Source: a virus. From it: a stretch of DNA of 36,557 bases. The position numbers and the translations under genes are program-made. How positions within the stretch are numbered: the stretch's first letter is position 1; every line of letters begins with the position of its first letter. The notes under the pieces were generated by a model that was not told the DNA's origin, did no database searches, and saw only the letters and a list, made by a program, of their open reading frames with translations. The DNA is taken from IMG/VR virus record IMGVR_UViG_3300023284_000638, positions 1-36,557 of that record; one strand, 5' to 3'. Below are positions 1 through 36,557 of this stretch, in pieces.

Positions 1-144
1 GCGAAGTCAGCAGTAATGCCTAATGCTTCCATCTTTTCAGTGAAGCCTTCCGCAGTCATTAAGCCCTTATTAGCTGCCTTAATTTCCGCCTGCACAGTTT
101 CTAAAGCTTCTTTTTTTCCAGCTTTAACTTCTGCTTTTGTTTGT
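1..144. repeat. Terminal direct repeat, left copy (contig overlap)
   Basis: These 144 bases are identical to the last 144 bases of the window. The repeat lies inside the coding sequence of the scaffold domain of the capsid protein, and reading through it joins the two gene parts in frame. It is therefore best read as an assembly overlap of a circular or circularly permuted genome, giving a unit length of 36,413 bp. A true short terminal repeat cannot be excluded from sequence alone. Confidence 0.95.
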
Positions 145-188
145 TCGGCTACTTTCTCAAGTAATGCCGCCAATTCTTTTTCATCCAT
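1..188 (-). CDS. Major capsid protein, N-terminal scaffold part (continues at 36557)
   Basis: This is the 5' end of the HK97-like major capsid gene, which continues across the circular join into the right end of the window. The ATG at 188 opens with MDEKELAALLEK, followed by a charged helical stretch rich in Glu, Lys and Ala. That is typical of the delta (scaffold) domain which prohead protease removes. The ATG lies 30 bp downstream of the protease stop, in the usual protease-then-capsid order. Joined across the repeat, this reading frame alone would encode about 119 residues before a stop at 36242. A single base added in the A run at 36289-36292 restores a protein of about 405 residues. Confidence 0.85.
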   Translation of the reverse strand, partial: MDEKELAALLEKVAEQTKAEVKAGKKEALETVQAEIKAANKGLMTAEGFTEKMEALGITADF

Positions 189-199
189 CTTATTAAAAT

Positions 200-255
200 T
201 TGTAAGTTCAAAATTTATTTACACAAAGCTAAAATCATTAATCTGATCAAGAATA
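200..255 (-). promoter_or_regulatory. Candidate promoter for the capsid gene
   Basis: On the minus strand the last codons of the protease gene contain TAGCTTTG at 231-224, an exact match to the Bacteroidota -7 pattern TAnnTTTG. A TTG lies 16 bases upstream, shorter than the usual 19 to 21. A start just after it would give a short leader before the capsid ATG at 188. Strong separate expression of capsid is common, but the poor spacing keeps this tentative. Confidence 0.3.
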
Positions 256-1043
256 TTCACATCCTTACCCGACCCTTTAGCCAGAGCGGATTTGCTAAGT
301 GCTTCCATTTCGTTAATCATTTGCTTAATCTGTCTTAGCTGAATACTGAAATCGTAAAGTGTAGCGTCTGATTGTTTACCGCTCTTAAGCTGCTTTTCGA
401 TTAAAGATATTTTACTGTTTAATGCTACTTTCTGAAGTTCTACGTTTCCAGACTTAACACCTAAGAAAGGCGTTAATTCATTGGCCCCTATGGCTACCGT
501 AGATCCTTCGAATAATTCAATTTCTTTCACCAGGTATAAAAACCCTGCTTTCTGCGCGTCCTCTGGATTTATCAGGGTATCTAATACCTTTTCAAATTCC
601 TCTGACTCTTCATCAATAAAGTGAAGATCTAAGTATCTAAATCCGATAGAATGATTATCAAAAATACCTTCTTGATAATTAATAAGGGTATCCACGCCTA
701 GCGTAGACTTACTCATTCTAGTCTCAAAATATATACCCTTAAGCCCGTCTATTTCTGTCTCTTCTAGCACCTGTATTTTACCTGGTAATCTTCTTAGGTC
801 ATGATTCATTGCATGCTTAATCTTTCTGATAGCGCTAGAATCTACACCGTGTTGCTCAATCGAGTTTTTAGCAGCCCCCATGACAAGTACATCAAAATCT
901 GAATCAAAGAAGTTGAACGTATTAAAAAATCCTGTAACTACACGTTTATTGAAATCTATATCATGAATGGACTTTTGCATCATGCCTATAGATTTCACTT
1001 TGTACTCTATATTCAGCTTATCATCTTTAGTCATCGGTTCCAT
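219..1043 (-). CDS. Prohead protease (HK97 gp4-like, peptidase U35)
   Basis: A 274-residue serine protease expected to mature the procapsid by cutting the scaffold domain from the capsid protein. Its N-terminal half has the U35 signatures: a histidine in the KHAMNHD segment (H77 or H81, the latter followed by Asp and a later Pro-Gly) and a serine in NHSIGFR (about S132), with a second conserved-looking EGSTVAIGAN stretch near residue 190. The C-terminal 80 residues are helical and charged. It sits directly between portal and capsid genes, the canonical position. The ATG at 1043 overlaps the small gene upstream by 17 bp; a second ATG at 1034 is possible. Confidence 0.9.
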   Translation of the reverse strand: MEPMTKDDKLNIEYKVKSIGMMQKSIHDIDFNKRVVTGFFNTFNFFDSDFDVLVMGAAKNSIEQHGVDSSAIRKIKHAMNHDLRRLPGKIQVLEETEIDGLKGIYFETRMSKSTLGVDTLINYQEGIFDNHSIGFRYLDLHFIDEESEEFEKVLDTLINPEDAQKAGFLYLVKEIELFEGSTVAIGANELTPFLGVKSGNVELQKVALNSKISLIEKQLKSGKQSDATLYDFSIQLRQIKQMINEMEALSKSALAKGSGKDVNILDQINDFSFV

Positions 1044-1191
1044 TACTCTGTTTTGTAGTGTTAAAAATAATCATCGCGATAGCTTGTCTCTGTTCAGTAT
1101 CTGGAAACTCTAAGATAGCGTTAAAATCAGATATAAACCTAACCAAGTAACTACTAAATGCTTCATTCTCATTGGGCCTAGGTAGAATCAT
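1027..1191 (-). CDS. Small conserved phage protein between portal and protease
   Basis: A 54-residue reading frame filling the gap between portal and protease. It starts MILPRPNENEAFSSYL and contains EFPDTEQRQAIAM. This resembles a short motif found beside or at the front of many prohead proteases (P-x-P-x-x-x-E ... FPDxxQRxAV), though here the final part is unusual. Start and stop fit tightly: the ATG is 3 bp after the portal stop and the stop overlaps the protease start by 17 bp, which suggests translational coupling. Function is unknown; a role in prohead assembly is inferred only from position. Confidence 0.7.
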   Translation of the reverse strand: MILPRPNENEAFSSYLVRFISDFNAILEFPDTEQRQAIAMIIFNTTKQSNGTDD

Positions 1192-1194
1192 AAT

Positions 1195-2460
1195 CTATTT
1201 TTCGAAAAATCCTAGTTTCTGTAGCTCTATTTTATACTCATCAATCGTTATAACTTGATCAGCTAACGCCCTTGATAGTGCGGTTACCGTCATAGTGAGT
1301 ACTGCTGTCTGATCTTTCCTATCTTTCTGAAATATTGGCAAGTGATCAAACGTACCTACTATATGATAAGGCTTTTTATCTGTTTGAAATTTCAAATTAA
1401 AAGCATCTATCCTCTCCTGTGCCTCTGGAATGATACTGTTTTGATACCAAGATTTTTCAGCCTGCTTTTTGTTTTCTCCAAATAAGGTAGGCCCTTTTTC
1501 AAATACTAATAGTTCCGGGGGGTAGTTGTATGCCTCTGCTATCTTAATAGCATCCTCTTTGATCTCCTCGAATAGTTTCAATTTGTCAATATCTATGCCC
1601 ATCTTCTGCCATTTTAGGGCCATGTTTGTAATGATTATCTGATTTTGATGACCTTGCAGACCGTACCCTCTGTAGTCCTGCTGTATTTTGTCTCTCTCTT
1701 TGTCGTCTATAGGAATTGTAGACCCTATCCCGTCCTTATTATCATTACTCAATATGCCTAAAGCGCCTCTATTGAGTATCATTATGCCTCTAGCTTCGTA
1801 AGCTGCTATGATATTCCTAAGAGGATGAGAGAGGGAAAGTAATTTAGACTCACCTTTTAAAAGCGTTTCATCCTGCGCCCTAATATTAGTCCTGTTATCG
1901 TTAAGATGTATTATTTGTTCTGATGGAATGTCACTTCGTTTGCCGTCAAACGTATACAGATAATCTACGTCCGGCTCTTCAGTCTCCATGAAATATTTCG
2001 TATCTGACTTATAGTCTATCTTCATGAATTCATCCGATAGCGTATACATTGCTTTGGCGTTTTCAGGTTTCATGCCTACGCCAAAGAATAAGTAATCATA
2101 CTCATTGCCGTAAATGTCATGAAATAGATTAGTCTGCTTAATGAATTCTATAGTGCTTTGAAACCAATTAGGTTTTTTTAATAGTCTTGATAGATTGTTG
2201 TCAACTTCTTCACCACTCTTTTTATTGACGACTTTGATTATAATGTTAGCATGTGCTGAAGCTCGTTTATTAAGAATAGAGGCTACTTCTGGAATTAACA
2301 TAGCATCGTTTAGATCTACGTCACCAGGCTTTGCGTTTATCCCGTACCACCAACCGCCCTGGAATTTATTTATACTGGTATTCGTGAACCTTCTTATGAT
2401 CTGATGTTTGACGCTAGAAAATCCCTTTCCTATGTCTTTTAGGCTGTAGTCAAGTCTCAT
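1195..2460 (-). CDS. Portal protein
   Basis: A 421-residue portal protein, forming the ring at the capsid vertex through which DNA enters and to which the tail attaches. Evidence is the order large terminase, this gene, protease, capsid, and a sequence of the HK97/SPP1-type portal class: an N-terminal part with NDAMLIPEVASILNKRA (repeated in many portals as the start of the fold), a mid-region GESKLLSL, and a C-terminal ring segment with EEIKEDAIKIAEAYNYPPELL, where a proline-rich turn after the long helix is typical. Length is normal. R1 lies upstream, its core ending about 25 bp before this ATG. Confidence 0.88.
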   Translation of the reverse strand: MRLDYSLKDIGKGFSSVKHQIIRRFTNTSINKFQGGWWYGINAKPGDVDLNDAMLIPEVASILNKRASAHANIIIKVVNKKSGEEVDNNLSRLLKKPNWFQSTIEFIKQTNLFHDIYGNEYDYLFFGVGMKPENAKAMYTLSDEFMKIDYKSDTKYFMETEEPDVDYLYTFDGKRSDIPSEQIIHLNDNRTNIRAQDETLLKGESKLLSLSHPLRNIIAAYEARGIMILNRGALGILSNDNKDGIGSTIPIDDKERDKIQQDYRGYGLQGHQNQIIITNMALKWQKMGIDIDKLKLFEEIKEDAIKIAEAYNYPPELLVFEKGPTLFGENKKQAEKSWYQNSIIPEAQERIDAFNLKFQTDKKPYHIVGTFDHLPIFQKDRKDQTAVLTMTVTALSRALADQVITIDEYKIELQKLGFFEK

Positions 2461-2485
2461 ATCGTAAATTTAAACATTTAAAATC

Positions 2486-2775
2486 AAAAAAATAATTTTA
2501 TAAAAGTTTGAAAAAGTTAGTGTTCAAATAGTGCCTATACTCTCTCTAGGCGCAGATTTTTTCACTCAAAAAATATCGTTTTCAAAAAGCTTCAAAAATT
2601 TTCATTTTATTTTCTCGAAAAAATTCATTTTAAAAAGTGCCATTTAAAGGCTGTAGACAGCGATTTTTGACTACTTTTTGAGAAAAGTTTTTAAACTTTT
2701 AGTTTTTTCTCGCTAGCAAATACTTTTGTTCGAAAGGCTAAAAGGTGTCGTTTAAAGGCTGTAGACAGCGATTTT
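2486..2775 (+). repeat. Dispersed element R1 (between large terminase and portal)
   Basis: This non-coding stretch fills the whole gap between the terminase stop and the portal start. Its core, 2486-2717, is 232 bp like the other copies. The right inverted-repeat arm (AAACTTTTAGTTTTTTCTCG, then CTAGC) is intact, while the left arm is degraded and keeps only TAAAAGTTTGAAAAAGTTA. The motif starting GTGCC and continuing TTTAAAGGCTGTAGACAGCG occurs at 2637 and again, as GTGTCG then the same, at 2745-2775, abutting the terminase stop. Central differences from R2, R4 and R5 are few. Confidence 0.85.
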
Positions 2776-3978
2776 CTACACTGTTAATCCTTCCATTATT
2801 GCCGCATATCTTGTAGCATCCCATAAATGATTATATCCATCTACTGGCTCATTCAAGCTTATGCCATTTACTTTCTTCCATTTATAATTTTCCTGCTCGT
2901 TTCTAAAATCTTCATCCTCGACTATGTGGAGCTTAAAACATTTCAACATATCTATTCCATACCTGATAGACCCATTGAATTTTTTAGCAGCGTATATCTT
3001 ATGATGCTTTCTTCTCATTGCTGATATCATACCCGCGTCATGGCTGTCTGCCCAGGCATGAAGCCCGGTTAAGTGCTGATCTAATACCTTCAGTAGCTCA
3101 TTAGCGTTTGGAGTTGGTGCATAGTGCAGCTTCTGTAGAAATAAATTGCCGCCTATCCTGCCTATCTTGACTAGTGCTGTAGGGTCGTTAGTGAATCCAA
3201 AATCTAGGCCATGATATATTAGCTCACATTCAGCAGGAAATTTATCTATCCATGTTACATGCTGAAATATTAATCCTTCTGGAACAGACCGCAAACCTAG
3301 CCCGTAAACGTTCCAATTGTATTCATCTGCTGTGCCTTGCTCTATGTTGAACGGGTGGGGCCTCCTGTCTTTTACTGGTAGGTGTCTGTCTTCAGGGTGC
3401 CAAGGCTCATAGGATAAAATCTTTACTTTCTCTGCATTGCTTATATGGGGATTATCTAAGAATGTGGTCCTTAATAGGCTTACATCATTCCTCTTTTCTA
3501 AATCATAGGCCCAATGTTTAGTAACTGATGGGTTGTAGTCGAACCACCATAATTTACGACACCTCATTTCGTACTGATTGAAGATCTCTTTATCTATATC
3601 TAGCACCTCGTTCATCCAAAAATAGTCAGATCCCGAACCATGGACCTTAGACACTGCATCAGCACCCAGGAGGTTTATAGTATTGCCAAATAGATTGAAC
3701 CTGTTTAATTCCTTACGTCCTGCACTAGGAGAGGGTATGCCAAACATGGGAAACCGCCTGTCGAAATCTTCGAAGAGTGTTGTTTTAAAACTGTTGTATG
3801 TCTCCTTGACTATATGGATAGTGGCTCTTCGTTCTATCTTAGTACATATGTAAATAAGAAAGTCTACTGATGACCACGTTTTGCCGGATCTACTAGATCC
3901 TTCTAGCATAACGCCACGCTTGCCAGAGTGTAGCTCATTACATAAATGAATTAAATTAGGGTTGATGACCTTAGACAT
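2776..3978 (-). CDS. terL: Terminase large subunit (Terminase_3, PBSX-like)
   Basis: A 400-residue packaging motor with ATPase and nuclease domains. The Walker A motif is GSSRSGKT at residues 27-34, and a hydrophobic strand ending in an acidic residue (YFWMNE, near 117-122) fits Walker B. The RNase H-like nuclease domain begins around residue 255 with YHGLDFGFTNDPTALV. A later WADSHDAG and the terminal NHLWDATRYA supply the remaining acidic residues. Length is normal for the family. The ATG lies only 2 bp from the edge of R2, and a candidate promoter overlaps that edge, so expression is probably controlled from R2. The small subunit lies upstream but is separated by one gene and two R elements. 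Confidence 0.93.
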   Translation of the reverse strand: MSKVINPNLIHLCNELHSGKRGVMLEGSSRSGKTWSSVDFLIYICTKIERRATIHIVKETYNSFKTTLFEDFDRRFPMFGIPSPSAGRKELNRFNLFGNTINLLGADAVSKVHGSGSDYFWMNEVLDIDKEIFNQYEMRCRKLWWFDYNPSVTKHWAYDLEKRNDVSLLRTTFLDNPHISNAEKVKILSYEPWHPEDRHLPVKDRRPHPFNIEQGTADEYNWNVYGLGLRSVPEGLIFQHVTWIDKFPAECELIYHGLDFGFTNDPTALVKIGRIGGNLFLQKLHYAPTPNANELLKVLDQHLTGLHAWADSHDAGMISAMRRKHHKIYAAKKFNGSIRYGIDMLKCFKLHIVEDEDFRNEQENYKWKKVNGISLNEPVDGYNHLWDATRYAAIMEGLTV

Positions 3979-3979
3979 A

Positions 3980-4315
3980 AAAGAAAATCAAAAGTAAAAG
4001 TTTGCAAAAGTTACTGTTCAAATAGTGCCTCTACTGTACTGAATTGGCTATTATTTCGTTTAAAAATTATCGTTTTCAAAAAGCTTCAAAAAATTTCATT
4101 TTATTTTCTCGAAAAAATTCATTTTAAAAAGTGCCGTTTAAAGGCTGTAGGCAGCGATTTTTGACTACTTTTTAAGAAAAGTTTTTAAACTTTTGGTTTT
4201 TTGTCGCTAGCAAATACTTTTGCTCGAAAGCCTAAAAGGTGCTGTTTGCAGTGAGTAGAGGCACTATTTTAGTCTTATGGATTTATAAACTTTTAGTTTT
4301 TTTCAGAAAGTTTTT
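3980..4315 (+). repeat. Dispersed element R2, with inverted partial copy
   Basis: The core is 3980-4211, again about 232 bp. Bases 4060-4143 are identical to the matching blocks in R4 and R5. The right arm reads AAACTTTTGGTTTTTTGTCG then CTAGC; the left arm is degraded. After the core comes the conserved flank (CAAATACTTTTGCTCGAAAG), then at 4242-4303 an inverted partial copy of an element's left end, recognised by TAGAGGCACTATTTTAG and AAACTTTTAGTTTTTTT. The element reaches almost to the terminase ATG. Confidence 0.88.
3989..4022 (-). promoter_or_regulatory. Candidate promoter for terL inside R2
   Basis: On the minus strand TACTTTTG (3996-3989) matches the Bacteroidota -7 pattern TAnnTTTG, and TTTG at 4022-4019 is a possible -33 box. 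The spacing is 22 bases, one more than usual. The implied leader would be only a few bases long before the ATG at 3978. This part of R2 differs from the other copies, so it may have been adapted as a promoter. Confidence 0.35.
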
Positions 4316-4370
4316 TGATCCGGTGTAAATGTAACGAAAAAATTAAGAAGCCTTGTAGATCTGGTCGATC

Positions 4371-4379
4371 TGTGGATAA
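4371..4379. other. Perfect DnaA-box sequence between R2 and R3
   Basis: TGTGGATAA is the exact complement of the DnaA consensus TTATCCACA. It lies in the spacer between the two tandem R elements. A single 9-mer match is expected fairly often by chance in a genome of this size, so this is weak evidence of an origin by itself. Confidence 0.3.
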
Positions 4380-4389
4380 GATTTACTAT

Positions 4390-4700
4390 AAATAATAATC
4401 GAACAGAATATTTTTCTAGCGAGAAAAAACTAAAAGTTTGAAAAAGTAGCTACCTAAATAGTGCCTCTATTGACTTCAAACAGCGATAATTAAGGTTAAG
4501 AATTTCGGTTTTGAAAAACGATCGAAAAATATTTTTTTTAATTCGTGAAAAAATTCATTTTAAAAAGTGCCGTTTAAAGGCTGTAGGCAGCGATTTTTGA
4601 CACTTTTTTGAGAAAAGTTTTTAAACTTTTAGTTTTTTCTCGCTAGCAAATACTTTTACTCGATAGTCGAAAAAGTGCTGTTTAAGAGACGTGAGGGCAT
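4390..4700 (+). repeat. Dispersed element R3
   Basis: The core is 4416-4647, exactly 232 bp, bounded by a perfect 24-bp inverted repeat (4416-4439 and 4623-4646) that starts CTAGCGAGAAAAAACTAAAA. The centre has diverged from the other copies (about 4500-4550), but the motifs GTGCCGTTTAAAGGCTGTAG and CAGCGATTTTTGAC remain. Homology with R5 extends beyond the arms on both sides: AATAATAATCGA on the left, and the terminator with GGGCATAAA on the right. Confidence 0.88.
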
Positions 4701-4704
4701 AAAG

Positions 4705-4730
4705 AAAGCCCTGAAATCTATCAGGGCTTT
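4705..4730 (-). terminator. Intrinsic terminator after the exported protein gene
   Basis: A perfect 10-bp stem (AAAGCCCTGA / TCAGGGCTTT) with a 6-base loop, followed on the minus strand by TCTTTATGCC. It lies just downstream of the gene ending at 4752 and upstream of R3 and terL, so it should separate early or packaging transcripts from terL transcription. The stem is symmetrical and could act on either strand. Confidence 0.75.
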
Positions 4731-4751
4731 GTCATCTTTCGATATTGATTA

Positions 4752-5183
4752 CTAACATGAAGAGATTACATGTCGGTGTTGAACCCTTCGTAACCTCCGA
4801 TACGCTGTGTTTTGGTTCTGTCGATCTGTGTCGAATTTCGTCATTAAGGTTTCCTTGTTAAGCCAATCACTTCTATGATCATCATTGTAAATCGATAAAT
4901 AAAAAGGCTGTAGATAATCCTTATCATACGTATAATCAAAGGAGCCTACAGTAGTAACCGTAATTACGTCTTTTGATATTCCATTTATTATTGGTTCTAT
5001 GTCATTGACTTTAGAAGTCAATATAACATCGGTTACGATTGCCTCTACTTCCGATAAATTGGCTAATTCAATGGCCCCGATATCTACATCAGTGGCCTTT
5101 TCGATTACACAGGCATTAGCTACACCTGCGCCTATAATTACAAATACGATCATAATAAATAGGGATATAAAATATTTTTTCAT
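4752..5183 (-). CDS. Predicted exported protein of unknown function (3' end possibly frameshifted)
   Basis: A 143-residue protein starting MKKYFISLFIMIVFVIIGAG, a clear signal peptide with a VANAC site that could be cut by signal peptidase I or act as a weak lipobox. The rest shows no family I recognise. The last 20 residues are Arg-rich (YRRLRRVQHRH) and written in codons such as CGG, AGG and CGA, unlike the rest. Removing one T from the run at 4810-4813 (an A run in the coding sense) would instead end the protein RIGGYEGFNTDM at 4766. It lies between the two terminase subunits; an envelope role such as superinfection exclusion is only a guess. Confidence 0.6.
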   Translation of the reverse strand: MKKYFISLFIMIVFVIIGAGVANACVIEKATDVDIGAIELANLSEVEAIVTDVILTSKVNDIEPIINGISKDVITVTTVGSFDYTYDKDYLQPFYLSIYNDDHRSDWLNKETLMTKFDTDRQNQNTAYRRLRRVQHRHVISSC

Positions 5184-5197
5184 GAAATAAATGTAGC

Positions 5198-5743
5198 CTA
5201 TTCTTTCTTACTATCCAAAACGTCAGGGAATGCATCCCCTACAATCTTTCTGTCATCGTCTACAGTCATATGAGTCTGTTCCCTTAAGCCTAGATCTCTG
5301 GCTATTATATTAGCATTCAATACCCCTGAAGCTGCGCCTTCGAACTTTTGAGAGTACATAGTACGCTCTATGCGCGCTATGACTTGTGAAAATTCCGTAT
5401 ATTCTGGATTGGTCTTGTAGTCTCTCAAACTATACATATCTAGATACAGCTCTAAGCTCTGCCACGTGTAAGCCCTCATATGTGGCATTTCTACGCGTTT
5501 AGCGTCCTTACCTTTCCAATCCAACACCATTATAGGGTTTGCATCATACATTTTAAAATACTCTTCAGCAGCCTTCCATAGTGTTTCAGGAGTGAATTTC
5601 TTACTTCTTCCATGCTTAAATCTTTGCTCCCAGATATGATTACCCTTAGTAAATTTTCCGTCTTTGTCTCTACCTTCTAATAGTGGAGGCTTCGTAATCG
5701 GCTTTTTTTTAGCCTTAATATTTGGTTTTTTTCGTGGTGGCAT
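5198..5743 (-). CDS. terS: Terminase small subunit
   Basis: A 181-residue DNA-recognition subunit of the packaging terminase. It opens with a very basic stretch (MPPRKKPNIKAKKKPITKPP), followed by a helical region with FTPETLWKAAEEYFKMYDANP and MPHMRAYTWQSLELYLDM, the pattern of helix-turn-helix gp3-like small terminases. The C-terminal part has YSQKFEGAASGVLNANIIARDLGL, the most recognisable block of this family. The start codon overlaps the stop of the upstream membrane-protein gene by one base, and the stop is 14 bp before the next start. It would bind the packaging site, for which R2 and R3 are nearby candidates. Confidence 0.85.
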   Translation of the reverse strand: MPPRKKPNIKAKKKPITKPPLLEGRDKDGKFTKGNHIWEQRFKHGRSKKFTPETLWKAAEEYFKMYDANPIMVLDWKGKDAKRVEMPHMRAYTWQSLELYLDMYSLRDYKTNPEYTEFSQVIARIERTMYSQKFEGAASGVLNANIIARDLGLREQTHMTVDDDRKIVGDAFPDVLDSKKE

Positions 5744-6054
5744 TATTTAAAAAATTGATACTTACAAAAAAGAGCTAAGTCTATTGTAAGTAATGATATC
5801 ATGACATAAAATATAATCATACTGTAGCTAAAAGAGGCTATAGTCAACATTATAAATACTAGATATGTTCTAGATTGTTTTATCAATTGTCGTTTTAGAC
5901 GATGATCATCAGTAAATATAGTCAATATAATGACTTCGACAATAAGGAATGAGACGATAATGAAAAACCCCGATAAGCCGCTAATATGTTCACCTGCTAC
6001 AGCAATCATTACCCCGGCTATAATTACAATCCAATTGTGCATTAAATATTTCAT
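5743..6054 (-). CDS. Small multi-pass membrane protein
   Basis: A 103-residue protein with about four hydrophobic segments (near 8-25, 27-46, 63-79 and 82-98) and a short basic loop (HRLKRQLIKQSR) between the second and third. No family is recognised. It overlaps the small terminase start by one base and is clearly in the same operon. Holins can look like this, but two better holin candidates lie at the end of the late region, so a different membrane role is as likely. Confidence 0.6.
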   Translation of the reverse strand: MKYLMHNWIVIIAGVMIAVAGEHISGLSGFFIIVSFLIVEVIILTIFTDDHRLKRQLIKQSRTYLVFIMLTIASFSYSMIIFYVMISLLTIDLALFCKYQFFK

Positions 6055-6071
6055 GTTATTTTTGTTTTAGT

Positions 6072-6136
6072 GGAGGAGGTAAGAGGTAGAGATAACAGGG
6101 AGTGTCAGCAAACCTGCTACCTCTGTGGTAGTCCTC
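6072..6136 (-). other. Long inverted repeat / RNA hairpin
   Basis: The gap between two genes contains AGAGGTAG (6082-6089) and CTACCTCT (6117-6124), with CAGG/CCTG nested inside and GAGGA/TCCTC outside, forming a long interrupted stem. It has no U tract on the minus strand, so it is not a simple terminator. It may be an RNA processing or regulatory hairpin in the early operon upstream of the membrane protein and small terminase. Confidence 0.55.
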
Positions 6137-6168
6137 TTAAGCCCCAAATATAGTTATTTATATGGCAA

Positions 6169-6483
6169 TTAAAATTTTGCTCCTTCACTACTAAATGATG
6201 GCCCACCCGTTTTTTTAGGTTTTATCGCCTTATTGACACCATCTGACATTTTTTCTAATGTCTCTTCATCTATCCAAATAGAATCTGGTTTAGTTGTTTC
6301 TCCTTTCTTCATTTTAGGCTGTATTGAATATCTTCTACATCCGTTTAACCATAAAGCACTACAGTCAATAATCCCCGTGAAGTCACTTACTTTATCTTTA
6401 ACTTCATCTCCATTGTCAAATTCAAAATCTACTATCATAATAATATTGTTTGTTATTGAAGCATTGTTTAAGCCACGCCTCAT
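6169..6483 (-). CDS. Conserved small phage protein (D-F-x-G-I ... W-L-x-G-C-x-R-Y type)
   Basis: Up to 104 residues. The central segment, GDEVKDKVSDFTGIIDCSAL followed by WLNGCRRYSIQP and WIDEETLEK, matches a small family common in phages and prophages, in which a short beta-barrel-like core is followed by W(F/I)DE. Its function is not known. The first ATG overlaps nothing upstream, but the family core suggests that the internal ATG at 6438 (MIVDFEFDNGDE) is the true start, giving 89 residues. It lies between the VRR-NUC nuclease and the membrane protein. Confidence 0.65.
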   Translation of the reverse strand: MRRGLNNASITNNIIMIVDFEFDNGDEVKDKVSDFTGIIDCSALWLNGCRRYSIQPKMKKGETTKPDSIWIDEETLEKMSDGVNKAIKPKKTGGPSFSSEGAKF

Positions 6484-6494
6484 AGCTTTACTAA

Positions 6495-6842
6495 TTATAT
6501 TCTAATATATTTCTCAATTTCAAAATAGCAATCCTCAAAATTATCATGCACATCTACCCGGTAACCCTGCGCTCTTAGCTTATCATGTATTGCAAGCTGT
6601 TTTTTATCAATCTTACCTACTTCGTTTTTAAGCTCAATAAAGAATCCATGATACTTGCCCCTAGCCAGTGCCAGGAACATGTCAGGGATACCCGCTACTA
6701 CTCCCATAGACTTAAATTTAGTTGCTTCGATTATGTGCCGCTTTCCTCCGTTCGGTATATGGAAGAATAACTGCCTTAATTCGGGGTACTCATTCCAGAC
6801 CGCCTGAAATACTTCGCTTTGTATTTTTGCTTCGCTTTTCAT
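6495..6842 (-). CDS. VRR-NUC domain nuclease
   Basis: A 115-residue single-domain nuclease of the PD-(D/E)XK superfamily. Visible signatures are an early glutamate (E10) in the first helix, HIPNGGKRH, the motif GIPDMFLALARGKYHGFFIELKN giving D54, E70 and K72 as the catalytic set, then GKIDKKQ and a final Gly-Tyr strand. Stand-alone VRR-NUC proteins in phages are thought to act as structure-specific nucleases, for example on branched or recombination intermediates. The gene lies directly downstream of the iteron cluster, close to the primase/helicase. Confidence 0.88.
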   Translation of the reverse strand: MKSEAKIQSEVFQAVWNEYPELRQLFFHIPNGGKRHIIEATKFKSMGVVAGIPDMFLALARGKYHGFFIELKNEVGKIDKKQLAIHDKLRAQGYRVDVHDNFEDCYFEIEKYIRI

Positions 6843-6866
6843 GATTTCTAGTCTTTATTTTCTTGC

Positions 6867-7226
6867 TGTCACCAGTTGTCACCAGTTCAATTACTTTAAT
6901 GTATAGTGCTTAATCAATTAATAATCAGTTACTTATGAGTGCTGTCACCAGTGTCACCAGTAAAAAAGATAAAACTTTCTCTATCAGTATTAGAAAAAAA
7001 AGTAACATAAAAATTTTATCTAACATTATTTTTTATTCTGAGTTATAATCAAAAATTAATGGTGACAAGTGGTGACATTATATAATTATATTTAATATAT
7101 ATATAAGAACAGGTACAAACCGCGATTAATAGACCTTAGAGCAATGTGATAGAAAGTTAGAAAGAAATAATATAACTTTAAGATGTCACCAGTTACCCTT
7201 AATCCATCTGGTGACATCTGGTGACA
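6867..7226. other. Iteron cluster, probable replication origin
   Basis: Nine copies of the 10-mer TGTCACCAGT or its complement lie in this gene-free stretch: 6867-6876, 6877-6886, 6943-6952, 6952-6961 and 7184-7193 in one orientation, and 7059-7067 (shorter), 7068-7077, 7207-7216 and 7217-7226 in the other. Several are tandem pairs, with very AT-rich DNA between them. Clustered iterons next to the gene for a VapE-type replication protein (7338-9599) are typical of an origin. A reading frame at 7092-7310 crosses the iterons and is probably not a gene. The rest of 6843-7337 shows nothing else except an operator-like sequence at 6919-6935. Confidence 0.7.
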
Positions 7227-7337
7227 CTGAGTACAACTTTGTACTCTACACGGAATTCGTATAACTTTTTTATATATTACTACACTATCGAGACTCGCAA
7301 GCTTTTTCATGATTTTCTACCCTTATTTATAATGATT

Positions 7338-9599
7338 CTAAAACAACTTACCAGTTTTGCCCTCATTTACTCCGAATTCTGGAATACCGATCCCTAAATG
7401 AGTCTTAATTTCATTAATAGTATGTTGATCTACCAAGTAGCACCATACCCTTTTACCGTGTACGTTTCTACGTTGCGTTCTGTCGAATCCTGCTATCTTC
7501 ATTTTCTTACCAAAAAGAATACTACTACCTTTCATGAACTGAAAACGCCTAGATATGTATTCCATTATCAAAACAGAAGGAACAGGCTCTACACCTGCCC
7601 CTACACACTCCTTAATAGCGTTTACTGCCGGGTCTTGTTCCATGTGGCTAGACAAACTTTTATTGTAGTCCTCTATATCGTTACGACCTATTAGGTAGTC
7701 GTAGCCTGATTTATACAGGTGGTACGCTTCCATAATCATAGCCTTACGATCTACCTTGTCGATCTGTTCGTAATTGATTTCATCAATGACTTCTATAGGT
7801 ATTATACGCCTGTTTGTTTCCTCCTTAATAACATCTGTCTCATTTGATGTAATGCCTAGAGTGGCTATCCTTTGGTATTCTGATTCTATAGAAGTGTGTA
7901 ATTTTCTGATCTTGATACGACTTTTAGATGTTAAAGCCTTAAATTTTTGAGCCTCTTTATAATTCCTGCTTGCTCCTTCATCATCAAAAATGAGCATGTT
8001 TTTGACCAATTTTATAATATTGTCTCTATCATTTGAATGGTCTAGAGTAGCCTCATCCTGAAACCTTCTAAGTTCTTCAGGTAATAACCGTCTGAAAAAT
8101 TCCGTTTTACCTGTATTTGTTTTTGCACCACATAGAGCCAATACTAACGGATTAGCTTCACCATATATGCCGCCTATCATGCCTACTAACCACTTAGTTA
8201 GAAATTTACGCTTATATTCCTCTGTAGTCAGATCTCCTACCTTGGTTACGCTAGGTATGCAGTCCGCCAAAGCATCTATATGACCTGTGGTGTTATTGGA
8301 CACATTATCTATAAAGAATTGCTTAAGAGGATTATATGTAGGTATTTTTTCAGAGTCTAATGAAGCTCTGACAAGGTGCTGCGGGGTCTTCTCATCTACA
8401 AACTTCATGCACTCTATCCATAATTGATTAGGCTTTCTGGCTTCCATTGGTTGACCATTGATCTCTACAAAATCGCCTAATTCATTGATTCTGATATCAT
8501 ATGTATTGATTAGATAAAGCTCTACACGTTCTGCTAGTGGCAAATCCTCCACAAATTGACGATTAATAGGAGATTTATAAACCTCCTCTACTATATGGTC
8601 TAGGTCTTCTGGATCAATTCCTAAATGAGATACAGCCTCTAGCGCCTCTTTCTTCTTAAAATTGGCAGCACGTTTAACGCTAATGATGTTTACAGCTTCC
8701 CTGGTAAGCTTAGAAGACACCTCTAGGCCCTGGTTCTTACAAAAGTAATAAAACGTCCCTATAGTGATCTTAGAGCCGTTGTCACTCTTTAAACAGTGTG
8801 TGTACTGTCTGTCGCACTTATCAGCGTCATAGTCTCCACTCATAGAGCTAATAGCATGGAAATATTCACGTCCACTATCTCCGAACTCCTCCGCCAATGC
8901 AAAACCACATGATAACCAATTCTCGTAGCCGTCTGTAATATCTATTCCTTTAGATGTGATCTCATTTATCAGGTCTGCAAAGTCTGATTTTGTGGCTATC
9001 ACATTAGCTACAGGTTTAGGCTTATTAACCTTTTTTAATCCGGCAACCTTTGACCAAGTAGATGATTCTGTATTGATAAATATATCATGATCATAGCTAG
9101 CGCCCCTCAATCTGGATACATTTATACACTGATTATCTGCCTCTACTTGATACTTCTCGCGGTAGTACTCTCTAAGTAGTGTAAAGTAATCCCTGTGCCG
9201 CTCTGCCTTCCCTATCTTAATTATTACAGCTAATCCCTGGCCGGAGATAGATTTAAATACAGCAAATGTAAACTCATCGCTTTTAAGTTCATCTTTTAGT
9301 AGGTCCACATCTGGTAAATGGTCAAAGTCCATACAGATAAAACCCGAATGAGCTATTAACATATCCTCTTTTCTCTTTGGCTCAAACGTACCGGATATAG
9401 TAGCACAGGGTAGAGATTTTTTGATTTCATTATAAATCTTCGAACCTTTCCCGAATCCTCTAGCCTTAATTACCTCCTCTTTCCATTTACCATCCTTGAC
9501 AGCCTCTAGGAATTTCATAATATCACTCGTACCGACTGGCTCCGCCTGAAAGTAATTGCTGAAGGAGCTTATTTCCCCATTGTGTTTGTGTCTGGACAT
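7338..9599 (-). CDS. Primase/helicase: VirE-N, PriCT-2-like and VapE ATPase domains
   Basis: A 753-residue replication protein with three recognisable parts. The N-terminal 190 residues resemble the BT4734/VirE N-terminal (primase-like) domain, with GFICMDFDHL and SGQGLAVIIKI. A PriCT-2-like region with GYENWLSCGFALAEEFGDSG and FYYFCKNQGLE follows (about 210-300). The VapE ATPase has Walker A GAKTNTGKT near 489-498, Walker B MLIFDDE near 534, and the sensor-like TLGITSNE with TNRRIIPIEV. Such proteins are thought to start replication of Bacteroidota phages and mobile elements. The gene lies next to the iteron cluster, its likely target. Confidence 0.87.
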   Translation of the reverse strand: MSRHKHNGEISSFSNYFQAEPVGTSDIMKFLEAVKDGKWKEEVIKARGFGKGSKIYNEIKKSLPCATISGTFEPKRKEDMLIAHSGFICMDFDHLPDVDLLKDELKSDEFTFAVFKSISGQGLAVIIKIGKAERHRDYFTLLREYYREKYQVEADNQCINVSRLRGASYDHDIFINTESSTWSKVAGLKKVNKPKPVANVIATKSDFADLINEITSKGIDITDGYENWLSCGFALAEEFGDSGREYFHAISSMSGDYDADKCDRQYTHCLKSDNGSKITIGTFYYFCKNQGLEVSSKLTREAVNIISVKRAANFKKKEALEAVSHLGIDPEDLDHIVEEVYKSPINRQFVEDLPLAERVELYLINTYDIRINELGDFVEINGQPMEARKPNQLWIECMKFVDEKTPQHLVRASLDSEKIPTYNPLKQFFIDNVSNNTTGHIDALADCIPSVTKVGDLTTEEYKRKFLTKWLVGMIGGIYGEANPLVLALCGAKTNTGKTEFFRRLLPEELRRFQDEATLDHSNDRDNIIKLVKNMLIFDDEGASRNYKEAQKFKALTSKSRIKIRKLHTSIESEYQRIATLGITSNETDVIKEETNRRIIPIEVIDEINYEQIDKVDRKAMIMEAYHLYKSGYDYLIGRNDIEDYNKSLSSHMEQDPAVNAIKECVGAGVEPVPSVLIMEYISRRFQFMKGSSILFGKKMKIAGFDRTQRRNVHGKRVWCYLVDQHTINEIKTHLGIGIPEFGVNEGKTGKLF

Positions 9600-9600
9600 T

Positions 9601-9891
9601 CTATATATTTTTCACATATACTATATCTGTCGGATTTTCTACATCTTCTGGTTCTACCCGATTTAAAAGCTTTTTTAAAGAAGATTCTACAGAATTGCCC
9701 GCGTAGTGACTATAATTATTTATATAAGAAGTGAATACAATTTTATTATCGACTATTTCCACCTTTGCTGAATAGTAATCCTCATCATGTCTAGAGGCTA
9801 TTTTACCAACTTCTTTGTAAAAATACTGCAAACTTTCTATTTGTTGATTTCTTAATATTGCATACGCAATTTTTATTAGTAATTTTTTCAT
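9601..9891 (-). CDS. Hypothetical protein
   Basis: A 96-residue protein with no family I recognise. It has a basic N-terminal helix (MKKLLIKIAYAILRNQQIES) and a central alternating-strand region (YYSAKVEIVDNKIVFTSYI). A helix with SVESSLKKLLNRVEP follows. Its stop is 1 bp before the primase/helicase start, so the two are probably co-translated. Confidence 0.65.
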   Translation of the reverse strand: MKKLLIKIAYAILRNQQIESLQYFYKEVGKIASRHDEDYYSAKVEIVDNKIVFTSYINNYSHYAGNSVESSLKKLLNRVEPEDVENPTDIVYVKNI

Positions 9892-9900
9892 GATTTTATT

Positions 9901-10347
9901 TTAAAATGGAACATCTGAATTATTATCATATTTGATCGTAACTGTAGTACCTCTTTTCAGATACCAATCATATTCTCTATACTTTTTAAGGTTCTCTGTA
10001 TTGGTGAGCACCTGTAAATTACCCTCTACATAGCCTAATTCTTCCTTTATTCTATCAATATGATAGCTGTCAGCCTTAATACCTCTGCCTAGCATAATTT
10101 TTGTCTTAGCGCAGAAGTCTTTGAAGTACTGAAATGATATAGCAAACTCTTTACCTCTGCGCTTTGCGTTTAGCCTTAAAGTGTTATAAGCAGTGCTAAG
10201 AGGGTTATTTATCTTCTGCATTTGGTGCTTATGATGGTAGCACATTAGCCTATTTTTAGCTGTAATAGGCTTACCACAGCCCGAATAACAGCACTTACCT
10301 TTAGCTACTTTATTGAGCTGATATCTTGTGAGGTCGCTTCTACGCAT
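9901..10347 (-). CDS. HNH-like protein with zinc-binding cysteines
   Basis: A 148-residue protein. Residues about 18-38 hold paired cysteines (KCCYSGCGKPI) followed by MCYHHKHQ, a plausible zinc site. A basic segment (LRLNAKRRGKEFAISFQYF) and then ADSYHIDRIKEELGYVEGNL with TENLKKY follow, the arrangement of HNH endonucleases (H-x-D-x-I, then G-Y ... N-L and E-N). Phage HNH proteins act in packaging, homing or recombination. Its place in the replication operon away from the terminases makes homing or DNA processing more likely, but a homing origin cannot be shown. It overlaps no neighbouring gene. Confidence 0.72.
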   Translation of the reverse strand: MRRSDLTRYQLNKVAKGKCCYSGCGKPITAKNRLMCYHHKHQMQKINNPLSTAYNTLRLNAKRRGKEFAISFQYFKDFCAKTKIMLGRGIKADSYHIDRIKEELGYVEGNLQVLTNTENLKKYREYDWYLKRGTTVTIKYDNNSDVPF

Positions 10348-10360
10348 ACTGTTAAATACA

Positions 10361-10477
10361 TTAAGTCATTATAAGGTCTAAATCTACATCTGTAGCCTGT
10401 ACGCATACTACTTTAATATTCTTTTTGAGTCGATCTACAGTCCGCTTATCTGTGAGATAATACCCTCTGTCATTCAT
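10361..10477 (-). CDS. Small hypothetical protein (38 aa)
   Basis: A short reading frame beginning MNDRGYYLTDKRTVDRLKKN and ending in an acidic DVDLDLIMT tail. The start codon overlaps the upstream stop in an ATGA arrangement, good support for real translation by coupling. No family is recognised; the basic helix suggests possible nucleic-acid binding. Confidence 0.5.
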   Translation of the reverse strand: MNDRGYYLTDKRTVDRLKKNIKVVCVQATDVDLDLIMT

Positions 10478-10632
10478 TTTATGTAGGCAATGAGATAGAT
10501 ATTGTGAATGTTTGCTACTCCCTTCACTTCATCTATCAGTATGTAATATACAGCTTTCAGAACGAAAGTTTCCTTTTTACCCATTGATAATTTCACCGGG
10601 TCTCTTCTTGATTTTAGGGTTATTTTTAGCAT
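10474..10632 (-). CDS. Small hypothetical protein (52 aa)
   Basis: The ATG at 10632 is chosen because it lies 1 bp after the upstream stop and gives the protein MLKITLKSRRDPVKLSMGKK followed by a hydrophobic strand-rich half. An earlier in-frame ATG at 10737 would overlap the upstream gene by about 100 bp and is unlikely. The basic RRDPV segment is faintly like the start of HU-like DNA-binding proteins, but the rest does not fit, so no function is given. Confidence 0.5.
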   Translation of the reverse strand: MLKITLKSRRDPVKLSMGKKETFVLKAVYYILIDEVKGVANIHNIYLIAYIK

Positions 10633-10633
10633 A

Positions 10634-10906
10634 TTATTGTAATTTTTTAGGTAAAAATCCATGCTCTGTAAACGGATTATAGACGGTTGGTAATATAGGA
10701 TGCATTCTATCTCCCATAATACCAATCCATATTTCACCCGTTTCGTTGATCCTCTTCATTTCTTCTTCATCTAATTTGAATTTAGATATAATGAATGGCA
10801 TGTTCGTATGTGGATCAATGGCATGACATACGGGTAAATCGTTCGTGTTAGGGTTATCTCCTGCCCCTAACATCATATTAGTTTCTTTAAATGATGTGCT
10901 TTTCAT
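10634..10906 (-). CDS. Hypothetical protein
   Basis: A 90-residue protein with a mid-part (HAIDPHTNMPFIISKFKLDE) followed by EEEMKRINETGEIWIGIMGD and a Pro-rich end. No membrane segment or known motif is seen. It overlaps the upstream cysteine-rich gene by 4 bp in ATGA fashion and is followed at once by the next small gene, so it belongs to the same translationally coupled run. Function unknown. Confidence 0.65.
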   Translation of the reverse strand: MKSTSFKETNMMLGAGDNPNTNDLPVCHAIDPHTNMPFIISKFKLDEEEMKRINETGEIWIGIMGDRMHPILPTVYNPFTEHGFLPKKLQ

Positions 10907-11112
10907 AGCCTTTTTGCTTTAAATTCTGTACACTCCACTACTGCCGATTTACCATCTAATCTAGCAGGCATCCAATTAAAAGCTAGCGTACAGAACGGCA
11001 TAGGTATAGAATTAAAAGTCATTTCTTTATCCTTGTCCGAATGTTTCATTACTAAATCAATTTTTTTTCCTGTCTTACAGAAACAACAATCTTCACATTT
11101 AATATTTTTCAT
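10903..11112 (-). CDS. Small cysteine-rich protein
   Basis: A 69-residue protein. The first half has C-x2-C-x2-C spacing (KCEDCCFCKTGKK), with further cysteines at PFCTLAF and VVECTEF, so a bound zinc is likely. Four bases overlap the helicase stop upstream and four overlap the next start, tying it to that operon. No family is recognised; a small zinc protein modulating the neighbouring helicase or host transcription is possible but unsupported. Confidence 0.65.
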   Translation of the reverse strand: MKNIKCEDCCFCKTGKKIDLVMKHSDKDKEMTFNSIPMPFCTLAFNWMPARLDGKSAVVECTEFKAKRL

Positions 11113-12473
11113 CTCAATTTACGTTTAGTTATAACTTGATTTGTTTCTCTTAATTTCATTTGCATGTAAGCCCACCCGGCTTTATATCCTTTGATATTGG
11201 CGTATTCGTGTAGTTCTGTAAGGTCCATCTCTCTATATGGCTTCCTTAAATGAGGAGGTATATTTTTTCGTGTCAGTAGGGTAAATTCTGATTCTCCTAG
11301 TACTTTGGCTACCTTCGGGAATACGAACCCACAGTGAGGACATACGGGCTTAGAAGCGTGTACAAGTGCCTCACATTGTTTGCATTCTTTGACGGGTGCA
11401 GGCTGCTCTAATTTGGATTTAGGCTTTTTTACTAAATTCCATTCCCTGTCATCCTCCCAAAAGCCGTGTTTTTTTACGTTAGATCCCATATCAATGATAT
11501 TAAAATGAGTCTTTCCGGGGTTTATTCTTGACCCTCTGCCGCACATCTGAAGCCATAGAGACAGGGATAGAGTAGCCCTATTTACTATTACATTCACAAT
11601 TTTAGGGTTATCGTATCCGGTGGTAGCTATCATACAATTACACAGTATAGGAAATACACCGTTATAAAATTGGTTCATCATTTGGGTACGCCTAAAGTCG
11701 CTCATAGAGCCGTCTATGTGCCTGGCGTCTATACCTTGCTTCTGGAACTCTTCAGCCGTATTATGTGAATGTTCTCTATTGACATTGAATATAATAGTAG
11801 CTCCGGGATCACAGAACTTTTTGTAATTGTCTACGACTCCCTTATACATCGTCTGCTTATTATACAGATTGAATAGCTCTTTATTGTCGTAGTCTAGCTT
11901 ATTGGTCTGGATAGACTCTAAATCTACTTCTGCACCATAGGTAACGGCAGGAGATAAAAACCCTTCTCCGATAAGATCTGACACCTGTACAGGATTAACT
12001 AGATCATGATACTGTAAATGTAATGACGCCTGTGATCCTTTACGTAGTGGTGTAGCTGTGGCCCCAATGACGTAGCATTTTCCCCTGTATTTATCTACTA
12101 ACTTATCAAATTTAGTTTTATGAGCTTCATCAACTATTAGAACGTCAATGTCTAGCATGATTCCACGTCTTAAAAGAGTGTCTACACTGGCTACGTAGCA
12201 GGTATTCTTTACGAAATGCTTACCGGGTGCTATGATAGTAGGATATAGTCCATAATCCTTAAGCTTATCATACGCCTGCATTATTAACTCCTTGCGGTCG
12301 CAGGCTATCATTACGGTTTTGCCTTTGTCTATCGCTGATTTAGCTATATGAGAGAATACAACCGTTTTGCCTCCTCCTGTAGGAATACATAGAATGGCTG
12401 TCATGAATCTTTGGAAACATTTACGTATCTGACTTACCGTATTCTCTTGGTAGGGTCTAAGAGTGAATTTCAT
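11109..12473 (-). CDS. SF2 (DEAH) helicase with C-terminal zinc ribbon
   Basis: A 454-residue ATP-dependent helicase or translocase of the ResIII/UvsW-like group. Motif I is PTGGGKT at residues 31-37, motif II DEAH at 115-118, motif III ATAT near 138-141, and motif VI lies in QMCGRGSRINPG. After the second RecA-like domain a four-cysteine ribbon (CKQCEALVHASKPVCPHCG) precedes a basic C-terminus. Phage proteins of this build unwind replication or recombination intermediates; no nuclease or methylase partner is adjacent, so it is not part of a restriction system. Its stop overlaps the cysteine-rich gene. Confidence 0.9.
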   Translation of the reverse strand: MKFTLRPYQENTVSQIRKCFQRFMTAILCIPTGGGKTVVFSHIAKSAIDKGKTVMIACDRKELIMQAYDKLKDYGLYPTIIAPGKHFVKNTCYVASVDTLLRRGIMLDIDVLIVDEAHKTKFDKLVDKYRGKCYVIGATATPLRKGSQASLHLQYHDLVNPVQVSDLIGEGFLSPAVTYGAEVDLESIQTNKLDYDNKELFNLYNKQTMYKGVVDNYKKFCDPGATIIFNVNREHSHNTAEEFQKQGIDARHIDGSMSDFRRTQMMNQFYNGVFPILCNCMIATTGYDNPKIVNVIVNRATLSLSLWLQMCGRGSRINPGKTHFNIIDMGSNVKKHGFWEDDREWNLVKKPKSKLEQPAPVKECKQCEALVHASKPVCPHCGFVFPKVAKVLGESEFTLLTRKNIPPHLRKPYREMDLTELHEYANIKGYKAGWAYMQMKLRETNQVITKRKLR

Positions 12474-12476
12474 GGT

Positions 12477-12692
12477 TTAATGCCTCCACTCTAATTTTAA
12501 ATCTCTTAAGTCTGTTAGGGCAGATGTGTATTCCTTGAACCTGCGCCACTCTCCTCCACAATTATACACTACCCTCACAGCCGTATTGGTGTGATCTGGT
12601 ATTTCTTTTATCATTCCATTTTCCCATTTGTCGTTAGCCTTGTAATGTTCTGGCTGATAGTGTACTTTGTCACCAATTTTAAAATTTTCCAT
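12477..12692 (-). CDS. Conserved small phage protein (GDKVHYQPEHY type)
   Basis: A 71-residue protein with the blocks IGDKVHYQPEHYKANDKWEN, VRVVYNCGGEWRRFKEY and LKLEWRH. This is a small family common in Bacteroidota phages and elements, likely an SH3-like barrel. Function is unknown. It ends 3 bp before the helicase start and so is probably co-translated with it. Confidence 0.72.
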   Translation of the reverse strand: MENFKIGDKVHYQPEHYKANDKWENGMIKEIPDHTNTAVRVVYNCGGEWRRFKEYTSALTDLRDLKLEWRH

Positions 12693-12700
12693 AGTCTTAA

Positions 12701-13036
12701 TTAATTTAATTCTTCATAATCCACAGACAACTGTCTCCCTTTCTTTATTAGTCTATTCTTGTAATAAATATGTATCATATTCCTTACATCTATAGCATTG
12801 ACTGCCGCGCCCTGTCCGGCTTTTAGATCAAAAGTTGTTTCGTAACTTGTCATACCGGAAAGATCTATAATCCTTTTATCCTTATTTGGTACGATTATTA
12901 TTAAATCACCTCTTAAGGACGATGAGTTTTCACTTAGCACTACAATTACTGAAACCGTTTTTGTTTTTGGCTTCACATTGCTATTGCTAGAACATCCTAA
13001 TATCAATAGTGCGAAAATTATTAATGTGTTTTTCAT
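12701..13036 (-). CDS. Predicted lipoprotein
   Basis: A 111-residue protein with a short signal peptide (MKNTLIIFALLILGCSSNSN), in which LILGC is a lipobox and C15 the likely lipidated cysteine. The mature part is strand-rich with no recognised fold. In an early phage operon such lipoproteins often block superinfection or alter the host envelope; that is inference here. Spanins also can be lipoproteins, but they normally lie with holin and endolysin genes, which are elsewhere. Confidence 0.68.
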   Translation of the reverse strand: MKNTLIIFALLILGCSSNSNVKPKTKTVSVIVVLSENSSSLRGDLIIIVPNKDKRIIDLSGMTSYETTFDLKAGQGAAVNAIDVRNMIHIYYKNRLIKKGRQLSVDYEELN

Positions 13037-13060
13037 GTCAGTAATGGTTCGTTTGCTGGT

Positions 13061-13291
13061 TTAAATTCTTATGCTTCTCCATATTAAATCTCTTATCTCC
13101 CATTTCGATAAAAACACCACCCCTTCACCATGCCATTTACCATTTACTCTCATCCTATATTTTTTACCACGCTGCATGCATGATCTTTTATACTCCCATA
13201 AATCAGCATCAAAGAGTTCAACCTTGTTGGATTTTTGTTTGCCTTGATTTCTTAGCAATAATATAAAATCTGGTTTCCTATTTTCTGACAT
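13061..13291 (-). CDS. Hypothetical protein
   Basis: A 76-residue basic protein, starting MSENRKPDFILLLRNQGKQK, with VELFDADLWEYKRSCMQRGK and a Trp-rich end (WHGEGVVFLSKWEIRDLIWR). No family is recognised. The ATG directly follows the stop of a possible upstream mini-gene (TAGATG). It is an early-operon gene between the lipoprotein and other small phage proteins. Confidence 0.55.
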   Translation of the reverse strand: MSENRKPDFILLLRNQGKQKSNKVELFDADLWEYKRSCMQRGKKYRMRVNGKWHGEGVVFLSKWEIRDLIWRSIRI

Positions 13292-13378
13292 CTATCGTCC
13301 TCTAATGTGTTTTACAAAGTGTTTTAGCGATCGGAGTTCGAGTAGCTGCTTTCGTTGCGCCCTCGATGGTACCACCAA
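13292..13378 (-). CDS. Possible 28-residue basic peptide gene
   Basis: An open frame with a TTG start at 13378 encodes a basic peptide containing SRAQRKQLLELRSLKHFVKH. Its TAG directly touches the next gene's ATG. The frame is also open upstream into the end of the preceding gene, so it could instead be a displaced 3' extension of that gene. Short length, non-ATG start and unusual codons (CGA, AGG, CTC) make it doubtful. Confidence 0.25.
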   Translation of the reverse strand: MVVPSRAQRKQLLELRSLKHFVKHIRGR

Positions 13379-13385
13379 TCGTTCG

Positions 13386-13571
13386 TTACTTGGAGTTTGA
13401 TGGTAGCAACTTGAATGTTATTTTTTTCTTGTAAATGGTGTCCACTCTTAAGCGACTGCCTCTTACCTCAATAATTTCTCCTACTTTAAAAACCATTGGT
13501 TTTTGCTCTTCTAATTGAGCGTTAAATTTTGCATCGTCTATGCGTTCGAAAATTCCTTGTCCGTTATCCAT
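13386..13571 (-). CDS. Conserved small phage protein
   Basis: A 61-residue protein starting MDNGQGIFERIDDAKFNAQL and containing VGEIIEVRGSRLRVDTIYKK, a small beta-rich unit seen in many phage early regions. The ATG at 13571 is chosen; an upstream in-frame ATG at 13670 would run through the end of the preceding gene. Function unknown. Confidence 0.6.
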   Translation of the reverse strand: MDNGQGIFERIDDAKFNAQLEEQKPMVFKVGEIIEVRGSRLRVDTIYKKKITFKLLPSNSK

Positions 13572-13599
13572 AATTATTTTGGTTTTAGTTAATGTTCGA

Positions 13600-13842
13600 T
13601 TAGTTACACCATTCACCCAAGGGCGATGGGTGAAATTTATTTTTATCAAATTGAGTTGTAAACAACACATTGTTGTTCATTGACTGAGTCATGCAATAGC
13701 TCATATCTAACATGGGTCGTCCTGCCTTTTTGGTAGCTTCAAAATTTATTGCTGCTACCATATCAACACCTTTGAATTTCACCCAGTCTATTGCAAAGGG
13801 TAAGTTCATTAGCATTTCTTCTGCCCTGTTGTCTGTTGTCAT
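13600..13842 (-). CDS. Hypothetical protein
   Basis: An 80-residue protein starting MTTDNRAEEMLMNLPFAIDW, with GVDMVAAINFEATKKAGRPM and a Phe-rich end. No family is recognised. It starts 11 bp after the broken small gene at 13854-13971 and belongs to the same early run. Confidence 0.55.
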   Translation of the reverse strand: MTTDNRAEEMLMNLPFAIDWVKFKGVDMVAAINFEATKKAGRPMLDMSYCMTQSMNNNVLFTTQFDKNKFHPSPLGEWCN

Positions 13843-13853
13843 GATATGTTTGA

Positions 13854-13971
13854 TTAATTAGACTTTGTTTCTAAATATTTAATGTACTTTTCAAGCTCTT
13901 CTGAATACTGTTTCCAGTATATATAAGTTTCATTCTCCTTAAATCCGTGAAACTCAAATTCTATTTTTCAT
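13854..13971 (-). pseudogene. Small early gene broken by one base in an A run
   Basis: The ATG at 13971 is followed by five A residues and runs into a stop after five codons. With four A residues the frame reads MKIEFEFHGFKENETYIYWK and continues to a TAA at 13854, giving 38 residues with a plausible acidic/aromatic composition. The surrounding codons fit the genome. The cause may be a sequencing error or a true mutation. The break lies at the edge of a perfect 11-bp tandem duplication (13964-13974 and 13975-13985), so replication slippage is another possibility. Confidence 0.5.
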
Positions 13972-14024
13972 TGCTTTTTCATTGCTCGTATTGGTGTCAT
14001 TAATGGCTAGTTAGTGACATTTAT

Positions 14025-14139
14025 TTATGAGACGAATTTTTCAGAATAGGGCGGTGGCTTATTGCTTTCGTCCACCTCGTCCACGTCACAGGTCATTGAT
14101 GCCTCTATCTGTATTGTGGCTTCCGCTTGCCCTATTCAT
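14025..14139 (-). other. Two overlapping mini-ORFs, doubtful
   Basis: Downstream of the MerR-like gene one frame (ATG at 14139, overlapping that gene's stop) encodes 17 residues. A second frame (ATG at 14096) encodes 23 residues, MTCDVDEVDESNKPPPYSEK and three more. Neither is convincing alone. They could be one small protein split by an indel, or chance. Confidence 0.2.
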
Positions 14140-14419
14140 CACTTTTCTTTATTTCTTTAATCGGTATCTCTACATCACTCTCTATACTCGCCAAAGCCCC
14201 TTTGACGGTATAAAATCCGGTAGCCATTAATCTAGCCATTCTCTTTATAAAATACCTCTGGAAGGGTGTATAAATACGTCTCCCTCGCCTAACATCTACA
14301 GGCTGTATTTTCTCCAACATGCCACTATTTAGCCAATACTGTATATTTTGACCCGTTACGTGTGTCTCCCTGGATATTTCATAAATGCTGTAATACTTCT
14401 TCTCTATCTTATCGCTCAT
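14132..14419 (-). CDS. MerR-type helix-turn-helix regulator
   Basis: A 95-residue protein made almost wholly of a MerR-like winged helix: YYSIYEISRETHVTGQNIQY is the first helix-turn-helix (about 9-28), then WLNSGMLEKIQPVDVRRGRR is the wing, and RIYTPFQRYFIKRMARLMAT the second helical pair. The usual C-terminal dimer helix and ligand domain are absent. Phage proteins of this form serve as early regulators or excisionase-like factors. No integrase is present, so regulation is more likely. Palindromic sites near 18134 and 6919 are possible targets but this is untested. The start overlaps the upstream stop by 4 bp. Confidence 0.78.
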   Translation of the reverse strand: MSDKIEKKYYSIYEISRETHVTGQNIQYWLNSGMLEKIQPVDVRRGRRIYTPFQRYFIKRMARLMATGFYTVKGALASIESDVEIPIKEIKKSDE

Positions 14420-14607
14420 AACTTTGACATTTGCTCCTCAAATCCTTCTATGGTTCCCATTACTTTAGATAGGGTAGTCTTTGGAGGAGTAGTGAAATTT
14501 ATACAGGTTTTTTTAATGCTGCATTTTACAGACACCTTCCAAGATCCATTAGTAAGCTTGTCGCCTACCCACTCGTTTGCGCTTGTTATTAGTTTAAATT
14601 TTCTCAT
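14416..14607 (-). CDS. Hypothetical protein
   Basis: A 63-residue protein starting MRKFKLITSANEWVGDKLTN, with VKCSIKKTCINFTTPPKTTL and an acidic end. The ATG at 14607 is preferred because an earlier one at 14646 would overlap the preceding gene by 53 bp. It overlaps that gene by 14 bp and the MerR gene by 4. No family is recognised. Confidence 0.5.
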   Translation of the reverse strand: MRKFKLITSANEWVGDKLTNGSWKVSVKCSIKKTCINFTTPPKTTLSKVMGTIEGFEEQMSKL

Positions 14608-14806
14608 GAATTTTAATTTTAGTGTAATTATCATCAAAAGACACATCTACATACTCTTTAATAATGTGCCTGTTATCTACATATTCCTTCACATGATCAA
14701 TGAACTTGACAGGGTTAGTACTTAGTTCTTTTACCGTATAGGTTTTGCCCTGATTCTTCATAAAGAATTCTGCTAGCCTGTCAAAGTACACCCTGTCAAA
14801 TGTCAT
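14594..14806 (-). CDS. Hypothetical protein, possibly a winged-helix fold
   Basis: A 70-residue protein starting MTFDRVYFDRLAEFFMKNQG, followed by KTYTVKELSTNPVKFIDHVK, a helix-turn-helix-like pattern, and two strands at the end. The fold guess rests only on the helix-helix-strand pattern. It starts 1 bp after the upstream stop and overlaps the next gene by 14 bp. Confidence 0.5.
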   Translation of the reverse strand: MTFDRVYFDRLAEFFMKNQGKTYTVKELSTNPVKFIDHVKEYVDNRHIIKEYVDVSFDDNYTKIKIHEKI

Positions 14807-14807
14807 A

Positions 14808-15035
14808 TCAAAATATATATTTACAGGTCATACAACCGCCTGCACATGTAAACCTCATATTGTCGTAAAGGTCATTACTGGGAGTTATAATGCCCTCGTT
14901 TATGTAGTACATAATCAAGCTGCACTCTCCATCGTCTATAACTTCGCCAATAGTGGAGCCTTTGCATCTACCAAAAGGAAGGACGGTATCAAAATCGTAC
15001 TCATCTATTCTCTTGGTGCCCTTTTTTAGTCCCAT
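14808..15035 (-). CDS. Small protein with an ExoX C-terminal-like (FGrcKGstI) motif
   Basis: A 75-residue protein containing TVLPFGRCKGSTIGEVIDDG, then a Met/Tyr-rich helix, which resembles the short module found at the C-terminus of ExoX-type exonucleases and in DUF3820 proteins. The exonuclease encoded just upstream (15395-16210) ends in a related segment, LNFGNHRGDRILDHKAYCLW. Four cysteines in the last 15 residues (CAGGCMTCKY) suggest bound metal. It may help recruit the exonuclease or DNA; this is inference. Confidence 0.6.
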   Translation of the reverse strand: MGLKKGTKRIDEYDFDTVLPFGRCKGSTIGEVIDDGECSLIMYYINEGIITPSNDLYDNMRFTCAGGCMTCKYIF

Positions 15036-15038
15036 TAT

Positions 15039-15197
15039 CTAGTCTATTTTAATTAATTTACTATAATAGTTTGAGATCTCCATAGAAGCGACTCTACAGC
15101 ATTCGAAATTATAACCGTTGTTAGTATGCTCGTTCTCCATTAAGTACTCTAGTACTTTTATAGCTGCTATTAATTCATCTAATGTTGGCTTTTCCAT
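15039..15197 (-). CDS. Small hypothetical protein (52 aa)
   Basis: A short frame between two coupled genes. It starts MEKPTLDELIAAIKVLEYLM and has an NNGYNFECCRVASMEI mid-part, a largely helical protein. Its stop is 3 bp before the next start and its ATG is 1 bp after the upstream stop, fitting the operon's tight spacing. No family is recognised. Confidence 0.6.
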   Translation of the reverse strand: MEKPTLDELIAAIKVLEYLMENEHTNNGYNFECCRVASMEISNYYSKLIKID

Positions 15198-15198
15198 G

Positions 15199-15393
15199 TT
15201 ATAACATTTTATCCCTTCTGCTTTTCAATTCTCCACTTATTTGCCCAAAAAGTTTGATAGCTCCTAATCTTTCTGATTCGGTCATTTCCTTATCTCCTAT
15301 CATGTTCTTTATTAGGTCTTCGCTTATCTCTAATGATATGCGATCTAATTCCTCGAATCTCACGTACTTAATAAAGTTTTTAGCGCCTATCAT
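15199..15393 (-). CDS. Small helical hypothetical protein
   Basis: A 64-residue acidic and basic helical protein, starting MIGAKNFIKYVRFEELDRIS and ending GQISGELKSRRDKML. No known motif. It starts 1 bp after the exonuclease stop, so it is co-translated with it and may be a partner protein. Confidence 0.55.
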   Translation of the reverse strand: MIGAKNFIKYVRFEELDRISLEISEDLIKNMIGDKEMTESERLGAIKLFGQISGELKSRRDKML

Positions 15394-15394
15394 G

Positions 15395-16210
15395 CTATTT
15401 AAGTTCTTTTTTGGACCGCCTCCATATATCTAGTATATGCTGCTTAGTGTCCTCTGTGAAGTCATGGGACAGCATCCATAGACAATACGCCTTGTGATCT
15501 AGTATCCTGTCGCCTCTGTGGTTGCCAAAATTCAATTCGTATTCTTCAGTCTTTGGGTTTATGATGATCTTACGAGCGTAATCTACTGTAGTCTCTTCAG
15601 AAGCACAAAGGTCGTGTAAATCCTCCACGGTGTCGATGCCTTTCATAATGTAGTGAGGCTCTATATTGAATTTAGCTTTAGGATTCATCATTTGAGTCAA
15701 TATGTCAATACACATCATATTGTCATATTCTGCGTTGTGGGCCTCATGCGGCTCCATTCCTGTCATAAGCTTATACATGGCTGACAGGTTTCTAGGTATG
15801 ATCTCCTGTACGATCTGAAACACGTCTACTATACTCGCTTTCGGGTCTGGGAAATTCATGTCCAATTTTAGGAAATTCTCTCTTAACATCTGCAAATCAA
15901 ACCTCTTGATATTGTATCCGGCTATGTCGCATCCCTGAAAAAACCCATGTAGAGAGGTGGCTATTTGATCAAATGTAGCGGCTTTCTTTGCCTCCTCATT
16001 TGTAATCCCGTGAATGTCTATAGCTGCCTGTGGTATGTCCATCTCTGGATTAATAACCCTGGTCTTTGTGATAGCGTCTTGTTTCTTTTTGCTCTTCTCT
16101 TGTGGAAAGAATTTTGTAAAAGATATCTGACATATTTTGTCCTTAGTAATGCTTAGTCCCGTAGTCTCCAAATCGAAGAAAATAAGCGGTTTTGTTAATT
16201 TGATATTCAT
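15395..16210 (-). CDS. DnaQ-like 3'-5' exonuclease (DEDD family)
   Basis: About 271 residues from the ATG at 16210. Exo I is FFDLETTG (D13, E15), Exo II GYNIKRFDLQMLRE, and Exo III HNAEYDNMM, placing it in the DEDDh group with DNA polymerase III epsilon and ExoX. A C-terminal LNFGNHRGDRILDHKAYCLW segment resembles the ExoX tail. It could proofread or degrade DNA in phage replication, or degrade host DNA. The frame stays open to 16306, but that adds 32 low-complexity residues over an inverted repeat, so the shorter start is preferred. No DNA polymerase is encoded nearby. Confidence 0.87.
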   Translation of the reverse strand: MNIKLTKPLIFFDLETTGLSITKDKICQISFTKFFPQEKSKKKQDAITKTRVINPEMDIPQAAIDIHGITNEEAKKAATFDQIATSLHGFFQGCDIAGYNIKRFDLQMLRENFLKLDMNFPDPKASIVDVFQIVQEIIPRNLSAMYKLMTGMEPHEAHNAEYDNMMCIDILTQMMNPKAKFNIEPHYIMKGIDTVEDLHDLCASEETTVDYARKIIINPKTEEYELNFGNHRGDRILDHKAYCLWMLSHDFTEDTKQHILDIWRRSKKELK

Positions 16211-16230
16211 AATAAAAAATTTAAAAAAAC

Positions 16231-16287
16231 CAGTGCCGTAGAAAGCTGTCCCTAATTCAGACAGATTCAAAAAATTGTCTGGCACTG
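16231..16287 (-). other. Inverted repeat between the SSB-like and exonuclease genes
   Basis: The 100-bp gap holds CAGTGCC (16231-16237) and GGCACTG (16281-16287), with CTGTC/GACAG nested inside and AACCAG/CTGGTT outside. On transcripts it would fold into a branched hairpin just before the exonuclease start. It may attenuate or protect the message; it has no good U tract. Confidence 0.5.
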
Positions 16288-16309
16288 ATTTCCTGGTTAA
16301 ACTCAAAAT

Positions 16310-16975
16310 TTAAAATTCTTTCTTATTTCCATCTTCACTATCTTCTGTAGTGTTTTCCGGTTGCTCATCGTCTGCGGGTATCCTTTCCGCCTTCGGTGCA
16401 TGAATTTTTAAATCATCCTGAAGCTTATCTATGATCGCTACGTAGAACGCTAATAGCTCTTCATCATCATAGTGCGTATTTTTACCTACTCTAACTTGTT
16501 TTACTTCAGGTATGTTCTTAAGGTCTTTAGAATAGCGTGGATTTACTTTATCCCCGTACTGCTTAAGTCCTACATATCCTCTAAATTTGTCGTCATCTCC
16601 CTTAATCCAATAAGGAGTTATTTCAAAGTCCTTATCCAAATCTAGGTTTTCTACTCTAGTGATAAAACTTTTAGTATGAGAACTAGAGAAGTTCATAGAC
16701 AACTGAAAATTCAATCCGTCTTCATCCTGTAGAATTATTTCCAGCGTCTCTAGAGGGTGGGGCTGAAATGAGACTTTTGATTCTTTCCTATAAAGTCCTA
16801 TTAATCTACCTTCTACCGATCCATATTTTTCCTCATGAATAGTATTTCCTGCATTATTTCCTTTTTCCAGAATTCTAGAAACACTTGTTTCTGTAGCTTC
16901 TTTAACTCTGGTTGCTAGTTCATCTTTACTGATAGTCAGATAAACTACATTTGTGGTTTTCGTTTTTAATCCCAT
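16310..16975 (-). CDS. Possible single-stranded-DNA-binding or recombination protein
   Basis: A 221-residue protein with a strand-rich middle (LIGLYRKESKVSFQ ... LEIILQDEDGLNFQLSMNFS) and a C-terminal tail that is strongly acidic and ends in Phe (EDSEDGNKKEF). This resembles the tail of single-stranded-DNA-binding proteins that recruits partners. No clear OB-fold signature could be verified. It sits directly before the exonuclease in the replication/recombination operon, which supports the idea. The function is a tentative inference. Confidence 0.55.
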   Translation of the reverse strand: MGLKTKTTNVVYLTISKDELATRVKEATETSVSRILEKGNNAGNTIHEEKYGSVEGRLIGLYRKESKVSFQPHPLETLEIILQDEDGLNFQLSMNFSSSHTKSFITRVENLDLDKDFEITPYWIKGDDDKFRGYVGLKQYGDKVNPRYSKDLKNIPEVKQVRVGKNTHYDDEELLAFYVAIIDKLQDDLKIHAPKAERIPADDEQPENTTEDSEDGNKKEF

Positions 16976-17008
16976 CGTTTTAATTATTAAAATTTAATTG
17001 TTTAGTTA

Positions 17009-17152
17009 CTAGTCCAAAAATTCTAGATCCATCTTATCAAACACGGTTTTGCAGTCTGCGTAGTTGATCCATTTGCCGGTGTGAGCATGTTGATACACCT
17101 TAACCACTATATCAGCGCTTTTTAATCTTGCTTTTCTAAGTTTTCTATTCAT
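17009..17152 (-). CDS. Small hypothetical protein (47 aa)
   Basis: A short frame beginning MNRKLRKARLKSADIVVKVY, with HAHTGKWINYADC and an acidic end. The ATG at 17152 overlaps the previous gene's stop by 8 bp, and the frame spans most of the gap before the SSB-like gene. Basic start and tight coupling suggest a real gene; no family is recognised. Confidence 0.5.
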   Translation of the reverse strand: MNRKLRKARLKSADIVVKVYQHAHTGKWINYADCKTVFDKMDLEFLD

Positions 17153-17489
17153 TATTTCTCTTGTTATATTCATCTATTTCTGTTTTGAATGGCTGTGCGA
17201 ACTGCGGAAACTGTGTATAGGTCGCGACTTCATACGCTTTGAGCCTCTTCAGACTGATTACTTTCATATCTGCGCTCTCAAGGTCTTGTATATAGTCCCT
17301 CATCTTTCTGTATTCTGGTTCTGTACAGTACAGGAAGATAGAGCAGTAGCCCCGATCTGTGGGGATTACTATATTTTTAATATCTAACTTCATGATTCTC
17401 TCATCTAGAGAGGCTTGTAGATTTCCTTTAGTGGATATGTCCCAAAAATAGGGGGTTACTCCGTCTGTTTTTAGTGGTTCTTTGTTCAT
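17145..17489 (-). CDS. Hypothetical protein
   Basis: A 114-residue protein with NLQASLDERIMKLDIKNIVI, a YCSIFLYCTEPEYRKMRDYI block and VISLKRLKAYEVATYTQF. The alternating strands and helices suggest a compact alpha/beta fold. No family is recognised. It overlaps the upstream gene by 4 bp (ATGA type). Confidence 0.6.
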   Translation of the reverse strand: MNKEPLKTDGVTPYFWDISTKGNLQASLDERIMKLDIKNIVIPTDRGYCSIFLYCTEPEYRKMRDYIQDLESADMKVISLKRLKAYEVATYTQFPQFAQPFKTEIDEYNKRNNE

Positions 17490-17779
17490 TTTGTGGCTTT
17501 GTTTATAGCTTCTTTCATTGCTAATAATTCCAGATTATCACTTGACATGGTATGCTCTAAAAATTCAACAGCTAATTTCAATCTGTGCAATAATTCAGGT
17601 GCTTGCACTATTAGTTTTGCGTTGGCTTCTGCTTCCTTACCTTTTTCTAGGTTGTTTTTACCATCAAATAGACAATTAACACGTGCGATTAGATTTTCAC
17701 CGCTTGTAATTGTAACAGATTCGTTCCTATCAATAGAGTGAATCCCGTTTTTAATCCATTTCCCTTGTGTATGTTTCAT
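17486..17779 (-). CDS. Conserved early phage protein (HTQGKW ... ANAKLIVQAPELL type)
   Basis: A 97-residue protein starting MKHTQGKWIKNGIHSIDRNE, with EAEANAKLIVQAPELLHRLK. Proteins with this HTPGPW-like start and ANAxLIxxAPELL block are very common in phage early regions, where they are of unknown function. A four-base overlap links it to the next gene. It is the second gene after the early promoter. Confidence 0.75.
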   Translation of the reverse strand: MKHTQGKWIKNGIHSIDRNESVTITSGENLIARVNCLFDGKNNLEKGKEAEANAKLIVQAPELLHRLKLAVEFLEHTMSSDNLELLAMKEAINKATK

Positions 17780-17794
17780 TTTGCTGACGTTTTT

Positions 17795-18049
17795 TTATGA
17801 TGTATGTAAATTCATGATTCCCTTAATAACCTCACTGTGGTTAATTTCTAGATACTCTCTTAATGAGAGGTTGTAGGTCTTCTCTGGACGGTCAATATTT
17901 AACCGTCCGAGATCGACCATCATACGCAGGAACATACCTACTTGTACGTATATCTTGCTAAAATTTCGTACTGAGTCGTACTGGTGGATAATTTCGAGGT
18001 GTAGATTATCTACTACCTCCTGATAATGATTCTTATTCATTGCTGACAC
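17795..18049 (-). CDS. First early gene, hypothetical protein
   Basis: An 84-residue helical protein, starting MSAMNKNHYQEVVDNLHLEI, with FSKIYVQVGMFLRMMVDLGR and LSLREYLEINHSEVIKGIMN. No family is recognised. It is the first gene after the early promoter at 18067-18098; a second ATG at 18040 is possible. First early genes often act on host take-over, but there is no direct evidence here. Confidence 0.6.
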   Translation of the reverse strand: MSAMNKNHYQEVVDNLHLEIIHQYDSVRNFSKIYVQVGMFLRMMVDLGRLNIDRPEKTYNLSLREYLEINHSEVIKGIMNLHTS

Positions 18050-18066
18050 TTTAAATTTGAACTATC

Positions 18067-18098
18067 CAAATCTACAGTATCATAATGTCCTACGCAAG
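18067..18098 (-). promoter_or_regulatory. Early promoter of Bacteroidota type
   Basis: On the minus strand CTTG at 18098-18095 is followed after exactly 20 bases by TAGATTTG at 18074-18067. This matches the Bacteroidota sigma pattern (T)TTG-N19-21-TAnnTTTG. The expected start, about 7 bases on, lies near 18060, giving a short leader to the ATG at 18049. Its place at the head of the early operon fits. Confidence 0.65.
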
Positions 18099-18133
18099 GA
18101 AAATCATAATTATTATTTGATAAATCATTTAAC

Positions 18134-18154
18134 TGACTAATAATCAGTCACTTA
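18134..18154. promoter_or_regulatory. Palindromic operator-like site
   Basis: TGACTAATAATCAGTCA (18134-18150) is an interrupted palindrome about 35 bp upstream of the early promoter. The 17-mer starting at 18138 (TAATAATCAGTCACTTA) recurs with one change at 6919-6935, inside the iteron region. A shared regulator of early transcription and replication is possible; the MerR-like protein is a candidate. Confidence 0.4.
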
Positions 18155-18179
18155 AAACATGTCTCATCAGCTTTAAACA

Positions 18180-18442
18180 CCCCTTTTTAGCCTTTCGATG
18201 GATAGTGTGAGCTAGCGATAGAAAACCAAAAGTTTAAAAACTTTTCTTAAAAAGTAGTCAAAAATCGTGGTCTACAGACTTTAAACGGCACTTTTTAAAA
18301 TGAATTTTTTCGAGAAAATAAAATGAAATTTTTTGAAGCTTTTTGAAAACGATAATTTTTAAGTCTAATAATCGATGTTTCCAATGAGTAGAGGCAATAT
18401 TTCAGTAGTAACTTTTTCAAACTTTTAGTTTTTTATCGCTTG
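18180..18442 (-). repeat. Dispersed element R4 (inverted, late/early boundary)
   Basis: A copy in the opposite orientation to R1, R2, R3 and R5. Core 18211-18442 is 232 bp. Bases 18279-18362 are the exact complement of the 84-bp block in R2 and R5. The arms are CTAGCGATAGAAAACCAAAA (18211 on) and AAACTTTTAGTTTTTTATCG (to 18439). The gap 18050-18449 otherwise holds only the early promoter and operator. The inversion places the flank that faces terminators in R3 and R5 towards the early genes. Confidence 0.88.
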
Positions 18443-18449
18443 TACATTA

Positions 18450-18917
18450 TTATTTATTTTTTATTTTCTCCCAACCTCTACTACCAAAATAAGCCAGAAA
18501 TACCAACACTGTGAGCTTTTCTAGTAAGTCTATCCAAATGTCTTTTAGAATAAATCCTATATTTAAACCGTCCAACATCATGAACAAGAACAGGAAAGAT
18601 AGAAGAGATATTAAGGTATATGGTCTTATGTTTTTAGCTAGTTTACTGTCACTATTCATGTCTGCCTGCCAGCGCTTAGTAATTTCTTTTGCCTCCTCTA
18701 GATCTAACTTCAACAAATCTAGCGCTGTAGCCCTCTCCTCCTCATCTAGGTGGTTTGAAGTCCTGATACTATGAGCCAGGTCCTCTAATTGTTTGATCCC
18801 TGTTACGCCTGCGGCTATGCTTAATCCCATTTTAGCTAGTGGCGCTGCTTTCTCTCCTAATTTAGACAGAAACATACCTACCTTGCTCCTGCCTGTTCTC
18901 TCTTTATGATCTCCCAT
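18450..18917 (-). CDS. Holin-like membrane protein (3TM holin type)
   Basis: A 155-residue protein resembling the three-transmembrane holin family also seen in gene-transfer agents. The N-terminal basic part is followed by a weak hydrophobic segment (about 30-41) and an acidic helix (LDEEERATALDLLKLDLEEA). The family signature RWQADMNSDSKLAKNIRPYT leads into two strong membrane segments (about 98-121 and 132-148). It would form the inner-membrane lesion at lysis. It ends the late region, next to another single-pass membrane protein, and is bordered by R4. Confidence 0.78.
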   Translation of the reverse strand: MGDHKERTGRSKVGMFLSKLGEKAAPLAKMGLSIAAGVTGIKQLEDLAHSIRTSNHLDEEERATALDLLKLDLEEAKEITKRWQADMNSDSKLAKNIRPYTLISLLSFLFLFMMLDGLNIGFILKDIWIDLLEKLTVLVFLAYFGSRGWEKIKNK

Positions 18918-18947
18918 AATATTGATTTATAAAGTCAATGTAATAAG

Positions 18948-19286
18948 CTAATCAAATAAAGACGTTAATAGCTCTTTAATTTGTTTAAAGAACAAGGCTA
19001 TAGCTGCTACCGTAGCTGTAGCACCTCCCGCCCCTGATAGCTTTGTTATGTTTTTAACTTTATTCCTGAATCTACTATTTGTCTTTACTTCCTTATTCAT
19101 TGATTTCATTTGATCCATGAACGCTTCAAATTTTTTATCATCTAGAGCCTGCCTTTCTATGAGTCCTAGTGCATCATTATCTTTGTCACCATACAAACCC
19201 CTCTTAACCATACTTAAGTCAGATTGCATGCCCTCCTGCCCTTTCTCAAGCCCTAACAAAAGATTATCCCTATCGATCTGTTTCAT
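18948..19286 (-). CDS. Small protein with C-terminal membrane segment, possible lysis accessory
   Basis: A 112-residue protein: a helical, charged N-terminal two-thirds and one membrane segment near the end (GGATATVAAIALFFKQIKEL). The layout resembles XhlA-type accessory holins, which anchor lysis proteins to the membrane. There is no sequence signature I can verify. Its position between fibre genes and the 3TM holin supports a lysis role. Confidence 0.6.
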   Translation of the reverse strand: MKQIDRDNLLLGLEKGQEGMQSDLSMVKRGLYGDKDNDALGLIERQALDDKKFEAFMDQMKSMNKEVKTNSRFRNKVKNITKLSGAGGATATVAAIALFFKQIKELLTSLFD

Positions 19287-19296
19287 GGATTTTCAC

Positions 19297-21216
19297 TTAT
19301 TGATCACCGTAAACGGTTGCGTGTGTGGTTGTTATCGTACTAGAACCGCTATTACGTGTAATTTGTGGTTTTATTTTATCCCCTTTAGTAGCTCGCAATG
19401 GAAATCTTTTTGTGATACTCACAGATGAAGAGCCTACAGCCACAGGAGCCTCGACCGGATCTGGTAAATTGACATATCCAGCCCCTATATCATGGACCCA
19501 TTCAAATCTAAAGTCTACTGTTCCGCCTGAACTCAATACTGTAAAATCAAAACCTACAGATCCATCAAAATCCTCATTCCCTAAATACACAAATTCGCCT
19601 ATAACAGGATCAATCAATTTCCATCTTTCTATGGTCGTTCCTTCAATTAATCCAACGCCCGCTGTACCAAAAGCCATATCTCTAAATGTGTTATTTACAA
19701 TTGCGGGATTTACCGTTACATTACCGTTTACAAATGCAGTTACTATATAATGACTATCCTCTTGATCAGGGTTGTTAAATGAAAACACTCTTTGATTTAC
19801 TTGGTTTAATCCTTCTGTACTCCAATTACCTGCTCGCGTAACTGTAAAAATCTCATTAACATCGAATGAATTTGTTTGCACATTGTAAATTATATTACCT
19901 CCACCATTGTAATCAATAGAATCATCAGCATCCAATACAATACCACTTCCGTTTGATAATCCATGCGCTGTAGATGTTACTGTGATCCCATTCATTAAAT
20001 AACTTCCTGTCGCTTCGTCAGTTCCAAAAGATATATTTTCTAATTCGAAAGAAGATGCACCCGTTACCGATACAACACCCGTGACATTATAAGATGTATT
20101 AGTAATAAATCCAGATATTGTGACCGTAGAACCAAGTAAAGGAGAGGTCCCGCTATGATTAAACTGAGCTATACCGCTTGAATCACTTACGCTTGTTATC
20201 CCTGTAGCCCCAATTGAATTATTTGCAACTGCTGTAAATGTTCCTGTAGCTCCTGATACATCAAAGAATTGATTCTTCTTAACATTATTACCTCTCATCA
20301 CGAGCCTTGCACTATCACTAAATCCAGGATCTACACGGCAAAACTTTGCAAATGCATCACTGGCCATGATATTATCATATATTTGAATACTACCTGATCT
20401 TATGCCGATAACTTCAAAAACATTTAATACATTTCCATCAAGCGCTAATATTAGACAATCTACAATAGTAGCACTAGCACAATTTATAAGTTTTAACCCA
20501 TCATTAATAACTTCAAAAACAACACCTGGCACAAAAAAGTCAGTAAGATTTTTTACTGTACCGAGATCTTTCCATCTGTTAAAATCTGGGAACTTAAAAC
20601 TAATTACACCACCATCAATATCAAAAAGTGATCCTGTCTCATTTCCTTCTATAATAGTATCAAACACAGCAAGGGTTCCAATGTCAATTCCTTGGAACAT
20701 TTTCTCAGTTGTATTTGTATAAGTAATTGTGTTTTCTGATCTAGAAGTGGTGACTATTTCCATGTTCGCGCCTGTAGCTATCAAAAAAGGTAGCGTTACA
20801 GTAACTGGTTTCATTAATTGAAACCTGGTATTTGGAGTAACGTCAATTCTAGTAGCAGGAACCACAGTGCCAAAATCAGATTCAGCAAATACTTTTACTA
20901 AATTTAAAGGCTCTACACTAGCCGCGCCTAAGTCGTCAAAAAAAAAACCGTTAGCCTGCCAATGTAGCACTAATTCTTCAGGGGTAGTACTTGCGAATTT
21001 ATCAAGAGATGCTAAATTATAATCTATGCCAAATCTTGCATTTCCAACATGTCTATAAATGGTAATGATATCACCATTTACATCAATTTCACTTTTTGCG
21101 GACGTAAACAATGATGTTCCATCACTAAAAATAAGCTTCGATCCCTTTGTAGCTAATTCTACATTAATCAAAGTTTTAGGTGTTACGTTTTTATGTATTA
21201 AATTTTCAGCTCCCAT
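19297..21216 (-). CDS. Tail fibre or spike protein with repeated beta domains
   Basis: A 639-residue structural protein. Its N-terminal 100 residues are a typical tail-attachment region (FDDLGAASVEPLNLVKVF). The middle, rich in Gly, Asn, Ile and Val, has the spacing expected of a beta-helix. Residues about 310-450 hold repeated units with GSTVTISG ... YNVTGVV ... SFELENI and later TSTAHGLSNGSGIVLD, a small beta motif common in phage fibres. The end (RFEWVHDIGAGYVNLPDPVE) is probably a beta-sandwich. It likely recognises the host surface. No enzyme site is seen. Confidence 0.72.
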   Translation of the reverse strand: MGAENLIHKNVTPKTLINVELATKGSKLIFSDGTSLFTSAKSEIDVNGDIITIYRHVGNARFGIDYNLASLDKFASTTPEELVLHWQANGFFFDDLGAASVEPLNLVKVFAESDFGTVVPATRIDVTPNTRFQLMKPVTVTLPFLIATGANMEIVTTSRSENTITYTNTTEKMFQGIDIGTLAVFDTIIEGNETGSLFDIDGGVISFKFPDFNRWKDLGTVKNLTDFFVPGVVFEVINDGLKLINCASATIVDCLILALDGNVLNVFEVIGIRSGSIQIYDNIMASDAFAKFCRVDPGFSDSARLVMRGNNVKKNQFFDVSGATGTFTAVANNSIGATGITSVSDSSGIAQFNHSGTSPLLGSTVTISGFITNTSYNVTGVVSVTGASSFELENISFGTDEATGSYLMNGITVTSTAHGLSNGSGIVLDADDSIDYNGGGNIIYNVQTNSFDVNEIFTVTRAGNWSTEGLNQVNQRVFSFNNPDQEDSHYIVTAFVNGNVTVNPAIVNNTFRDMAFGTAGVGLIEGTTIERWKLIDPVIGEFVYLGNEDFDGSVGFDFTVLSSGGTVDFRFEWVHDIGAGYVNLPDPVEAPVAVGSSSVSITKRFPLRATKGDKIKPQITRNSGSSTITTTHATVYGDQ

Positions 21217-21221
21217 AATGC

Positions 21222-21659
21222 TTATAAAGTTATAATTTTATATTGAAATCTATCAGGTAGAATAGAATTTAATTGATCTATTGTAAATTTTGTGCTAGTA
21301 ACATCTAACAAACCATCGTTATTGATGTCTGTAAATGCCTGTCCGTGAAGTTGACAGCCTTGTATATTCCAATGATAATTACCTGCATGCCATAAAATAT
21401 AGGTTCTGCCGGGTACATCTTCAATGATGAAATGATCAATTTTTTGAGAGGGGCTGTCCTTTGCAGGTCTCTTTTTAACCCAATAATCACCATCAGGAAT
21501 ACATGAAACAGATCTAGCATTATTTTTCCAAGGAAGTTCTAATACTTTGGTCTCATATATCTTGTGAACGCCCAGAAACACCGACATAGTGCCTAGCGTT
21601 TGGATACCTTTATTGTCCGCTATTGGTGTCCTAACGAGTACGCATTTTATTTCTTCCAT
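21222..21659 (-). CDS. DUF5675 family protein, candidate lysis enzyme
   Basis: A 145-residue protein matching the DUF5675 pattern: TLGTMSVF near the start, then the core CIPDGDYWVKKRPAKDSPSQ, IEDVPGRTYILWHAGNYHWN and IQGCQLHG. The ordered His, Asn and Cys residues suggest an active site, and the family often lies beside phage lysis genes. No other muramidase, amidase or endopeptidase was seen in this genome, so this is the best endolysin candidate, though the catalytic activity of the family is not established to my knowledge. It sits among fibre genes, two genes before the holin. Confidence 0.7.
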   Translation of the reverse strand: MEEIKCVLVRTPIADNKGIQTLGTMSVFLGVHKIYETKVLELPWKNNARSVSCIPDGDYWVKKRPAKDSPSQKIDHFIIEDVPGRTYILWHAGNYHWNIQGCQLHGQAFTDINNDGLLDVTSTKFTIDQLNSILPDRFQYKIITL

Positions 21660-21664
21660 GATTA

Positions 21665-21904
21665 TTATTTAGTTAAGGTAGCTTCTCCTTTATCAAGATC
21701 TACATTTAGTTGATATCCTTCTAATGATTCTAGACTAGTGGAGGCCAATAAAACAGACTGTATCAATATATTTCTTGCTTCATCAGCCTTCTTATATTCT
21801 TTCTCGAAATGATTGGCTAACTGATTTGCTTTTATTATGTTTTCAGTAATTTTTTTACTGAATTTAACATTAATCTTTTTAGGTACTTTTACGACTTTGT
21901 CCAT
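21665..21904 (-). CDS. Small helical protein
   Basis: A 79-residue protein starting MDKVVKVPKKINVKFSKKIT, with a long helix probably forming a coiled coil (NIIKANQLANHFEKEYKKAD) and a strand end (YQLNVDLDKGEATLTK). No family is recognised. It lies in a tight cluster of small genes between fibre and lysis genes, and may be a fibre chaperone. Confidence 0.6.
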   Translation of the reverse strand: MDKVVKVPKKINVKFSKKITENIIKANQLANHFEKEYKKADEARNILIQSVLLASTSLESLEGYQLNVDLDKGEATLTK

Positions 21905-21913
21905 AATTGTTAA

Positions 21914-22141
21914 TTATTGTGTGATATCAATATCTTGTATTTTTCTTGATTCTGTCCCTCTGTACCATTTTCTGACTCTGTTTGCTAAAAATCGAAACGC
22001 CTCTTTCTTTGCGTATTGAGCTTTAGTAATTGCAGTCTCGTCAATTTCATCATCTTCAACTAGTCTATCATAATCCTCACCAAAGCAATCTATAAAGTAG
22101 GGGAGGTTTTCATCTGATATTGTCCATGTTATTTGTGCCAT
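21914..22141 (-). CDS. Small conserved tail-region protein
   Basis: A 75-residue protein with MAQITWTISDENLPYFIDCF, then ETAITKAQYAKKEAFRFLAN. Its pattern (a short strand, then ...TKAxxAKKExxxFLA) is shared by small proteins near phage tail fibres, of unknown role. It starts 19 bp after the long fibre gene's stop. Confidence 0.6.
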   Translation of the reverse strand: MAQITWTISDENLPYFIDCFGEDYDRLVEDDEIDETAITKAQYAKKEAFRFLANRVRKWYRGTESRKIQDIDITQ

Positions 22142-22160
22142 AATTTTATTATTTAAATTA

Positions 22161-23981
22161 TTAAGTACTACTATCTATAATTAATCCTAAATTAGCCATT
22201 TCTGTGAGAAAACTTGCTAAAGCTGCGTTGCCTCCTCTTGATCCTGTTACTGTAGGTTTAGCTATTGGTGTAGTTTCAAAGAAACCTAATCTAATTGCTG
22301 AAGAATCTCCAGCCATTGCAATACCGCTTCTACCAAATATCTGAAGTTCCCATAAACCATCAGTATCTATTGTTTCCCAACTAAACTCTTCTCTAAATAA
22401 AGAACCACTTGTACCACCCCCAGCAAGTTGTATACTTATAGCCCTCTGCCCTCCAAAACCAGCAGCAACAGTGCCCGTGCTTCTCAAAGTAACGATATTA
22501 TAATTCCCTATTGTAGTGGTATTAGCTGTTTCAAATACATGACTATATGAACCATTTGTATTATCTATTGTAAAATCTATACCGCCTGATCCTGATAAAT
22601 TAAAATCTCCAAGAGTTAATAAATCTCCAGTTGTTCTAAGCGTTCCAGCAACTACAACAAAATTTGCTCCTTTAGGTCTTAAAGTTATACCAATATCAGT
22701 AGCAGAACCTACGGCTGTTATATCTCTTCCTGCACCTCCTAAACCAGAATCCCCAAGACTCATATCTCCTGTAGCTTCATCAAAGAATAATTTACTAGCT
22801 ACAAACCCTCCTGCACCATCTGACGATTGAATTTCATTATTAGCGCCTGCTGAAGCACCTCCTCCAATCATATCTATAACAGAACCATTTTGATTAACCC
22901 TGAATTTACCAAGAGTATCATTATACCATTGTTGTCCCTCTAAAGGACTAGCTACGTCACCAATTGTAAGCCCAAAAGCGACTCTATCATCTGCAAAGAT
23001 TGTTCCATCTATAGTTAAGTCGCTTCCAGACAGACTGCTTAAATCTCCGTTTAAGTCCCATAACCATTTAGCACTATTACTTACTGAAACTACTATACTT
23101 CTACCTGTGGGAACATTAAAAGACAGATCCCCCACACGAGTCATTTTAAGATTAAAATTAGGAGTTGAAAGATTTCCTACATGAGATATAACAGCAGTAT
23201 CCGTCTGTCTTGAATCTATTCTAAGTCTCCCCAATTCTGTAATAGCATCAGTATCTGGACTAACAGAAAGAGTACCATTAGGAATAGTTACGTTGTCGCT
23301 TGAGTCCCATGATATAGTATCAGTCCCTGCATTAGCTTGTATTGAATTTGCTACAATATCACCCTCGCCATTAACAGAAAAAGTAATAGTTCCGGCTCCG
23401 TTTTGGCCTTCATATATGTTATCAGTGTCTAATGCACTACCCCTTCTAATTTTAAAAGCTCCTTTAGTTGCGTTTGTTAATATCTGTGGATTAGTATTTG
23501 ATACATTATAAGCGTCTTGAAGTTTAGAGACTATTGGTTCCCAATTTGTAGGGTCTGCTGAAGGTGTAGTCTGTGAATCAAAAGGTAATGTCACAGTATC
23601 TTTAAGGCCATATATTAGATTACCTTCCCTGAATAGTGTCAGGTGATCTGTAACTAATCCGGGTGTCCATAACGGAATTATGAGACCAGATATCTTATTG
23701 ATCTGTGTCCAATTTAAACCTTCTGCTGGAACGTTTCCGGTATTCGTTCCTATTCCTACTATTAATGACTGCCACCATAAGCCGTTAAATGTCACTACTT
23801 CATCAAAATCATAATCCCTATCAAAAACCCATTCAAAATTAGAGCTTGTCCCGATCTGAAAATCAGAAGCCTTTATACCTGCTAAAGCGCCTAGAGATCT
23901 ACTCCATACCACTACTATATCGTCTGCATTTACGCTAGCTAGTGATAATCTTTGTTCTATCTGTAAATAACTTTCATTCAT
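22161..23981 (-). CDS. Long tail fibre protein
   Basis: A 606-residue protein rich in Gly, Asn, Ser and Thr with many short strands. The N-terminal part (MNESYLQIEQRLSLASVNAD) looks like an attachment domain shared by fibres. The middle carries serial blocks such as ASPLEGQQWYNDTLGKFRVN and SDGAGGFVASKLFFDEATGD, resembling fibre shaft repeats that often end in a receptor-binding or trimerisation tip. No chaperone (Peptidase_S74) signature was seen at the end. Adjacent to the tail-tip proteins upstream, it is a good candidate for receptor binding. Confidence 0.75.
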   Translation of the reverse strand: MNESYLQIEQRLSLASVNADDIVVVWSRSLGALAGIKASDFQIGTSSNFEWVFDRDYDFDEVVTFNGLWWQSLIVGIGTNTGNVPAEGLNWTQINKISGLIIPLWTPGLVTDHLTLFREGNLIYGLKDTVTLPFDSQTTPSADPTNWEPIVSKLQDAYNVSNTNPQILTNATKGAFKIRRGSALDTDNIYEGQNGAGTITFSVNGEGDIVANSIQANAGTDTISWDSSDNVTIPNGTLSVSPDTDAITELGRLRIDSRQTDTAVISHVGNLSTPNFNLKMTRVGDLSFNVPTGRSIVVSVSNSAKWLWDLNGDLSSLSGSDLTIDGTIFADDRVAFGLTIGDVASPLEGQQWYNDTLGKFRVNQNGSVIDMIGGGASAGANNEIQSSDGAGGFVASKLFFDEATGDMSLGDSGLGGAGRDITAVGSATDIGITLRPKGANFVVVAGTLRTTGDLLTLGDFNLSGSGGIDFTIDNTNGSYSHVFETANTTTIGNYNIVTLRSTGTVAAGFGGQRAISIQLAGGGTSGSLFREEFSWETIDTDGLWELQIFGRSGIAMAGDSSAIRLGFFETTPIAKPTVTGSRGGNAALASFLTEMANLGLIIDSST

Positions 23982-23985
23982 GATC

Positions 23986-24633
23986 CTAATTTAACGTAAT
24001 AAATCCACCTTGCTCATTATCTATAAACCCGCTATCGTCTACACCGCCTAGATCATCACTGTTGATGGTTTCGAACCATTCTGTTTGCTCTACAATAATA
24101 GAAGAATCAGCCAAATTATAACCATCAATATAGCTAGGCTCTGCTAATCCATCCTGTGAGCCAAATTCTACACCATTTATCAACACAGTATCATGATTGA
24201 AAGCTAGCGATAATAATTCATGCATGTAAGCAGGAAGATTAAAAAACTCTAAATTATACTTTCTTTCTGGTTTTGCCGATAGTTTGGTAACCTGGGCGTC
24301 TGTACTTCTTATACTCGTTTGACTAGACGCAGGCACCGCTTTAATCATTCTGGCAGGCACTCTTATCTGATGTATAGTTCCTGATTGGTAATCTATATCG
24401 AATGCGTTATCTATATTGGTAAAGTCTATTTTGATAGTCGCTTCATGATCATCTGATAGGCTCAAAGGCTCACTTTTTGTTACTGCATCTTCAGAAGCAC
24501 CATTAAAGCCGCCTATTCTGACAAAATAATTCCCATCCAATAGACCTGAAAAGTCCATTCTGATATTTGATATATCAAAATCTAAAGCTTCATCTTTAAA
24601 TACTCCTTCTCCTAATGTTAAACCCGTCCGCAT
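23986..24633 (-). CDS. Tail-tip associated protein
   Basis: A 215-residue strand-rich protein with ALDFDISNIRMDFSGLLDGN and FVRIGGFNG at the start, then a central VPARMIKAVPASSQTSIRS region. No family is recognised. Its start overlaps the upstream gene by 38 bp in another frame, and the first residues have no clean domain boundary. The two could form one protein through a frame change, though no slippery run is seen. Location supports a role in the tail tip or in mounting fibres. Confidence 0.6.
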   Translation of the reverse strand: MRTGLTLGEGVFKDEALDFDISNIRMDFSGLLDGNYFVRIGGFNGASEDAVTKSEPLSLSDDHEATIKIDFTNIDNAFDIDYQSGTIHQIRVPARMIKAVPASSQTSIRSTDAQVTKLSAKPERKYNLEFFNLPAYMHELLSLAFNHDTVLINGVEFGSQDGLAEPSYIDGYNLADSSIIVEQTEWFETINSDDLGGVDDSGFIDNEQGGFITLN

Positions 24634-25795
24634 TGTTGATAATTTCGAATGGATCGCCTACCTCTATAAGTATCGGCACAGATTGACTAGCTGTAAAGTA
24701 CACTCTAGATCTTCCTGCACCATCATTCTGAATTCTTATATTTAAAGTAGATGTACTACCCAAACTGGTAACTAATTTTGTAACCTCAAAAGTCTTTACA
24801 ACAGAGTCATCTAAACAGCTTATTAATTCAGGCACTATCAGCGCAAAATCTGACCGAATCTGTACATTTAAAATATCACATTTATTCACTTTTTGAAAAT
24901 ATTGATCTCTTTTCATGAACCTATCACCCTGTTCTAAAAGAAACGTATTATCTGCACTTTGTGGATTACTACACTGATCTATAACAGAATTATCTACAAA
25001 TCGTAATGAATTAACTTGAGGAACGTTTAAAATAGTACCTATTATCGGCTCTACTATTGCAGGTTCATCTATAGATATGTTATTAAGATCAAAAGTTACT
25101 AAACTTACTACGTCTGTAATTGTCAATGATAGCACCCCGACAGGTAGCGCAGTTCTGTTTTGTGTGGTCACTGCATCACTCCATAAAAAAGAATATGTAC
25201 CACTACCTCCCACTACAGTAACGGTTATAGTTCCGTCTGTTAATCCTGTAGCTGTCACATCTGTTTTTACAAAGCTCGCTGATAGCTGATTACTAGGTAA
25301 TAGTTTTACTATTCTGCTCTTACCAACGCATAAATTATCTGCCCTCCTTACTCCGAATATAAACGTACCCTGTCCTAGTCCTGCAAATACCTTACTGGCC
25401 TGAAATAAGCCCCCATCTATATTAAACTCTAATCCACTTTCAGGCGAAGATACTAGCGTTACCTGGGCATCATTAGCACCCGTTACGCTTTCTGGTACTA
25501 TTACAGTGTCTATTATGGCTGCATTACATACAGGTGGCGCTATAGGTACGTATATTACCTCTGCAAAGAAATTAGTAAGCGCAGGCCTTGCTAGTACTCT
25601 GTATTCGCCAATCGTAATGCCTCCTGCATCTAATTGAGGATCTACAAAAATTACATCTCCATCTAATGTATTTGATCCACATACTGATGGATTTAAAATA
25701 TTGTCATTAGCCTCTATAGTGTGTAATACATCCTCGTAGAGTACTTGAAAATTATTATTAGGTGTTGTGCAGTATGAAATAACCTCTATAGCCAT
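24596..25795 (-). CDS. Tail-tip protein with SprB-like repeat domains
   Basis: A 399-residue protein. Residues about 170-250 match the SprB repeat: DVTATGLTDGTITVTVVGGS, GTYSFLWSDAVTTQNRTALP, then LTITDVVSLVTFDLNNISID with a following Glu-Pro. A second, weaker unit covers about 95-165 (GANDAQVTLVSSPESGLEFN, FAGLGQGTFIFGVRRADNLC). SprB is a surface adhesin of gliding Flavobacteria. In this phage the domains probably act as Ig-like surface modules for host attachment. The final part is strand-rich. The stop overlaps the next gene by 38 bp and the start overlaps the upstream stop by one base. Confidence 0.7.
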   Translation of the reverse strand: MAIEVISYCTTPNNNFQVLYEDVLHTIEANDNILNPSVCGSNTLDGDVIFVDPQLDAGGITIGEYRVLARPALTNFFAEVIYVPIAPPVCNAAIIDTVIVPESVTGANDAQVTLVSSPESGLEFNIDGGLFQASKVFAGLGQGTFIFGVRRADNLCVGKSRIVKLLPSNQLSASFVKTDVTATGLTDGTITVTVVGGSGTYSFLWSDAVTTQNRTALPVGVLSLTITDVVSLVTFDLNNISIDEPAIVEPIIGTILNVPQVNSLRFVDNSVIDQCSNPQSADNTFLLEQGDRFMKRDQYFQKVNKCDILNVQIRSDFALIVPELISCLDDSVVKTFEVTKLVTSLGSTSTLNIRIQNDGAGRSRVYFTASQSVPILIEVGDPFEIINNADGFNIRRRSI

Positions 25796-28026
25796 TATTC
25801 AGTAGATTTTCTGTAAAGCCTCAATAGCGTAAATGTACCTTTATTTTCTTCTAATTTGTAATCAACTTGTAATAAAAATCCTTCAGATTCATTGCCATTC
25901 CAATCCTCAAAGCTTATAAATCCCTTCGGATTAGCTCTTAATATCTGGTACTGATCCCTAGTTAGTTCATGCTCAAACTCGTAGATTTCAGGGTAGTAAA
26001 TCACCTCATTATTATCTATAGCGGGGAGGGTGTTTAATCCTGCATTTTCATCTACTAATAATTCCCCTGTTATTTGTGAGGTCATGATATAGTTAAATGA
26101 TCCAAAGGCAAAGGCATACTCTTTTTTAGTTCCTTTTATCAGGTTTCCGCCTAGTATTTTGGCCCAATTTTGCAAGTTTCTACCCGGTGAAATTCTAGCG
26201 TTATAGATAGTTTCAGGTGAAAATACATTATTAAATTGACTAAAAAGTTCGTCTCTTTCAGTTTTAAAACCTCCTCCGTCTCTAATAACAGTCACTAAAA
26301 ATATTTCGTCATCTAATCGGCTATCTTCATTGGTGTTTTTAAGTCTCCTTTGACTCTCAATTTCGAACCCTGCGGCCCTGTAGATACTTCTAATGTCTAG
26401 CTTTCCCTTAGTTTTAGATAGTGGTGAAGACTGTTTCCTAACCTCGTTAAATTCATCTATACCGTTTATCTGTTTGATATTTTCTAGCTTCGGATATCCA
26501 TATTCTATAGATCCAAAATATCTAGAGGTGTCATGCGTTCTGAATAGATCTGTGACCTGTCCCAAGGTGAGTAGTTTTATATTTTTGTCGTAAAAGAATG
26601 GTTTAGGTTCTAATCTAATTATCTGAGTGCCATCATCTAGGATTTCAAAGCCCCAACCAAGGCAATATAATGAACTGAGAGACTGAAAAAAGTCCACCCA
26701 ATTAGTGAATATATCTGTATCCACTCCTCTAATATTAGATCCATTCGTAATAGCTAATAAAGATCCGGGACCATCTTGAGCCTGTGTCACAACCGTATCA
26801 GTCCTACCGAAAAAATCAGACCTAAAACAGTCTTGCTTATTAGTCATAAACTGACACATTTTATTAGCTGCCTCATAAATCATTATAACCTTAGAAGTAG
26901 TAGGAGGAAATACCGTGTTTTGTGAGATCCTAATAAATGTAGTCGCTTTTATAGCTTCTATGCCTAATTCATGGCTCATAGTGGAGGAGGCAGCTAGAAA
27001 AGATTGCGTATAATCTGCTGATACCGTCAATGTATAAAAGATAGCTATCTTATCCCCTACCTCTATAACTGCATCAGTTTGTTGAAAAGTTTTAAGTTCA
27101 AAAGCGCTTTCAAACGTAGTAGAACCAGGGCAAGTAGGTATAACCCATGCAGTACCTATTTGCTGAGAAACTTTTATATTATCTTCTGAGTCCACATGAG
27201 AGTAAAAAGCAGCTATAACTATTTGTCCCAAGTCGTCATTTCCACAGCCTGAAACATCCACGTCTCCGCCTACCCTATTTGCTGTTACTCTGTGCTTAAG
27301 GTTTAATGAAATATCTATCTGTGCTAAACCAGATTCCTGCGCTTGATATATTTCATTGAAAGCAATAGAATTAAAACCCCATCCTAAATTAAAGTTAGTC
27401 TCTAGCTCTCTGGCTACTGTGTCTGATCCGTCTATATTCCCAAATACAGTACCACTTCTACTTCTTGTACATCCTCCCGGAGTACCGCAAGCATCAAATT
27501 GAAAATTTATTTGACCGCCTTGTAGAAATTCTGTTTCGTCTATAGGGCTTACATCTATTCTCTTGACGATATCTTTAGAGTGAAATACTATATTTTCTAT
27601 AGGTGTAGCAGGTATGGTAATACCATTTTCGCTAATTAAGGACTCTAAATTTAGGTCCCTTTCAGACAGGTTTATGAAATTCCTTTCAAATCCTGTTTGC
27701 TCTATGTTGGTCTCTAGATCTAATTCAGCCAATTTGAAATTACTCATTTTGATCTGACCTGTATAGATATTTTTCTGTTCGTATAAATTGGGGTCGTACT
27801 GAAAGATATTACACGTTACTTCTGCATCTATTCCTTCTACTGCCTCTACGGAGTGTATAAATGCTCTGGCTGCCTTATTGAAAGCTAAATTCAATGTAAA
27901 TTCGAAGAATACACCATCATTTACGTCACTTCTTTTAATGGCTAATTCTAGTTCGTCCATACCTTCAGGGTCTGGATTTACAGTAAGTGCCAATTGTGAC
28001 GGGTGCAGTAGCTGTGCCTTTAACAT
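25795..28026 (-). CDS. Large tail baseplate/tip protein
   Basis: A 743-residue protein directly after the tape measure, where siphoviruses encode the distal tail or hub. The first 120 residues are strand-rich (FFEFTLNLAFNKAARAFIHS and IYTGQIKMSNFKLAELDLET), fitting a distal-tail-like fold. A long central part has a carbohydrate-binding-like mix of strands, and the end (INGIDEFNEVRKQSSPLSKT, LLQVDYKLEENKGTFTLLRL) is probably hub-like. No lysozyme domain is seen. It starts 1 bp after the tape measure stop. Confidence 0.72.
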   Translation of the reverse strand: MLKAQLLHPSQLALTVNPDPEGMDELELAIKRSDVNDGVFFEFTLNLAFNKAARAFIHSVEAVEGIDAEVTCNIFQYDPNLYEQKNIYTGQIKMSNFKLAELDLETNIEQTGFERNFINLSERDLNLESLISENGITIPATPIENIVFHSKDIVKRIDVSPIDETEFLQGGQINFQFDACGTPGGCTRSRSGTVFGNIDGSDTVARELETNFNLGWGFNSIAFNEIYQAQESGLAQIDISLNLKHRVTANRVGGDVDVSGCGNDDLGQIVIAAFYSHVDSEDNIKVSQQIGTAWVIPTCPGSTTFESAFELKTFQQTDAVIEVGDKIAIFYTLTVSADYTQSFLAASSTMSHELGIEAIKATTFIRISQNTVFPPTTSKVIMIYEAANKMCQFMTNKQDCFRSDFFGRTDTVVTQAQDGPGSLLAITNGSNIRGVDTDIFTNWVDFFQSLSSLYCLGWGFEILDDGTQIIRLEPKPFFYDKNIKLLTLGQVTDLFRTHDTSRYFGSIEYGYPKLENIKQINGIDEFNEVRKQSSPLSKTKGKLDIRSIYRAAGFEIESQRRLKNTNEDSRLDDEIFLVTVIRDGGGFKTERDELFSQFNNVFSPETIYNARISPGRNLQNWAKILGGNLIKGTKKEYAFAFGSFNYIMTSQITGELLVDENAGLNTLPAIDNNEVIYYPEIYEFEHELTRDQYQILRANPKGFISFEDWNGNESEGFLLQVDYKLEENKGTFTLLRLYRKSTE

Positions 28027-28027
28027 T

Positions 28028-31000
28028 TTATCGGTATTCTTCGTTTAATAATTTATTCCAATTTTCCCCGCTCTTGGTAAGCTTGTCTGTAGCGTGTTTA
28101 CTAATCCTTAAGTGCCATTCTTTTTTATTTTTGATAGTTTTCTCTGTGCTTACACCCTGTCTCAAAAGTGCTCTCATTCCATTACTTAACATTGCTGACT
28201 GACTATCTCTGTTCCTTGGAGAATAAGCCATAGAACCAGACAAACCACCAAACTCTATAGGATTACCCATCATTTTTTTAGTCTCTTCTGCTGTGAAGAT
28301 CTTAGATCCCATTGGTACTGCATCGTCACCAACTAAAATAGGTCCTGTATTACCTGCATATCTAAGTTCTCCTGAAGGAGTAACCCAAGATTCTGCACCT
28401 GCCTCATTTATCATTTTCACACCGCTAGGCGCTGAATCTATACCCTTCATGAATGCTGGAATAGGTTTAGCCAATACTGCGGCTAATTGAACGGCCCCAA
28501 TAGCTGCAACAATTGCAGAAAATGGGAGTCCACCAGTGATAGGAGAAATAGCAATAGCTTTACCTATTGCGGTAGCTGTATTAACTGCTATACTAGTGGC
28601 TGCTAGTGCCTTCTCAAATATTGCACGTTTTCTATCTGCCTTTGCTTGCTCATCCTCTACCGCCTGCCTTCTTTTTGCAAACTCTATTTTTAACTCTTCT
28701 TGTCTCTGCCGCTTCTAATGCTGTGGCCTCCTCCTCGTTAATTACTTCTAACCTCTGCGCTCTCTTCTCGTCTTCAACTTCATTAAATGTATCAATTAAG
28801 CTCAATGAAGCATCAAAAGCAGCGGCCTTAAGCTCGTTTATAGTATCTTGCAGCTTCCCTTCATTCTCTATTATTTGCTCATTTGTAGCTTCAGATAGTT
28901 CTAATCTCACTGCTGCTATGTTCCTGTCGATTTCTGAAACGTCTATACCTGCATTTTCAAGCAAACTTTTTCGCTCCTGAAGGAAATCTAGCTGCTGATT
29001 TAATGAATCCCTTTGTGCATCTGCCTGAATTTCCAACTTTTTACGCTCAAATTCCTCTACAGTATCTATCTCACCTGTTCTAAATTGCTCATTAAGATCT
29101 ATAAGCTGTTCGATTCTTTCCGTTTCTGCATCTAATTGCTGATCTGCAAAAGTATCATCAAATCTAGCTAGGTTCAATTCGCTGATTCTGTTTGCTAATT
29201 CTTCCTGAATATCGCCTACTTTCTCTGCAAATTCCTCCTCATTTACTATGCCTTTTTCTAGCTGATCGTCTAACACCGATAATCTGAGATCCCCCAACTC
29301 TAATAAAGCCTGTATTCTGTCATCTGTCAAATTTCTTTCATTGTCTGCTATCTGCTGAAGTCGATCTATAGAGGCTAGCTGTAGAGTCTCTTCTATCTCT
29401 GCGGTATCAGCCAATACTATACGCCTTTCCCTGATGACTTCTAGCAGCCTTCCTTCAATGATCTCACTTAATCCTAGGTTACGTATCCTTTGATTCAAAA
29501 CTACAGCGTCTTGCTCCCTTAAAAGCTCATTTTCATCAAATGACACCTTAGTAAACTTCCTGATAGTCTTGATTTGCTGATCAAAAGAATCATCACCTAA
29601 CTTAACCAGTTCATCTAAGCCTTCTTGTCTGTTTCTAATCGTTCGCTTATCGTCATTGATTATGCGCTCATTAATAGTTTTTACGTTATCGAACCCATCT
29701 ATCAGAATATCTAAATCCTTCTCTAGCCTGTCCTGCTTAAGCTGATCTATTTCTTGCTGATTTTGGGCCTCTATAGCTAGCGCAGCATCATTTACCTGAA
29801 TGAATTTAGCTAACGCGTCTGATTGTTGCTGTTCTAAATCCCTGTTTATAGTACCTCTTAATGCCGCATTTTTAACCTGTACATTTATTATATCTAGCTC
29901 TTTCTGTGCTAAATCTATATTTATTCTGGCTAGCTCCGCGCCTTTAATTCGCGCCTTTGCTGCTGCTGCTTCTTGCTCTGCAAATGATTTAGTAGCATTT
30001 CCCGCAGTTATATTTAACTGTTCTATTTCACCCTCTAGCGCTACAGTAGCTACAGTAGCGCCTATAGTGGCCTTCTCTAATTCTATCTGAAGTAGTACTA
30101 ATTTTCTACCCTCTACAAATGCACGCGCTAAAGATTCGGCTAAGTTGTCAAATGCCAGACTAGCAGATTCTGCTGCCCCGGCAAAATCACCCTGAGTAAA
30201 TCTAAATAATGCTGTTCCTAGTCTTACAATTCGGCTAAATACTTCATCTAATACCTCTGTAATTCCTCCCCAAATCTCATTGAATGCGTCTGCTGATGCC
30301 TGATTATTGGTGACGGCGGCAGTCAATAGTGCTATTCCTGCCACTATTGCAGCAATGATGGCACCTAAAGGAGTGGCTATGAAACGCAATGAGGCTTTTG
30401 TACCCGCGTTTATACCTCCTGTAAGCTTAGAAAAGAACCCTACTACTGCGCCGCCCTGACCAGAAATACCGCTAACAGTAACGCCTAAACCTTCTAGCTG
30501 CTCCCTATATGCCCCTATTTGAGTCCGTTGCTTTTCTTGTGCTGTTCCATTATCAACTATTACAGCTGTATTCTCTTCTATCTCCTTATTAATTACCGCT
30601 ATTTGATCAGCATAGGTTTCGTCCGTTTTGGTTAATTGTCTTCTTTGTTGTAGAAGCTCCTTGTTTCTCTTGATTAGCTTTTCTTCCTCACCTAGTAATT
30701 TATTTTGACCGTTAACTAATCTTTTAGTTTCTTCTCTGGTCTTTTTTAACTGCTTTTGTCTCTCAATATATTCATCATTCTGTCTGGATTGAGCGGTTAA
30801 TATTTGCTTATCAATTTTTCCTAGCTCCTCCTGTGCTGTCGTGAGTTTCTTTGTTTCCTCTGATACCTCTTTAGTACTTTTTGCTACATCTAAATTAACA
30901 TCAGCAGCCTTACCCGATCTTGCTAATTTAGCTAGTGTGTCAATCAATTGATTAGCCTCTTGATTTGCTTTACTGAAACTATCAGCAAGTTCTAAAGGTG

Positions 31001-31049
31001 CTGTAATTGCGCCCTCTGTTATTACTTGATTCTTTTTAATCGCAGCCAT
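28028..31049 (-). CDS. Tape measure protein (frame break near 28690)
   Basis: The scaffold that sets tail length. From the ATG at 31049 the first 799 residues are long helices and coiled coils (many Glu, Lys, Gln, Leu), with a hydrophobic segment near 215-245 (LGAIIAAIVAGIALLTAAVT). The frame stops at 28650, but moving by one base at the T run 28687-28691 joins the helix RRVKIEFAKRRQAVEDEQAK to a second hydrophobic stretch (KALAATSIAVNTATAIGKAI) and the C-terminal domain ending at 28028. The repaired protein is about 1,006 residues, suggesting a tail near 150 nm at 1.5 angstroms per residue. As written, the C-terminal 148 residues are separate. Confidence 0.85.
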
Positions 31050-31264
31050 TGTAGAAGCTTTTTAGTGATTGACATTAAAATGAATGCCACATCTTTAGGC
31101 TTCTTGTAATGGAATATCAAGCAAACTGTTGAAAAATACAGCATAAAAGCGATGTATCCAACATTTAAAGAAACCCAAATAGTAACAGGAATAACTAATA
31201 TTATAGGTATCCATATCACTATAATTACTATAAAAGTGCATATTTTACGTAGCATTTTTGGCAT
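31022..31264 (-). CDS. Small membrane protein before the tape measure
   Basis: An 80-residue protein with two or three hydrophobic segments (about 10-33, 36-55) and a basic C-terminus (SITKKLLQWLRLKRIK). It overlaps the upstream gene by 20 bp and the tape measure start by 28 bp, so the start is constrained by coupling. It sits where the second tail-assembly chaperone is usual, but its membrane character does not fit that. Function unknown. Confidence 0.55.
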   Translation of the reverse strand: MPKMLRKICTFIVIIVIWIPIILVIPVTIWVSLNVGYIAFMLYFSTVCLIFHYKKPKDVAFILMSITKKLLQWLRLKRIK

Positions 31265-31907
31265 TTTTGATTAAAACTTTTTTGTATTCACAGTACCTAG
31301 ATACTGTTATATCCTCTGGAACTATAAATTTTAGTGCTGTATTCAGTGAGGATATCACATAATCAAATGAAATGTCCTTAGATCCTTCACCTTCTAGTGT
31401 GGCTAGATCTGCTTTCCTGATTTTAATCTGTGAAATTATATGATTAGCCCTTTTATCTGCTGCTGAAATTGAGGAGGCATAAGCCTTGTCACTGGACAAA
31501 TCTATTTTATAGCCCATTAATTTTAGGTCTGCAATTGTTTTAGTGGCCAGATCTCCGTGACCTTCACCTTTTGAGTATGGGGTAATGAACATCAATAGCC
31601 GTATCATGACCTTGATAACTACGTATGAATTCTCAAGCTGATAGATTATCTTCTGCTCTTCGAATGAATTCGATATATTTTTATCATTGCTTAGATCTGC
31701 GTACTCTAAAATAACATCTCCCCACAACATAGAAAGCGCCTCCGTATTGATTGATTTTAACCTATCGTAATTCCTCACCTTATACAGGTACTTGAAATCA
31801 CCTGTAGAGATGATTTTAAAGAAATTTCGTAAGGGTAATTCCTCACAATTTTTATACAGCTTTAAACGCTTTTGATAAGCGATTTTCAATATTGTCGATA
31901 ATCCCAT
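31245..31907 (-). CDS. Tail-region protein, possible tail-assembly chaperone
   Basis: A 220-residue mainly helical protein. Its start overlaps the upstream gene by 56 bp. The N-terminal segment LPLRNFFKIISTGDFKYLYK and the C-terminal FDYVISSLNTALKFIVPEDI then TVSRYCEYKKVLI resemble a protein encoded just before tape measure genes in Bacteroidota phages. Position suggests a chaperone for the tape measure, but I see no slippery site for the usual frameshift product. Confidence 0.55.
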   Translation of the reverse strand: MGLSTILKIAYQKRLKLYKNCEELPLRNFFKIISTGDFKYLYKVRNYDRLKSINTEALSMLWGDVILEYADLSNDKNISNSFEEQKIIYQLENSYVVIKVMIRLLMFITPYSKGEGHGDLATKTIADLKLMGYKIDLSSDKAYASSISAADKRANHIISQIKIRKADLATLEGEGSKDISFDYVISSLNTALKFIVPEDITVSRYCEYKKVLIKNAKNAT

Positions 31908-32295
31908 CTCTTAAACCGTCATCTAGTAAAACATCTACATTTTTTGGAGTCAATCCGAATATTACTGTACCAAATAACTCTATTAGATCCGGTGTTTTTG
32001 AATCCGAGGAGGTGAAAGGTACTGGAAATTTACTAAAATTACCCTCCCATTGGTCATGAAATACACCCGTCACCCTGGTAGTAATCCTGTCAATTGGTAA
32101 TCCGGCTTCAGATCTAAGAACCACCGTTAGTGGTGCATAGTCACCTAGCGTATTATCCTCTGAATCTACGCCCCTATCAAATAATTGATCATCAGTATTC
32201 AGATCAAATGCCTCTTCTTTTTTGTTCTCTAATTCCTCAAGGGCTATTTTCTCTACATCTATTTTCCTAAGATCCTTGATTAACTTCTCAAACAT
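31852..32295 (-). CDS. Conserved tail/neck protein of Bacteroidota phages
   Basis: A 147-residue protein, helical at both ends with a strand-rich middle. It contains LGDYAPLTVVLRSEAGLPID, RVTGVFHDQWEGNF and LIELFGTVIFGLTPKNVDVL. The last block is shared, in my recollection, with Bacteroidota phage head-tail or tail proteins, where D-L-I-x-x-F-G-x-x-I-F-G-L-T is typical. It opens the tail operon 40 bp after R5, so R5 probably controls its transcription. Exact role unknown. Confidence 0.6.
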   Translation of the reverse strand: MFEKLIKDLRKIDVEKIALEELENKKEEAFDLNTDDQLFDRGVDSEDNTLGDYAPLTVVLRSEAGLPIDRITTRVTGVFHDQWEGNFSKFPVPFTSSDSKTPDLIELFGTVIFGLTPKNVDVLLDDGLRDGIIDNIENRLSKAFKAV

Positions 32296-32314
32296 AGGTA
32301 AATATAACTAAAAT

Positions 32315-32615
32315 AATAATCGATCAATATTATTTTCTAGCGATAAAAAACTAAAAGTTTGAAAAAGTTACTACTAAAATAGTGCCTCTAGTAGCTGCAA
32401 ACAGCGATTATTACAGTTAAAAATTATCGTTTTCAAAAAGCTTCAAAAAATTTCATTTTATTTTCTCGAAAAAATTCATTTTAAAAAGTGCCGTTTAAAG
32501 GCTGTAGACAGCGATTTTAGAGACTTTTTTGAGAAAAGTTTTTAAACTTTTAGTTTTTTCTCGCTAGCTCACACTATCGCTCGAAAGTTGAAAAATGGGT
32601 GTTTAATGGCTGTAT
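32315..32615 (+). repeat. Dispersed element R5 (upstream of the tail module)
   Basis: Core 32337-32568 is 232 bp, bounded by CTAGCGATAAAAAACTAAAA and its near-perfect inverse AAACTTTTAGTTTTTTCTCG then CTAG (one mismatch). Its 84-bp central block is identical to R2 and, inverted, R4. Homology to R3 extends past both arms: AATAATAATCGA before the left arm and the terminator with GGGCATAAA after the right. Apart from this element and the terminator, the gap 32296-32680 holds nothing I recognise. Confidence 0.9.
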
Positions 32616-32623
32616 GGGCATAA

Positions 32624-32649
32624 AAAACCCTGATATATTTCAGGGTTTT
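32624..32649 (-). terminator. Intrinsic terminator after the head/major-tail operon
   Basis: A 10-bp stem (AAAACCCTGA / TCAGGGTTTT) with a 6-base loop, followed on the minus strand by a run of T residues (TTTTTTATGCCC). It follows the gene ending at 32681 and precedes R5, so head transcripts should end here and tail transcription restart beyond it. Confidence 0.8.
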
Positions 32650-32680
32650 AAATCACTTATTACGAACAGGCGTAAACATT

Positions 32681-32926
32681 TTATTTTGCAGCTTCTGGCT
32701 CATCATTTTTTGATCCAATGCTTTGCTCAATCTCGTTTGTTTCGCTTGCTCTTTCTTGGTTTTCTGCATCATGATCTAGCTCTTTACGTTCGCTCATCAT
32801 ACGGTCATATTCCGTCTTCATCGCAGCATTTTTCAGCTTCGGTGCGATGTGCTTAAACTTGTCACTAAAGAGGTTTTTAAACTCCTTTAGCGACATATTT
32901 ATTTTAGGATTTATACTAAATTTCAT
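32681..32926 (-). CDS. Small charged protein after the major tail protein
   Basis: An 81-residue helical, highly charged protein starting MKFSINPKINMSLKEFKNLF and ending in an acidic, Asn/Ser-rich tail. No family is recognised. As the last gene of the head/tail-tube operon before the terminator, it might be a tail-assembly factor; there is no motif to support this. Confidence 0.55.
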   Translation of the reverse strand: MKFSINPKINMSLKEFKNLFSDKFKHIAPKLKNAAMKTEYDRMMSERKELDHDAENQERASETNEIEQSIGSKNDEPEAAK

Positions 32927-32936
32927 AACTTAACTA

Positions 32937-33812
32937 TTATACAATAGTCACAATTACAGCACCTGAACTTTCGAAAGCTACAATAGTAAGTGCATCAGCA
33001 GCTACTAAATTAATAGTACCAGTTACCAAACCTACACCCGTAACATCATACGTTCCATCTCCGTTGTCATTAAGCACTGTAATAGTTTGTGCAGCCCCGG
33101 CAGCATCCAATAACACAAAATCAGCAAGAACCAGACCCAATATAGGCGTATTATCCAGCTCACTAAGAACAGACACAGTAAACCCTGTCGCTGAAGGTGC
33201 AGGCACCGCTAACACTAATAGATCTACAGTAGTCAATCTAATCAATGAGTTGATAAAAGCAGCATCAAATATGACACCTGTCTCATCCAACTCTAAGTTA
33301 TCTGCCAGTGACAAATAAATAGGTGTTTTACTAGCTAGAGAACCATCATTAAAAGTTAATTTTTCAGGATTAAAAAGTCCTATCGTGAATCCTTTGAAGG
33401 TTAATTCACCATCGTCTGACATTGCTGTAAGCTGATTCTTATCATCAAGTATCCAGACTCTACCTGTGAAATTTTTATGACTAAAAATGTTCTTATGTAG
33501 ATTCAGATTTTCCTGAACAGATAGTCTAAACTTATATCTACCGTCTCTAACAGCAATATCAGCCAAACTCCCTTCTTCATATACTGCCGCCTCGCTAATG
33601 TTTTCAAAAACAACAACAGGCGGAAACAAGTAGATCCTAACACCTTTAGCGGCTATCATAGCATTCTGCCATGCGGTAGGGTCTTGAATTTCTGCCGCTG
33701 TCAATGAAAATCCAGCAGGAGTAGTGATAATCGCTTTAGGCTGTTGTGGTAATTTCTTGCAGGACGATACGCCTATGTTTAAATTATCGTCTGCGCATTG
33801 TAATAGTCCCAT
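32937..33812 (-). CDS. Probable major tail (tube) protein with a C-terminal Ig-like domain
   Basis: A 291-residue protein. The first 190 residues are mixed strands and helices (FSLTAAEIQDPTAWQNAMIA, FENISEAAVYEEGSLADIAV, YKFRLSVQENLNLHKNIFS), fitting a tail-tube monomer. The last 80 are a repeat-like beta domain (ATGFTVSVLSELDNTPILGL, VLNDNGDGTYDVTGV), like Ig-like or Big domains used to decorate tail tubes. It lies after the connector genes, as usual for the tube protein. The assignment rests on position and composition. Confidence 0.68.
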   Translation of the reverse strand: MGLLQCADDNLNIGVSSCKKLPQQPKAIITTPAGFSLTAAEIQDPTAWQNAMIAAKGVRIYLFPPVVVFENISEAAVYEEGSLADIAVRDGRYKFRLSVQENLNLHKNIFSHKNFTGRVWILDDKNQLTAMSDDGELTFKGFTIGLFNPEKLTFNDGSLASKTPIYLSLADNLELDETGVIFDAAFINSLIRLTTVDLLVLAVPAPSATGFTVSVLSELDNTPILGLVLADFVLLDAAGAAQTITVLNDNGDGTYDVTGVGLVTGTINLVAADALTIVAFESSGAVIVTIV

Positions 33813-33816
33813 GTCT

Positions 33817-34497
33817 TTAACAAATTAAGTCTAAAATTTTTACTTTTAAATCAATCAATTCGATACCGTCTAACGGATCATCGAAAATATATTTTACATT
33901 ACCTTCTTTTTCAGCCATACCCCAAAATAAGCGGTCAACTCTTCTATGTGGTAATGCACCTACCCCGCTAATATCAGAATTAGTAGCCAAAGCAGCAAGA
34001 AATTTCTTATATATAGGAAATAAAATAGGTTTTATTACTTTCTCGTATCGATCTTCTGATGTGAAAGTCTTATCAGTACTCTCTAAAATGACAATATTTA
34101 GTGAGACTGAATTAATATCATCGGTAGCTACGTCCTGATCAATAGGAAGTCTTAAGGCAATTAACGGGTACTTTTGAAGCTTAAACCTTAAATCTCTTTC
34201 TTTCAGTGTAAGCCTGTAGTTTATATCTCGCCTATGACCAAATAAAAAGTAAGGCTCCAACGATTTGTAAGATCCAGGGGAGACTATAACTGTAGTTGAT
34301 TCTATTTTGAAGCTGTTAGAATCTGCCGCTATCACCTCGAATTGTGTACCGTCAATGACTATCCACTCATTTACTTTTAAGGTATTTTTAACATTAATGG
34401 TAAATGTGCCGTCCACATTATCAACCACAGAATTAAATGTAGCTGTCTCTCTCATAGAGTCTACTACATCTGCGATAATATCTGGCAAAAATATCAT
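33817..34497 (-). CDS. Head-tail connector or tail-terminator-like protein
   Basis: A 226-residue protein. The N-terminal part includes VDNVDGTFTINVKNTLKVNE, a small beta unit found in several phage structural proteins. The middle has KYPLIALRLPIDQDV, and a helical region (EDRYEKVIKPILFPIYKKFL) follows. The end is acidic (IFDDPLDGIELIDLKV). This layout and the place between an adaptor-like gene and the tube protein suggest a neck or tail-completion role in Bacteroidota phages. It overlaps the upstream gene by 4 bp. Confidence 0.6.
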   Translation of the reverse strand: MIFLPDIIADVVDSMRETATFNSVVDNVDGTFTINVKNTLKVNEWIVIDGTQFEVIAADSNSFKIESTTVIVSPGSYKSLEPYFLFGHRRDINYRLTLKERDLRFKLQKYPLIALRLPIDQDVATDDINSVSLNIVILESTDKTFTSEDRYEKVIKPILFPIYKKFLAALATNSDISGVGALPHRRVDRLFWGMAEKEGNVKYIFDDPLDGIELIDLKVKILDLIC

Positions 34498-35147
34498 ATC
34501 CCAAATTCATTAATCTCAATATAAGGTCTGAAAACCCACCCGCTATAATTAGCACGGTTCACATTCAAGAAATTAAACGCTGTAGGCAGGTCATTAAAAG
34601 TGTCGTAAATGTCTGCGTACTTATCAAAAGTAAACCCAAAACTAAGATTATTGAATGATGTATTCAAAAAGTGAAAATCATGCGCAAACTCATTAAACCT
34701 AATAGACCCGTAAAGATCCAACATCTTACTCCATGAATTCACCATTTTACGCCTAGCGTTTGCAGCTACTGAATTTTCATGCTTAGCTACCACTTCAGCA
34801 GATCCCATAGTAGTAGTTAGATCCTCTAGCCTAATTTTGTAATACACATAATAGGCTATAGGGCTGACCTTTTCAGTATTCACTAAACCATTCCATTTTA
34901 AAGGTACTTGAGTACCAAAGAAATCTAATGTGAAATCTGCACCATCTTTGAGATCTATCCATCTCTGTTCTACTAGTGGGCCAGCATCCAAAGCCGTTTG
35001 AAACTCCTTAAACAAAGCTTGTCCCAGGAGACATATTAAAAATTCCTTCTCATACTTTTCTATGTTCGAGTCTATAGTATTTTGACGCTCCCTGATATTA
35101 GGGATGTCTAACTCTCCAAAGAAATATGAGCTATCAATTAGTACCAA
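34494..35147 (-). CDS. Head-tail adaptor-like protein of Bacteroidota phages
   Basis: A 217-residue protein with a recognisable N-terminal arrangement: an I-x-x-x-IEKYEKEFLICLLGQAL segment, the WIDLKDGADFTLDFFGTQVP region, a Trp-Asn-Gly-Leu, then VSPIAYYVYYKIRLEDLTTT. Proteins with this order (YE..yL..LLG, then W.GL...IaYYVYY) are frequent after the capsid gene in Bacteroidota phages and are thought to be connectors. Length is normal. The next gene is overlapped by 4 bp. Confidence 0.68.
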   Translation of the reverse strand: MVLIDSSYFFGELDIPNIRERQNTIDSNIEKYEKEFLICLLGQALFKEFQTALDAGPLVEQRWIDLKDGADFTLDFFGTQVPLKWNGLVNTEKVSPIAYYVYYKIRLEDLTTTMGSAEVVAKHENSVAANARRKMVNSWSKMLDLYGSIRFNEFAHDFHFLNTSFNNLSFGFTFDKYADIYDTFNDLPTAFNFLNVNRANYSGWVFRPYIEINEFGI

Positions 35148-35158
35148 TGGATTTGAGT

Positions 35159-35374
35159 TTATTTACTACTTTTTACGGTCTTGCCCTTAGCCTCTTCAGC
35201 TATCTTAGCAGCAGCCCTCTTAATTGCTTCATCAGTTTTCTTGGCTGCATCAGCTTCCTCATCAACTTTAACTACTATCTTCCTAGCTACTAGGCTAGCA
35301 ATCAAAGAAGGGGCGAGACCATCACAGGTCTCACCCTTTTTTTTGTGAACAAAATCTTTTGCAAATACGTGCAT
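35159..35374 (-). CDS. Small basic protein following the capsid gene
   Basis: A 71-residue protein. KGETCDGLAPSLIASLVARK fits a small fold seen after capsid genes (x-G-x ... A-x-L-I-x-x-G/K). The second half is an Ala/Lys helix (EADAAKKTDEAIKRAAAKIA). It starts 10 bp after the capsid stop. It could be a head-stabilising or connector protein; the family is not identified. Confidence 0.58.
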   Translation of the reverse strand: MHVFAKDFVHKKKGETCDGLAPSLIASLVARKIVVKVDEEADAAKKTDEAIKRAAAKIAEEAKGKTVKSSK

Positions 35375-35384
35375 GTCAGATTTT

Positions 35385-36557
35385 TTAAACTGTTATTGCT
35401 ACAATAGCTGCATCAATGTCTATCACTTTCAAGAAAGCATCTACATCAACGTCTCTAATTAATAGACCTTCTCTCTTCTCAGCGAGAATAGTCATAGCAT
35501 TTTGAACAAATTGAGCGTTAATAAAGCCCATAGAAACAGTTACGCCTTCAAGGTCGTAAATTGTTCCGTATCTAAAGTCACCTACTAACATAGTATTAAT
35601 AGTAACTTGAGAACTTTCTATTACTCTCATGCCGTCAATTATTGTGCCATCGGCAGAGATAAAAGGAGGTAGTACATAGTGTCCATCAGTACCCTTCGCT
35701 AACTTGTAACGTAAAACATCAGACGGATTCATAACTACAGCCGTAGGCATGTATTTACTTTGCTTAGCGTTAGATAACTCTACTCTAAGAATTGCAAGCA
35801 AATCATATAGAGTACCATCGGCAGCCTTAACCTTTCCAGAGATAGCGTAAGCTGCTGCATCAAAAGTGACAGCCGAAGTAAACGCACCCTTTAAGTTTGG
35901 TGCAATGCCATTACCATCCCAAAGCTGCTCGTCTTCTTTGAGAGATAGATTAACATCTAACAATCTTCTAACTTCAGATTCTATAAAACCAACATCAGCA
36001 AACGACTCTTTAGTAACAGGGATAGAATCGGCTATCTTCTGAAGGCTCAAAGTACGCTCTATCCATGTAATTACAGATTCTGGCTTAGTAGCAGCTTCAG
36101 CTACTGTATCAGCCCCACGTGTAATGGCCTGCTGATCGAAGTAACGAATAACCCCGTTAGAAGATGGGGACACACCCGCATGACGAAACAAACCACTCAT
36201 AACAGTTCCTAAGAAAGGAATCTGACCAATATCAGGCAATCTCATTGCCATAGTTGACGCTGTAACAGCCGTACGCTGCACGTGGCTATTTTCGCGATGT
36301 CGTCTTTTTTCTCTTCGAACAATTGCTCTATAGATTCTACATTGTTACCAGACTTTTCGCCTAGTTTACGCATTTCTTCGCCTTGTGCCTCTATAGTTTC
36401 TTTCAACTCTTTGGCGAAGTCAGCAGTAATGCCTAATGCTTCCATCTTTTCAGTGAAGCCTTCCGCAGTCATTAAGCCCTTATTAGCTGCCTTAATTTCC
36501 GCCTGCACAGTTTCTAAAGCTTCTTTTTTTCCAGCTTTAACTTCTGCTTTTGTTTGT
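35385..36557 (-). CDS. Major capsid protein (HK97-like), main part with frame break
   Basis: The capsid protein, continuing the gene that starts at position 188. The mature part begins near QRTAVTASTMAMRLPDIGQI and goes on through ITWIERTLSLQKIADSIPVT, LRYKLAKGTDGHYVLPPFIS, IIDGMRVIESSQVTINTMLV and ALTIL-type strands (AMTILAEKREGLLIRDVDVD), typical of the HK97 fold. As written, the scaffold frame stops at 36242 and the capsid frame opens at a GTG at 36281, overlapping by 40 bp. One extra base in the T run 36289-36292 would join them as DDIAKNSHVQRTAVTAS. Intact length would be about 405 residues. Processing would remove roughly the first 110. Confidence 0.88.
36414..36557. repeat. Terminal direct repeat, right copy (contig overlap)
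   Basis: This is identical to bases 1-144. It lies in the scaffold part of the capsid gene, so the left and right gene fragments join seamlessly. This supports a circular map. Confidence 0.95.

Follow-up and report, generated by a model that had tools for sequence, protein, structure and literature searches.

A repeated intergenic cassette of constant length in a phage genome and its possible role as a protein-binding element at operon starts

The genome and its repeated cassette

The window, by which we mean the whole stretch of DNA analysed, is a single virus record of 36,557 bases; a 144-base repeat occurs at either end, so that the genome would measure ~36.4 kb (36,413 bp) if circular. 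All accepted genes lie on the minus strand, and the families identified are large and small terminase, portal, head maturation protease, tail protein, tape measure, holin, primase, helicase, an exonuclease subunit and an endonuclease. The host is probably a member of the Bacteroidota, judging by the names of matching records: 46 of the 67 that match the portal are named Flavobacterium, 17 Polaribacter and 4 Bacteriophage, while the terminase matches are broader (744 records; top names Staphylococcus 104, Bacteroides 97 and Streptococcus 94). For the first 25 kb of the window no close DNA match turned up among phages, and a capsid profile run against genome contigs in search of a host or prophage gave 29 pattern matches, 0 of them confirmed.

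Four intergenic gaps of this record are occupied by five homologous copies (R1 to R5) of one element. A sequence-only reading of the DNA had picked out five copies of ~232 bp, and all five are confirmed: blastn joins 10 of 10 pairs (E 7e-54 to 1.5e-100, over 243-346 bp) and, since it does so for every pair, their similarity is not mere shared AT-richness, the explanation against which that reading had itself warned. In the orientation of the element, a copy runs from a left arm (CTAGCGANAAAAAACTAAAAGTTT) through M_L, a centre, M_R and a right arm to a third site.

2486..2776, plus strand: R1, between the large terminase and portal genes; left arm half lost, M_L 2525-2561, M_R 2632-2668, right arm 2689-2717, third site 2740-2776 (intact)
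3980..4270, plus strand: R2, directly upstream of the large terminase start codon; left arm half lost, M_L 4019-4055, M_R 4126-4162, right arm 4183-4211, third site ~4234-4270 (inverted M_L type)
4390..4730, plus strand: R3, both arms present; M_L 4455-4491, M_R 4562-4598, right arm 4619-4647, worn third site ~4670-4706, terminator-like hairpin 4705-4730
6867..7226: iteron array after the primase gene, 9 copies of TGGTGACA
14132..14419, minus strand: gene for a MerR-type HTH protein of 95 aa (PF13411, 34.9 bits, cut-off 21.6)
18152..18467, minus strand (inverted): R4, between the holin gene and the replication operon; worn left arm 18415-18436, M_L 18367-18403, M_R 18260-18296, right arm 18211-18239, worn third site ~18152-18188
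32307..32652, plus strand: R5, between the head and tail operons; left arm 32337-32364, M_L 32376-32412, M_R 32483-32519, right arm 32540-32568, worn third site ~32591-32627, hairpin to ~32652

Ranked on a gene list without doubtful ORFs, the five largest gaps include four filled by the copies (773, 400, 385 and 315 bp) and one of 495 bp that contains the iteron array. The five cassettes, as bounded in this analysis, hold 1,566 of the 4,017 non-coding bases, and 5 x 232 bp makes up 3.2% of 36,413 bp, matching an earlier estimate of ~3%. Followed leftward, R5 leads to the tail genes, R4 (opposite in orientation to R1, R2, R3 and R5) to the replication genes, R3 and R2 to the large terminase, and R1 to the portal and head genes; the end of R2 abuts a start codon, R5 stops ~40 bp from one, and the interval between R3 and R2 offers R3 no gene of its own. 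The earlier view that copies lie only at module boundaries suits R4 (lysis/replication) and R5 (head/tail), whereas R1 and the pair R2 and R3 flank the large terminase and mark operon boundaries. Their description as non-coding needs a similar adjustment, for while the ORFs inside copies in the R2/R3 region are all shorter than 30 aa, an 85-aa plus-strand ORF (32599-32856) overlaps the right end of R5.

Internal anatomy of a copy

Anchored on M_R, the five copies align over 271 columns with 0 gaps, and in the core (212 columns, -95 to +116) 64 columns vary, through at least 77 substitutions and no indel. In an AT-rich spacer free of constraint, some indels would normally accompany so many substitutions, and selection on the spacing of the DNA is supported by this record, together with the concentration of least variation in M_R (33-37 of 37 positions identical per pair) and the right arm (41-48 of 49). 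M_L is more variable (23-31/37), and the centre of R3 has diverged (46-51 of 70 identical to the other copies), yet its M_R is the same as that of R2. The copies have diverged from each other and differ in their flanks, which makes an assembly error less likely; the 84-bp block said to be identical in R2, R4 and R5 is exactly so. Homology continues ~45-60 bp beyond the right arm in all five, in keeping with the ~45 bp first noticed, and between R3 and R5 it reaches 346 bp in total, hairpin included.

M_L and M_R are two copies of a ~37-bp motif present in 5/5 copies, and the two direct motifs of the sequence-only reading (GTGCC...CAGCGATT) are there with a spacing of 106 bp, GTGC to GTGC, in every copy. 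A further 108 bp separates M_R from the third site, which is clear in R1 (54.3 bits with the motif matrix) and R2 (36.0 bits, inverted M_L type) and worn in R3, R4 and R5, where it falls short of the matrix threshold. We dropped the description of this layout as a ~107-bp tandem repeat in favour of spacing, as the likeness lies mostly in and around M; a lag of 107 or 108 ranks in the top six for R1, R2, R4 and R5 but not for R3. M_R reads AAAAAGTGCCGTTTAAAGGCTGTAGACAGCGATTTTT, and its ends form an imperfect dyad with half-site AAAAAnnGCnGTnTA, read by eye. The M_R matrix hits its own reverse at all five M_R sites with 14.1-15.9 bits, against a best score of 10.7 bits in a control of 3 base-shuffled windows on one strand, and a matrix scan found no M-type match above 14 bits in the window outside the copies.

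The arms, ~180 bp apart, form the 24-bp inverted repeat described earlier in R3 (24/24, extending imperfectly to 47 bp) and R5 (23/24), less well in R4 (~21/24), and not in R1 and R2, where the left arm keeps its inner part alone. R5 is 65% identical to its own reverse complement over 231 bp, and in the window as a whole the top three dyad centres coincide with the midpoints of R3, R4 and R5; the exact centres of R1 and R2 are absent among the 15 dyad centres listed. This symmetry is located in the arms and at positions 69-90, the M region being asymmetric about the centre. Hairpins stand beside R3 (found on the plus strand) and R5 (read from the sequence, absent from the hairpin listing), and none was noticed at R1 or R2.

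Searches beyond this genome

No match was returned by blastn against 50,697 phage and 72,556 plasmid records, and no homologous copy by searching each of 54 related records whole: in four of these the best piece had E 0.006, and among the other 50, five gave short pieces (18-52 bp, E 2e-4 to 0.007). A five-copy profile, which in a substitutions-only calibration recovered 10/10 at each level of 20-40%, was run on 96 loci (8 window pieces and 80 terminase relatives among them) and gave no hit beyond the window at E <=0.01, the best outside hit being 0.97; nor did it at that threshold in 29 further loci or in 4 more. Exact M-motif and arm patterns had 0, 10 and 3 matches in viral contigs, all 13 judged to be chance (best profile E 0.066 and 0.021), and one exact pattern had no match in genome contigs. 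The search of related phages and hosts that had been proposed has found no copy (host genomes being represented by the one exact pattern), and the cassette is known from one genome only. Among the papers listed by literature searches no title or abstract opening described a matching element, which is not to imply that it is unpublished.

The nearest relative by terminase (G005, 69%) has a terminase-portal gap of 100 bp and a gap of 78 bp before a tail gene, each with a hairpin, and no cassette copy is present at these junctions, which match those of R1 and R5. The 64-aa ORF before its tail-gene gap did not match the window's 81-aa gene, and a search with the primase for a closer relative found one, at 33%. 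Long imperfect palindromes in relatives' loci (L028, L030, L036, L044, L084 and others) are unrelated in sequence to the cassette; some may be assembly folds, and those of L036 and L084 resemble site arrays.

Alternative explanations

That the copies are MITE-like non-autonomous elements, moved by a transposase of the host or of another element and tolerated only between operons, is an unlikely explanation, with these points in its favour: the 24-bp inverted repeat and its extension in R3, the occurrence of both orientations, the intergenic placement and the junctions of the nearest relative where no copy lies. It fares worse at the ends of the element, where R1 and R2 have lost half of the left arm and retained the inner sequence, R4 has a worn left arm, and homology runs past the arms, with R3 and R5 also sharing the adjoining hairpin; the earlier argument that such an overrun speaks against a simple transposon applies equally to a mobile element here. 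Visual inspection of R3 and R5, which have both arms, showed no target-site duplication, and no further copy came from the collections searched, which may lack near-identical records and include the single pattern for host genomes. The mobile element first envisaged is weakened by these differing ends and absences, its inverted repeat notwithstanding.

A role in replication, packaging or partition instead of transcription, improbable to a somewhat greater degree, would suit AT-rich repeated sites of which two, R2 and R3, adjoin terminase genes. The separate iteron array, however, is a likelier replication origin than the cassette copies on sequence grounds, and neither five dispersed copies at the starts of gene blocks nor ordinary DNA curvature (of 500 shuffles, 94 to 352 are at least as curved, so that no copy exceeds its shuffles) favours such a role; the proteins scanned included no recognisable partition gene.

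There is also small likelihood that operon leaders carry a structured RNA here, be it antiterminator, terminator or processing signal. Folding does beat dinucleotide shuffles on both strands (R5, z -3.7 and -5.7; R3, z -6.6), but any inverted repeat is bound to fold. Covariation contributes an unfavourable term (+5.68 kcal/mol, from five sequences only), arm pairs show no two-sided change (three pairs with such changes sit near the right end), R1 and R2 have a broken arm helix, R4 lies inverted with respect to transcription, and Rfam at its gathering threshold has no match within the window; the proposal of selection on RNA structure is not supported by these results.

The copies are, moreover, mosaics of one another between which sequence has been exchanged. 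Sites that split them 2:3 fall in blocks with conflicting groupings (R1 with R2 on the left side, R3 with R5 at +71 to +73, R2 with R4 at +79 and +100, and R4 with R5 at +117 to +126), forming 11 runs among 25 sites against 20.2 expected and, from -115 on, 7 among 20 against 16.1, with equally few runs in 0/20,000 shuffles in both tests. Functionless neutral duplications kept similar by gene conversion would explain this clear mosaicism, yet would not account for why copies that have diverged carry no indels, why M_R varies so little next to a variable M_L or why a compact genome retains the copies, and are correspondingly improbable.

A possible protein-binding cassette

Our preferred reading, tentatively held at a probability of roughly 0.45, is that of a multi-site protein-binding cassette at the starts of transcription units, spread and homogenised by recombination. 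Each copy would be a DNA-level regulatory cassette directly upstream of a transcription unit, with M_L, M_R, the arm sites and, in R1 and R2, the clear third M site as putative binding sites held at fixed distances of 106 and 108 bp. A phage or host protein would bind these jointly and time the downstream operon, acting as a late-promoter activator or as a repressor, and the MerR-type protein is, by annotation, a candidate binder. Recombination would have copied the cassette within the genome, in the case of R3 and R5 taking the adjoining hairpin along, and the copies would continue to exchange sequence. The sequence itself establishes homology, constant spacing, the imperfect dyad in M_R, mosaicism, position and absence from the relatives examined; protein binding, an action on transcription and M as the recognised unit are what we infer.

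Several observations favour this cassette: 1) substitutions without indels, and how little M_R and the right arm vary; 2) the hits of the M_R matrix to its own reverse, the confinement of strong M-type matches to the copies, and the occupation by these of most of the largest gaps; 3) the short hairpin gaps without a copy in the nearest relative. Dyad sites at fixed spacing near operon starts are also what operator or activator sites look like, and the odds are slightly lowered because the third site is worn in three of the five copies. Further counts against it are the reversal of R4, the position of R3 ahead of R2 with no gene between, the restriction to one genome and a binder that is still a candidate.

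A host-type promoter common to all copies is not supported, which also counts against the cassette. With a host-type consensus, for a Bacteroidota host that is itself presumed, a significant match occurs at R2 only (reached by 5/300 shuffles), where it is complete and ends 10 bases before the terminase start codon; elsewhere the number of 300 shuffles reaching the match is 282 (R1), 281 (R5), 174 (R3) and 42 (R4), and matches are not enriched genome-wide (8, shuffle mean 5.9).

Comparison with known systems

The Ogr/Delta sites of phages P2 and P4 consist of one short dyad per late promoter. The cassette shares with them dyad sites upstream of late operons and differs in having several sites per copy; no Ogr-type protein was recognised in the window.

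As outlined in the cited accounts, the promoter early stem-loops (PeSLs) of T4-type phages, a PeSL-like motif having also been proposed for the haloarchaeal virus HGTV-1, are likewise repeated intergenic cassettes tied to transcription signals and held to mediate module exchange (PMC4503421, PMC3950731). Unlike the PeSLs so described, the present cassette is much longer, has several sites at fixed spacing and a host-type promoter match that stands out at R2 only, and stands at operon starts, some copies beside a hairpin; the hairpins, terminator-like at R3, adjoin R3 and R5 and do not lie inside the cassette. The SAS/ESAS of Cluster K mycobacteriophages likewise have imperfectly inverted arms ahead of some genes only; in ESAS the arms are 17 bp long, are separated by a short spacer that varies and neighbour a 13-bp start-site repeat, and their function is described as unknown (PMC3203893). 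In contrast, the cassette has 24-bp arms, fixed ~107-bp distances and no 13-bp companion, a comparison drawn from arm length, spacing and distance to the start codon. Dispersed repeats suggesting a binding protein or gene regulation are further described for Cluster O mycobacteriophages (17-bp dyads, PMC4351075) and at gene starts in Gordonia cluster DJ (PMC9753669); the Cluster O dyads, by that description, differ from the cassette in being short, in numbering >30 per genome and in lying within genes in about one third of cases (PMC4351075). By analogy the cassette may work like PeSL and ESAS repeats, and it is assigned to neither.

Implications

The cassette is real and unusual, and is best grouped as one more kind of repeated phage regulatory cassette; its function we infer. 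Phage genomes are compact, and length-constant repeated DNA on this scale suggests function. It is doubtful, although worth stating, that one DNA-binding protein acting on a fixed-pitch (~107-bp) array at each operon start exerts genome-wide control of the phage; if true, a single architectural element in five copies, kept alike by recombination, would switch the lytic programme. Should the element prove to be a control cassette, it would offer a way into how phages that probably infect Bacteroidota time their gene expression, and an example of the concerted evolution of regulatory DNA inside one small phage.

Other sequence features

A further reading frame of note falls within the window:

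4752-5183, 143-aa ORF, weak C-terminal match to Phage_F

The match to Phage_F, the microvirus capsid family, is confined to the final 53 residues and, at 20.2 bits, lies under the cut-off of 25 bits; searches of PHROGs, phage tblastn and solved structures lent it no support. At 18043-18105, 5' of the first replication gene and outside R4 (the inverted copy of the 232-bp element), TTGCG...TAGATTTG resembles a host-type promoter, with a score that was equalled or exceeded in 42 of 300 shuffled sequences.

Repeat arrays

Repeats and duplications were also seen in related records. An imperfect palindrome of 315 bp (L084:1926-2240), packed with TTTCACAAA-like sites, has a 799-aa ORF downstream; in another relative, GTAACCGATGTAACCGAT-type inverted repeats occupy the gap 5' of the terminase genes (L036:1434-1534); and a relative's record (L103 of record G017, 19341-19639) carries a perfect 150-bp tandem duplication, possibly an assembly join.

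Within the window itself, TGGTGACA occurs 11 times against 0.55 expected, with nine copies at 6867-7226, in a 495-bp gap adjoining the primase gene. These nine lie in both orientations, mostly paired at a distance of 9-10 bp, and the array is likely to serve as a replication origin or operator.

Follow-up and report, generated by a model that had tools for sequence, protein, structure and literature searches.

Next to the gene for a VapE-type replication protein, the phage genome analysed here carries a cluster of short repeats in DNA that holds no good gene, and this raises the question of whether the cluster is the site at which replication of the phage begins. The window, by which we mean the whole stretch of 36,557 bp, has a 144-bp direct repeat at its two ends (1–144 and 36414–36557), and we therefore take it to be a complete or near-complete tailed phage genome; the repeat may be a real terminal repeat or may reflect overlap in the assembly of a genome that is circular or permuted. 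Its structural set comprises the large and small terminase subunits, portal, head protease, major head protein, tape measure and holin, and nearly every gene lies on the minus strand. After the gene for the terminase large subunit there are 773 bp without a convincing gene (3979–4751), where GC skew has the opposite sign to that of nearly the whole genome, and the open reading frame beyond (4752–5183, 143 residues) has a below-cutoff match to a microvirus F capsid protein (E 2.9e-4) that is probably due to chance.

Iterons and AT-rich core of the intergenic region

The repeats lie in a 495-bp intergenic region (6843–7337, 28.9% GC), bounded on one side by the VapE gene and on the other by a gene for a VRR-NUC nuclease (6495–6842, minus strand; PF08774, E 2.7e-07), which concerns us here as context only. 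The 8-mer TGTCACCA is found nine times within the 360 bp from 6867 to 7226 and eleven times genome-wide, the other two copies being at 12668 and 19184. Chance predicts 0.008 copies per 360 bp, and the Poisson probability of finding at least nine is 3.5e-25 (~1e-25 as a summary value) before a factor of ~100 for the choice of window. The initial annotation had placed a cluster at these coordinates, correctly, and had described it as a 10-mer occurring nine times in both orientations, with several copies in tandem pairs. There are indeed nine sites, but only as copies of the 8-mer: the 10-mer TGTCACCAGT is exact at five positions (6867, 6877, 6943, 6952 and 7184), all on the plus strand, while the iterons on the minus strand (7058, 7068, 7207 and 7217) each have one mismatch to it, at position 9 or 10.

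Tandem pairs are likewise present in both orientations, the array being made up of four pairs, with 9–10 bp spacing, and one single iteron, such that four of the nine iterons are inverted. The distal pair (6867–6886, plus strand) consists of two copies of TGTCACCAGT at 10-bp spacing. Inner pair A (6943–6961, plus strand) has the same two words at 9-bp spacing, with one base shared, and inner pair B (7058–7077, minus strand), which is inverted with respect to pair A, has TGTCACCATT and TGTCACCACT at 10-bp spacing. The single iteron, TGTCACCAGT, stands at 7184–7193 (plus strand), and the pair nearest the VapE stop codon (7207–7226, minus strand) consists of two copies of TGTCACCAGA, again at 10-bp spacing. 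A scan of the whole genome revealed no second 7-mer clustered at least five times within 400 bp, and when the whole window was scanned for two tandem and two inverted tandem 7-mers, the array site alone was returned.

Between the two inner pairs lies an AT-rich core of 96 bp (6962–7057, 15.6% GC), which is the putative melting site. Its GC content falls in the lowest 0.03% of the genome's 96-bp windows, its nearest-neighbour stacking energy ranks 21 of 36462 across the whole genome, and by the same measure the genome's least stable windows begin at 6947–7087. The DNA between the inverted pairs is thus practically the least stable in the phage. As to coding capacity, the longest open reading frame inside the gap is one of 72 residues (7092–7310, minus strand) that runs through the iterons, and searches of the gap with Rfam and ARAGORN returned no RNA family and no tRNA, which bears out the earlier description of these ~360 bp as carrying no good gene.

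We found no DnaA box in the intergenic region. This, together with the VapE helicase as neighbour and the inversion of four of the nine iterons, sets the array apart from those of iteron plasmids of the Rep_3/RepA type, in which a dedicated Rep initiator goes with direct iterons flanked by DnaA boxes. GC skew, which had been put forward as a check on the origin, is negative over almost all of the genome and keeps its sign at the array; with nearly every gene on the same strand, it is uninformative as an origin marker and is of no help here.

The VapE protein and the array in its relatives

The array lies directly 3' of the VapE gene, since that gene (7338–9599, minus strand) ends, rather than begins, at the array, and the iterons are found 112–472 bp past its stop codon. 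The product, of 753 residues, is a replication protein of the VapE type, as initially annotated, and is a primase-helicase in which a BT4734-like primase, PriCT-2 and the VapE helicase are fused (Pfam BT4734-like_N, E 4.8e-20; PriCT_2, E 5.9e-15; VapE-like, E 9.8e-20); it also matches the PHROG 'DNA primase' (E 7e-74). While a sequence search of solved structures gave no real match, the AlphaFold2 model of the protein (mean pLDDT 87.6, from 49 sequences) has as its best match among solved structures SaPI5 PriRep1 with dsDNA (7pds, E 4.9e-13; TM 0.62 by target length, 14% identity), with other D5/prim-pol helicases ranking next. Judging by the model, VapE is an AAA+ helicase related to SaPI Rep/PriRep that may form a hexamer.

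The last ~110 residues of VapE are modelled as a winged helix of the form helix-helix-strand-strand, and we propose the predicted domain at approximately residues 640–735 (7395–7682, minus strand) as the iteron reader. VIA-align matched the C-terminus to RFX (Z 6.9), the P4 origin-binding domain 1ka8 (Z 5.4) and many winged helices. The match to 1ka8 is weak, its Z of 5.4 being tied with those of many unrelated winged helices, and a Foldseek search with the C-terminal domain alone gave nothing below E 0.04. The VIA-align rows support assignment of the model to the winged-helix fold class, and not a specific kinship.

To what extent such an array accompanies VapE was surveyed among its relatives, the closest of which have 27–38% identity. 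From 189 loci with a VapE match, 109 non-redundant loci, each with 650 bp of downstream sequence, were kept, and an array was defined as a 7-mer with at least five copies, above all of 30 dinucleotide shuffles, in a 650-bp zone that spans the VapE stop and the DNA 3' of it. By this definition 59 of the 109 loci have an array 3' of VapE, while words with at least five copies are found upstream of the gene at 6 of 98 loci and inside the gene at six. The densest cluster of the whole locus falls in the 650-bp zone in 60 cases out of 109, compared with 8.8 expected by length. A stricter signature (two tandem and two inverted tandem copies, with at most one mismatch) was detected downstream at 33/109 loci, in the shuffles at 0/109, upstream at 1/91 and inside the gene at 2/109. 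About half of the 109 relatives, including phi46:1 and P12024S, have no array by the 7-mer method, and the 7-mer search found none in Burkholderia phage Mica. An exact-pattern scan for TGTCACCANTTGTCACCA returned 24 contigs, in which true arrays were mixed with single chance pairs.

Same-strand copies in the relatives are 8–12 bp apart, with a peak at 9 bp, and the facing sets are separated by 102 ± 12 bp (49 loci). At all 49 loci the DNA between these sets has a lower GC content than the 3' end of the gene (mean 30.5% vs 46.6%). The words themselves vary, and include TGTCACC, TGTAACC, TGTCGCA, GTTACCT, TGTTCCA, GTCCCAC, TGTAGTA and GGTCAG, among others. An apparent 'GT' polarity of the oriented words (40/49) was dropped, given that the reverse complement has it too in 28/49, because GTNAC is nearly palindromic. 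The gene that follows the array varies as well: at 51 loci it is VRR-NUC in 13, a ResIII-type helicase in nine, the terminase small subunit in five and other genes in the remainder, and the array therefore belongs to VapE and not to the genes downstream.

Among named phages, the layout is present in Flavobacterium phages snusmum6-1, FPSV-S1 and lotta8-1, in Streptococcus phage PH15 and in Bordetella phage BPP-1, and in a looser form in Staphylococcus phage 47 and in SW6, the latter passing the loose test and failing the strict one. VRR-NUC is the next gene in Muminvirus also. In Muminvirus mymlan6-1 (L031, 7182–8080), a nuclease gene (7259–7822) splits an array that is continuous in snusmum6-1, and this gene would be a homing-type insertion into a probable origin.

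Known origins and alternative roles of the array

The closest precedent in a tailed phage is Streptococcus thermophilus phage Sfi21. In its record the stretch 34487–34784, which immediately follows a putative primase, is labelled 'origin of replication, 302 bp non-coding region, phage inhibitory sequence'. This region is reported to work as an independent origin during infection, and copies of it can act as decoys (PMC6356513). Its sequence contains TTAGTTACTTAGTTAC, then ~70 bp of A/T-rich DNA, then GTAACTAAGTAACTAA, so that, as in the window, facing tandem pairs flank A/T-rich DNA at a site 3' of a putative primase; the pairs have 8-bp spacing and are ~78 bp apart. Sfi21 differs from the window in its word, which is TTAGTTAC and not TGTCACCAGT, in having separate primase genes and in its Firmicutes host.

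PICI origins are located 3' of rep and have an AT-rich region with an iteron set on each side (PMC6092414), and SaPI Rep binds its downstream iterons via a C-terminal domain (PMC7581432). Like the origins of this group (SaPIbov1, SaPI5 and EcCICFT073; Rep or Pri-Rep), that proposed for the window would lie directly 3' of the gene for an initiator-helicase, and the two-set architecture is shared, with 6943–6961 and 7058–7077 placed around 96 bp of 15.6% GC. The window is not a PICI, however, because it has structural genes of its own, and as a complete tailed phage with a BT4734-like primase domain and its own iteron word it is distinct from these elements. The sequences surveyed contradict a 2018 statement that this layout is confined to PICIs.

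The alpha protein of satellite phage P4 (ori1/crr; iteron GGTGAACA) is, like VapE, a primase-helicase, and 1ka8 was one of the weak fold matches to the VapE C-terminus. Alpha has a C-terminal winged helix with which it binds short repeats, and its primase is of the Toprim type (PMC4234260), whereas the window protein has a BT4734-like AEP domain and PriCT_2 according to Pfam. In pRN1 (ORF904) and in the BPP-1/BIP-1 model, the essential origin region is located 3' of a primase-SF3 helicase-winged helix protein, as is the proposed origin of the window. For BIP-1, which is near-identical to BPP-1, no origin iterons were reported and a stem-loop origin was proposed (PMC4234260, a 2014 model). In contrast to that model, BPP-1 (L213, NC_005357), like the window, has iteron pairs: facing tandem GTTTGCCTC pairs, GTTTGCCTCGTTTGCCTC and GAGGCAAACGAGGCAA, flank AT-rich DNA 467–571 bp 3' of the stop codon of the primase (bbp29), such that a phage whose proposed origin was a stem-loop carries the paired arrangement.

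Building on the repeats, geometry, duplex instability, position by the VapE gene and predicted fold established above, we consider it probable, at approximately 0.87, that 6843–7337 in its entirety is a replication origin with VapE as its iteron reader. The initial annotation had suggested a probable origin, and this is strengthened by a position and geometry conserved in dozens of relatives, the low stability of the core, the layout of Sfi21 and the fold match to PriRep1. Binding, melting, double-hexamer loading, priming and a bidirectional start are steps that we infer by analogy with SaPI, P4 and Sfi21. The C-terminal winged helix of VapE would bind the nine TGTCACCA iterons, and VapE at the facing pairs 6943–6961 and 7058–7077 would provide the starting points for helicase hexamers on both sides of the core. 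The 96-bp AT-rich core would then melt, the helicase domains would unwind outward, and the AEP-type primase domain, or a host primase, would prime both strands, while the other five iterons may provide extra binding or control.

There are three other possible roles for the array. The first is that the iterons are operators, at which a regulator or VapE itself controls transcription of the downstream VRR-NUC/terminase operon. The distal pair ends just 25 bp ahead of the VRR-NUC start, and iteron-binding initiators often repress transcription too. Against this, the array stays 3' of VapE whichever gene follows, the region has neither a -7 box of the Bacteroidetes type on the operon strand nor more sigma-70-like sites than expected, and nine sites around an AT-rich core are more than an operator needs. 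Furthermore, the equivalent site in Sfi21 is reported to function as an origin (PMC6356513), and we regard a purely regulatory role as unlikely.

The second is that the array is a packaging site (pac), its repeats being recognised by the terminase small subunit, whose gene is 1.1 kb downstream in the window and comes next in 5 of the 51 loci. One relative, L004, is the one clear exception to the 3' position: eight TGTTGCA iterons (626–833) lie upstream of VapE, just before a divergent gene resembling that for the terminase small subunit, which would suit a pac site in that locus. At the other 46 loci, however, a different gene follows, while the array sits on the 3' side of VapE rather than ahead of it; a low-stability core between facing pairs resembles an origin, and the Sfi21 array is ~6 kb from the cos site of the same record, all of which makes us very doubtful that the array serves in packaging. 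The third and least likely, a VRR-NUC target or recombination site, or a partition/incompatibility (decoy) element without origin function, draws on VRR-NUC following the array here, as it does in Muminvirus and 13 of 51 relatives, and on origin copies being able to act as decoys in Sfi21 (PMC6356513), but most relatives with an array have no adjacent VRR-NUC, and a decoy effect is a consequence of being an origin.

With the intergenic region read as an origin, an uncultured phage gains a defined origin and initiator. The probable origin of the window belongs to a known type, and the observations from the wider survey are of more interest than the single site. They show that a layout described for satellites, in which two iteron sets and an AT-rich core follow the initiator gene, is present in dozens of tailed-phage lineages as well, a statement whose novelty we have judged against the open-access literature.

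Iteron word and the VapE C-terminus

If the C-terminus of VapE reads the iterons, the two might be expected to change together. Across divergent proteins, once helicase identity was allowed for, similarity of the word showed no correlation with identity of the C-terminus (partial rank r 0.07, p 0.16), in a matrix test in which divergent words align poorly and related loci are few. A closer comparison is offered by 13 near-identical proteins. Eleven of their loci (L051–L058, L060, L062 and L064) carry GGTGGTCAGAG-type iterons in the first 260 bp after the VapE stop, with seven copies in ten loci and four in L052, while the other two (L063 and L081) carry six copies of GGTGTACAGAG. When the DNA of L051 and L081 is aligned, the iteron copies differ at the same two bases. 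In a comparison of the proteins that left out L052, only two of 728 columns distinguish the groups; these two, 709 (K/R) and 726 (A or S/N), fall within the final 20 residues.

In the final 150 bp of the gene and the 300 bp that follow it, L063 and L081 have 96–100% identity, compared with 75–95% over most of the remaining gene. Because identity peaks there, the C-terminus and the array seem to travel together. Our reading of these alignments is that the iterons and residues 709/726 co-vary as a natural specificity switch would, a correlation in which the array and the C-terminus are physically adjacent and the minority group consists of two genomes.

More tentatively, it is conceivable, though we would not presume it, that a large class of VapE-type phages share a swappable cassette for specificity, made up of the C-terminal winged helix and the array. 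If so, all iterons of an array would change word together with a few residues of the reader, co-infecting phages and satellites would be unable to fire or titrate each other's origins, and the word would define replication compatibility groups that could be read from sequence. The fast turnover of the word at a fixed geometry and the two-residue case offer a route to learning how initiators read DNA, and the same data may indicate which phages can interfere with each other's replication.

A further combination of reader and word was seen in L023, where the gene at 69–2551 shares only the BT4734 primase half with the VapE of the window (E 2e-36), the helicase half being different. This gene is followed by ten TGTCACC iterons, the same word accompanying another motor.
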